Positions 1 through 43,816 of a stretch of 43,816 nucleotides of DNA are shown here, piece by piece. Each line of letters opens with the position of its first letter. Position 1 is the stretch's first letter. Below the pieces are notes generated by a model. That model was not told where the DNA came from and did no database searches. It was given only the letters and a program-made list of their open reading frames with translations. The position numbers and the translations under genes were made by a program. This stretch comes from an uncultured Bacteroidales bacterium (GTDB lineage: Bacteria; Bacteroidota; Bacteroidia; Bacteroidales; Paludibacteraceae): contig CACYGT010000023.1 of the NCBI GenBank assembly GCA_902774075.1, positions 1 to 43,816 on the forward strand, written 5' to 3'.

Positions 1-1
1 C

Positions 2-208
2 CGCAGCACTCCTGTTTCCGATCACGAGATCGAGATCCGTACGCTCTTCACCGAGCGTCTGGAGTGGGTGAATACCCGCGCGAAGAACCTGAGTACGCTC
101 TCCGGCGACCAGGTGGCCTACCTGGCGCAGAAGGACCAGCCGGGTGGCGCAAAGACCTGGAAGGCCTACCTCTGGAAGCTCGCCAAGGCGGCAGTGACCG
201 GCGAATGA
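2..208 (+). CDS. C-terminal fragment of an unrecognised protein
   Basis: An open frame runs in from the left edge and stops at TGA 206-208, giving 68 residues of an incomplete C-terminus. It is rich in Lys, Ala, Trp and Leu, ends in TGE, and looks like an amphipathic helical tail (for example around the segment TLFTERLEWV). I see no motif that names a family. The strong terminator 9 bases after the stop and the codon use, which is similar to neighbouring genes, support it being a real gene end. The start and most of the protein lie outside the window, so no function is assigned. Confidence 0.6.
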   Translation, partial: RSTPVSDHEIEIRTLFTERLEWVNTRAKNLSTLSGDQVAYLAQKDQPGGAKTWKAYLWKLAKAAVTGE

Positions 209-216
209 TCGCCATT

Positions 217-240
217 GAGCCCTTCGGGGCTCTTTTTTTT
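217..240 (+). terminator. Intrinsic terminator with UUCG loop
   Basis: A perfect 6-bp stem (GAGCCC with GGGCTC) closes a TTCG tetraloop at 217-232 and is followed by eight T residues at 233-240. It lies directly after the stop of the partial gene and before the next promoter, so it separates two transcription units. Confidence 0.93.
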
Positions 241-250
241 GCCCTTTTCC

Positions 251-281
251 TTGCGTATGTCATTTTTTTGTAGTACCTTTG
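251..281 (+). promoter_or_regulatory. Bacteroidota-type promoter for the uronate operon
   Basis: TTGC at 251 and TACCTTTG at 274-281 are set 23 bases apart (start to start), matching the -33/-7 consensus of the Bacteroidota primary sigma factor. The upstream half reads TTGCGTATGTCA, the extended form seen at several other promoters here. Transcription should start near 287-290, ahead of the ATG at 308. Confidence 0.85.
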
Positions 282-307
282 CAGCGGATTCAGGATAGGT
301 GCAGATT

Positions 308-856
308 ATGTCACTGGTAGACGAATACATACGTGAGCAAAGGGAGAGAAGGAGATCGACGATCATCAAGACCATTGTGGTCTTTCTCGGCATCATTGCC
401 GTCTTTGCGTACTCTATCTACGATGACAAGCATCGTCAGCAGGAGTTATATACCCATGGCGGAGCGGTAGGTGTGGAGAACAAAACAGACCATGCGGTTG
501 ACTTACATCTCTTCGTCAATGACGCCAAGGGCACTGTGCTTACTCACCATATTGCGCCGCAGGGCTATTGGGTTCTCCGCGACAGCATGTCCAAAGCCGC
601 GGTGTCGAACTTCCCGCGGATGGAGTGGCTGGACTCGGCCTATCTCGTTTTCGACGACACCCTCCTGCTGCGCCACAATGCCTACCCTGTTTGGAAGATA
701 TCCTACAAGGACCATTGTATACACGATAAGTCGCAGTGGAAATACGAGAGTCTGACGGTTCGTCGTGCCAGCCGGTATCATCCTGCCCTCTACCGTCCTC
801 TGCGCGTGTATTACATCACCGAGGAGGACTATCAAAAGGCGAAAAAAATGCAGTAA
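308..856 (+). CDS. Single-pass membrane protein of unknown function
   Basis: Encodes 182 residues. I start at ATG 308, not at the in-frame GTG 299, because 308 gives a sensible leader after the promoter at 251-281. A charged N-terminus (EYIREQRERRR) is followed by one hydrophobic segment at about residues 18-38 and then about 140 hydrophilic residues, so the protein is probably anchored in the inner membrane with a periplasmic domain. I do not recognise the family. It lies 19 bases before the SDR dehydrogenase gene on the same strand and shares its promoter, so it is probably cotranscribed with the uronate genes, but nothing in its sequence ties it to that pathway. Confidence 0.75.
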   Translation: MSLVDEYIREQRERRRSTIIKTIVVFLGIIAVFAYSIYDDKHRQQELYTHGGAVGVENKTDHAVDLHLFVNDAKGTVLTHHIAPQGYWVLRDSMSKAAVSNFPRMEWLDSAYLVFDDTLLLRHNAYPVWKISYKDHCIHDKSQWKYESLTVRRASRYHPALYRPLRVYYITEEDYQKAKKMQ

Positions 857-875
857 CTGAAAAAGAAGTGAATAT

Positions 876-1679
876 ATGAAAAATCCCTTTAGTTTGGAAG
901 GAAAGAACGCATGGGTGACCGGAGCATGTTACGGCATCGGTTTTGCCATTGCGAAGGCTTTTGCGCATGCAGGAGCGCGTGCTATCATCTTCAATGCCCG
1001 CAGCCAGGAGGCGATTGACAAAGCGCTGGAGCTGTATCGCGCGGAAGGTATTGAGAACGTGCACGGATACGTATGCGACGTGACGGACGAGGTGGCTGTT
1101 AAGGCGCTCGTGGAGCAGATCCACCGCGAGGTAGGACAGATCGATATCCTGGTCAACAACGCCGGCATCATCAAGCGTATCCCGATGCACGAGATGAAAC
1201 GCGAGGAGTTTCAGCAAGTGATTGATATTGACCTCGTTGCGCCGTATATCGTGTCGGCGGCGGTGCTGCCGGAGATGATGGCGCGCCGCGAAGGCAAGAT
1301 CATCAATATCTGCTCGATGATGAGCGAGTTAGGCCGCGAGACGGTATCAGCTTATGCCGCTGCCAAGGGCGGCCTGAAGATGTTGACACGCAATATCTGC
1401 TCGGAGTACGGCGAGTACAATATCCAGTGCAACGGCCTGGGTCCGGGTTATATTGCGACCCCGCAGACTGCGCCATTACGTGAGCCGCAGGCCGACGGCA
1501 GCAGGCATCCGTTCGATGCGTTCATCTGCGCCAAGACCCCCGCAGGCCGCTGGTTAGAGCCGGATGAGTTAGGCGGCACAGCGGTGTTCTTAGCTTCGCA
1601 CGCCAGCGATGCAGTCAACGGGCAAATTATATACGTAGATGGCGGAATTCTCGCCTATATAGGACGTCAACCCAAATAA
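876..1679 (+). CDS. SDR oxidoreductase, KduD / gluconate 5-dehydrogenase type
   Basis: A 267-residue classical short-chain dehydrogenase. The nucleotide-binding TGxxxGIG is at residues 15-22, NNAG at 94-97, and the catalytic set is Ser147, Tyr160 and Lys164 (YAAAK). The C-terminal part (SRHPFDAFICAKTPAGRW, then YVDGGILAYIG) matches the Bacteroidota group usually named gluconate 5-dehydrogenase, which is close to KduD (2-dehydro-3-deoxy-gluconate 5-dehydrogenase). The likely role is NAD(P)-dependent reduction of a keto-uronate on the way to 2-keto-3-deoxygluconate. The following DUF4861 and sugar-permease genes fit uronate catabolism. No kduI partner is in the window, so the exact substrate is an inference. 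Confidence 0.88.
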   Translation: MKNPFSLEGKNAWVTGACYGIGFAIAKAFAHAGARAIIFNARSQEAIDKALELYRAEGIENVHGYVCDVTDEVAVKALVEQIHREVGQIDILVNNAGIIKRIPMHEMKREEFQQVIDIDLVAPYIVSAAVLPEMMARREGKIINICSMMSELGRETVSAYAAAKGGLKMLTRNICSEYGEYNIQCNGLGPGYIATPQTAPLREPQADGSRHPFDAFICAKTPAGRWLEPDELGGTAVFLASHASDAVNGQIIYVDGGILAYIGRQPK

Positions 1680-1680
1680 G

Positions 1681-1708
1681 GTGTACCGTGTAAAGTGTAC
1701 AGTGTATG
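1681..1708 (+). repeat. Heptamer array GTGTAnn x4 running into a start codon
   Basis: Four units of 7 bp (GTGTACC, GTGTAAA, GTGTACA, GTGTATG) fill the gap from the stop of the SDR gene at 1679 to the next gene; the last unit contains the ATG at 1706. The same word, AAGTGTA, forms the array at 28058-28085. Confidence 0.9.
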
Positions 1709-2581
1709 AAAAAAATATTCATTATTCATTATTCATTATTCATTCTCCTCTGCCTGACTGCATGTCAGAAAGAAGCCGTGCAGCCGAAGGTGTACGGGCG
1801 GTATGTGCCGGAGCGGAAGGATGACTTCGCTTGGGAGAACGAGTACGCGGCGTATCGTATGTACGGACCGGCGCTAAAGGGCGAGAACCCCTCGAACGGT
1901 GTAGACCTCTGGCTAAAAGCCAGACCGGAGTTGGTGGTGGACAGTTTCTACTACCGCGAACATGTGCTCGGCCTACCCTACCATATCAACTACGGCAAGG
2001 GCCTCGACTGCTACAAAGTGGGCCATACTTGCGGTTGTGGCGGATTGGTGGTGCTGACCGAAGAAGAGGGCGCGTACAAGACCTGGATTGGCGGGCCGTA
2101 TGACCGCTGGGAGATCCTCGAGCAGACCGCGGAGCGCTTTGTCTTTAAGCTCGAATATGACAGCCTGTTGGTGGCCGGACAGATATTGCACGAGTCGATC
2201 ATCATCACCGCCGAAGCGGGCAATGCGATGAACAAGGCGGAGGTGGTCCTGACGGACAATGGGAAATGGAAAATGGAGAATGGAAAATTACTCGTCGGCG
2301 GGGGTATTTATATGCATGACACGATCGACCACTGCGAGGTGTACGAGAAGATCGGAACGGTGTTCTATGAGGAAGAGGCGCTGAGCGATAAGACTGCGGC
2401 GCAGATGAACTTCGACCACAATGGCTCTATGAGCCAAGGCCGCATCTACATCACCGTGCAGACCCCCGGAGCGACGCTGACGGACATCCAGGATGGCAAC
2501 CTGGTGGCAGTCAAGCCGTATGAGCTGGGCGATACGCTGACATATTATTTCGGCGCGACGTGGAGCGAGTGGAAAGAGTGA
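1706..2581 (+). CDS. DUF4861 family lipoprotein
   Basis: Encodes 291 residues. A lipoprotein signal peptide ends at LLCLTAC (Cys about residue 20), so the mature protein is probably lipid-anchored outside the inner membrane. The segment RKDDFAWENEYAAYRMYGPA and the following NPSNGVDLW are typical of DUF4861, a family of unknown biochemistry often found in Bacteroidota loci for uronic-acid polysaccharides. Its position between a KduD-like dehydrogenase and an MFS permease agrees with that. Two heptamer arrays lie inside the gene: ATTCATT x4 encodes part of the signal peptide (IIHYSLFI), and AATGGAA-type units at 2258-2292 encode DNGKWKMENGKL in the body, where a surface loop would be expected. 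Confidence 0.85.
   Translation: MKKIFIIHYSLFILLCLTACQKEAVQPKVYGRYVPERKDDFAWENEYAAYRMYGPALKGENPSNGVDLWLKARPELVVDSFYYREHVLGLPYHINYGKGLDCYKVGHTCGCGGLVVLTEEEGAYKTWIGGPYDRWEILEQTAERFVFKLEYDSLLVAGQILHESIIITAEAGNAMNKAEVVLTDNGKWKMENGKLLVGGGIYMHDTIDHCEVYEKIGTVFYEEEALSDKTAAQMNFDHNGSMSQGRIYITVQTPGATLTDIQDGNLVAVKPYELGDTLTYYFGATWSEWKE
1717..1744 (+). repeat. Heptamer array ATTCATT x4 inside a signal peptide
   Basis: Four perfect copies of ATTCATT. Because 7 is not a multiple of 3, the array is read in all three phases and gives IIHYSLFI, the hydrophobic core of the DUF4861 signal peptide. Loss or gain of one unit would shift the frame within 13 codons of the start. Confidence 0.95.
2258..2292 (+). repeat. 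Heptamer array AATGGAA-type x4-5 in coding sequence
   Basis: Units AATGGGA, AATGGAA, AATGGAG, AATGGAA and a degraded AATTACT lie in the DUF4861 gene. The circular word TGGAAAA is the same as in the array at 29155-29182. Confidence 0.9.
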
Positions 2582-2636
2582 ATTTGAAATTTGAAATTTG
2601 AAATCATAAATTTGAAATCATAAATTTGAAATTATT
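2581..2636 (+). repeat. Heptamer array AATTTGA x8 between DUF4861 and MFS genes
   Basis: Eight consecutive 7-bp units: five AATTTGA, two AATCATA and a final AATTATT. The array starts at the last base of the DUF4861 stop codon and ends 6 bases before the ATG of the permease, so it makes up the whole spacer. The circular word TTTGAAA recurs at 9885-9933. Confidence 0.95.
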
Positions 2637-2642
2637 AATACT

Positions 2643-3896
2643 ATGAGTGCAAAACAGTCTAATTCTTTGAGAATTATTACGATCATTGCGATGATGTTTC
2701 TCTACGCGATGATTGCTTTTGTGACGAACCTGGCAGCTCCGGTGGGTAAGATCTGGGGCGCTTCGTTTGAGGATCCTGCGCAGGCAGAGCGTATGGGTAT
2801 GTTAGGCAACCTGTTTAACTTCCTGGCGTACCTGATTATGGGTATTCCGGCGGGTAACATCCTGGCCAAATACGGCTACAAACGTACGGCGCTGGTGGCT
2901 ATTTTTCTGGGCTTCATCGGCATCACGATTCAATGGCTGAGCGGTATGTTTGACAGCTTTGCTGTCTACCTGTGCGGCGCGCTGTTAGGCGGTTTCTGCG
3001 TATGTATGTTGAATACGGTGACGAACCCGATGCTGAACCTGTTAGGAGGCGGCGGCAACCGCGGTAACCAGTTGAACCTGGTAGGCGGCACCCTGAACTC
3101 GCTGAGTGGTGCGCTGACGCCTATGCTGGTCGGTGCGATCATCGGCGAGAGTCTTGTGGGAAAGCAGATTGACGATGTGAATGTAGTGTTGTACATTGCG
3201 ATGGTTGTCTTCGCAGTTGTTTATCTCGTCATTCGCATCACGCCGATCGCCGAGCCGCAAGCTACGGGAGACAAGGTGGTGTACGAGCGTACGCCGTGGT
3301 CGTTCCGTCACCTGACCTTAGGTGTGATCGCTATCTTCTTCTACGTGGGTGTAGAGGTAGGTATCCCGGCGACCTTGATCAGTTATCTGACGCCGAAAGT
3401 AGGCTTTGCAGCCGCAGGCCTGATTGCCGGCCGGTACTGGATACTGATGCTGGTAGGTCGGTTCATAGGTAGTGCTATCGGCGGTAGGGTCAGCAGTCGA
3501 ACGATGGTGATTTGCGTAGCCAGCGCCGCTATTGCGCTGCTGGCAGCCGCTATGCTGATCGGCGACAGTATCATGGTGAAGACCTATGTACAAAGAGCCA
3601 TCATCGACGTACCTCTGGCTTCGACGCTGTTGGTACTCTGCGGTCTGTGCACCTCGGTGATGTGGGGTTCGATCTTCAACATGGCTACCGAGGGACTCGG
3701 TAAGTACACCGCCAAGGCGTCGGGTATCTTCATGATGATGGTAGTCGGCGGCGGTATCGTGCCGCAGATACAGAGTATCGTAGCGGCGCACGATATTTTG
3801 CTCAGTTACATCGTTCCGCTCATCGGCGTAGCGTATATTCTGTTCTATGCCCTGTGGGGTAGCAAGAACGTCAATAAAGACATCAAGATCGACTGA
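2643..3896 (+). CDS. MFS sugar/uronate permease
   Basis: Encodes 417 residues with about 12 hydrophobic segments spread over its length, typical of the major facilitator superfamily. The N-terminal part (segment FNFLAYLIMGIPAGNILAKY, followed by GYKRT) carries the loop 2-3 signature and resembles the fucose/hexose-proton symporter group of Bacteroidota. It probably imports a monosaccharide or uronate across the inner membrane for the dehydrogenase two genes upstream. Substrate cannot be read from sequence. It is the last gene of its operon, followed by a terminator at 3922-3954. The whole spacer ahead of it is a heptamer array, so its ribosome-binding context is A/T repeat sequence with no Shine-Dalgarno motif, as is common in Bacteroidota. 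Confidence 0.85.
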   Translation: MSAKQSNSLRIITIIAMMFLYAMIAFVTNLAAPVGKIWGASFEDPAQAERMGMLGNLFNFLAYLIMGIPAGNILAKYGYKRTALVAIFLGFIGITIQWLSGMFDSFAVYLCGALLGGFCVCMLNTVTNPMLNLLGGGGNRGNQLNLVGGTLNSLSGALTPMLVGAIIGESLVGKQIDDVNVVLYIAMVVFAVVYLVIRITPIAEPQATGDKVVYERTPWSFRHLTLGVIAIFFYVGVEVGIPATLISYLTPKVGFAAAGLIAGRYWILMLVGRFIGSAIGGRVSSRTMVICVASAAIALLAAAMLIGDSIMVKTYVQRAIIDVPLASTLLVLCGLCTSVMWGSIFNMATEGLGKYTAKASGIFMMMVVGGGIVPQIQSIVAAHDILLSYIVPLIGVAYILFYALWGSKNVNKDIKID

Positions 3897-3921
3897 TTTA
3901 GGGTCCTTGAGCACTAAAATC

Positions 3922-3954
3922 CCCGCATATGCAAGCATATGTGGGATTTTTTTT
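3922..3954 (+). terminator. Intrinsic terminator after the MFS gene
   Basis: A 10-bp stem with one G-T wobble (3922-3931 with 3936-3945) closes a CAAG loop and is followed by A and eight T residues. The arms contain CATATG, which is also part of the extended promoter motif just downstream. Confidence 0.88.
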
Positions 3955-3963
3955 ACAATTTAC

Positions 3964-3994
3964 TTGCACATGTCAATTATTTTTCGTACCTTTG
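3964..3994 (+). promoter_or_regulatory. Promoter of the relA-type/dnaB operon
   Basis: TTGC at 3964 and TACCTTTG at 3987-3994 are in the 23-base register. The upstream half is TTGCACATGTCA, one base from the extended consensus. The next ATG is at 4014, giving a leader of roughly 13 nt. Confidence 0.87.
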
Positions 3995-4013
3995 CGCCCG
4001 AAATTGTCTTATT

Positions 4014-6209
4014 ATGCAGAAAAGCGAATTTACAGCGGAAGAAGAGTTGATGATTCAGCGTGAGTTTGAGGCGCTGCTGGACGACTATGCGCATACGCCC
4101 CACCGCCAGAAAGTGGAGCTGATCACGCATGCGTTTAACTTCGCGCACAAGGCGCATTACGGTGTCCGTCGTCTGAGCGGCGAGCCGTATATCATGCACC
4201 CCCTTGCTGTCGCGCGCATCTGCGTGAAGGAGATCGGTCTGGGCAGTACAAGTATCTGCTCTGCCTTGCTGCACGACGTAGTGGAGGACACGGACTATAC
4301 GGTAGAGGACATCTCGGGCCTGTTCGGCGATAAGATCGCGCAGATAGTAGCGGGTCTGACGAAGATCAGCGGCGGTGTGTTCGGTAGCCAGGCCAGCGAG
4401 CAGGCGGAGAACTTCCGTAAGCTGCTGCTGACCATCAGCGACGATATCCGCGTAGTGCTGATTAAGATTGCCGACCGCTTGCATAACATGCGTACGCTCG
4501 GTGCGCAGCCTAAGGACAAGCAGTACAAGATCGCCGGCGAGACGCAGTATATCTACGCACCGCTGGCGCACCGTCTGGGTCTGTTCCCCATCAAGACCGA
4601 ACTCGAGGACCTCAGTTTCAAATACGAGCACCCCGAGACTTGGCAGGAGATACACGACAAGCTCGAGGCCATCAAGAACAGCAAGTTAGAAGACTACGAG
4701 GTCTTCGCCAAGCCGATCCGCGAGCGCCTGGAGAGCATGGGTTATACGTTCACGATGCGCTGCCGTATCAAATCGGTCTATTCGATATGGAAGAAGATGA
4801 TGAGCAAGCAGTGCGCTTTCGAGGACGTGTATGACCTGATGGCCGTGCGTATCATCTTCACACCCCACGAGACAATGAGTGAGAAAGACCAGTGCTGGAT
4901 GATCTACTCCGCCATCACGGAGATCTACCGTCCGCACCCGGAGCGTATCCGCGACTGGATATCCACGCCGAAGGCGAACGGCTACGAGGCACTGCATGTG
5001 ACCGTGATGGGTAAGAACGGCGAGTGGGTCGAGGTACAGATCCGTACCGACCGCATGCATGAGATAGCCGAGCACGGCTATGCCGCGCACTGGAAATACA
5101 AGACCGGCGAGCAGGACGAGAGTGAGCTGGACAAGTGGCTGCAGGAGATCAAGGACATCCTCGCGCACCCGGACAAGGATGCGATGGAGTTCTTAGGCAC
5201 GTTCAAGCTCAATCTGTTCGCGCAAGAGGTGTTCGTCTTCACGCCCAAAGGCGAGATCAAGACGCTGCCGATGGGTGCGACAGCACTCGACTTCGCTTTC
5301 CTACTCCACTCCGATCTGGGCGAGCATTGTATCGGCGCGAAAGTCAACCATACGCTTGTGCCGCTCTCGTATCAGTTGAAGGGCGGTGACCAGATAGAGA
5401 TCTTGACCTCGAACAGCCAACATCCGCTGCCGGAGTGGCTCGATATCGTCACGACGGCGAAAGCCAAGAAGAGCCTCAACCAGTATTTCCAGCGCGAGGA
5501 GCGCAAGTACATCAAGCACGGTGAGCGCCTGGTGGAGGACGCGATAGCGATGGATAAGGAGTTGGCGGCTAACCACGATGCGGTCCTTCAGCGCCTGATG
5601 AACTACTACCATATCACGCAACCGACCGAACTGTACGCGCACGTAGGCCAGGGCGCGATACGGCTCGATAACATCCGCGAGATAGTCGTACCCAAACGAG
5701 GATGGCTGTCCTATATTCCGTTCTTGGGGAAGAAGGATGAGGGGTTACAGGTTAAGGGTGACGGGTTACAGGTTACGGGCTTAGGCAAGAAATATTTCCT
5801 GAGTCAATGCTGTCACCCCATCCCGGGCGACGAGGTGTTAGGTTACCTGGACGAGAACAACAAGATGCATATCCATAAGATCGACTGCCCTGAGGCGAAC
5901 CTCTTAAAGACCAGTTACGGCAAGCGTATCTACTCGGCGACCTGGAACACCCACCGCGTGCAGTCCTTCGTGGAGACGGTAGAGATCAAGGGTATCGATA
6001 AGTTCGGCGTGCTGATTCATATGCTGCAAACGATCACGACGGATTTCCATATCAACATGCGGTCCATCAACATCTCTAGCGACAATGGAATCTTCAAGGG
6101 CACGATGGAGCTCTACGTCTATGACCGCTCCGAACTGAATGACCTATTGAAAGCATTACGTAAGATAGACAACATCAAAGAAGTAAAACGATATGAAAAA
6201 GATTTTTAG
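4014..6209 (+). CDS. Bifunctional (p)ppGpp synthetase/hydrolase (RelA/SpoT homologue)
   Basis: Encodes 731 residues. I start at ATG 4014 because the promoter at 3964-3994 excludes the longer frame. Domains in order: HD hydrolase with intact HDxxED (HDVVEDTDY from residue 87), synthetase (RIKSVYSIWKKM, YDLMAVRII), TGS (VFTPKGEIKTLPMGATALDF), a zinc/RIS-type segment (CCHPIPGDEVLGY) and a C-terminal ACT domain. Both active sites look complete, so the enzyme should make and degrade (p)ppGpp in the stringent response. An atypical linker before the CCHPIPGD segment (DEGLQVKGDGLQVTG) is encoded by a heptamer array at 5742-5783. The 3' end overlaps the DUF1573 gene by 17 bases, implying translational coupling. 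Confidence 0.95.
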   Translation: MQKSEFTAEEELMIQREFEALLDDYAHTPHRQKVELITHAFNFAHKAHYGVRRLSGEPYIMHPLAVARICVKEIGLGSTSICSALLHDVVEDTDYTVEDISGLFGDKIAQIVAGLTKISGGVFGSQASEQAENFRKLLLTISDDIRVVLIKIADRLHNMRTLGAQPKDKQYKIAGETQYIYAPLAHRLGLFPIKTELEDLSFKYEHPETWQEIHDKLEAIKNSKLEDYEVFAKPIRERLESMGYTFTMRCRIKSVYSIWKKMMSKQCAFEDVYDLMAVRIIFTPHETMSEKDQCWMIYSAITEIYRPHPERIRDWISTPKANGYEALHVTVMGKNGEWVEVQIRTDRMHEIAEHGYAAHWKYKTGEQDESELDKWLQEIKDILAHPDKDAMEFLGTFKLNLFAQEVFVFTPKGEIKTLPMGATALDFAFLLHSDLGEHCIGAKVNHTLVPLSYQLKGGDQIEILTSNSQHPLPEWLDIVTTAKAKKSLNQYFQREERKYIKHGERLVEDAIAMDKELAANHDAVLQRLMNYYHITQPTELYAHVGQGAIRLDNIREIVVPKRGWLSYIPFLGKKDEGLQVKGDGLQVTGLGKKYFLSQCCHPIPGDEVLGYLDENNKMHIHKIDCPEANLLKTSYGKRIYSATWNTHRVQSFVETVEIKGIDKFGVLIHMLQTITTDFHINMRSINISSDNGIFKGTMELYVYDRSELNDLLKALRKIDNIKEVKRYEKDF
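5742..5783 (+). repeat. Heptamer array (GGGTTAC/AGGTTAC) in the relA-type gene
   Basis: Six 7-bp units, GGGTTAC, AGGTTAA, GGGTGAC, GGGTTAC, AGGTTAC, GGGCTTA; the third matches more loosely. It encodes the linker between the TGS-side helical region and the CCHP zinc segment. Six units equal 42 bp, so the array keeps the reading frame. Confidence 0.85.
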
Positions 6210-7293
6210 TACTCTCTGCATGGCTCTCTTCGCAGTAGCCATGATAGCACAAGAACCGGTCTTGACCTTCGAGAAGACCGAGCATGACTTCGGTAAGATC
6301 AACGAGGCAGACGGCCGTGTGTCTGTAGTCTTTACTTTTAAGAACGAAGGTATGGCTCCGCTGATCCTGAGCAACGTGAAAGCCAGTTGCGGTTGCACGA
6401 CGCCGACATGGACCAAGGAGCCGGTAGAGCCGGGTCAGACCGGTAGTATTACCGTCACGTATAACCCCAACAGCCGTCCGGGTAAGTTCAGCAAGACGGT
6501 GACCGTCACCTCCAATGCTTCCGTTTCGGTGCAGCGCGTGTATATCCGCGGTGAGGTGATCCCGAGACCGGCCAAGCCCTCGAACAAATACGCTGTTGCT
6601 GTGGGTGAGTTGAGCCTGAAGAGCAATTCGCTCAACCTCGGTATCATCAAGAAAGGCGAGAACATGAGCGGCGAGTTGGAGTACGCGAACCTCACCCAGG
6701 CTGAGCATACGGTAGAGTTAGTAGCCGGCAAAGCAGACGCTTTCCTTATTCACCAGGTGACCCTCGCCACCGTTCAACCGAACGAGACCGGTAAGTTCAT
6801 CTTCGCACTGGACAGCAAGAAGACCAAGCTATACGGCCCGATCGAGACATACGTATATGTAGTGATCGACGGCAAGCGTATTCTGGATGACGCCCACAAG
6901 TTGACGATCAAAGCCGAGATTCAGGAGAACTTCGCTAACCTCACGACCGATCAGAAGCACGAGGCTCCGATCCTGGAGATAAACAACATCATCGACTTAG
7001 GCGAAGTGCCGGCAGGTAAGAAAGGTATCAAGAAAGCGATTCCGTTCGGCAACACGAATGTAGCACCGCTCTATATCTACCGTGTCTATAACCCGAACGA
7101 AGGTGTCCTTGCTTGCACCGCTACCCCGAAAGTGAAAGGCGGTAAGAAAGGTACGCTGAATATCATCCTCAATACGATAGAGAACGGTCAACCGATGAAA
7201 CCGGGTAACTACTCCCGCCAGGTATATTTGTACACAAACGATCCGCAACACGGTAAATATGCCCTCTTCATCAAGTGGACAGTGAAAGAATGA
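6193..7293 (+). CDS. DUF1573 domain secreted protein
   Basis: Encodes 366 residues with an N-terminal signal peptide (MKKIFSTLCMALFAVAMIAQ). The segment TEHDFGKINEADG, followed by FTFKNEG and KASCGCTTPTW, is the hallmark of DUF1573, an immunoglobulin-like beta-sandwich common in Bacteroidota secreted proteins. A second related half begins near LSLKSNSLNLGIIKKGE and a third near NNIIDLGEVPAGKKG. It is probably exported to the periplasm or surface; the molecular function is unknown. It overlaps the (p)ppGpp synthetase gene by 17 bases and the meaB start by 4, so all are likely translated from one message. Confidence 0.88.
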   Translation: MKKIFSTLCMALFAVAMIAQEPVLTFEKTEHDFGKINEADGRVSVVFTFKNEGMAPLILSNVKASCGCTTPTWTKEPVEPGQTGSITVTYNPNSRPGKFSKTVTVTSNASVSVQRVYIRGEVIPRPAKPSNKYAVAVGELSLKSNSLNLGIIKKGENMSGELEYANLTQAEHTVELVAGKADAFLIHQVTLATVQPNETGKFIFALDSKKTKLYGPIETYVYVVIDGKRILDDAHKLTIKAEIQENFANLTTDQKHEAPILEINNIIDLGEVPAGKKGIKKAIPFGNTNVAPLYIYRVYNPNEGVLACTATPKVKGGKKGTLNIILNTIENGQPMKPGNYSRQVYLYTNDPQHGKYALFIKWTVKE

Positions 7294-8387
7294 TCGACCA
7301 TCCGGAAAATAGTGCTGAATACAAAGGCTTGACCGTCAATGCAGGCGTAGAGAACCTGCCGAGCGTCAATCCCTATGCGACTTTCCGCCGTAAGAAGACG
7401 GTGTTGACCCCCGAGCAGTATTTCGAGGGCATCCGTCGCGGGGACTTGACGATCCTCAGCCAGGCGGTGACGCTGGTGGAGAGCAGTCTGCTGTCCGACC
7501 AGGCCATCGCGCAGAAAGTAATTGAGCTCTGCCTACCCTACGCCGGTAACTCGATACGTGTAGGTATCACCGGTGTGCCGGGCGCAGGCAAGTCCACTTT
7601 CATCGAGGCGCTGGGAAGTGAGCTATGCAACCAAGACAAGAAACTGGCAGTGCTGGCTATTGACCCGTCGAGCGAACGGAGCCGCGGTTCGATACTGGGC
7701 GACAAGACACGCATGAACGAGTTGTCCGTCAAGTCCAATGCTTTCATCCGTCCCAGCCCGAGTGCGGGTTCATTAGGCGGTGTAGCACGTAAGACCCGCG
7801 AGACGATCGTGCTCTGCGAAGCAGCCGGCTTTGATACGGTGCTGTTGGAGACGGTCGGTGTCGGTCAGTCCGAGACGGCTGCCCACTCCATGGTGGACTA
7901 TTTCCTGCTGCTTCAGGTCACCGGTACAGGCGACGAACTGCAAGGTATCAAACGCGGTATCATGGAGATGGCAGACGGCATCGCGATCAACAAATGCGAT
8001 GGAAATAATATGGAACGCGCACGCGCCTCGCGCGTAAGCTTCAAGAACGCCCTCGCACTCTTCCCTCCCTCCGAGAGCGGATGGAAACCCGATGCGCTCT
8101 GCTGCTCCTCCATCGACCACAGCGGCGTGATGGACGTATGGCATAACATCGAAGAGTATATCGAGTTCACCAAAGCGAACGGTTTCTTCGACCGCCATCG
8201 TACCGAGCAGGCCAAGTACTGGATGTACGAGACGATCAACCAGAGCCTCTTGGATGGCTTTTATAAGAACGAACAAATGGAGCACCAGATAGAAGTAGCA
8301 GAAAGACAGGTGCTTAATAACGAGATAAGCAGTTTCATTGCTGCACATAACTTAATTACCGAATATGGCAAACTCAACAGGAAATAG
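7290..8387 (+). CDS. meaB: MeaB-type GTPase (methylmalonyl-CoA mutase chaperone)
   Basis: Encodes 365 residues. ATG 7290 overlaps the preceding stop as ATGA and is preferred over GTG 7275. The P-loop GVPGAGKST is at about residues 95-103; further motifs are IDPSSERSRGSILGDK, RPSPSAGSLGGVARKTRE and ETVGVGQSE, all specific to the MeaB/ArgK branch of G3E GTPases. Family members load and protect the B12 cofactor of methylmalonyl-CoA mutase in the propionate/succinate pathway. The mutase genes are not in this window. The gene overlaps dnaB by 23 bases. Confidence 0.93.
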   Translation: MIDHPENSAEYKGLTVNAGVENLPSVNPYATFRRKKTVLTPEQYFEGIRRGDLTILSQAVTLVESSLLSDQAIAQKVIELCLPYAGNSIRVGITGVPGAGKSTFIEALGSELCNQDKKLAVLAIDPSSERSRGSILGDKTRMNELSVKSNAFIRPSPSAGSLGGVARKTRETIVLCEAAGFDTVLLETVGVGQSETAAHSMVDYFLLLQVTGTGDELQGIKRGIMEMADGIAINKCDGNNMERARASRVSFKNALALFPPSESGWKPDALCCSSIDHSGVMDVWHNIEEYIEFTKANGFFDRHRTEQAKYWMYETINQSLLDGFYKNEQMEHQIEVAERQVLNNEISSFIAAHNLITEYGKLNRK

Positions 8388-9885
8388 TCGCAAACGCGCG
8401 CCCCAGACGACGATCATCAAGGTAGGTGCCAATGAGATGGGTAAGTTACCCCCTCAGGCGCAAGAGCTGGAGGACTCCGTTCTCGGCGCATTGATGATAG
8501 AGAAAGACGCATACGGAACGGTCGCAGACCTGCTGCGCCCGGAGGTCTTCTATAAAGACCAGAACCGTATGGTATATGAGGCGATCCGTGAGTTAGCCTC
8601 CCAAGACCAGCCTATCGACATGCTGTCGGTAGCGGAGAAGATGAAGAGTCAGGGCACGCTGGACAAAGCCGGCGGTGCTATCTATCTGGCCGAACTGACC
8701 CGTCGTGTGGCCTCTACGGCTCACCTGCGGTATCACGCGGAGATAGTAGCCAAGAAAGCAACGGCTCGCGATGTTATTGCGCTTGCGGCGCAGATCGAAG
8801 AGATGGGATACGACGAGACGCAGGATGTCGATGAACTGATGCAGACCGCCGAAGCCGGTATCTTCGAGATCAGCCAGCGCAGCCAGAAACGAGATGTGAC
8901 GCAGATAGACCCGGTCATCGAAGAGGCCTTTAAGCGTATGGAGAAAGCGGCCAAGAACACCGGTTCTATCTCCGGTATCCCGTCGGGCTTCACCGCGCTC
9001 GATAAGATCACATCCGGTTGGCAGACGCCTGACCTCATCATCATCGCCGCCCGCCCGGCCATGGGTAAGACTGCTTTCGTGCTCTCGATGGCTAAGAACA
9101 TCGCAGTGGACCGTAACATCCCTGTCGCTATCTTCTCGCTGGAGATGAGTAATGTACAGCTCGTCAATCGTCTGATTATGAACGTTTGCGAGCTCGAAGG
9201 CGACCGTATCAAGACCGGTAAGATGAGTCAGGAAGAGACACGCAAACTGAACACGAAGATCAACATCATGAAGGGCAAACCGCTCTACTTGGACGATACC
9301 CCTTCGCTCTCGATCTTTGAGTTACGCTCCAAAGCCCGTAAGCTCGTTCGTGAGCACGGCGTACGTATGATCATCATTGACTACCTGCAGCTGATGAACG
9401 CGAGCGGAACATCCTTCGGTAGCCGTGAGCAGGAGGTGAGTATCATCTCCCGCGGTCTGAAAGGACTCGCCAAAGAGCTGGATATACCTATCATCGCCCT
9501 CTCGCAGTTGAACCGCGGTGTAGAAGCACGTCAGGGTGTAGAAGGCAAGACCCCGCAGCTAAGTGACTTGCGTGAGTCGGGTGCTATCGAGCAAGATGCC
9601 GACCTCGTATGTTTCATTCACAGGCCGGAGTACTACCACCTGTATAATGACGACAAGACCGGCAAGGACCTGCGCGGCCTGGCACAGATCATCGTAGCCA
9701 AGCACCGTAATGGTGCGACCGACAGCATATGGCTTCGCTTCCGCGGTAAGTACGCGAAGTTCCAGAACGAGGACGAGGCCATCGATGCCGATGAGTTGGC
9801 ACCGATACCGGCTGCAAGCGAGACCGTCTCGATTCAGTCGAGTATGAACAGTTTAGGAGAAGACCTGAGTCAATTTACATTGTAA
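8365..9885 (+). CDS. dnaB: Replicative DNA helicase DnaB
   Basis: Encodes 506 residues. The N-terminal primase-interacting domain begins at PPQAQELEDSVLGALM, and the RecA-like motor has Walker A ARPAMGKTAF (about residue 228 onward), Walker B IIIDYLQLM and the motif LSQLNRGVEAR. The lid segment DLRESGAIEQDADLV is conserved. It unwinds DNA ahead of the replication fork. The start codon lies inside the meaB end, and the spacer to asnS is entirely a heptamer array. No intein is present; the length is normal for the family. Confidence 0.96.
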   Translation: MANSTGNSRKRAPQTTIIKVGANEMGKLPPQAQELEDSVLGALMIEKDAYGTVADLLRPEVFYKDQNRMVYEAIRELASQDQPIDMLSVAEKMKSQGTLDKAGGAIYLAELTRRVASTAHLRYHAEIVAKKATARDVIALAAQIEEMGYDETQDVDELMQTAEAGIFEISQRSQKRDVTQIDPVIEEAFKRMEKAAKNTGSISGIPSGFTALDKITSGWQTPDLIIIAARPAMGKTAFVLSMAKNIAVDRNIPVAIFSLEMSNVQLVNRLIMNVCELEGDRIKTGKMSQEETRKLNTKINIMKGKPLYLDDTPSLSIFELRSKARKLVREHGVRMIIIDYLQLMNASGTSFGSREQEVSIISRGLKGLAKELDIPIIALSQLNRGVEARQGVEGKTPQLSDLRESGAIEQDADLVCFIHRPEYYHLYNDDKTGKDLRGLAQIIVAKHRNGATDSIWLRFRGKYAKFQNEDEAIDADELAPIPAASETVSIQSSMNSLGEDLSQFTL

Positions 9886-9933
9886 ATTGATATTTGATAT
9901 TTGAGATTTGAGATTTGAAATTTGAAATTTATA
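9885..9933 (+). repeat. Heptamer array ATTTGAR x7 between dnaB and asnS
   Basis: Seven 7-bp units: AATTGAT, ATTTGAT, two ATTTGAG, two ATTTGAA, ATTTATA. It begins at the last base of the dnaB stop and ends 6 bases before the asnS ATG, exactly as the array at 2581-2636 does before its gene. The central word TTTGAAA is shared by both. Confidence 0.95.
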
Positions 9934-9939
9934 GATATA

Positions 9940-11337
9940 ATGCAAAGAACAGTAATTATAGACGCATTGAAGCGCACGGATTTTGGTGCAGAGATCAACG
10001 TTAGAGGATGGGTTCGTAGCCGTCGCGGCAACAAGAACGTATCGTTCATTGCCCTCAATGACGGCTCGACGATCAAGAACATCCAGATCGTAGTAGACCT
10101 CGCTCAGTTCGACGAAGAGCGTCTCAAGCCCGTCACGACGGGTTCATGTATCTCCGCCACCGGTATTCTGGTAGAGAGCCAGGGTGCAGGTCAGTCGGTG
10201 GAGATCCAACTCAAGGAGCTGGAGGTATACGGCACCGCCGATCCGGAGCAGTACCCGCTGCAGAAGAAAGGTCTGAGTATGGAGTTCCTGCGCACCATCG
10301 CGCATCTCCGTCCCCGCACCAACACCTTCGGCGCGGTGTTCCGTATCCGTCATAACATGGCTATGGCCATCCATACCTACTTCCATGAGCACGGGTATTT
10401 CTATTTCCACACGCCGCTCATCACGGCCTCTGACTGTGAGGGTGCAGGCCAGATGTTCCAGGTGACGACGAAGAACCTTTACAACCTCAAAAAGGATGAG
10501 AATGGGCAGATAGACTACTCGGACGACTTCTTCGGCAAGCAAGCAGCGCTCACGGTAAGCGGTCAGCTCGAAGGAGAGCTCGGTGCGATGGCGCTGGGTA
10601 AGATATACACGTTCGGTCCTACCTTCCGTGCGGAGAACAGTAACACCCCGCGTCACTTGGCGGAATTCTGGATGATTGAGCCGGAGGTGGCTTTCATTCA
10701 GAAAGACGAACTGATGGACCTCGAGGAGGACTTCATCAAGTACTGCGTACGCTGGGCGCTTGAGCATTGTATGGACGACCTGGAGTTCCTCAACCAGTTT
10801 GTGGACAAAGGCCTGATTGAGCGTCTGAAGAGTGTAGTGGATACGGAGTTCGTTCGCCTACCCTACACCGAGGGAATCAACATCCTGCAGGAGGCTATCA
10901 AGAACGGTAAGAAGTTCGAGTTCCCCTGCAACTGGGGCGATGACTTGAGTTCAGAGCACGAGCGCTTCCTGGTAGAGGAACACTTCGGCAAGCCGGTCAT
11001 TATGACGGACTACCCGAAGGATATCAAGGCCTTCTACATGAAGATCAACGAGGACGGCAAGACCGTACAGGGTACTGACGTGCTCTTCCCGCAGATCGGC
11101 GAGATCATCGGCGGTAGTGTGCGTGAGGAGAGTCTGGAGCTGCTCAACAACGAGATCGAGCGTCGTCATATCCCGATGAAAGATATGTGGTGGTACCTCG
11201 ACACCCGTCGTTTCGGTGCTGCCCCGCACGCCGGCTTCGGTCTGGGCTTCGAGCGTCTGATGCTGTTTGTGACGGGTATGCAGAACATACGCGACGTGAT
11301 ACCCTTCCCGCGTACACCGAAGAATGCTGAATTTTAA
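9940..11337 (+). CDS. asnS: Asparaginyl-tRNA synthetase
   Basis: Encodes 465 residues. I start at ATG 9940; the in-frame TTG 9922 lies inside the repeat array. An N-terminal OB-fold anticodon-binding domain ([20 protein letters not shown]) precedes a class II core with motif 2 ([20 protein letters not shown]) and motif 3 ([15 protein letters not shown]). The sequence belongs to the AsnRS, not AspRS, branch. It charges tRNA-Asn in the cytoplasm. It follows dnaB and precedes a TonB-receptor-like gene by 37 bases. Confidence 0.95.
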
Positions 11338-11374
11338 GTTAACATTATCCATAAAAACACTAACAAACAATCGT

Positions 11375-14300
11375 ATGAAAAAACTCTTATCTCTGATGTT
11401 TGTGCTGGTGATGGGGCTTAGTGCCTTTGCGCAAACATCACTCAAGGGGCGAGTTATCGATGAAGCCACCCAGACACCTGTGGTGGAAGCAAAGATCTTA
11501 CTCGTCAATCAGAACATCTCTACGACGACGAATGCGGCGGGAGAGTTCCAGTTACTCTATCTGGAGGCCATGGACGAGGAGTTGGTCATTGAAGCAGAAG
11601 GCTTTGTAGCTGCGCTTGAACTGATCAGTCTTAAGGAGAATGAGGTCAATCAGTTGGACGATGTCATCCTGCAACAGGACGTAGCCAGCCAGACGCATGA
11701 TGAGATCCTGCTGAACCTGACAGAAGAGGAGATGACCGATGATGAAGGTCGTTCTCAATCGCAGGCTTCGGCTTCGTCCGCTTCGACAGACGTGTTCAAC
11801 TCCACCACCTCATTTGCCTGGTCTACAGCACGTTACCGCAACCGCGGTTACGAGTCGCCCCAGGAGAACTACTACATCGAGGGTCTGAACTTCAGCTCCC
11901 AAGAGCGCGGACAGTTCAACTACTCGGCGATGGGTGGTCTGAACGACGCAAGCCGCTACAAAGAGGTGCTCAACCCGATGGAGGCTACCAACTTCACCTT
12001 TGGCGGTATCGCTCAATCGACGAACTACCTGATGGGTGCTACCCGCTACGCACAAGGATGGAAAGTAGGTGCAGCCGGAACGAACCGTAACTACAAAGCA
12101 CGTGTCAATGCGACCTATGCCAGCGGTCTGATGCCGAGTGGCTGGGCTGTTATTGCACAACTCGCGTATCGTTTCTCGCCTTACATCGACAACAAGGGTA
12201 TCATCGGCGAGGGTATCAAGTACTACTCGCTGGGCTATTTCCTGAGTGCAGAGCGCGTATGGGAGAAGAGCCGCCTCAAACTGATCACCTTCGGTGCACC
12301 GACAGAGCGCGGACAGAACGCAGCTGTGACACAAGAGGTGTATGACCTGACAGGTACGAACAACTACAACCCCTATTGGGGCTACCAGAACGGTAGAGTA
12401 CGTAACAGCCGTATCGTCAAGTCCTTTGACCCGACCGCTATCGTCGCATTCGAGCACATGATTGACGAGCAACAGCGTCTCAAAGTAGCTGCGGGATACC
12501 ACTACTCGATGTACTCCAACTCGGCTATCAACTTCTACAATGCGCCGGATCCGCGTCCGGACTACTACCGCAACCTGCCTTCGTTCCTCTGGGACGGCCA
12601 GATCGCTAACCCGAACAGCGAGAACTCGGCTAAGCAGCTCTTTGACGAGAACGGTAAGCACTATCCTTGGGGTCTGTTCATCGGTCATGATGCTTCGAGC
12701 GGTGAGCAATACTTAGGTTCCGGCTTCGAAGACCCGCTTAACCCGGGTAACTGGATCGGTCCGTCGGTAGATCAGGATCAGTATATGACGCTGTATAACC
12801 TCTGGCGTAACCGCGACAACAAGACCACTCAGATCGACTGGGAAGCCCTCTATCAGGCTAACTACGAGCAGAACATCAACAACCCGACGGCTTCGGCTCG
12901 TTACGTAGTGGAGCGTCGTCACAACAACATCCAGGAGGCGAATGCTATGTTCAACTACGTGAACACGAAGTACAAACACCTCAAGATGACGCTGGGCGTA
13001 GAGGGTAAGTTCTCGCAGGGTATCCACTACAAGACGCTGGACGACCTGCTGGGCGGTAATCAATGGATCGATATCGATGCTTTCGCAGACCGCGATATCA
13101 AGGAGCTCGCTACCAACAGCGGTTTCACACAGCACGATATCATGAACGTTCGTAAGAACGAGATCGCTGAGGACTATGACGACGTGATCAACAACACCGG
13201 TCGTCGCTTCGGTTACGACTACCGCATCAACATGGGTAACATGAAAGCATGGTTCCAGAACGAGTGGAACTTCAATGAGGTAGATCTCTACTACGCACTC
13301 CAAGTGAACTACAGCTCGATGCAACGTACGACAAACATGCTCAATGGTCGTGCATGGTATCTTACCTACGCAGCGATCCAGGCAGGTTCTGATCAAGCAG
13401 CTAATTACTTCGGTAAAGCTACTTTCGATAAGTTGAACACCCTCGACCCGGGTATGGCTAATCTGGAGAAGGTAGTCAAGAGCGGCACCACCTATATTGG
13501 TACAGCACACCACTTCCTCGATCCGTCGTTCAAGCTCGGTGTAGTATACAAGATCAATGGTCGTAACCGCTTGAAACTGAATGCACTGGCAGAGACCCAA
13601 GCTCCGTACGCACGAGATGCTTATATCTCGCAGCGTGTACACGATGGTGTGATCCGTGAGATCTACACGCACGACAATGCGAAGAACCTCAATGAGTTCT
13701 TTGCTGCCAGCGAGAAAGTGGTATCGGGTGACCTGACCTATGAGTTCAACTACCCGATCGTTCGCGGTCGTGTAACCGGATTCTATACCCAGAGTTGGGA
13801 CGGTTCGGAGCTTAACGGCTACTATGACGACGAGGCACGTACGTTCGTGAACCAGGCGCTGTCCGGTATCGGCAAACGATACATCGGCGCAGAGGCAGCT
13901 ATCGCTGTCAAACTGGGCACGTACTTCACCTTAACCGGTGTCGCTTCTGTAGGAGACTACCGCTACACTACAGACGCTCGCTCGATCACCTCGGCTGAGA
14001 ACGGTATGCCTATGACCCAAGACCAGACCACCAAAGAGCTGATCTTCGAGACCGAAGACAAAGTGCTGCTCAAGGGTCTGCACCTCTCGACAGGTCCGCA
14101 AGCAAACGCCAGCCTCAAGCTCTCCTTCTTCCACCCGAAGATGTGGTTCGCTGACATCACTGTTAGTTACCACGACTGGAACTACCTTGGCGTAGCACCG
14201 AGTCGTCGTATGCAAGGTCTGTTCACCGGAACCCGCGCTGACGGTACTGCTGTCAATGGTTGGTTCGGCGATGAGAATGCGAATGCCATCCAGACTACAG

Positions 14301-14716
14301 ACGGACAACTCCTTCGTGCATCGGTGGACGAGTACGGCAATGCAACGTACGAGAACGCAGTACTCGACGAGAACGGTGTTCCACAGCTTAAGTATCCGTT
14401 CAACCTGATGACCGCGCAAGAGAGCCTGGCAGCTACGAACCCGCTCAACCGCTTCCTCATCGACGCATCGGTAGGTAAACTCATTTACCTCAAGAACCGT
14501 CAGTCGATCTCGATCAACCTGAGCGTATCGAACATCACGAACAACACGCACTTCAAGACCGGCGGTTACCAACAGGCTCGTCTGCCGCGTTCCGTTCGTC
14601 AAGGAAAAGAGGACTATAAGAACTCCCTCCTCACTGCCAATGCATGGAAGTACCCATCTAAGTACTACTACGCATGGGGCACTAACTTCTTCTTAAGCGT
14701 AACTTATAAATTCTAA
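11375..14716 (+). CDS. TonB-dependent receptor-like outer-membrane protein
   Basis: Encodes 1113 residues from ATG 11375, with a signal peptide ending near LSAFAQ. A carboxypeptidase-regulatory-like beta domain follows (SLKGRVIDEATQTPVVEAKI), as at the N-terminus of Bacteroidota SusC/TonB proteins, then an acidic linker, a plug-like region (YRNRGYESPQENYYIEGLNF) and a long barrel rich in alternating aromatic strands. The C-terminus ends in Phe (FFLSVTYKF), as expected for outer-membrane assembly. The ligand is unknown. The next gene is a DUF5689 lipoprotein, a pairing known from other Bacteroidota. It is unusual that this pair sits among housekeeping genes with no visible regulator. Confidence 0.88.
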   Translation: MKKLLSLMFVLVMGLSAFAQTSLKGRVIDEATQTPVVEAKILLVNQNISTTTNAAGEFQLLYLEAMDEELVIEAEGFVAALELISLKENEVNQLDDVILQQDVASQTHDEILLNLTEEEMTDDEGRSQSQASASSASTDVFNSTTSFAWSTARYRNRGYESPQENYYIEGLNFSSQERGQFNYSAMGGLNDASRYKEVLNPMEATNFTFGGIAQSTNYLMGATRYAQGWKVGAAGTNRNYKARVNATYASGLMPSGWAVIAQLAYRFSPYIDNKGIIGEGIKYYSLGYFLSAERVWEKSRLKLITFGAPTERGQNAAVTQEVYDLTGTNNYNPYWGYQNGRVRNSRIVKSFDPTAIVAFEHMIDEQQRLKVAAGYHYSMYSNSAINFYNAPDPRPDYYRNLPSFLWDGQIANPNSENSAKQLFDENGKHYPWGLFIGHDASSGEQYLGSGFEDPLNPGNWIGPSVDQDQYMTLYNLWRNRDNKTTQIDWEALYQANYEQNINNPTASARYVVERRHNNIQEANAMFNYVNTKYKHLKMTLGVEGKFSQGIHYKTLDDLLGGNQWIDIDAFADRDIKELATNSGFTQHDIMNVRKNEIAEDYDDVINNTGRRFGYDYRINMGNMKAWFQNEWNFNEVDLYYALQVNYSSMQRTTNMLNGRAWYLTYAAIQAGSDQAANYFGKATFDKLNTLDPGMANLEKVVKSGTTYIGTAHHFLDPSFKLGVVYKINGRNRLKLNALAETQAPYARDAYISQRVHDGVIREIYTHDNAKNLNEFFAASEKVVSGDLTYEFNYPIVRGRVTGFYTQSWDGSELNGYYDDEARTFVNQALSGIGKRYIGAEAAIAVKLGTYFTLTGVASVGDYRYTTDARSITSAENGMPMTQDQTTKELIFETEDKVLLKGLHLSTGPQANASLKLSFFHPKMWFADITVSYHDWNYLGVAPSRRMQGLFTGTRADGTAVNGWFGDENANAIQTTDGQLLRASVDEYGNATYENAVLDENGVPQLKYPFNLMTAQESLAATNPLNRFLIDASVGKLIYLKNRQSISINLSVSNITNNTHFKTGGYQQARLPRSVRQGKEDYKNSLLTANAWKYPSKYYYAWGTNFFLSVTYKF

Positions 14717-14721
14717 CAACA

Positions 14722-16008
14722 ATGAGAAAGTCTATATATACATATGCAATGATATTGGCTATGCCGATCGTTGCGCTGATGACTTCCTGTGAAGCCGATC
14801 CATTGAAACCGGAAGATGTGTTCACAGATGAAGCTTCGCTGGAGAAGATTCTCCAAGAAGAGAACCCCGAGGGATATGATTTCTATAACCTCAACGATTT
14901 CCTCGACGCCTTTATGACGGAAGAAGGCACCTATCACAATGATACGACGCCGTATCGTGAGCGCTCGTATGATGCTACGCACGGCTTGTATCTCTACTCG
15001 GTAGATACCATTCGTCACGGAGGTCGCGGTATTTATATCCGCGGCCGTGTTGCCACCGACGACTTCGCCGGTAACTTCTACAAAGCACTGGTCATCCAGC
15101 AGATCGTAGAAGAGGGCGGTGTGGCAAAGCAGCAGACGCTCCGTATCTCTGTAGACCTGGGTTCGAGCGGCGGTTTGTACCAGATCGGTCAAGAGATCAT
15201 CATTCGTTGCAATGGTCTGTCTGTAGGTCGCTATGCGAACCAACCGCAACTCTGCGTTCCGTCGTATAACAACAATATCTACGCCATGACTGCTTCTGAG
15301 AAAGTAGGATGGTGTCCGGGACGTATTCCCGACGGAGTCTTCCGAAATGCGGTGCGTTTGATTGGTACACCGGATCAGAGCAAACTGCAATACGACGAGT
15401 TGACGCTTGCTGAGTTGTTCAGCCAGGTTCCTGTTGAGCCGGCCTTGACGAAAGAAGGCATGGACCAAGTTCGCAAGGCAGATGGCCGTCTGGTGATCAT
15501 CAAGGACGTGTTCTTCTCCGGTCTGCTTGACGACAATGGTACGATCAAACAATGTGAGCCCTTACATCCTGACTCCTCCGGTATCGCGAACGTCTTTGCT
15601 CCGACCACTAAGAATATCGGCTATCCGCAAAGCCGTATGCTGTGTGATCTGAGTGCCAACATCGCGGATTATAAGGACAAAAAGACCACAGATATATCCG
15701 CAGCCAGCGTCAAGAAGAGCCTCATGTGCTCCAACTCCGAGTACGCTAAGTTCGCTTACTACTACCTGCCGGGCGCAAATAAAGAAGGTGTTGCCAACTG
15801 CCCGAACTACCAAGGTTCCGTCAAAGGTATCTTAGGCTGGTATCAGGACAAGGCGAGCGTAATGGCTAAAGACCAATTGGACGGCTACGAGTGGTCTGTT
15901 ACTCCGCGCGGTATTCCGGGAATCGGTATAGAGGACATCCTTATGAAGCATAAGGATACCGGCGACGACTGGGTTCCGCAAGAGTTTGACCCGCGTGACT
16001 ACCAGTAA
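14722..16008 (+). CDS. DUF5689 domain lipoprotein
   Basis: Encodes 428 residues. The lipoprotein signal ends at ALMTSC (Cys about residue 23). The middle (IYIRGRVATDDFAGNFYKAL, then LRISVDL and GLYQIGQEIIIRCNGLSVG) is the DUF5689 fold, an OB-like domain found in Bacteroidota lipoproteins. It is probably surface- or periplasm-exposed and works with the outer-membrane barrel encoded 5 bases upstream. Function unknown. Confidence 0.85.
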   Translation: MRKSIYTYAMILAMPIVALMTSCEADPLKPEDVFTDEASLEKILQEENPEGYDFYNLNDFLDAFMTEEGTYHNDTTPYRERSYDATHGLYLYSVDTIRHGGRGIYIRGRVATDDFAGNFYKALVIQQIVEEGGVAKQQTLRISVDLGSSGGLYQIGQEIIIRCNGLSVGRYANQPQLCVPSYNNNIYAMTASEKVGWCPGRIPDGVFRNAVRLIGTPDQSKLQYDELTLAELFSQVPVEPALTKEGMDQVRKADGRLVIIKDVFFSGLLDDNGTIKQCEPLHPDSSGIANVFAPTTKNIGYPQSRMLCDLSANIADYKDKKTTDISAASVKKSLMCSNSEYAKFAYYYLPGANKEGVANCPNYQGSVKGILGWYQDKASVMAKDQLDGYEWSVTPRGIPGIGIEDILMKHKDTGDDWVPQEFDPRDYQ

Positions 16009-16011
16009 ACG

Positions 16012-16494
16012 ATGAATTGGCTGGACGTAATATTACTCTTGCCTCTTCTTGTGGGCCTTGTCAGAGGCCTGCTGCGTGGACTAATCTCCGAGGTTATCGC
16101 CATAGGGGCGATAATTCTCGGAGTGGTCGGCGCCAACATCTTCGGGACTCCGTTCTCACAATGGCTGTTAAGTCAGTTCGGCTGGCCGTCAACAGTATGC
16201 AGCATTGTGGCGTACGTAGTCCTCTTTTTGATCATTACCATCGTCCTCACCCTGATTGCTCATGGCCTGACCAAGCTGATGAAAGCCATCCATCTGGGCT
16301 GGGTGAACCGCCTCCTCGGTGGAGTGTTCGGCATATGCAAGTACGGACTGATCGTACTGCTGGTAGTGTTTATCATGGATAAGACAAACGAGAGTTTTCA
16401 TTGGTTGGACAAAGCCGAGATCGTCAAGACCTCTGTCATCTATCCGCTAATGGTGAAAGCAACGCATGCGCTATCATCTCTCTTTGGGCAGTAA
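16012..16494 (+). CDS. CvpA family membrane protein
   Basis: Encodes 160 residues with four hydrophobic segments (about residues 5-20, 28-48, 62-85 and 100-125). The N-terminal MNWLDVILLLPLLVGLVRG followed by LRGLISE is typical of the CvpA family. Members are inner-membrane proteins named for colicin V production; in most species their role is in envelope homeostasis and is poorly defined. It starts 3 bases after the DUF5689 stop and overlaps folK by 29 bases. Confidence 0.9.
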   Translation: MNWLDVILLLPLLVGLVRGLLRGLISEVIAIGAIILGVVGANIFGTPFSQWLLSQFGWPSTVCSIVAYVVLFLIITIVLTLIAHGLTKLMKAIHLGWVNRLLGGVFGICKYGLIVLLVVFIMDKTNESFHWLDKAEIVKTSVIYPLMVKATHALSSLFGQ

Positions 16495-16936
16495 CCTCGG
16501 CGAGCGGGAACAGACGCTCCGCCAAGCCATCACATTGATCGAGCAGCAGATAGGCCCTGTCCTACGCTGTTCGTCTTTCTTTTATTCCGAACCTTGGGGC
16601 TTTGAGAGTGCGCACGGTTTCTGTAACCTCTGCTGCGCGGTAGAGACACCGCTCAGCCCTATGGAAGTACTTACTCGTACGCAGTCGATAGAGCGCGCCT
16701 TAGGCCGAAATCACAAATCACCACGGCTCTGCCGATCGTCAGAAATCACCAATAACAAACCGGTCTATTCTGACCGCACGATCGATATCGATATCATCGA
16801 GGCTTTCGACGAGCAGGGCAAAGAGATACAACTCAACACCCCTACTCTCACCTTGCCGCATCCGCTCTGGACGCAGCGAGACTTCGTCCGTATTCCTCTG
16901 CAGGAAATAAAAAAAGAGAGCTCGAAAGCTCTCTAA
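16466..16936 (+). CDS. folK: 2-amino-4-hydroxy-6-hydroxymethyldihydropteridine pyrophosphokinase
   Basis: Encodes 156 residues. Motifs: LSLGSNLGERE at the N-terminus, FFYSEPWGF, the metal/ATP segment DRTIDIDII and LPHP followed by RDFVRIPL. It transfers pyrophosphate to the pterin in folate synthesis. Between GRNHKS and the DRTIDID motif there are about 12 extra residues (PRLCRSSEITNN), encoded by degenerate heptamers (AATCACA/AATCACC) at 16709-16757. The last codons (KKESSKAL) form the stem of an opposite-strand terminator for tRNA-His. Confidence 0.92.
   Translation: MRYHLSLGSNLGEREQTLRQAITLIEQQIGPVLRCSSFFYSEPWGFESAHGFCNLCCAVETPLSPMEVLTRTQSIERALGRNHKSPRLCRSSEITNNKPVYSDRTIDIDIIEAFDEQGKEIQLNTPTLTLPHPLWTQRDFVRIPLQEIKKESSKAL
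16709..16757 (+). repeat. Degenerate heptamer array in folK
   Basis: Units AATCACA and AATCACC at 16709-16722, and AATCACC and AATAACA at 16744-16757, lie exactly 35 bases (five units) apart, with diverged sequence between them. It encodes an apparent insertion in FolK. Weaker than the other arrays because the middle three units do not match. Confidence 0.6.
16908..16934 (-). terminator. Terminator of tRNA-His inside the folK 3' end
   Basis: Read on the minus strand, AGAGAGCT and AGCTCTCT pair perfectly (8 bp, 16915-16934) around a TTCG loop and are followed by a run of T residues (A run 16909-16915 on the plus strand). On the plus strand there is no T tract, so it serves the tRNA transcript. 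Confidence 0.88.
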
Positions 16937-16952
16937 TGTTGCCCCTCTTAGG

Positions 16953-16991
16953 CGGAGGCCGCTTCTCCCGTTCCGTCGGGAGAACGCTCCG
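16953..16991 (-). other. Long hairpin directly after tRNA-His
   Basis: A perfect 8-bp stem (TTCTCCCG 16963-16970 with CGGGAGAA 16977-16984) is extended by an outer CGGAG/CTCCG stem (16953-16957 with 16987-16991) across a small internal loop. It starts at the base after the tRNA discriminator plus one and has no T tract, so it is not itself a terminator. It may protect or guide 3' processing of the tRNA precursor. Confidence 0.6.
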
Positions 16992-16992
16992 G

Positions 16993-17066
16993 GGTGGAGA
17001 GTGGGGCTCGAACCCACGACACTCGGAACCACAATCCGATGCTCTGCCAACTGAGCTATGACCACC
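16993..17066 (-). tRNA. tRNA-His(GTG) with two acceptor-stem mismatches
   Basis: On the minus strand the cloverleaf has a D arm (GCTC/GAGC), an anticodon stem TCGGA/TCCGA with loop TTGTGGT (anticodon GTG), a T arm GTGGG/CCCAC with TTCGAGC loop, and the extra G at position -1 opposite C73 that marks tRNA-His. The acceptor arms GTGGTCA and TCTCCAC pair at 1-72, 2-71, 3-70, 4-69 and 7-66, but 5-68 is T-T and 6-67 is C-C. The 3' CCA is not encoded (CCG follows). Its promoter is at 17094-17124. Confidence 0.92.
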
Positions 17067-17093
17067 ATGTACGCTTTTTTTCAAAAGCGGGTG

Positions 17094-17124
17094 CAAAAGT
17101 ACAACAAAAATTTGACATACGCAA
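17094..17124 (-). promoter_or_regulatory. Promoter of tRNA-His
   Basis: On the minus strand, TTGC begins at 17124 and TACTTTTG lies at 17101-17094, in the 23-base register. The upstream half is TTGCGTATGTCA, identical to that at 251. It lies between nrdG and the tRNA. Confidence 0.87.
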
Positions 17125-17155
17125 ATATTTTTGCACTTTTTTACTAAAAAAACGA

Positions 17156-17635
17156 CTATTCGAAGCGTTTTTGCCAAAAAACGGAGGTTATATCCTCCCA
17201 AGAGTCCCCTACTCGCTTGTAGAGGCGCTGGTTGGTCGTCGGCGATTTGAGGCCGCCGAGAGCCTCTACGTACGGGCCAAGTTTGACGTAGTCGAAACTA
17301 GGCTGACTAGGAGTCCTAGGCTCCCTAGGAAAACTAGTTCTCCCGCTATACCAAGCCGTGCGGAGCACGGATTTGTGATTTTTAATCCATGCGGCCCATT
17401 TAGCGACCTCCTCGGGGTTTGCGTCACCACCCATGAAAGCGACGCAGGTGATCATGGCGCCATAACGGGAGAGGAGGCCATCTAACAAAGCCTCATTCAC
17501 TTCCTCTCCGATATCCTCCGCCAAGTGCGGGCTGTGACAGCCAGGACAGTGGCAGGGACAATTCGAGAGATTAAGGGCGAGTGTTACCTCGCCCGGAATC
17601 TCTTGAAATACAATATCGAAAGACGCCACTTTCAT
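17156..17635 (-). CDS. nrdG: Anaerobic ribonucleotide reductase activase NrdG
   Basis: Encodes 159 residues. ATG 17635 overlaps the nrdD stop (TGATG); an ATG two codons earlier is also possible. The radical-SAM cysteine motif C-x3-C-x2-C is in NCPCHCPGCHSPHL, and AFMGGDAN is the conserved glycine-rich strand. It installs the glycyl radical on NrdD using S-adenosylmethionine and a 4Fe-4S cluster. Between YSGRT and FDYVKLGPY there is a Pro-rich loop (SFPREPRTPSQPS), encoded by a period-9 repeat centred on CTAGG at 17298-17338. Confidence 0.93.
   Translation of the reverse strand: MKVASFDIVFQEIPGEVTLALNLSNCPCHCPGCHSPHLAEDIGEEVNEALLDGLLSRYGAMITCVAFMGGDANPEEVAKWAAWIKNHKSVLRTAWYSGRTSFPREPRTPSQPSFDYVKLGPYVEALGGLKSPTTNQRLYKRVGDSWEDITSVFWQKRFE
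17298..17338 (-). repeat. Period-9 CTAGG array in nrdG
   Basis: CTAGG occurs at 17298, 17307, 17316 and 17325, and CTAGT at 17334: five positions exactly 9 bp apart. Nine is a multiple of 3, so the array codes for a three-residue pattern with Pro at every third position. CTAG is generally a rare tetramer in bacterial genomes. Confidence 0.9.
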
Positions 17636-19740
17636 CAGCATTCTGCTTTCGGAGCCTTGGCGGGCTCGGCATAGTAACGCTGAGCAGCCTCTTTCTGGCG
17701 CGCCTCCGAGAAGTTCGATACACGCTTCATATAACCGATCACACGCGTCAGGTAGTCCACGTTCTTCGAGTGGCAATGCGGGCACTCCTTGAGGTAACGT
17801 TTATCGATATGACCGCAGTCGTTGCAGACCGTGTTGGGGATATTGAAGGTGAAGTAGTTACATCCTTCGATAGCCGCTACGCGGAGCAGCTGGCGGTACT
17901 GCGCCTGGCTGAGGTGCTCCTCGAGGTTACAGTGCAGCGCCGAACCACCGGTGAGGTGCTCGATGTACTGACGTCCGTGGAGACGGAAACGGTCGAGTAC
18001 GTTGAGTGAGGTATCCTCGACGATGTAGAAATAGCTGTTGTAGCAGTCGCGCGGAACAACATAGCCGTCCTCGCGATCCCATTTTGCATGTTTCACACCT
18101 ACGTTCTCTGCCGGGATCATCTCGCAGTTGAACATCACATCCTTGGTGCGGTACTCTTTGTTCTTCTTCTCGATGATACCAAGGAGCTCCTGTACGAAGT
18201 GTGCGTACTCAGGGCTATCTTTGATCTCGATGCCGAGGAACTCAGCAGCCTCTACCAGACCGTTCACACCGATGGTGAGGTACTGACGGCCGATGTTGAT
18301 GTAACCGGCGTCGAAGAGCGGAAGCATGCCGCGCTCCTGGAGGTTCTTGAGGTTCTCGTTGTACGCGAGCTGTACCTTGTGCATCAAGTCCACAATCTCC
18401 TCTACATAAGCCTGATACGGGATGTTGTTACGTACGGCGTACTGGATAGCGCGGTTGAGGTTGATGGTGAGCACAGACTTCGAACCGGTCGAGATACCAC
18501 CCGCACCGAGGGTATAGCTAAAGCTGTTGTCGGTGATGGCATTACGCAGACGGCAGCAGGACGAGAGGCTGTCGGCATTGTCGGAAACGTAGGTAAAGAA
18601 CGAGTGTCCTTTGGCGTACATCTCAGCGGTGAAGTCGCCGTACTCTTTGTCCTTGATGTCTCCGTCTTCAGCGAGGAGCGCCATCGTCTCTACCGGGAAG
18701 GTGAGCACGCAGCGTGTACGCTCTTCGTTGAACCAGTTCATGAAGCGCTTCTGGAGCCAGTTGAGGCTGTCCCAATGCGGTGCCTCACCGTTCGGGAAGC
18801 GGAAGTGCTCGAACAGGCTCTGGAAATAATAGCGGTCATAGTAGCTGATGTTCCAGAACACAGACTGATAGTTACGTGCGCCGGAAGGCTGGTTAAGGCT
18901 GTAAACGACTTGCTGGAAGAAGTCACAGATGACCTGGTCGATGGTACGATGTTTCTTGCTCAGGTCCACTACCTCGTCAGCACGTTTGTAGTAGTCATCG
19001 CCGTACTCCTGCTCGATAAAATAGTTCATATACATGAGGAACTCAGGCGTAGCGCATGCGCCGGAGAGCATGGAGCTGACCATGAAGACCATGTTGATGA
19101 ACCCGCCGCAGAAAGACTTGAGGTTCTTCGGGGGCGTTGCATTGCCGCCGATGGACTTGGTACCGCCGATGAGCCAAGGATACATGGTGATCGAGGCGCA
19201 GTAGTTCGCGAGGTTGGTCTCGTCGTTCTTGTAGATGAAGTGCTGGTTGAGCAGGTTCATGTACTTATCGCTGAGCTCTTTGCCGAACATCTCTTTGATA
19301 CGCTCGGTGAGCAGACGACGGTTGAGGCGGATGAAGCCTTGCTTAGGCAGCTCGCCAATAAGGGTCGCGATGTTCTTGTGCTCTACATTGGCGTTCGCAT
19401 CAAATTTCGAACCCTCTGCGGCATTGGAAGCCTGTACGTAGTTCATCATGAAGTCCAGACGACGCTGCGTCTCACGATCCTCCGTGTGTCCCTGACGATA
19501 GAGAATGAACGCCTTAGCTACCTGGAAATAGCCCTCCGCCATCAATGCAACCTCCACTTGGTTCTGAATCTCCTCTACGGTAATGTCGTTATGTACTCTG
19601 AGGTGCGAAAGGATAGCACCTAATGTCTCTTCGGTGGCAAAAGCGCCTACCGCTAAGAAAGCCTTCGAGATGGCATTTTTGATTTTGTCAATGGTAAAAA
19701 GTTCTTTTTTACCGTCACGTTTGATAATGTATGTCTCCAT
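17635..19740 (-). CDS. nrdD: Anaerobic ribonucleoside-triphosphate reductase NrdD
   Basis: Encodes 701 residues from ATG 19740, which fits the promoter at 19790-19820. An N-terminal ATP-cone (YIIKRDGKKELFTIDKIKNA) provides allosteric control. The C-terminus has a zinc site with cysteines at about 639, 642, 653 and 656 (CNDC, CPHC) and the glycyl-radical motif RVIGY with Gly at about 669. It makes deoxyribonucleotides without oxygen, so the organism grows anaerobically. nrdG follows with a 1-base overlap. The upstream region contains DnaA-box-like sites. Confidence 0.96.
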   Translation of the reverse strand: METYIIKRDGKKELFTIDKIKNAISKAFLAVGAFATEETLGAILSHLRVHNDITVEEIQNQVEVALMAEGYFQVAKAFILYRQGHTEDRETQRRLDFMMNYVQASNAAEGSKFDANANVEHKNIATLIGELPKQGFIRLNRRLLTERIKEMFGKELSDKYMNLLNQHFIYKNDETNLANYCASITMYPWLIGGTKSIGGNATPPKNLKSFCGGFINMVFMVSSMLSGACATPEFLMYMNYFIEQEYGDDYYKRADEVVDLSKKHRTIDQVICDFFQQVVYSLNQPSGARNYQSVFWNISYYDRYYFQSLFEHFRFPNGEAPHWDSLNWLQKRFMNWFNEERTRCVLTFPVETMALLAEDGDIKDKEYGDFTAEMYAKGHSFFTYVSDNADSLSSCCRLRNAITDNSFSYTLGAGGISTGSKSVLTINLNRAIQYAVRNNIPYQAYVEEIVDLMHKVQLAYNENLKNLQERGMLPLFDAGYINIGRQYLTIGVNGLVEAAEFLGIEIKDSPEYAHFVQELLGIIEKKNKEYRTKDVMFNCEMIPAENVGVKHAKWDREDGYVVPRDCYNSYFYIVEDTSLNVLDRFRLHGRQYIEHLTGGSALHCNLEEHLSQAQYRQLLRVAAIEGCNYFTFNIPNTVCNDCGHIDKRYLKECPHCHSKNVDYLTRVIGYMKRVSNFSEARQKEAAQRYYAEPAKAPKAEC

Positions 19741-19789
19741 AATATGGTGTTTGTTATAAAAAATATTCAATTTGGGCGAAAAAGCGGTG

Positions 19790-19820
19790 CAAAGGTACTG
19801 CTTTTTTTTGGAATGTGCAA
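19790..19820 (-). promoter_or_regulatory. Promoter of nrdD-nrdG
   Basis: On the minus strand, TTGC begins at 19820 and TACCTTTG lies at 19797-19790. The upstream half TTGCACATTCCA is a weaker match to the extended motif. The leader to ATG 19740 is about 45 nt. Confidence 0.85.
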
Positions 19821-20088
19821 ATTTTTTGGCAAGAAAATTTATTAACAATTTTCAAAAGTTGTCCAAAACAAAAAGTTATATTGCACAATATCAGCGATTT
19901 GTGATTTTTACAAAATCAAAAAGTTATCCAAAATAAAAAAGTTATCAACAATTGCAGTAAACTTTTTCAAAAAATTAATGTATTTTAGCAAAAATGGCGT
20001 TATCAACGACTATATAAAAGTCTAATAAAAGTCTAATAAAAGTCTAATAAAACCCTAATGAAATACCGAGAGGTTTTTGTAGGGGCAC
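19821..20088. other. AT-rich gap with DnaA-box-like sites and 11-mer repeats
   Basis: No gene is visible. Four same-oriented sites resemble the DnaA box TTATCCACA: TTGTCCAAA 19859-19867, TTATCCAAA 19924-19932, TTATCAACA 19942-19950 and TTATCAACG 20000-20008. Next to them are four 11-bp direct repeats of the type AAAAGTCTAAT (20016-20059). The stretch is far more AT-rich than the flanking genes. It could be an origin-like element, or a DnaA-responsive control region upstream of nrdD; DnaA controls ribonucleotide reductase genes in E. coli. Gene orientation around it does not diverge, which speaks against a chromosomal origin. Confidence 0.45.
20016..20059 (+). repeat. Four 11-bp direct repeats AAAAGTCTAAT
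   Basis: Three perfect copies (20016-20026, 20027-20037, 20038-20048) and a fourth variant AAAACCCTAAT (20049-20059) lie between the DnaA-like sites and the terminator of the 843-aa gene. Confidence 0.93.
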
Positions 20089-20118
20089 AAAAAAAAGCAG
20101 CCACCGAAGTGACTGCTT
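20089..20118 (-). terminator. Terminator of the 843-aa secreted protein gene
   Basis: A 10-bp stem with one wobble pair (20095-20104 with 20109-20118) encloses TTCG on the minus strand and is followed by a run of T residues. It lies 21 bases after the stop of the gene. Confidence 0.92.
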
Positions 20119-20139
20119 TAAGATAGATGCGAATGTTAA

Positions 20140-22671
20140 TTACTTAACGATAGCACCCTGAGCGTTGTAGTCAACACCATTCTTGCGGATGATGAGCTGA
20201 CCGTTCTTGATGCTCTTGGTAGCCACCTTGTCAGCATCTACGTTGTCGATACCCTGCTCGCCACCCAATTGGCATTGGATCTTAGCGCCAGCGCAGTTAG
20301 TAGCGTCAACAACAACAGAGTTCTCAGCGATCGTTACAGTACCGTCAACGAGCAACCAGAGAGGAACAGTGATTTTACCGGATTCATTGAGTTTGCCTGC
20401 GAACGAACCGTAGATATTACCTTGGGACAGATCCAACTCACCAGAAATTACGAACGGCTCCTCGCTATCCTCCAATACAGGATACTCACCAAGTGCGAGT
20501 CCTTCCGGAGCAAAGATCTGCAGGGAGACATAATTGCCCTGAGCGTCAGTAGCTCCGATGATATAAAGACCATGCTCTGCAACATATTGGTCATCGATTT
20601 CAAACTCAGCGAAGTTAACGATGAAGTCGTTGCCTTCCACTGCATCGTACTGGGTGCAATCATCAGGCAGAGTGCTCTCGAACTCAAACTCGTGTACAAA
20701 TGCTTCGGTAGTCATCTCGCGCGCACCTGCACCCCATACAACGAGGTAGTAGGTACCGCTTGCAGTCAGATAGTTTGCGAGATCCCCTTCGAACGAAAGG
20801 AGTTGCTCACCGGTTACAGCTTGAGTGTTACCATAGTTACCGTAGATTGCCTCAGCGATATACTCTGCACCGTAGTACTCAAACGTAGCCTCATCAGCAA
20901 CATACCAATCCCATGCATCGTCATCGTTGGACGGAGTAACGCGGATACCTTCCTCTTCGTCAGCGAACTCGAAGGTCAGGTCAGATACCTCCGGAGTCGG
21001 GATACGACCGCTCAGAGCGAGCGTGAACTCAGGAATATCCGTTGCATCGTCAGCATTCTGAGCACGGAACTTACCAGCGATAGTCATTGTACTATCTGCC
21101 TCATTGAATGTAACATTCAGGTCAGCTTTCAGGAGCGTGAATTCAGTTCCTGCAACCACATGGCCTTCCTCGTCAAATTCGAGGCCCATGTAGATATAGC
21201 TATAATCAGCATAGAGATTAGCCTCGGTATAGTTACCAGAAACCTCATCGGACAAAGCTGCGACAGTAATAAACTCAGTCGAGTCTGCGTTAAATCCGCT
21301 CAACTGCCAACCACCGTCGAAGATATTAGCCTCCAGACCGGCGAGTGTGAAGTCAGCCTGACGGGTAGCATCAGGAATCGTATAAGTCAAGTCAAGAGTG
21401 TACTCGGTGCTATTCCAGCAAAGTACTTTACCTGTGATCTTGAAGCCTTCTTCAGTAGCAGCGATAGTAACCTCACCGCTGTAGATCTCACTCTCAACGC
21501 CGTTGAGCGGAGTTACAGCACCAGTAATGTCAGCATCTTCACCAGCTTCCCAAGTACCGAAGAACGAGTCGTCCGGCGTAATTTCCAGAACTATAGCGTT
21601 AGCCTCATCAGCAGCCTCGAAGGTGTATTTATACCAGAACCAGAAAGCTTCTTTGGTCATCGTTACATCAGCAGTAATGGTCTCGAATTTCTCAGCCACA
21701 GGAGCAGCCGGGAAAGCATAATGCAGTTTCCAAGTGTTGTCATTCTCATCTACTGCAGTAACATTGAGGTCAGCAGAACCATCCTCGTTAGCACTCTTCA
21801 AGAAGGATACCTCTTTGAAGGCCAGTTTGGCATCACCCAGATAAAAATAGGTGTATTGAGCGATCATGTCGTCCAGCGTGTAGGTCGAATCCAATTTTAC
21901 GTCCTCAAGACCTTCACCTACTAAGACGTCGAAACGGAAGCTCATTTCCGGCTCAGCAACAGTCAGTTTGTACCAAGCATCGCCGTCAGAAGAATAGTAC
22001 GAGAATGTAACCTCGTCGCACTCGAACTCACCACCTTCCGGATAAACGGTTGGCTCATAAGTAATAGAGATGTTGTAGGTGTTACCATCCTCACAAGTGA
22101 ACGAACCGGCAACAACAACTGCCTCTTCAGAAACAGTTACCGTGCAAGAACCGTCGGTGAAAGCAAAGATAGCATCACCTGCCTCTTCATACCAAATACC
22201 GCAGTAGTCAGGATCCAGATCTGCCCAAGCATAGGTGCCTGCAGCCTCTTCAGAACCCATGTTAGACAGAGTTACATAGTACTCGTCGGTCTCTGCCTGA
22301 ATCTGCCACCAACCTGCATCAGCGCAGTGGTCTTCCCAGCTAACGTCTGCATCAGCAGAAGTGAAAGAGAGATTAATAGCCTCTTTCTTAGCCTTGAGTG
22401 CGTTGGTCGGAAGGTTCTTAACGACCTTCTTCTCTACGCCTGCAACAGCCTTACCCTCGATACCGTGCTTGGTTTGCGGAGCAACCTTAGCTACAGTAGC
22501 AGTTGTGGTAGTGAAGGACTTGAATGTAGAAACTTTTGCGTTCGAAACGTGTTTCGAACGAATTTCTTTCTTAGCAGCATTGCCGGCAAGAATGTCTTTC
22601 TTGCTCAATTGAGCTGCGTTTGCGCTAAACACGATTGCGAAAGCGCAAAGGATAGAGAAAAATTTCTTCAT
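20140..22671 (-). CDS. Large acidic secreted protein with repeated beta domains and sorting-like tail
   Basis: Encodes 843 residues with a signal peptide (MKKFFSILCAFAIVFSANAA) and a basic Lys/Thr/Ala-rich stretch at about 21-95. After it come about four or five diverged domains of about 110 residues, each with a pattern like G-x-Y-x(4)-DL-x(4)-Y followed by a V-x-G-x-F strand and a DG-x-x-Y hairpin (for example AGTYAWADLDPDYCGIWY and SGNYTEANLYADYSYIYM). The mature protein is rich in Asp and Glu and aromatic residues. The C-terminus (SIKNGQLIIRKNGVDYNAQG) resembles the short tail of Bacteroidales secreted proteins. I do not know the family. It is monocistronic, with tandem promoters and a terminator. 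Confidence 0.85.
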   Translation of the reverse strand: MKKFFSILCAFAIVFSANAAQLSKKDILAGNAAKKEIRSKHVSNAKVSTFKSFTTTTATVAKVAPQTKHGIEGKAVAGVEKKVVKNLPTNALKAKKEAINLSFTSADADVSWEDHCADAGWWQIQAETDEYYVTLSNMGSEEAAGTYAWADLDPDYCGIWYEEAGDAIFAFTDGSCTVTVSEEAVVVAGSFTCEDGNTYNISITYEPTVYPEGGEFECDEVTFSYYSSDGDAWYKLTVAEPEMSFRFDVLVGEGLEDVKLDSTYTLDDMIAQYTYFYLGDAKLAFKEVSFLKSANEDGSADLNVTAVDENDNTWKLHYAFPAAPVAEKFETITADVTMTKEAFWFWYKYTFEAADEANAIVLEITPDDSFFGTWEAGEDADITGAVTPLNGVESEIYSGEVTIAATEEGFKITGKVLCWNSTEYTLDLTYTIPDATRQADFTLAGLEANIFDGGWQLSGFNADSTEFITVAALSDEVSGNYTEANLYADYSYIYMGLEFDEEGHVVAGTEFTLLKADLNVTFNEADSTMTIAGKFRAQNADDATDIPEFTLALSGRIPTPEVSDLTFEFADEEEGIRVTPSNDDDAWDWYVADEATFEYYGAEYIAEAIYGNYGNTQAVTGEQLLSFEGDLANYLTASGTYYLVVWGAGAREMTTEAFVHEFEFESTLPDDCTQYDAVEGNDFIVNFAEFEIDDQYVAEHGLYIIGATDAQGNYVSLQIFAPEGLALGEYPVLEDSEEPFVISGELDLSQGNIYGSFAGKLNESGKITVPLWLLVDGTVTIAENSVVVDATNCAGAKIQCQLGGEQGIDNVDADKVATKSIKNGQLIIRKNGVDYNAQGAIVK

Positions 22672-22762
22672 ACCTTAAAGATTTTTGTTAATAATAGAGT
22701 TAATTTGTAATAAATGTTGTATTTTGATATACAAAATGTCACATTTGTTCTGTTTTTCGTTG

Positions 22763-22793
22763 CAAATGTACTAAAATCGTGGCAAAGATACAA
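22763..22793 (-). promoter_or_regulatory. Proximal promoter of the 843-aa gene
   Basis: On the minus strand, TACATTTG lies at 22770-22763, with TTG 23 bases upstream at 22793. That TTG overlaps the region just after the TATCTTTG of the distal promoter. The leader would be about 85 nt. Confidence 0.6.
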
Positions 22794-22813
22794 CATTTTT
22801 CTCAAATGCACAA
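22783..22813 (-). promoter_or_regulatory. Distal promoter of the 843-aa gene
   Basis: On the minus strand, TTG at 22813 and TATCTTTG at 22790-22783 are in the 23-base register. Distal and proximal elements are offset by exactly 20 bases, so RNA polymerase could not occupy both at once. Confidence 0.6.
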
Positions 22814-22882
22814 TAAAAAATTAGCAAAAAGTGCAAAATTCTGCATTTTGCAAACTAAACTTAGCAAAAAAGTTAAAAACAC

Positions 22883-22913
22883 TTGCACGAATCAAAAAAA
22901 AATAGTACTTTTG
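22883..22913 (+). promoter_or_regulatory. Promoter of the GH53 gene
   Basis: TTGC at 22883 and TACTTTTG at 22906-22913. The ATG at 22922 is only 9 bases past the element, so the transcript would be almost leaderless. Confidence 0.85.
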
Positions 22914-22921
22914 TAGCCGAT

Positions 22922-24259
22922 ATGAGAAAATACACCTTATTTATTACTGCGCTCGTGTGTATGTGCGTGCACGCGCAGACACGTTATGTAGGCGGCGACA
23001 TATCGATGTTGCCAAAGTTCGAAGAATACAGTTCCGGATACAAAGATGTGAACGGACAGAAGATCAACGACTTGATCCTATGGTTCGTTGACGAATGCAA
23101 GTGGAACACGTTTCGCGTACGTATCTTCGTGGATCCCAAACAGCAAGCACCGGACTACAAAAAGACCGATTATGCGATCTGTCAGGACTTAGCGTACGTG
23201 AAGGCCTTAGGCAAACGTATCAAAGACGCGGGTGCCTACTTCCTACTGGATTTCCATTATTCGGACAGTTGGGTAGACGCCGGCCATATCCAGGCGCCGG
23301 CCGCATGGAAAGGACTCTCTGACTCGCTGATGGCTGACACGCTCGGCAAATACACGCGCGAGGTACTGACAGCGCTCAAGGAAGCGGGTGCGACGCCCGA
23401 CCTCGTGCAGGTAGGCAATGAGATCATGTACGGCCTATGCGATATCCAGGTACATCCTTACAACAAAAGCGGCGACAACTGGGACGGCTATCTGAGCTTG
23501 CTGCGCGCTGGGTGTAATGCCGTTCGCGAAGTATGTCCAGAGGCGCAGATCATCATTCATACGGACCGGCCGAGCAACAGCACTTATAACAAGTATTACT
23601 ACCAGAAGCTGATTGACGGCGAGGTGGATTATGACATCATCGGCCTGAGTTACTATCCTTTCTGGCACGGCTATCTGACCGATGAGCAGGTGAAGAACAA
23701 GCAGGACAAGAACAATCTGGTGAAGGCCGTCAAGCAGTTGGCGACCGATTTCCCGGACAAGCGCGTGCATATCGTCGAGTGCGCGTATAACTTCCAGTAC
23801 TGGCCGTCAGAGGGTGTGAACTATGACACCCGCGATGTGTGGCCGTGCTCGATGCAGGGTCAATATAACTTTGTGAACGACCTTGTCAATGCACTCAAAC
23901 CGCTGAGCAACGTAGATGGAATCAGTTACTGGTATCCGGAGGATCTGGGAAACGGCGATTATGTCAACTGGGGCACCAAAGAAGGCTTGGTGGAGGAGAC
24001 ATGGTCTAACCGCGGTTTCTGGAGCGAGAACGCAAGTACGACAGGGCACTCCATCAACCGCACCGCTGCTCCCTCGGAGACAAAACCTTCTTACGCGGTC
24101 TGCGCACCGTATTACATGCAGGTCTTCTACCATTGGGCAGAAAATATCACGCAGACTCCCGATGAGAATCTGCGTGGTTGTAAGTCGATTGAGAATAACT
24201 CGCTCGTGATACGCGTAGGCGAAGCCAAGTATAACGTCTTAGGCCAGCGCCTCGATTAA
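22922..24259 (+). CDS. GH53 endo-beta-1,4-galactanase, secreted
   Basis: Encodes 445 residues with a signal peptide ending near CVHAQ. The TIM-barrel carries RYVGGDISMLPKFE, WNTFRVRIFVDP, LLDFHYSDSWVDAG, the acid/base Glu167 in VQVGNEI and the nucleophile Glu286 in HIVECAYNF, all typical of glycoside hydrolase family 53. It cuts beta-1,4-galactan side chains of pectin (rhamnogalacturonan I). The C-terminus (NSLVIRVGEAKYNVLGQRLD) resembles a short type IX sorting-like tail. No SusC/D pair is adjacent. Its stop codon overlaps the stop of hpf on the other strand. Confidence 0.93.
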   Translation: MRKYTLFITALVCMCVHAQTRYVGGDISMLPKFEEYSSGYKDVNGQKINDLILWFVDECKWNTFRVRIFVDPKQQAPDYKKTDYAICQDLAYVKALGKRIKDAGAYFLLDFHYSDSWVDAGHIQAPAAWKGLSDSLMADTLGKYTREVLTALKEAGATPDLVQVGNEIMYGLCDIQVHPYNKSGDNWDGYLSLLRAGCNAVREVCPEAQIIIHTDRPSNSTYNKYYYQKLIDGEVDYDIIGLSYYPFWHGYLTDEQVKNKQDKNNLVKAVKQLATDFPDKRVHIVECAYNFQYWPSEGVNYDTRDVWPCSMQGQYNFVNDLVNALKPLSNVDGISYWYPEDLGNGDYVNWGTKEGLVEETWSNRGFWSENASTTGHSINRTAAPSETKPSYAVCAPYYMQVFYHWAENITQTPDENLRGCKSIENNSLVIRVGEAKYNVLGQRLD

Positions 24260-24531
24260 GCGTTCTTGCGGCGCTCCAACTGCGTCTCCAGAGCCGACAG
24301 ACAAGCGTCGATACCTTCCTCGAAGGTGTCGGCGGTTTTTTCTGCAAACAGGCCGGCTATACGAATCTTCACCTCTTTGTTGTCATTCGTCTGCGGCTTC
24401 ACTACCGACATACGAATCTCTACTTTGTCATCTGCACTCAAGTGACGAGCAAAACGGCTCATCTTCTTGTCAATAAACTGCTCAAGCTTCTCCGCCATCT
24501 CAAAATTGACGGCATTAATCGTTACATTCAT
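24256..24531 (-). CDS. hpf: Ribosome hibernation promoting factor, short form
   Basis: Encodes 91 residues from ATG 24531, downstream of the promoter at 24565-24595. The fold signature INAVNFEMAEKLEQFIDKKM, then KVEIRMSVVKP and KIRIAGLFAEKTADTFEEGI, fits the HPF/RaiA family (beta-alpha-beta-beta-beta-alpha). Short HPF binds the 30S decoding region and supports 100S ribosome dimers or silencing in stationary phase. Its stop overlaps the GH53 stop by 3 bases (shared TTAA), and no terminator hairpin is seen between them. Confidence 0.9.
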   Translation of the reverse strand: MNVTINAVNFEMAEKLEQFIDKKMSRFARHLSADDKVEIRMSVVKPQTNDNKEVKIRIAGLFAEKTADTFEEGIDACLSALETQLERRKNA

Positions 24532-24564
24532 GGTAGTATAAATTTTAATTGTTAAAATTTGTTG

Positions 24565-24595
24565 CAAATATACGACTTTTTTTTGATATATGCAA
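24565..24595 (-). promoter_or_regulatory. Promoter of hpf
   Basis: On the minus strand, TTGC at 24595 and TATATTTG at 24572-24565. The upstream half is TTGCATATATCA. It is divergent from the metK promoter, with 27 bases between the two TTG elements. Confidence 0.85.
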
Positions 24596-24622
24596 GAATA
24601 AATCACTTTTTTTCGAGAATAT

Positions 24623-24653
24623 TTGCATAAGTCAGAAAAATGTAGTAATTTTG
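24623..24653 (+). promoter_or_regulatory. Promoter of metK-lspA-DUF4296
   Basis: TTGC at 24623 and TAATTTTG at 24646-24653; the upstream half is TTGCATAAGTCA. ATG at 24673 leaves a leader of roughly 13 nt, too short for a SAM riboswitch. Confidence 0.86.
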
Positions 24654-24672
24654 CGTGCTAAAATTGTACAAT

Positions 24673-25953
24673 ATGCATTATTTCTTTACATCAGAGTCGG
24701 TGTCGGAGGGACACCCGGATAAAGTGAGCGACCAGATCTCGGACGCTATCCTGGATAATATGTTAGCGCAGGACCCAAGTGCACACGTAGCTTGCGAGAC
24801 CCTGTGTACGACCGGACAGGTGGTTATTGCCGGCGAGGTGAGTTGCAACGGCTGGGTAGATATCCAGCGCGTCGTACGGAAGACGATCGCCGAGATCGGC
24901 TACACCAAGGCCGAGTATAAGTTCGAAGCCGAGAGTTGCGGTATTCTCACAGCGTTGCACGCGCAGAGTCAGGATATCAACATGGGCGTGAGCCGCGAGA
25001 ACGCGGAGGATCAAGGCGCCGGCGATCAAGGCCTTATGTTCGGTTATGCCACCGACGAGACGGACAACTATATGCCGCTGACACTCGACCTGGCACACAC
25101 CTTAGTATATGCGCTCGCGCGTATACGCAAAGAGGGTCAAGTAATGACCTATCTGCGTCCCGACAGCAAATCGCAAGTAACTATTGAATACGATGAACAG
25201 AATCATCCTGTTCGTATCGATACCATCGTGCTCTCGACGCAGCATGACGAGGGCGTGACGCCCGAGCAGATCAAAGCCGATATCGTCAAGTACCTGTTGC
25301 CGCGTGTAGCGACGCGTGACTCGCGCTATGCACAGTTGCTCGAGGCGTTCCTCAAGGACAAAGACGCGAAGCTGTTCGTCAACCCTACCGACGCGAAGCT
25401 GTTCGTCAACCCTACCGGTAACTTTGTCATTGGTGGCCCTCACGGTGACACAGGACTGACGGGACGTAAGATCATCGTAGATACCTACGGCGGTCGCGGT
25501 GCGCACGGCGGCGGTGCTTTCTCGGGCAAGGACCCGTCGAAAGTGGACCGTTCGGCTGCTTATGCAGCACGCTGGATCGCCAAACATCTGGTAGCAGCAG
25601 GTGTAGCGCACGAGGTGCTCGTACAGATATGCTATGCGATCGGTATCGCCGAGCCTGTCTCCGTCTATGTCAACACCAACGGCACTGCGCTCGTCCCGCT
25701 CAATGACGCCGAGATAGCCGAGCGCGTCAAGGCCCTGTTTGACCTGCGTCCCGCAGCCATCATCCGCGCCCTCAAACTCACCCAGCCTATCTATCAGGAG
25801 ACGGCCAGATACGGACATGTCGGCCGTACCAATGAGATCGTCACCAAGACCTTCATCGATGCGGAAGGCAAAGAATATACCCGCGAAGTAGAATTGTTCA
25901 CATGGGAGAAACTGAACCGATTAGAGGAAGTCAAGGCCGCGTTTGGCTTGTAA
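24673..25953 (+). CDS. metK: S-adenosylmethionine synthetase with a 9-residue tandem duplication
   Basis: Encodes 426 residues. Motifs: [32 protein letters not shown], the P-loop-like [21 protein letters not shown] and [12 protein letters not shown]. It makes SAM from methionine and ATP. An exact 27-bp tandem duplication (25363-25389 and 25390-25416) repeats DAKLFVNPT at residues 231-239 and 240-248. Family members have a single FVNPTG just before FVIGGPHGD; here the first copy is extra. It overlaps the lspA start by 52 bases. Confidence 0.95.
25363..25416 (+). repeat. Exact 27-bp tandem duplication in metK
   Basis: Two identical 27-bp copies are adjacent and in frame, encoding DAKLFVNPT twice. 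No mismatch separates them, so the event is recent, conserved by conversion, or an assembly artefact. Confidence 0.98.
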
Positions 25954-26453
25954 CAGGCATCATTCTGGCCTCGCTCATCATCGACCAGGCCATCAAGCTG
26001 TATATCGCTACGCATTTTGCCTTGGGTGAGAGCCATGAAGTCTTCTCATGGTTCTGGATATGCTATATCGAGAATAACGGTATGGCCTTTGGTATCGAGT
26101 GGTTCTCGAAGCTGGCACTGACGCTCTTTAGGCTTATCGTCGTAGGCCTGTTATGCTGGTACACGCATGAGCAGATCCGTCAACCCAAAGTGCCGACGGG
26201 TTATATCGTCACCTTGGCGTTCATCATCGCCGGCGCGCTGGGCAACATCATCGACTGCGTCTTCTACGGCAAGCTCTTCGGCTATGCAGGCTGGTTTTAC
26301 GGCCGCGTAGTGGACATGTTCTATTTCCCTCTCATCCATAACAGCGCGGGCGAGGTGCTCTTCTTTAGGCCGGTCTTTAACTTCGCCGACAGCTGCATCA
26401 CCTGCGCTGTCTTCGCGATACTGTTCTTCTACCTGAAAGAATTGAAGAAATGA
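25902..26453 (+). CDS. lspA: Lipoprotein signal peptidase (signal peptidase II)
   Basis: Encodes 183 residues with four membrane segments. Conserved boxes: [30 protein letters not shown] and FNFADSCI; the aspartates in VVDM and FNFAD are the expected catalytic pair. It cleaves lipoprotein signal peptides in the inner membrane after diacylglyceryl transfer; at least three lipoproteins of the window would be clients. It starts 52 bases inside metK and overlaps the next gene as ATGA. Confidence 0.94.
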
Positions 26454-27091
26454 AGGGACGTCTGTCTCACATAGTAGTTCTTGCTCTTTGCTCCTTGTTC
26501 CTGACTATCGCCGGCTGCCGTCCGCGGGGTATTCTGCACTCCGGGAAGATGCGCGATGTGCTGGTCGATCTGCATAAGACCGAGGCGCTGATGGTCGTTC
26601 ATAACTACCACCACGGCTACGAGGAACAGCGTGCTTATTACTACGCCGAGGTGCTCGAGAAACACGGTGTGACGCAAGCGGAGTTTGACTCTTCGCTCGT
26701 CTGGTACACTGCACATCCGAAGCTGTTTGATAAGATTTATCCAAAGGTAATGCGACAACTGCACGCAGAGCAAGACGCTTTCTTGGCGGCACATGCAGAA
26801 GAACTGCAGATACAGCCGCGCGGCAAACTGGACAAGCAACAAGCCCCTACGATCACGCAGGAACAGATCGACAGTATCAACTGGGTAATGCTGCACGGAC
26901 TCCCTACTCTATGGAATCCGATGCCCGACAAAGAGTTCTCATTAATAGTCGACGATGCTACACCGCATAAACCGGCAGAGCCTGTCAAAGCAGAAGAAGC
27001 GGAAGAAAAGCATACGATAGAGATACCTAATGAAGAATCTTATAAATCAGCTCCTTCCAGAGATCGGCGTCCTTTGCGGAAGGATTATTAA
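26450..27091 (+). CDS. DUF4296 domain lipoprotein
   Basis: Encodes 213 residues. The lipoprotein signal ends at LTIAGC (Cys about residue 23). The segment MRDVLVDLHKTEALM, with the following VLEKHGVTQAEFDSSLVWYTAHP, is typical of DUF4296, a small Bacteroidota family of unknown function that often follows lspA. The C-terminal third is charged and probably disordered. Its last 65 bases overlap the end of holA on the opposite strand. Confidence 0.87.
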   Translation: MKGRLSHIVVLALCSLFLTIAGCRPRGILHSGKMRDVLVDLHKTEALMVVHNYHHGYEEQRAYYYAEVLEKHGVTQAEFDSSLVWYTAHPKLFDKIYPKVMRQLHAEQDAFLAAHAEELQIQPRGKLDKQQAPTITQEQIDSINWVMLHGLPTLWNPMPDKEFSLIVDDATPHKPAEPVKAEEAEEKHTIEIPNEESYKSAPSRDRRPLRKDY

Positions 27092-28058
27092 TACCCTTTA
27101 AGCGGGCATCTATCTCGCGTAAGTAACCGACGATAAGAAAAGTCTTACCGGCCGGATAACGCTTGGCAGCCGTCTGATAATCCTTTACAAAATACGGATT
27201 GATACCTAACTCTCTGGCCACCACCGCCTGACTCTTGTCCGGCAGATAATGGTACATCAGCAGGTTGGAGAAGAAGGTAAAGAGCGGCGCCAGTTCGCGT
27301 ATCATCGGGTGGTCTTTGCTGCTCGCGAAATACTGGGTGATACGGTTGGCCTTCACCACATCTCCGCGGATCAGCGCACTCTGTAACTCAATGATATTAT
27401 AGTCTTTCGAGATGCCTATATTCCGCTCCACAAGCGCGGCGTCGATCGTGTTCACACCTTCGGGACGGCCGTCAATCAGTTTCTGCAAGGCGCCTACGAT
27501 CGCCGATAAGTCTGTACCGATATAGTCCGCCAAGAGCGGTGCCACTTTGGGATCGATATTGATCTCAGGATGTTGCTGTTTGAAGTCTTGTATATAGGCG
27601 GATATCCAGCGTTCCACTTCATACTCACGCAGTTTGTCCGACTGCAGCCACACTACCTGTTGATGCTCTGCCGCTTTCTTCCATACGCCTTGCCGTTTGT
27701 CGGGCTTGCCGTTATAGCAGATCACAAGTACGGTCTGCGGCATCAAGTTATCCAGATAAGCCGCCAGCGACTCCCATTTCTTGATAGCCTGCGCCTCGCG
27801 CACGATAATGACCTTTCGGCCGCCCATCATCGCAAAACCGCGTGCTGCACCGATGACCGGCGATATATCCGCGCCCTGCAGGTCTCGTCCGTACAGCACT
27901 TGTTGGTCAAACTCACGCGCCATCTCGTCTAAGGCGTTCGCTGCAATAAACTCATACACGCGGTCCACATAATACGGCTCCTCACCGCATAGCACATAGA
28001 CAGGCGCGTACTCACCCGCCTTCAGCGCTTTCATTATATCATCGAATTTCCTTACCAT
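27027..28058 (-). CDS. holA: DNA polymerase III delta subunit
   Basis: Encodes 343 residues. PVYVLCGEEPYYVDRVYEFI is the family N-terminus; a degenerate AAA+ core (RKVIIVREAQAIKKW) and the C-terminal collar (MIRELAPLFTFFSNLLMYHY) follow. Delta opens the sliding clamp in the clamp-loader complex. The ATG at 28058 is inside the last unit of a heptamer array that fills the gap to the preceding gene. Confidence 0.92.
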   Translation of the reverse strand: MVRKFDDIMKALKAGEYAPVYVLCGEEPYYVDRVYEFIAANALDEMAREFDQQVLYGRDLQGADISPVIGAARGFAMMGGRKVIIVREAQAIKKWESLAAYLDNLMPQTVLVICYNGKPDKRQGVWKKAAEHQQVVWLQSDKLREYEVERWISAYIQDFKQQHPEINIDPKVAPLLADYIGTDLSAIVGALQKLIDGRPEGVNTIDAALVERNIGISKDYNIIELQSALIRGDVVKANRITQYFASSKDHPMIRELAPLFTFFSNLLMYHYLPDKSQAVVARELGINPYFVKDYQTAAKRYPAGKTFLIVGYLREIDARLKGINNPSAKDADLWKELIYKILH

Positions 28059-28085
28059 ACACTTTACACTATACGCCTTACACCA
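28058..28085 (-). repeat. Heptamer array AAGTGTA-type x4 supplying the holA start
   Basis: Four 7-bp units, written on the plus strand as TACACTT, TACACTA, TACGCCT and TACACCA. It runs from the base next to the stop of the upstream gene (28086) exactly to the holA start codon. It is the same word as the array at 1681-1708, which also ends in an ATG. Confidence 0.93.
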
Positions 28086-29183
28086 TTATTCCCAATGCCT
28101 GTCCGGAGCAAAAAGTCGTTTTAATCCGCTCAACCAGATTGCCCATTTCACATGCCGCGCATAACTTGGACTGTATACTGCCAGCTTCTCGGCCTTCGCC
28201 ATCCGCTCTTTCATCGTTCTCCACTTGCGCACAAAGCGGTTCTTCTTCTCGCTTCCCACAGCGCTCGCGGTCTCACTTCTCACAAACTCAGCCGGTCTTT
28301 CCATCATCGCCTCCAGCAGTCTCTCGGCCCGTTTACGAGTCATTTCCGAGTCGTTTACGAGGGTTCTTATAGTCAATCCTAGACTTCGCACCAGTATATT
28401 AGCATATAAATACCATATTTCCAGCAAGTTAAGCTGCTTTAACCAAAGCTCCAAAAGTGGCCAATTGATCTTTTCATTATAGTGATTAATCAGCATCGCC
28501 AGGTCACATAACTGCCTTATGCACGCGCCCTCTGTCGTCATATGCTCCCAGGAGTGCAAGAAGATCAGCAGCGTGTTGAATGTTGGCTCAAACACCTTCA
28601 CTTCTAACCCATTCACCGACAAGCGCTCACTATGAGCCCTTCCAAATTCTTCCATCTTCGCGTAAAGCCGTATATCTCGAGGATGCGTCAGCGCAACTGT
28701 CACCCGATGAACCTCGATCGACACCCCATCGGGGATGAGGTTATAGTGCTTATAGTGGTCCAACTCTTCGTCGAACTTCAGCGCGTCGGGGAAAGTCTCG
28801 CGCAGCACCGCACACGCAGGATGGTATTGCTCTTTGCCCACAAACAGGTCGATATCTGACCAATGCCGCATACTCATCTCCTGATAGAGGGCTGCTATCC
28901 CTGCCCCTTTCATCAGTACCGCCTCTATCCCCGCTGCCTCCAGCGCTTTCCAAGCCTTGACCAGAGTATATTGCAACTTCACCTGTTCCTGTATATTCCG
29001 CACGCACACGCTCTTCATCTCTTGTGTCATAGGCACCAAGGGAAAAACCAGTGTGGCCGTCCCCTGCTGTAGATGCATCTGGACCCACTCATCGCTGACA
29101 GGTCCCGGCGTAAACGGCTCTTGCCACAAGGCCGCGCGGATCGGTTGGAAAAAATTTTCCATTTTCAATTTTCCATTTTCCAT
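28086..29183 (-). CDS. Nucleotidyltransferase-like protein (NTP_transf_5 type)
   Basis: Encodes 365 residues from ATG 29183; ATG 29162 is also possible and both lie in a heptamer array. The segment VLMKGAGIAALYQ, followed by RHWSDIDLFVG, has the G-x-(S/D)DIDL pattern of the uncharacterised nucleotidyltransferase family PF14907. A following helical region with many Trp and Leu completes the fold. Family members occur near exopolysaccharide or peptide-modification genes. Here it lies between a sugar transferase and holA. The activity is unproven. Confidence 0.8.
   Translation of the reverse strand: MENGKLKMENFFQPIRAALWQEPFTPGPVSDEWVQMHLQQGTATLVFPLVPMTQEMKSVCVRNIQEQVKLQYTLVKAWKALEAAGIEAVLMKGAGIAALYQEMSMRHWSDIDLFVGKEQYHPACAVLRETFPDALKFDEELDHYKHYNLIPDGVSIEVHRVTVALTHPRDIRLYAKMEEFGRAHSERLSVNGLEVKVFEPTFNTLLIFLHSWEHMTTEGACIRQLCDLAMLINHYNEKINWPLLELWLKQLNLLEIWYLYANILVRSLGLTIRTLVNDSEMTRKRAERLLEAMMERPAEFVRSETASAVGSEKKNRFVRKWRTMKERMAKAEKLAVYSPSYARHVKWAIWLSGLKRLFAPDRHWE
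29155..29182 (-). repeat. Heptamer array TGGAAAA x4 at a gene start
   Basis: Units TTTTCCA, TTTTCAA, TTTTCCA, TTTTCCA on the plus strand, encoding MENGKLKMENF on the minus strand. The same word is at 2258-2292, where the protein reads WKMENGKL. Confidence 0.95.
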
Positions 29184-29186
29184 TTC

Positions 29187-30686
29187 CTACGCGCTGTGCG
29201 TTTTACGGGTTAATATAGACCGCATGGTCAGGAAGAAATACTTGAAATCGGTCCGAACGGGGTGCGCCAGATACTCTGTCAGGTACTTGTCCTCGCTCGC
29301 GAACAACTCCTCAAACGTATCCGGGTGGTCGATATAGAAAGGCGGTATCAGGCCCGGCTTACTCAGCGTACGTTTGTCTTGCAACCATGCCGGATAGGTC
29401 TCAAACATCGTCTTACTCAACGGCCGCACGCCGACTAACTTCACATCGCCCTTAAACCAGTTGATCAACATCGGTAACTCGTCCAGCCAGTACTTACGGA
29501 GGAACTTACCCCAGTTGGTGATACGCCAGTCGTCGTCACTCTTATCGGCGATATTCATTCCGCCGCGTGCGTCGAAGACATATTTTTGGATATACTCCGC
29601 ATAGGGGTGCATGGTGCGGAACTTATAGAAATACTTGATTTTCTTATCTTTACATATACGCGGTAACTTAATCAGCGGACCGTATAACTTCAACTGTTCC
29701 AGCGGATAAGGCTGTGAATGACGATGTGCGAAGATATATTCGATATGTCCCATCGGTACTACTTCGTCCACCTCAAAGCCGCAATAATACAAGCGTCCGA
29801 ACACCTCGGTCTTACTCAGCATACGCTTGCGGCCTTTGTTCACATCATAGTACAAACGGCTCGTGAGCAAAAGACGAGGCACTACACGTTTGTGAATAAA
29901 ATAGAACGAATAGAATATCCAGCGGAGTATCGGCGGGTACTTCTTGAGGAACTTCTGCTTCATATATTCCTGCGGACGGTAACAGCATACGTACCTACCC
30001 TCGTCCGGTAACTTCTGGTTCACCATACAGAGACGTTTGTTGATACCGCGCATGTCGTTCAACAACGTCATATCAACGATCGTCATATACTGGTAGTCCG
30101 GCACCTGTAGAATGCTAAAGTTGTCCCTGTCGCATATCACTTTCGTCTGCACCGTGTCCAAGCGCGCATGCTCCAGCAGCATGCGGTAGTCCTCTTCTGT
30201 CGTCACACTCAGTACCGACTGCCTGATCGACCGCATCGAGTTGGTGCTGCGCGGCCGGTCCTCACGGGTCACCTGTGCGTTCTGACGTTGCTCAATCTTC
30301 ATTACCGGCACAGTCATGTTCGTCGCGTACTTCCAATAGTGCTCCGCAAAGATATAGAAGAACTCCAGCGCAGCGACGATCCAGATCGTCCAGGTAGCCA
30401 CACGCGGCGAGAGCTGATACGGGATCATCGGCAAAAGCCAATAGCACAAACCGATCAGTATGCCGGTATCCGCCAGCATAGACAGCAAGGACTGCCAAAG
30501 ACGCGTGATTTTATAGGACCTATACAACTGTACAGCCCAGCCGATAAGGATCCAAGCCAATAACAGTACGCCGAAAAGCGCCCAGTAATGCACTATCTCA
30601 CTCTTGTCCGCTACCCAGCGCCACAACATGCACAGCAATACAGCCAGCACCCAAATAACTATATCTACCCAAACTCGTTTAAACAT
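29187..30686 (-). CDS. Membrane sugar transferase (bacterial sugar-phosphate transferase type)
   Basis: Encodes 499 residues. I start at ATG 30686 because the promoter lies at 30718-30748. Four or five hydrophobic segments occupy residues 1-130, a cytoplasmic middle follows, and the C-terminal part has KFRTM (in YFYKFRTMHPYAE) and LRKYWLDELPMLINWFKGDV with LVGVRPLS, the core of polyprenyl-phosphate sugar-1-phosphate transferases. The usual basic helix (KRxFDxxxS) before the core is not evident, so it is an atypical member. It probably starts assembly of a surface glycan on a lipid carrier. Confidence 0.82.
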   Translation of the reverse strand: MFKRVWVDIVIWVLAVLLCMLWRWVADKSEIVHYWALFGVLLLAWILIGWAVQLYRSYKITRLWQSLLSMLADTGILIGLCYWLLPMIPYQLSPRVATWTIWIVAALEFFYIFAEHYWKYATNMTVPVMKIEQRQNAQVTREDRPRSTNSMRSIRQSVLSVTTEEDYRMLLEHARLDTVQTKVICDRDNFSILQVPDYQYMTIVDMTLLNDMRGINKRLCMVNQKLPDEGRYVCCYRPQEYMKQKFLKKYPPILRWIFYSFYFIHKRVVPRLLLTSRLYYDVNKGRKRMLSKTEVFGRLYYCGFEVDEVVPMGHIEYIFAHRHSQPYPLEQLKLYGPLIKLPRICKDKKIKYFYKFRTMHPYAEYIQKYVFDARGGMNIADKSDDDWRITNWGKFLRKYWLDELPMLINWFKGDVKLVGVRPLSKTMFETYPAWLQDKRTLSKPGLIPPFYIDHPDTFEELFASEDKYLTEYLAHPVRTDFKYFFLTMRSILTRKTHSA

Positions 30687-30717
30687 CGTTTTTCTTATGT
30701 CGTATACCTTTGCCGCG

Positions 30718-30748
30718 CAAAGGTACAAAAAATTTCTCATATGAACAA
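30718..30748 (-). promoter_or_regulatory. Promoter of the sugar transferase-holA operon
   Basis: On the minus strand, TTG at 30748 and TACCTTTG at 30725-30718. The upstream half TTGTTCATATGA departs from the extended motif but keeps the register. Confidence 0.78.
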
Positions 30749-30795
30749 ATATTCAGGAAAAAAAATTATCAAAATTCATTTTATTCCTAAAACCC

Positions 30796-30826
30796 TTGCA
30801 TATGTCAATTATTTTTAGTAATTTTG
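30796..30826 (+). promoter_or_regulatory. Promoter of serB-ftsY-aspA, exact extended motif
   Basis: TTGC at 30796 and TAATTTTG at 30819-30826. The upstream half is exactly TTGCATATGTCA. ATG follows at 30847. Confidence 0.87.
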
Positions 30827-30846
30827 CCCCGCAAAATTGTATAGAT

Positions 30847-32073
30847 ATGCAAAGAGAGTTTATTTTGATAAACATTCTCGGTTTTGATAAGCCGGGTGTG
30901 ACGTCGGCGGTGACGGAAGTGCTGGGTAAGTACGGCGCCTTTATTCAAGATATCGGGCAGTCGAATCTGCATCATCAGCTTAACCTCAGTATTCTCATTC
31001 GTGTGGACGATCCTACACAGAGCGGGGATATGATCAAAGAGGTGCTTTTCTGCTGCTCGAAGTTGGAGATGATCGTTCGTTTTACGCCGCTGAGCGAAGA
31101 AGAATATGCAGCTTGGGTAGGCCGCCAAGAGCAAGAGCGCTATGTAATAACGCTGGTAGCGCGGGAGATCAAAGCGAGCCATATCGCTCGAGTAACAGCG
31201 CTGGTAGCGAGCAGGCAGTTGAATATCGATAATATCTTGCGTCTGAGCGAGCGCCCGAGTGTGGAGTTGCCGGTAGAGAAACGACGCGCATGTATTGAGT
31301 TCTGGCTGCGCGGCAACCTGCCCGACCGCGAGAACTTGCAGAAAGAGCTGCTGGAGGTCTCCCGTGAAGAAGAAATCGATATCTCGTTCCAGCGGGACGA
31401 TGTCTTCCGCCGTAACAGACGACTTATCTGCGTCGATATGGACTCAACTTTTATTCAGACAGAGGTCATTGACGAACTCGCCATGCGCGCAGGCGTAGGC
31501 GACGAGGTCAAGGCTATCACCCTCTCGGCGATGCGTGGAGAGATCGATTTCAAGGAGAGTTTCACGCGCCGCGTAGCTCTGCTCAAAGGCTTGGACGCGT
31601 CTGTGCAACAAGATATCATCGATCACCTGCCGATCACAGAGGGCGCTGACAAACTGTTCGGTGTACTCAAGAAATGCGGTTATAAGATAGCAATCCTCTC
31701 GGGTGGTTTCACCTTTGTGGGCAAATATCTGCAAGAGCGTTTTGGGGTGGACTACCTCTATGCCAACACGCTGGAAGTGCAGGACGGTAAGTTCACCGGC
31801 CGGTATATTGGCGATGTGGTTGATGCCAAACGCAAAGCCGAACTGCTCGAACTCATCGCACAGGTAGAGCATATCGATCTGGCACAAGTGATCGCCGTAG
31901 GCGATGGAGCTAATGACCTCAACATGCTCAGCAAAGCCGGTCTGGGTATTGCTTTCCATGCCAAACCCAAAGTCAAAGAAAGTGCCCAGCAGGCTATCTC
32001 GACCATCGGCCTTGACGGTATATTGTATTTCTTAGGCTTCAAAGATTCCTTCCTTAAAGAAACACACGAATAA
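30847..32073 (+). CDS. serB: Phosphoserine phosphatase SerB with N-terminal ACT region
   Basis: Encodes 408 residues from ATG 30847. Residues 1-80 form an ACT domain (LINILGFDKPGVTSAVTEVL), a second regulatory region extends to about 180, and the HAD phosphatase follows with DMDST (Asp197, Asp199), LSGGF and GDGANDLNML. It makes serine from phosphoserine in the last step of serine synthesis. ftsY begins 4 bases after its stop. Confidence 0.95.
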   Translation: MQREFILINILGFDKPGVTSAVTEVLGKYGAFIQDIGQSNLHHQLNLSILIRVDDPTQSGDMIKEVLFCCSKLEMIVRFTPLSEEEYAAWVGRQEQERYVITLVAREIKASHIARVTALVASRQLNIDNILRLSERPSVELPVEKRRACIEFWLRGNLPDRENLQKELLEVSREEEIDISFQRDDVFRRNRRLICVDMDSTFIQTEVIDELAMRAGVGDEVKAITLSAMRGEIDFKESFTRRVALLKGLDASVQQDIIDHLPITEGADKLFGVLKKCGYKIAILSGGFTFVGKYLQERFGVDYLYANTLEVQDGKFTGRYIGDVVDAKRKAELLELIAQVEHIDLAQVIAVGDGANDLNMLSKAGLGIAFHAKPKVKESAQQAISTIGLDGILYFLGFKDSFLKETHE

Positions 32074-32077
32074 AAAT

Positions 32078-33028
32078 ATGGCATTTTTCGGATTATTCAG
32101 TAAAGAGAAAAAAGAGACACTCGACCGCGGACTTGAACGCAGCAAAGAGAGTGTGCTCAGCAAGATAGGACACGCGATCGCCGGCAAGTCCACGATTGAC
32201 GATGATGTGCTCGATAACTTGGAGGAGGCCCTTATCACCTCTGATGTGGGTGTTGAGACCACTCTCCGTATAATCGAACGCGTACAGGCGCGCGTGAAGC
32301 GGGATAAGTATATCGGTACAGACGAGTTAAACCGCCTGCTGGTGGATGAGATAGCGTCCTTGCTGCAGGAGAATAACGTGGAGGACGTGCTGGACTTCAG
32401 TGCTCCCCTGCCCTGCAAGCCGTATGTGATCATGGTCGTAGGCGTCAACGGCGTCGGGAAGACCACTACCATCGGTAAGTTGGCTTATCAGTTCAAAGCA
32501 GCCGGAAAGAAAGTGTACCTCGGTGCAGCCGATACCTTCCGCGCCGCGGCTGTCGAACAACTCTGCATATGGGGCGAGCGCGTTGGGGTGCCGGTCATCA
32601 AGCAGCAACAGGGTTCGGACCCTGCCTCTGTGGCCTTCGACACCCTGCAGTCCGCCAAAGCCAATGATGCCGACGTCGTACTCATCGACACAGCCGGTCG
32701 TCTGCATAACAAGATCAACCTGATGAACGAACTCACGAAGATCAAGAATGTGATGCAGAAAGTGGTTCCCGATGCACCGCACGATGTGATGCTCGTGCTG
32801 GACGGCTCTACCGGACAGAATGCTTTCGAACAAGCGAAGCAGTTTACTGCGGCTACCCAAGTCACCTCGCTCGCCATCACCAAACTGGACGGAACCGCCA
32901 AAGGCGGCGTCGTCATTGGTATCAGCGATCAGTTTAAGATACCGGTTAAGTACATCGGACTCGGCGAAAAGATGACTGATCTGCAGTGCTTCAACCGCGA
33001 AGAGTTCGTCAAATCATTGATATTATAA
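32078..33028 (+). CDS. ftsY: Signal recognition particle receptor FtsY
   Basis: Encodes 316 residues. A short N-terminal helical part and the N domain (LSKIGHAIAGKSTIDDDVLD) precede the G domain with G1 GVNGVGKTT at 122-130, DTFRAAAVEQL, DTAGRL, TKLDGTAKGG and GLGEKMTDL. The acidic A domain of gamma-proteobacteria is absent, as is usual in Bacteroidota. It docks ribosomes carrying membrane proteins at the translocon. Confidence 0.96.
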   Translation: MAFFGLFSKEKKETLDRGLERSKESVLSKIGHAIAGKSTIDDDVLDNLEEALITSDVGVETTLRIIERVQARVKRDKYIGTDELNRLLVDEIASLLQENNVEDVLDFSAPLPCKPYVIMVVGVNGVGKTTTIGKLAYQFKAAGKKVYLGAADTFRAAAVEQLCIWGERVGVPVIKQQQGSDPASVAFDTLQSAKANDADVVLIDTAGRLHNKINLMNELTKIKNVMQKVVPDAPHDVMLVLDGSTGQNAFEQAKQFTAATQVTSLAITKLDGTAKGGVVIGISDQFKIPVKYIGLGEKMTDLQCFNREEFVKSLIL

Positions 33029-33063
33029 ACATTATTCATATAACCCACACAAAATTTAAACAC

Positions 33064-34488
33064 ATGGAAACATCATTCATTACCCCCCGAGGCGTTACAC
33101 TTCACCGTGTTGAATCGGATTTATTAGGCGAACTGGAAGTACCGGTAGATGCGTACTATGGTGTCCAGACCCAGCGCGGCATCAACAACTACAAGGTGTC
33201 TAACCTGAAGATGTCGGACTTCCCCGAGTATATCATCGCGATCGCCTATATCAAGTTGGCTGCCGTAGAAGCCAACCATGATCTGGGTGTCATCAACGAC
33301 GAGAAATACAAAGCGATCGCACAGGCTTGCCGTGAGATCATTGACGGCAAGATGCACGACCAGTTCCCCACCGATATGGTACAGGGCGGAGCCGGAACAA
33401 CCGTCAACATGAATGCCAATGAGGTGATCGCCAACCGTGCTCTGGAGATTATGGGACACCGCCGCGGTGAGTACCAATACTGCTCTCCGAACGACGATGT
33501 CAACTGCGCACAATCCACCAACGACGCGTATCCATCTGCTTTCCGCTATGCTTTTATTCGCATGAATCGCGGTCTCGAAGATGAGTTGGTAAAACTAATA
33601 GACTCTCTTCGCAAGAAAGGCGACGAGTTTAATGATTCTATCAAGATGGGACGTACACAGCTCCAAGATGCCGTACCGATGACCAGCGGACAGGAGTTTC
33701 ATGCCTTTGCTAATAACCTCGAAGAAGAGATTGCTAACCTCGAGCGCAGCATCAAACTGCTCTATGAAATCAATATGGGCGGTACGGCTATCGGAACTGG
33801 TCTGAATGCTGTTGCAGGATACGCTGAACTATGCACCAAGAAGTTGTGCGAGTTAACCGGAGAGCCGTTCACCAAAGCAAGTGACCTCATCGAAGCAACG
33901 CCCGATACAGGCGCCTATGTCAGCTACTCCGCTGCTCTCAAACGTCTGGCGGTCAAACTCAGTAAGACCTGTAATGACCTGCGCCTGATGGCCAGCGGTC
34001 CCCGTTGCGGCCTGCATGAGATCAACCTGCCGCCTATGGCACCGGGTAGTTCCATCATGCCGGGAAAGGTGAACCCGGTTATTCCGGAGGTTACGAACCA
34101 AGTATGCTTCAAGGTCATCGGTAATGACACCGCTGTTACCTTTGCCGCAGAAGCCGGACAGTTACAGTTGAATGTGATGGAGCCTATCATCACCGAGTGT
34201 ATCTTCGAGTCTATCACTTGGCTGCGTAATGTGATGAAGATCCTCCGCGAGAAATGTATCGACGGCATCACCCTCAACCGCGAGCATAATGCCCAGACCG
34301 TAAAGAACTCCATCGGTATCGTCACAGCCCTCAACCCTGTGATCGGTTATAAGGCTTCGACCAAGATCGCCAAGGAGGCGTTGGAGACAGGAAGAGGCGT
34401 ATATGACTTAGTGCTCGAGCATGGCTTGCTGAGCAAGGAACAACTGGACGACCTGCTCAACCCGGCGAACATGCTGGCAGCCAAATAA
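33064..34488 (+). CDS. aspA: Aspartate ammonia-lyase
   Basis: Encodes 474 residues from ATG 33064, after a 35-base spacer. Motifs: VDAYYGVQTQRGINNY, the substrate loop GSSIMPGKVNPV (about 327-338) and TNDAYPSAFR. The fumarase/aspartase fold fits AspA by length and sequence. It converts aspartate to fumarate and ammonia, feeding fumarate respiration in anaerobes. It ends the serB operon. A heptamer array follows its stop at once, then a terminator. Confidence 0.94.
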   Translation: METSFITPRGVTLHRVESDLLGELEVPVDAYYGVQTQRGINNYKVSNLKMSDFPEYIIAIAYIKLAAVEANHDLGVINDEKYKAIAQACREIIDGKMHDQFPTDMVQGGAGTTVNMNANEVIANRALEIMGHRRGEYQYCSPNDDVNCAQSTNDAYPSAFRYAFIRMNRGLEDELVKLIDSLRKKGDEFNDSIKMGRTQLQDAVPMTSGQEFHAFANNLEEEIANLERSIKLLYEINMGGTAIGTGLNAVAGYAELCTKKLCELTGEPFTKASDLIEATPDTGAYVSYSAALKRLAVKLSKTCNDLRLMASGPRCGLHEINLPPMAPGSSIMPGKVNPVIPEVTNQVCFKVIGNDTAVTFAAEAGQLQLNVMEPIITECIFESITWLRNVMKILREKCIDGITLNREHNAQTVKNSIGIVTALNPVIGYKASTKIAKEALETGRGVYDLVLEHGLLSKEQLDDLLNPANMLAAK

Positions 34489-34514
34489 TACATCAGACAC
34501 AATACATCATACAT
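34487..34514 (+). repeat. Heptamer array AATACAT-type x4 after aspA
   Basis: Units AATACAT, CAGACAC, AATACAT, CATACAT begin within the aspA stop codon and end next to the terminator stem. Confidence 0.82.
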
Positions 34515-34515
34515 A

Positions 34516-34543
34516 AATAAGGTGACCTTTTGGCCACCTTATT
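34516..34543. terminator. Bidirectional terminator-like hairpin
   Basis: AATAAGGTG and CACCTTATT pair (9 bp) with an inner CC/GG and a TTTT loop. It lies between the convergent ends of aspA (stop 34488) and the His/Trp-rich protein gene (ends 34552). T-richness is moderate on both sides. Confidence 0.7.
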
Positions 34544-34551
34544 TAGTTTCT

Positions 34552-35853
34552 TTAGCGTCTTATACTTCCGCCTCCGGAGCGGCTACTTCCACCGCCTCCA
34601 CCGGAACGACTGCTGCCTCCACTGAATCCGCCGCCTCCACTGCTGCGGGAGCTACCTGAATAGGAACCACTGCTGCTACGCGAACTTCCGGAATAAGTGC
34701 TACTCGGACGAGAACTGCTGCTGGTACTGCGGCTGCTACTTGTTGCGCTCGATTTTGTGTAGGTAGAGCGAGTCGAGGTACTTGCCGTCGAGCGAGTTGC
34801 TGTGCCTGTAGAACGAGTCGAGGTACTTGCCGTCGAGCGAGTTGCTGTGCCTGTAGAACGAGTCGATTTGCCTATAGAACGCCCTACCGAAGTACCTGCG
34901 CTCTTGCTGCCCGTATTGATCGAACGGCTTACCGAACCTGTGGATCTGGTCGAGGTGCCTGCGCTGCGAGAAGATACGGTGTTTGCGCTACCGAAAGTAC
35001 GGCTGCTATTGCTTGCTGAACGTTCTGCAGTTCCTACGCTGCGAGAACTGTTCATATTGCCATAAGCACTACCTCTGGAGCTGCCCATACCTGCGCTACG
35101 GCTGCTGACACTATGGGTATTCCGTATCTCGCGAGCGTTGATCAGACCGGTGTTACGGTTGTTGAACGAACGATCCGGATGGGATACCGCGTATTCGTTG
35201 CGACGAACGGTCGGATGTAAGTCATGATAGCCGCGTCTGATCTCGCGTCCCGGACGGAATGAGCACCAGTGGTGATGATGATGCCAGGCGTAGCAGTGAT
35301 GCCAATACCAGTCATGTGCCCAGCAGCTGTGTACATACCACCAACTCGGCCAAAAATCCCAATACCAAGGACTATTCCATGCATACCATGCATCGCACCA
35401 AAGCCAGTCATAGATAACAGGTCTGTAAACATATACCGGCTCGATGATATACGCTTTACCGTACACATATTCGTCACCGATAACTTGAACGGACACATTG
35501 TTACTCTCGTCTTTTTCTACGTAGATAGAAGCTACGTCCTGATATATATCCTTTGCGAGGATAGCCTGCAAGACGATAAGACGCTTGCTTCCTTCACCCG
35601 TTTCTACTACGCGCAGATAGTCCACTTGACCGTCGCCATTGAGGTCGAGGTTGCAGAACGCGCTATCGGGGTTGTTGAGCATCGTTTCGAACTCTTCCAG
35701 GTTCTTAGCCTCTGCAAACAGCTTAGCTACAACCTTCAAGTCGAGTCCTTCCGAGATGTCAGAACTGTTGGCAGAAACCGTGATCGTTTCGTCTGCCCAA
35801 AGCGCCGTGCTCATCAGCATCAACGCCATCAGAAGTGTAGTTAACTTTTTCAT
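34552..35853 (-). CDS. Secreted protein with EF-hand-like loop, His/Trp/Tyr-rich core and Ser/Arg repeats
   Basis: Encodes 433 residues with a signal peptide (MKKLTTLLMALMLMSTALWA). Residues 25-140 form a folded domain with an EF-hand-like segment DLNGDGQVDYLRV. Next is a stretch dense in Trp, Tyr, His and Cys at about 150-215 (for example HDWYWHHCYAWHHHHHW). The last 200 residues are low-complexity Ser/Arg/Thr, then Gly/Ser, with an exact 45-bp duplication. The N-terminal domain is familiar from Bacteroidota proteins of unknown function. The His/Cys stretch suggests metal or heme binding, unproven. It is the last gene of the cdd-lptF-ribBA run. Confidence 0.8.
   Translation of the reverse strand: MKKLTTLLMALMLMSTALWADETITVSANSSDISEGLDLKVVAKLFAEAKNLEEFETMLNNPDSAFCNLDLNGDGQVDYLRVVETGEGSKRLIVLQAILAKDIYQDVASIYVEKDESNNVSVQVIGDEYVYGKAYIIEPVYVYRPVIYDWLWCDAWYAWNSPWYWDFWPSWWYVHSCWAHDWYWHHCYAWHHHHHWCSFRPGREIRRGYHDLHPTVRRNEYAVSHPDRSFNNRNTGLINAREIRNTHSVSSRSAGMGSSRGSAYGNMNSSRSVGTAERSASNSSRTFGSANTVSSRSAGTSTRSTGSVSRSINTGSKSAGTSVGRSIGKSTRSTGTATRSTASTSTRSTGTATRSTASTSTRSTYTKSSATSSSRSTSSSSRPSSTYSGSSRSSSGSYSGSSRSSGGGGFSGGSSRSGGGGGSSRSGGGSIRR
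34771..34860 (-). repeat. 45-bp tandem duplication in the Ser/Arg-rich tail
   Basis: Two identical 45-bp copies (34771-34815 and 34816-34860) encode a 15-residue unit of the STRSTGTATRSTAST type. Confidence 0.95.
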
Positions 35854-35883
35854 AATCGTAATAATTTAAATGGTTCTCGGTTA

Positions 35884-35911
35884 TTTCACTTTTCACCTTT
35901 CACTTTTCAAT
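35884..35911 (-). repeat. Heptamer array TTTCACT x4 between ribBA and the next gene
   Basis: Units TTTCACT, TTTCACC, TTTCACT, TTTCAAT (plus strand), located between the ribBA stop (35935) and the start of the His/Trp-rich protein gene (35853). Confidence 0.93.
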
Positions 35912-35934
35912 TAACAAATCCCGTGCCAAACACC

Positions 35935-37197
35935 TTACACCAGCTTCAGATCATGATGCATTTTCTCTTTTTTGGTACGCATATAGCGTTCGTTCCATCG
36001 GTTAGGCGCTATCTCAATTGGCACATTCTCAACGATTTCAATGCCGTAACTCTCCAGACCGACACGTTTGACAGGGTTGTTGGTCATCAGCCTCAGTTTA
36101 TGCGCACCCATCTCGCGCAATATCTGTGCACCTACGCCGTAATTGCGTTCGTCCGGACGGAAACCGAGGTGAATATTAGCCTCTACGGTATCGTCTCCCT
36201 GCTCTTGCAGTTTATACGCGCGGATCTTGTTCATCAGGCCTATACCCCGCCCTTCCTGGTTCATATAGACGATGATACCCCGCCCTTCGGCTTCTATCAT
36301 CTGCATCGCCTTGGTGAGTTGTTCGCCGCACTCGCATCGCATGGAACCGAAGATATCTCCGGTCATACAACTGGAGTGCACACGACAGAGGATCGGTTCG
36401 TTTTCCTTCCATTCCCCTTTGGTGAGCACTACATGCTCAAGTCCGGTCGTCAGATCCCTAAAGGGCGTCAACATAAACTCTCCGTTCTGCGTCGGAAGGA
36501 ATACCGTCTCACCGCGCTCGATAAGACCGCTGGCACTACCGGATGTGAGACCGGCTTCGACTGTTAGACCGCCTTCGGCTGCTAGACCTTCTTTCTCCAA
36601 CCTATAGGCGATGAGGTCCTTGATGGTAATGATCTTGAGGTCAAACTTACGCGCCACTTCTTGCAGTTGCGGCATACGGGCCATCGTGCCATCGGCGTTC
36701 ATGATCTCAATCAGTGCAGCAGCTGGTTGCAGTCCTGCCAGACGTGCCAAGTCCACACCTGCCTCTGTGTGTCCTGCACGTTGTAGCACCCCGCCTGCGC
36801 GCGCATAGAGCGGGTTGATATGTCCGGGACGACCGAAGGTCTCCGGCTTACTAGCAGGGTCCGCTAAGGCCTGTATCGTCGCAGCTCGGTCGGCAGCAGA
36901 GACACCGGTCGTGCAGCCCTCTAACTTATCTACCGTCACTGTGAACGGCGTTCCCAGCATCGAGGTGTTATTGGCTACCTGGTGCATCAAGTCCAGTTCG
37001 GCACATCGCTGCTCTGTGATCGGGCAGCACAGCACACCGCGACCATGCTTGAGCATGAAGTTGACTTTCTCCGGCGTTATCTTCTCCGCCGCGATGATGA
37101 AATCACCTTCGTTCTCTCGGTCTTCGTCGTCCACAACAATCAGGAACTTACCTTGACGAAAATCGTCCAATGCTTCTTCTATCGTATTAATCTTCAT
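35935..37197 (-). CDS. ribBA: Bifunctional DHBP synthase / GTP cyclohydrolase II
   Basis: Encodes 420 residues. N-terminal Rib[22 protein letters not shown] and [23 protein letters not shown]-terminal Rib[22 protein letters not shown] (zinc cysteines), [17 protein letters not shown] and RTKKEKM at the end. It produces two precursors of riboflavin. The linker has a six-residue repeat ([18 protein letters not shown]). It overlaps the LptF/G-like gene by 11 bases. Confidence 0.96.
36537..36593 (-). repeat. 18-bp period repeat in the RibB-RibA linker
   Basis: Three diverged 18-bp units encode [12 protein letters not shown] and GLTSGS, giving a flexible linker between the two enzyme domains. It is in frame and imperfect. 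Confidence 0.6.
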
Positions 37198-38662
37198 ATT
37201 CTTGTTGATATTTCTTTTTGAATCGGTCGAGCAGCATCTTGAGGCCCTCTGTCCCTCGTGTCAGCGGCGCATCGGTCGCTGCCTTATAGGTAAGGAAGAT
37301 ACCGATGGGTAAGAGCACAAACGAGCTCAGCCACATACCTGCCCAACAGGGCCAAAGTGCCTCTCGCGCCATCTTATACCCCGTGTTATCGATGATATAA
37401 TAGAAGATAAAGAGCACCACAGACATCACTACCGGTGCACCCAGACCGCCTTTCTTCGTGATAGCACCCAGCGGGGCACCGATAAAGAAGAAGATCAGGC
37501 ACGCAAAAGCGAGGGTGAACTTACGGTACAGTTCGATCTCGTGCTTGCGTTTATACCGCTCGGCATCATCGAGCATGATGGCGTTATATTCGATCAGATC
37601 CCTTTGGTTTCGCGCTTTGTCCAATGCCAAATCCAACACTTGTTTTTGTTTATAAACCGGCAGACAGGTCCATAAAGAATCTAAGTTATACACCTTATGT
37701 TCCTCCTTCGTCAGGTTGGTCGGTAACAGCACCTCGTTCTTTGTGATTTCCCGCCCGAAATAATGCTCTGCAACCAGTTTGCGGCTCTGCTCCTTGCATC
37801 GTTCGTTCGACACCTTTCTTACTGAGTCGATCGAATGAGTCAACTGAGCTACGTTCTTGCTCACATGCTGATCGTCCAGAATAGACTCGTCAAAACGGTT
37901 AAAGTCCGTAGCAAAATCAATGATGATACGTTTGTGCGAGAATGTCTCGCGGCGATACGGAATACTCTTGGTCGAGCCTGTGGCGCGCTGCTGTTTCTTA
38001 TTCAGATTCTCAAATGCCTCGCCGTGGATAAGGTCCAGCACCAGAAAACGCTTGTCCGCACTCGAACTCAGACGACCGGTATCCGCCACCATCACTTTCG
38101 CGTTCTCAAAGCCGCCTGAATAGTCATAGATCATGATATTGAGCAGCTCGCCGTTGCGGGTCTTGCCGCGCACATAGATATGATAGCCGTCGATATCGGC
38201 ATAAAACTCGCCTACCGGGATCTGCAGTTCCGGACTCTTCTGGCGAAGCGAGAAGATCAGCGCCCACAGTTTGACTTGTGACTTCGGAAGGACGTTGTTA
38301 CTGAAGAAGAACGCGCCTACACTCAGTATAGCCACTGCTATCGTCAGCGCGCGCATGATGCGGAAGAGCGATATACCCGCTGCTTTCATCGCCGTCAGTT
38401 CGAACTTCTCCGCCAGGTTACCGAAAGAGATGAGCGAACTGAGCAAGATAGCTAAAGGCAACGCCAGCGGAACAACCGTCGCGGCGGCGTAGAGGAAGAA
38501 CTCCGCCAGGACTGAGATGCCGATACCCTTGCCTACCAGGTCGTTCACATGCATCCACATGAACTGCATGAGCAGGATAAACACGGCAATAAAGAAAGTA
38601 GCCAAAAACAGCCCCAGAAAATTCCGGAGCATATAATAGTCTATTTTCTTGATCAGTCTCAA
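37187..38662 (-). CDS. LptF/LptG family LPS-export permease
   Basis: Encodes 491 residues. The N-terminus [21 protein letters not shown] with [13 protein letters not shown], three more helices, a periplasmic jellyroll-type middle and a C-terminal pair of helices ([21 protein letters not shown]) match the YjgP/YjgQ family. It would form the inner-membrane part of the LptB2FG transporter that extracts lipopolysaccharide. Only one of the F/G pair is in the window. It begins 4 bases inside the end of cdd. Confidence 0.9.
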
Positions 38663-39141
38663 CCGTTCAGATTTTCACTTACAAAGGTCAGCGGCAGAAA
38701 ATCTGCAGCCGATTCAAATACAAAAATCTCGTCTTCACCATACAAGAGCACTTCCATCTTACCTCCGTAACGATGCTCGGTCTCCAGCATCACCTGGCGG
38801 CATGCGCCACAAGGGGATCCGGGTTCTTTGGTGAAATGTCCGCCGGTGAAGCAAGCAATTGCTAATTTCACTACCGGCTCTTCGGGATACTGGGCTCCTG
38901 CAGCAAACAACGCGCTGCGCTCGGCGCACAGACCACTCGGATAGGCTGCGTTCTCTTGGTTACATCCGCGAATCACAACGCCGTTGGCCAACTTAGCGGC
39001 TGCACCTACATGGAAATGGCTGTAGGGGCAATAACTGCGTTTAATCTGCTCTTTAGCGATGCTAACAAGCTCACGTTGTTCCTCTGTCAATTCGTCCCAT
39101 TGATAGGAACGCATTTTCGTTTTCAGTGTGTACTCTTTCAT
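38659..39141 (-). CDS. cdd: Cytidine deaminase
   Basis: Encodes 160 residues. Zinc and catalytic motifs are CAE (Cys72, Glu74) and PCGAC (Cys111, Cys114), with YCPYSHFHVGAA and GCNQENAAYPSGLC upstream. It deaminates cytidine and deoxycytidine for pyrimidine salvage. It is the first gene of the run to the LptF/G-like gene, ribBA and 34552, driven by the promoter at 39209-39239. Confidence 0.95.
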   Translation of the reverse strand: MKEYTLKTKMRSYQWDELTEEQRELVSIAKEQIKRSYCPYSHFHVGAAAKLANGVVIRGCNQENAAYPSGLCAERSALFAAGAQYPEEPVVKLAIACFTGGHFTKEPGSPCGACRQVMLETEHRYGGKMEVLLYGEDEIFVFESAADFLPLTFVSENLNG

Positions 39142-39208
39142 ACTATTGATGGGTTAAATATTTCTCAAAAATAAATCAAAAATAAGTCGATAGTGTATAA
39201 AATGCATG

Positions 39209-39239
39209 CAAAGGTACAACAAAAAAATGATATATGCAA
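39209..39239 (-). promoter_or_regulatory. Promoter of cdd operon
   Basis: On the minus strand, TTGC at 39239 and TACCTTTG at 39216-39209; the upstream half is TTGCATATATCA. The TTG lies only 7 bases from the divergent mtaB TTG at 39246. Confidence 0.87.
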
Positions 39240-39245
39240 AAAAAT

Positions 39246-39276
39246 TTGCATAATTGCAAAATTTTTAGTACTTTTG
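39246..39276 (+). promoter_or_regulatory. Promoter of mtaB
   Basis: TTGC at 39246 and TACTTTTG at 39269-39276. ATG 39287 follows after 10 bases, so the message would be almost leaderless. Confidence 0.85.
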
Positions 39277-39286
39277 CAGCCGATTT

Positions 39287-40609
39287 ATGAAAATATCCTT
39301 TACCACATTAGGCTGTAAGCTCAATTTTGCGGAGTCAAGCGCGCTGGGTAAGGCGCTTATTGAGCGCGGTCATACGCGCGCAGCGAGAGGCGAGGAAGCC
39401 GATGTATGTGTTATCAACACCTGCACCGTCACTGACGCGGCTGATCATAAAGACCGGCAGATGATACACCGTATACGGAGGCAGAACCCGAAAGCAATAT
39501 TGATCGTCACCGGCTGCTATGCGCAGTTAAAGCCCGATGAAATCGTACAGATTGAGGGGGTCGATTATGTGTTGGGGCAGGATGAAAAATTCCGACTAGC
39601 GGAATTTATTCATCGTTTAGAGTTGAGAATTCTTTGCCTGTCGTCACGATCTGAAGGTATGGAGAGTTTAGAGGAGTCAAGAGTCAAGAGTCAAGAGTCA
39701 AGAGTAATTACTTCAGCGATTCGGGAGGTGGAGGATTTTCACGGGGCGTATAGCAAGGATGACCGGACGCGGTGCTTTCTGAAGGTACAGGACGGGTGTA
39801 ACTATTTCTGCAGTTATTGCACGATTCCTCTGGCGCGCGGAAAGAGCCGGAATCCGTCGATCGCTTCGCTGGTAGAACAGGCACAAGCGGCCTTGGACGG
39901 CGGAGCCAAGGAGATCATATTATCCGGCGTCAACATCGGCGATTTCGGGCGTTCTACCGATGAGAAATTCATTGATTTACTGCGTGCTTTAGACGCATTG
40001 AACGGCGAGTATAGAATCCGTATCTCGAGTTGTGAGCCGAACTTGCTGAGCGATGAGATCATTGATTTTGTGGCGAATAGTAGTCATTTCGCTCCTCACT
40101 TCCATATTCCTCTGCAGAGCGGAAGTAATACGGTACTGAAGATTATGGGACGGCGGTACACCCGCGAGCTGTTTGCGGAAAGGGTTGAACATATCAAGCG
40201 TGTGATGCCGCATGCGTTCATCGGTGTGGACTGTATGGTCGGCGTACGCGGAGAGACGGCCGAGTGCTGGGCCGATTATATCGATTTCATCGAAGGATTG
40301 CCGGTCTCCCAGCTGCATGTGTTCACCTACTCGGAGCGGGCGAACACACGTATGCTCGAGATGGATCTGGAGGTGGTACCGCAAAAAGAACGCGAACGGC
40401 GGAGCAAAGAATTGCATCTTATCAGCGCCCGCAAGACGGCCGCTTTCTATGCCGAGCACGCAGGCTATCCCGCGACCGTACTATGGGAGAGCAGTAAGAA
40501 AGACGGCTTGATGTTCGGTTTTACGGAGAACTATATCAAGGTGAGTTGTCCGTACGACAAGACTAAGATAAACACGTTTGAGCACATAAACGTGCCGCTT
40601 GTTCATTAG
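39287..40609 (+). CDS. mtaB: tRNA t6A37 methylthiotransferase MtaB
   Basis: Encodes 440 residues. The N-terminal domain has cluster cysteines Cys10, Cys46 and Cys77 (LGCKLNF, INTCTVT, TGCYAQ). The radical-SAM domain has Cys171, Cys175 and Cys178 (CNYFCSYC). It adds a methylthio group to t6A37 in tRNA. Between the two domains is an unusual insert of about 30 residues, partly encoded by a GAGTCAA array (residues 129-141, ESRVKSQESRV). The 3' end overlaps the opposite gene by 47 bases. Confidence 0.94.
   Translation: MKISFTTLGCKLNFAESSALGKALIERGHTRAARGEEADVCVINTCTVTDAADHKDRQMIHRIRRQNPKAILIVTGCYAQLKPDEIVQIEGVDYVLGQDEKFRLAEFIHRLELRILCLSSRSEGMESLEESRVKSQESRVITSAIREVEDFHGAYSKDDRTRCFLKVQDGCNYFCSYCTIPLARGKSRNPSIASLVEQAQAALDGGAKEIILSGVNIGDFGRSTDEKFIDLLRALDALNGEYRIRISSCEPNLLSDEIIDFVANSSHFAPHFHIPLQSGSNTVLKIMGRRYTRELFAERVEHIKRVMPHAFIGVDCMVGVRGETAECWADYIDFIEGLPVSQLHVFTYSERANTRMLEMDLEVVPQKERERRSKELHLISARKTAAFYAEHAGYPATVLWESSKKDGLMFGFTENYIKVSCPYDKTKINTFEHINVPLVH
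39674..39708 (+). repeat. Heptamer array GAGTCAA x4-5 in mtaB
   Basis: Four perfect copies of GAGTCAA and a fifth, GAGTAAT; a partial GAGTTTA lies upstream, out of phase. It encodes ESRVKSQESRV in the interdomain linker. Confidence 0.95.
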
Positions 40610-41438
40610 GCAGGCAGTCGAGTTTATAGACAGGCACGCGCTCGAGCAGTGCGGCGATGGACTCGTACAAATGATCCATCATGTCGGGCTGGAGTTTGAG
40701 TCCGCTCACGGACGCCAGCATATAGGGATAAGCCTGCGTCATTTTCAATTGAACGATTTGATTTTGTGGTGCTTGCGCTAACTGCACAAGTGCTTTGACG
40801 GGTGCGTCGACAGCCCGGTAACAGGGTGTCTTGCCGCTCCAGGGCGAACCATAGACGCGTACTGAGCCGTCGGGCAGAAGACGCACGACGGGGTTGTCAT
40901 CGTTGAGCAACTCGGCATCGGGGAATGTCTTGAGCCACTGTTCCGAATGAGTACTCTTACCCGTCCCGCTCTTACCCAAGAACATAAACGCTTGTCCTTG
41001 GCGACGGATGACGGAGGAGTGGAAAAGGAGGGTCTGGCGGGCGTTGGTAGCAAAGGCATAGACCAGCATGGCGGCATTATCGATCGCAAAACGCACGTAG
41101 TTAGGATGCGTGTAGAGCGTCACCTCGCGCCAGTCCGCCGAACAACGAATCATACTGACCTGCGGTCCATCGGAGGTGTAGGCCACAGAGAAGAGCCATT
41201 CGCCCCTATCGTTCTTATAGAGTTCAATACGCGGCAGGTCTCCCTCCGAACTGTCGGTGAAGACATGCTCCCAGCCTTTGGTGGCCAAGAGGGTCGCTTG
41301 CTGCACACGGATAATAAACAAGCTATTTCCGTCGGATTCATCCGTGATAAACGGCGTGTAGTTCGGTACTTGCTCCAACTGTTCGGGGGTGGCTTCGATG
41401 GCAAATCGGAAACCTGCTACTTCAAAATATCGTATCAT
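40563..41438 (-). CDS. HPr-kinase-like P-loop protein
   Basis: Encodes 291 residues from ATG 41438, 10 bases after the stop of the AddB-like gene. The P-loop GKSGTGKST is at 155-163 in FMFLGKSGTGKST, followed by LLNDDNPVVRLLPDG and YGSPWSGK, as in the HPr-kinase/PEP-carboxykinase-like ATPases of Bacteroidota. The first 140 residues form a variable beta domain. Its substrate is unknown; relatives act in peptide modification or serine kinase roles. Relatives are sometimes neighbours of NTP_transf_5 proteins like the one at 28086, but here they are 11 kb apart. Confidence 0.82.
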   Translation of the reverse strand: MIRYFEVAGFRFAIEATPEQLEQVPNYTPFITDESDGNSLFIIRVQQATLLATKGWEHVFTDSSEGDLPRIELYKNDRGEWLFSVAYTSDGPQVSMIRCSADWREVTLYTHPNYVRFAIDNAAMLVYAFATNARQTLLFHSSVIRRQGQAFMFLGKSGTGKSTHSEQWLKTFPDAELLNDDNPVVRLLPDGSVRVYGSPWSGKTPCYRAVDAPVKALVQLAQAPQNQIVQLKMTQAYPYMLASVSGLKLQPDMMDHLYESIAALLERVPVYKLDCLPNEQAARLCAQTCLS

Positions 41439-41448
41439 GGGTTGCGTA

Positions 41449-43816
41449 TTAAAATTCTTTGGGTTTACGTCCGCATAGGGTAAAGAAGGGACAGAAAGAG
41501 GGACATTGATCCGGCTCACACTGTGGGAAGTCGGTAGCCGTCAACACCTCCGTCACCTTAGCTTGCAGGGCCTCGAGGAAAGGTTCTTTGATGGATCGTA
41601 CATCATGCACGGTCTCGGAGTCGAGGTCGATGGTGGTGGTTATATCGGTTAACTTACGCCGGCAGAAGAAGAGATGGGGCTCGATGGGGAGTGCTGTGCG
41701 ATCGCGCTGGAGGACCGCCAGGCTGTAGATAAGCGTCTGCCGGACATAGCCTTTGTCTTCGCTATCCATCAACTCCTCCCAAGTGGCAGACATGCGTTTG
41801 GCATGGGTGGTGTCGGTATAGTTACCGGACTTATAATCCACGACGCGGAGCGTCTGTTGTGCGCCGGTGCCGACGATATCGAGACGGTCTATGGTGCCGC
41901 CCATCCGGATCTCGCCGATGCCATCGATAGGCAGCGGGAAATAGCGCTCTTTCTCCAGCAGGACGATCTGCAGTCCCTGTTTGGCATCTTCGCGATCGCG
42001 CTCCAGGATATTGCGGATATAGCCTTTGATGACCGTGTTCTCGGTATGGTGTTGGTCGGGAAGGTACTGCTCCATCTGTTCGTAGGCAGCGCGTAAGGCA
42101 TCGTCTAAGATAGCTTCGTTCGTGCGGAGCGCTTCTATCTGCTCCGGCAGTACGGTGACCGGCGTCTGACCGTCGCAATGCAGGTAGGTGCGGTAGAGGT
42201 ACTCGATGGCTTTGTGGACAAACGAGCCTAAGGTAGCGGCCTCGAAGAGCACATCGGGTTCTTCTTTGGGACGCAGGCCTTCGATATACTGCAGATAATA
42301 ACTGCGGGGACAGGAGATATAGGTATTGAGCGCCGAAGGCGATATATGATCCGGCCGCTTGGTGCGTTTAGGCGCATAATGGATATCGAGCGGCGTCTGA
42401 TCGAGGATAGAGGGTTCGGCGAGACGGCGTTTGTCTACGATGAACTCGGGCGAAACGAGCATCTGCATGATGAAGCGCGAGGGTCCCTTGCCGCCCTCTG
42501 CCGTCTCGGCGGTCGCATAGAGCAAGGTGGTGTGTCCGGCACGGCTGAGGAGACGGAAGAAGTTATAGGCATAGACGGTAGCCCGCTCGTCCGGGGTCTG
42601 CATCGAATAGGTCTTACGGAGGTAGTACGGAATAAAACTGTTATCCGTCTGGCGTTGCGGTAAGACGCCTTCTTCGACGTTGAGAATGAGCAAGTTATCG
42701 AAATCCAAGAGACGTGTCTCGAGCACACCCATGACCTGGATGTCTGTGACCGGTTCGCCGTGGAAAGGCAGGGTGACGTTCTCCATCGTACGCCGCATCA
42801 AGAGGCGCAGTAACTTGAGCGTGAAGGGCACATGACCGAGGCCCTGCGTCAGTAAGAGGCGCATCTGGTTGAGGATCTTACGCACCTGGTACTCGGACTC
42901 GAGGATGAGGAGTTCTTGCCAAGAGAGGGAGACCGGAGAGGTCTGGATTTCCAGATTTTCCGGATTTTCCGGATTGGCCGGGAAGAGGTCGGCGAGCATC
43001 GTATCGATGAACTCGGGCGAAATGATATCTTCTGCTTGTCCGTGCTGGCGGTCGTTGAGCCATGCGAGCACGCGGGCGTAGATATGGGTGTTACGAAGCG
43101 GAAAACCTTTGGTAATATTGACCGGCGCAGGTTCCGTCTCGCCGGGTAAGGTAATGGCCGGTAAGGTGTAGATGACGGGCTCTAACATCGTCTCGTCGCA
43201 GATAACCACCCCAACCCGCCGGCCTTTGCGGGTGTAGTTCTCCAGCAACCAGCGATGCACGTACTGCGCTTGTGCTTCGCGGGAGACGCAGGAGATAAGA
43301 GTTACGGGTTTGGGCTCTGTCCATTGACGCGGCGGCAAGGCCGAACCTAAGATACCGCTGTTGAGTTGGGCAAAAGAGAACGCTTTCTCGTTGGTCTGAA
43401 AATCTGTCACGCAGTCCCAATAGAAACGCGCTTGACCGGCGTCTCGAAGCAGCATCATCAACTCGCGTTCTACCGGCAACAGGTAGTTAAAGCCCACAAA
43501 GATATAGGTTCGTCCTGCGATCTTCTGCTGAATCTCTTCGTCCTTCCAATGCTCGATGACTGCGCGTTGTCTGAGACCGTTATAGCCCTTTTGCTCGGCA
43601 ATCATCTCTGCCCGCAGCGCTACATATAACTCATATAACTGCTTCCAGAGTTGCTCATACTGCGAGCGGATCGATTCATCGGATGCAGAGACGCTGGCGG
43701 CAGGGTTCATCAGGGCTCTGAGACGGGTTCGTACTTCGTCGTCTAACTTCCACTCTTCCAACTCATGCGCAGCGATGGTGTTCTCAAAGAAATTAGGTAC
43801 CTGCGATGCCGGCATC
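41449..43816 (-). CDS. AddB-like PD-(D/E)XK nuclease/helicase, 5' end outside window
   Basis: At least 788 residues; the N-terminus lies beyond the right edge. Signs: a helicase-like part (VMGVLETRLLDFDNLLILNV, followed by EEGVLPQR), a C-terminal nuclease (HISPSALNTYISCPRSYYLQ, GSFVHKAIEYLY, LRVVDYKSGNY) and cysteines at CPRSYY and the C-terminal CEPDQCPSFCPFFTLC, as in the Fe-S cluster of AddB-type repair nucleases. It would process double-strand breaks with an AddA-type partner, not in the window. A period-9 repeat (NPENPENLE) is in the middle. Confidence 0.85.
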   Translation of the reverse strand, partial: MPASQVPNFFENTIAAHELEEWKLDDEVRTRLRALMNPAASVSASDESIRSQYEQLWKQLYELYVALRAEMIAEQKGYNGLRQRAVIEHWKDEEIQQKIAGRTYIFVGFNYLLPVERELMMLLRDAGQARFYWDCVTDFQTNEKAFSFAQLNSGILGSALPPRQWTEPKPVTLISCVSREAQAQYVHRWLLENYTRKGRRVGVVICDETMLEPVIYTLPAITLPGETEPAPVNITKGFPLRNTHIYARVLAWLNDRQHGQAEDIISPEFIDTMLADLFPANPENPENLEIQTSPVSLSWQELLILESEYQVRKILNQMRLLLTQGLGHVPFTLKLLRLLMRRTMENVTLPFHGEPVTDIQVMGVLETRLLDFDNLLILNVEEGVLPQRQTDNSFIPYYLRKTYSMQTPDERATVYAYNFFRLLSRAGHTTLLYATAETAEGGKGPSRFIMQMLVSPEFIVDKRRLAEPSILDQTPLDIHYAPKRTKRPDHISPSALNTYISCPRSYYLQYIEGLRPKEEPDVLFEAATLGSFVHKAIEYLYRTYLHCDGQTPVTVLPEQIEALRTNEAILDDALRAAYEQMEQYLPDQHHTENTVIKGYIRNILERDREDAKQGLQIVLLEKERYFPLPIDGIGEIRMGGTIDRLDIVGTGAQQTLRVVDYKSGNYTDTTHAKRMSATWEELMDSEDKGYVRQTLIYSLAVLQRDRTALPIEPHLFFCRRKLTDITTTIDLDSETVHDVRSIKEPFLEALQAKVTEVLTATDFPQCEPDQCPSFCPFFTLCGRKPKEF
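42945..42980 (-). repeat. Period-9 array in the AddB-like gene
   Basis: About four 9-bp units of the type GATTTTCCG (42954-42962 and 42963-42971 are perfect). They encode NPENPEN in frame. Confidence 0.85.

Follow-up and report, generated by a model that had tools for sequence, protein, structure and literature searches.

Seven-base-pair repeat arrays with genome-specific words in an uncultured Paludibacteraceae bacterium and its congeners

Why should arrays of the same seven-base-pair words lie at unlinked places along one bacterial contig? The window, by which we mean the whole stretch of 43,816 nucleotides that was analyzed, carries period-7 arrays at all 11 sites named as clear arrays in the original prediction, and all of them were recovered by TRF. 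Four of these (1677, 5742, 28058 and 34488) proved to be degenerate but real. A twelfth array, predicted at 16709, amounts to about two copies and is absent from the TRF output. The arrays and their gene contexts, as drawn from TRF, open reading frames (ORFs) and Pfam, are as follows.

1677-1706, plus strand: degenerate AAGTGTA array (TRF, 4.3 copies, 78%) ending in the ATG at 1706; it makes up the whole spacer that separates an SDR gene (876-1679) from a DUF4861 gene (ORFs, Pfam).
1716-1744, plus strand: perfect TATTCAT array of 4.1 copies (TRF, 100%) within the N-terminal coding region of the DUF4861 gene (1706-2581), which by inspection looks like a signal peptide.
2254-2288, plus strand: TGGAAAA array within the DUF4861 gene (TRF).
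2581-2639, plus strand: TTTGAAA array with TTTGAAATCATAAA variants, running from the DUF4861 stop codon and occupying the spacer up to an MFS transporter gene at 2643-3896 (TRF, ORFs, Pfam).
5733-5779, plus strand: GGGTTACAGGTTACG array, in frame in a linker of relA/spoT (TRF, Pfam).
9887-9930, plus strand: TTTGATA-TTTGAGA-TTTGAAA array occupying the spacer that separates dnaB (8365-9885) from an AsnRS-like class II aminoacyl-tRNA synthetase gene with its ATG at 9940 (TRF, Pfam; orthologous spacers compared in 30 genomes).
28058-28083, minus strand: degenerate AAGTGTA array ending in the ATG of a DNA polymerase III delta gene (27027-28058, minus) and occupying the spacer between it and an NTP_transf_5 gene (28086-29183, minus) (TRF, ORFs, Pfam).
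29154-29185, minus strand: TGGAAAA array overlapping the start of the NTP_transf_5 gene, which is uncertain because several ATGs lie within the array (TRF, ORFs, Pfam).
34487-34514, no strand assigned: degenerate ATACATC array in the convergent gap past a fumarase/aspartase-type lyase gene (32986-34488) (TRF, Pfam).
35884-35909, minus strand: TTTCACT array within the gap that separates a ribBA-type gene (35935-37197, minus) from a 433-aa ORF (34552-35853, minus) (TRF, Pfam).
39674-39705, plus strand: perfect GAGTCAA array of 4.6 copies (TRF, 100%), in frame within a 440-aa ORF (39287-40609) and between its UPF0004 and Radical_SAM domains (Pfam ranges).

For three arrays of this list TRF itself gave slightly different limits (2581-2633, 5742-5779 and 34488-34514), and it also reported a weak extra array at 26480-26502. 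Under a strict test of 18 of 21 matches at offset 7, seven arrays passed (hits at 1712, 2257, 2581, 9884, 29153, 35884 and 39670), and the other periods gave none at 4 to 6, 8 and 10 and one each at 9 and 11. No strict period-7 array appeared in ten Markov shuffles of the window. The recurrence of three words at distant places was also confirmed as claimed, with AAGTGTA at 1681 and 28058, TGGAAAA at 2258 and 29155, and TTTGAAA at 2581 and 9885.

The genome of the window (G000; an assembly of 1.8 Mb in 95 contigs with 86% completeness) has as its nearest named records, judged by the AsnRS-like protein, UBA4295 (96%) and rumen Paludibacteraceae (93 to 89%). Sampling 404 kb of G000 without bias gave 42 period-7 arrays, whereas every other period from 4 to 13 yielded 0 to 5, including 0, 5 and 0 at periods 6, 8 and 10, the comparison on which the original prediction had been staked. 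Periods 14 and 21, being multiples of 7, gave 17 and 7 arrays, and three rounds of Markov shuffles of this sample gave no period-7 array. Period 7 is thus a property of this genome as a whole. Unbiased samples of relatives yielded 46 arrays in 360 kb (G034), 20 in 220 kb (G006), 17 in 200 kb (G079) and 3 in 119 kb (G128), likewise with none after three rounds of shuffling. Most arrays hold 3 to 8 copies (174 of 184), and the 46 arrays of G000 use 25 consensus words, TAACTGA not being one of them. Some stretches of G006 and G022, of C4 and C20 of G000 and one of G048 were chosen for their hits; genes were called by a purpose-written script.

Searches with two degenerate words revealed TTTGANA arrays in 57 and AATTGAN arrays in 75 of 121 genomes of the genus, in strongly differing ratios. 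Genomes picked as TTTGANA-negative had 2 period-7 arrays in 20 stretches (270 kb), and G027 accounted for both. A sample spanning the order (266 kb, 20 genomes) had 3. Beyond the genus, 29 of 197 other genomes of the phylum have AATTGAN arrays, some of them nearly uniform at the free base, which is T in all 8 matches of G190 and in 20 of 21 in G236. Viral contigs matched TTTGANA in 39 stretches against 13 for the reversed pattern, and AATTGAN in at least 120 against 28. The reversed TTTGANA control is not clean, since some species use TTTANAG as an array word of their own (24 matches in G139), while the reversed AATTGAN control is rarer (0 to 5 per genus genome).

The arrays mostly occupy intergenic spacers, often in contact with the stop codon, and also occur in protein linkers. 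Among the 46 arrays sampled in G000, 23 lie in codirectional spacers, 14 within genes, 7 in convergent or divergent gaps and 2 at stretch edges, in DNA that is 14% noncoding. Many spacer arrays are close to start codons, and many spacers consist only of a stop codon, an array and an ATG, as between dnaB and the AsnRS-like gene. Over all sampled species, codirectional-spacer arrays touching the upstream stop have stop codons confined to the sense word in 41 cases and to the antisense word in 8, and in some arrays the first unit includes the stop codon itself. The same comparison gave 11 versus 9 for codirectional arrays clear of the stop, 6 versus 7 in non-codirectional gaps and 7 versus 29 within genes. 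These counts resemble the outcome of a sieve more than that of an RNA signal. A function as stop-codon insulators was rejected, given that the orientation bias is lacking away from stops. Arrays do not cluster, with 5 neighbors within 300 bp against 5.7 expected. Genes neighboring arrays include dnaB, AsnRS, relA and DNA polymerase III delta.

By comparing orthologous junctions, we found that array sites are somewhat reused and that their words are little kept. Across 30 genomes, the dnaB-AsnRS spacer measures only 3 nt in several, and in others it contains arrays of differing words (TTTGANA, TTGAAAG, AATTGAN, AAAGACA, TTTTTGA). The relA and DUF1573 genes overlap in certain species and in others are separated by arrays such as TTTAAAG, TTGAAAG, TGTGTAA or AATTAAA, and the relA/spoT linker varies in length and sequence among species, several of the 19 aligned congeners having other repeats there. 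In one case the word is abruptly replaced beside a conserved stop codon, being GTGTAAG in G000 and TTGACAA in G034. Of 1305 orthologous junction pairs, 43 had arrays on both sides (about 19 would be expected if independent), 243 on one side and 1019 on neither; the pairs are nonindependent, the 1305 coming from 105 groups and the 43 from 9 junctions. Only 1 of these 43 array pairs shared an identical word. Words within one base of each other occurred in 8 of the 43, compared with 37 of 300 nonorthologous arrays of the same set. Some effect of site thus exists, seen in the slightly greater closeness of orthologous words and in the reuse of sites beyond chance.

Word sharing belongs to the genome more than to the site. 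Relative to base composition, within-genome sharing was raised 6.35-fold in G000 (p = 0.001), 5.9-fold in G034, 11-fold in G006, 18-fold in G079 and 6-fold in G022 (p = 0.04), in tests that took in some hit-chosen stretches; in G128 no word was common to any of 6 arrays. Sharing beyond composition had been predicted for the window's genome, and the frequency of lone 7-mers does not explain it either: array words in G000 are shared about 16 times as often as lone 7-mers at junctions (0.0325 versus 0.0021, p = 0.0005). In an unbiased set of 125 arrays, from which G022, G128 and the hit-chosen stretches were left out, words matched at 0.0446 within and 0.0147 between genomes (p = 0.0002). The within-genome match was highest in G079 (0.132), and G006 taken alone showed no dialect relative to G000 (0.0211 within, 0.0202 between).

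Even the one free base of AATTGAN differs by genome. Across 83 arrays of 10 genomes, genome identity explained 0.68 of its variation (R2; null 0.11; permutation p = 5e-5), in a set whose arrays were merged by hand and from which the single-array genomes G026, G029, G061 and G078 were omitted. The base is A in all 12 arrays of G109. Among the matches listed, 9 of the 11 G122 arrays have G, and the arrays of G129 (19) and G106 (13) have T or C with a single exception in each genome. In G000, 9 of 10 AATTGAN arrays are all A (p = 0.0001 against the lone-word share). Lone AATTGAN words, measured in genomes other than the ten of the free-base test, are near flat in G000, G034, G006 and G079 and less so in G011 and G028, the last being skewed to T (0.55, n = 44). 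Phylogenetic inertia was rejected as the source of the dialects, which showed no correlation with AsnRS gene divergence (Mantel rho 0.00, p = 0.49) in the 25 of 30 genomes that had at least 10 matches.

What could produce such dialects? We favor, tentatively and at slightly less than an even chance, a combination of slippage births at tolerant sites with an exchange of units between unlinked arrays, both of which we infer. The arrays would be of the long-simple-sequence-repeat kind, in rapid birth, turnover and homogenization across the genus. An array would be born through slippage or microduplication by 7 nt at places where a few bases already repeat at that distance, and would persist mainly where a 7-nt insertion or deletion does little harm, that is, over or just past a stop codon, in intercistronic spacers, in protein linkers and at N termini. 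Words would then pass between unlinked arrays within a genome, with template switching or annealing across one or two units as the probable route, and single sites would quickly gain, lose or rewrite their arrays; if words pass in this way, species would drift to vocabularies of their own.

The array lengths fit an origin in short repeats spaced by 7 bp, the kind of seed that slippage would require. Near-multiples of 7 are avoided (35 of 245 arrays at residues 0 to 1, 70 expected), and the excess over shuffles starts at 16 to 19 bp, not at 14 to 15 bp. This rule is weaker for arrays of at least 21 bp (Rayleigh p = 0.05) and, among these, for perfect ones (p = 0.36). Xanthomonas arrays are reported to peak at four copies; a like peak here was dropped from consideration because it depends on the detection threshold.

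The exchange of units would account for the dialects, for the mixed T/C arrays of G129 and for the lack of common flanks. Among 20 loci with arrays of the same dialect, no flanks were found in common, each locus finding only itself; therefore no carrier element is seen, and a MITE-type mobile element with an internal minisatellite was rejected. Over 184 arrays there were 65 matching flank pairs, and among the 39 listed many were orthologous or adjacent and a few within G034 were unexplained. The order of variant units was shared by 52 pairs within genomes against 43 in a reversed-order control, and by 51 against 44 between genomes. As unit order is hardly above the control, the exchange, if real, would move few units at once, and whole-array copying is not claimed. 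A suggestive case of copying was seen in G122, where loci L267 and L269 on different contigs both have GGTGATTGGAGAATTGAG and further units. The original prediction had offered seed dispersal, conversion or an unknown element; genome-linked sharing fits the first two, and a carrier element finds no trace in the flanks. The broader idea that heptamers spread in trans, with short arrays seeding and overwriting others chromosome-wide and no carrier, so that unlinked loci evolve in concert and sister species acquire new dialects, is possible, although we would sooner doubt than assert it.

Among the alternatives, a genome-specific preference, in which the polymerase or helicase of each species slips by 7 nt best on certain words and no exchange occurs, is rather unlikely, though the likeliest of them. 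It explains the dialects without common flanks or unit order, and the Y-family polymerase PF00817 is present in all 17 array-rich genomes and in 9 of the 16 array-poor ones (Fisher p = 0.003). This p value ignores kinship and is uncorrected for the three families tried, "array-poor" being defined by two word families only, so the link is a lead confounded by phylogeny. The preference would also have to be unusually fine, since the dialect can shift at one base while the rest of the word is kept, from AATTGAA in G109 to AATTGAG in G122. Loss of mismatch repair was rejected, MutS_I being present in 33 of 33 genomes.

Unlikely too, and a little more so, is purely local slippage, in which each array expands its own seed and words recur through alike seeds around stop and start codons together with the selective sieve. 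The sense bias of stop-touching arrays, the stop codons inside some first units and the length residues all speak for it, and G006 fits it, as there the excess over 7-mers spanning stop codons was not significant (p = 0.16). In the other three of the four genomes so examined that excess was significant, and with lone junction 7-mers as the seed pool, sharing was about 11 to 72 times that of the pool, significantly in all four (p of 0.006 or less). The lone word AATTATC is no more frequent in G079 than in G000 (1.71 versus 2.24), yet it forms 6 of 17 arrays in G079 and 0 of 42 in G000. Furthermore, gene-internal arrays, which stop codons could not have seeded, match the junction-array words of their own genome (0.034 versus 0.016, p = 0.007). 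Slippage near stop codons and in AT-rich spacers can account for site and orientation, but not for dialect, because lone words lack the dialect pattern. The assertion in the original prediction that independent slippage would not give the same words was too strong, although slippage does leave the genome-specific excess unaccounted for.

We regard as improbable that the arrays serve as binding sites recognized by a DNA- or RNA-binding protein, with words tracking the regulator of each species. The many arrays near start codons could suit such a role, and a common regulator would need one word across loci. Against it, words differ in 42 of the 43 orthologous array pairs, the orientation bias is gone away from stop codons, arrays also lie within genes and G000 alone has its 25 words. 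A mobile element or reverse-transcribed template inserting ready-made arrays is the least credible source: identical words at unlinked sites and the abrupt replacement beside the conserved stop in G000 and G034 would suit it, but it is opposed by the absence of common flanks, by the tens of words that would need many templates and by RVT_1, found in only 7 of 33 genomes (3 of 17 array-rich, 4 of 16 array-poor) and not found in G000, counts from incomplete genomes (86% for G000) that lean toward array birth without reverse transcriptase. The measured patterns do not require a function.

The arrays belong to a known class of heptamer repeats that also occurs in Bacteroidetes, so the remark in the original prediction that no described mechanism was known in Bacteroidales went too far if read as nothing being described in this group. 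Heptanucleotides are reported as the commonest kind of long simple repeat in most prokaryotic genomes studied (Mrazek et al. 2007, via PMC4679880), and polymerase slippage was proposed for long heptanucleotide repeats (Mrazek et al. 2007, via PMC4679880 and PMC4692102). Our arrays are likewise tandem 7-nt units beyond chance length (42 in 404 kb, 0 in shuffles); compared with that type as cited there, they have many words per genome and genome-specific word use, and are compared site by site in one genus. TAACTGA direct repeats are reported in Beggiatoaceae, cyanobacteria and five Bacteroidetes including Paludibacter propionicigenes, some of the latter repeats being accompanied by other heptamer repeats, and MacGregor proposed recognition by a DNA- or RNA-binding protein (MacGregor 2015, PMC4679880). 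Like our arrays, those repeats place an intergenic 7-bp word at many loci per genome, and they often stand just upstream of a start codon (PMC4679880). TAATTGA, a rotation of the AATTGAT present here, is one base off TAACTGA. According to the available text of that paper, however, the TAACTGA system has one word whose related heptamers are rarely or never repeated, whereas here there are many words, differing between congeners; half of the G000 arrays (23 of 46) lie in codirectional spacers, with an orientation bias only where the upstream stop is touched.

The GGGAATC and GGGGA(C/T)T repeats of Xanthomonas and Nostoc are also heptamers at many intergenic places, and at junctions that two related species mostly share, heptamers of this type show extensive variation in both length and sequence (PMC4692102). 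Those words form G-quadruplexes as described there, whereas the frequent words here (AAATTTC, AAATATC, AAATCTC, AATTATC) have no G-tract and only a few, for example, AACCCGT, have one. The GATAGRA satellite of Chloroflexus aurantiacus likewise keeps one short word genome-wide, and its authors suggested a possible transposition mechanism for such families; in their search, the satellites have larger units or 14-nt dimers (PMC6749651). For within-genus heptamer dialects or word replacement at shared sites, no report was found in the literature searched, which included few subscription journals. The fast-changing dialects within a genus are the new part.

Why the unit is seven and why one heptamer appears at many loci were left open for Beggiatoaceae, Xanthomonas and Nostoc in the available text of those reports (PMC4679880, PMC4692102). 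Since the common words here lack G-tracts, G-quadruplex formation is disfavored as a general explanation, and conserved regulatory sites are likewise disfavored by the word differences at the 9 orthologous junctions. In this rumen bacterium and its relatives, species favor different words at unrelated places, for which ordinary local copying errors are not a ready explanation. With many sequenced species that share junctions and use different words, the genus makes the birth, loss and exchange of such arrays measurable.

Among array periods, a period of 11 ranked second in abundance, and in the array-poor congeners, chosen for having no TTTGANA match, period-11 arrays outnumbered period-7 arrays by 7 to 2 in the 270 kb sampled. 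The period-11 arrays were located as follows:
Window 20014-20063, period-11 array
Loci L057, L058, L060, L063, L064 and L069 (individual sequence stretches sampled for comparison), period-11 arrays

Repeats also lay within coding sequence. The linker of one RelA/SpoT-type protein (window about 5730-5790; loci L104 and L114) carried repeats that differ by species, and in genome G002 it held a repeat of the 15-nt type (VQGVQEVQG...). Within the S-adenosylmethionine synthetase gene (24655-25953), a perfect 27-bp (9-codon) tandem duplication was found at 25363-25417, close to the boundary between the middle and C-terminal domains. A 433-aa ORF on the minus strand (34552-35853), which had no Pfam match, contained an internal 45-bp unit at 34763-34866 (2.3 copies, 98%).

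In genome G122, arrays on two contigs (L267 and L269) had in common the compound string GGTGATTGGAGAATTGAG plus further units, with the word changing stepwise along the array. In genome G109 (L271 and L276), an AATTGAA array in opposite orientation adjoined a CGAAAG-type array, and the joint, GAAAG...CTTTC, is a possible hairpin.

The AATTGAN search also picked up contigs classed as viral, an assignment that is putative, on which several period-7 arrays with repeatedly used words were present:
L327, L358 and L371, one IMG/VR contig
L325, L357 and L374
L364
These contigs carried 10 period-7 arrays over 28 kb, 11 over 29 kb and 4 over 9 kb.
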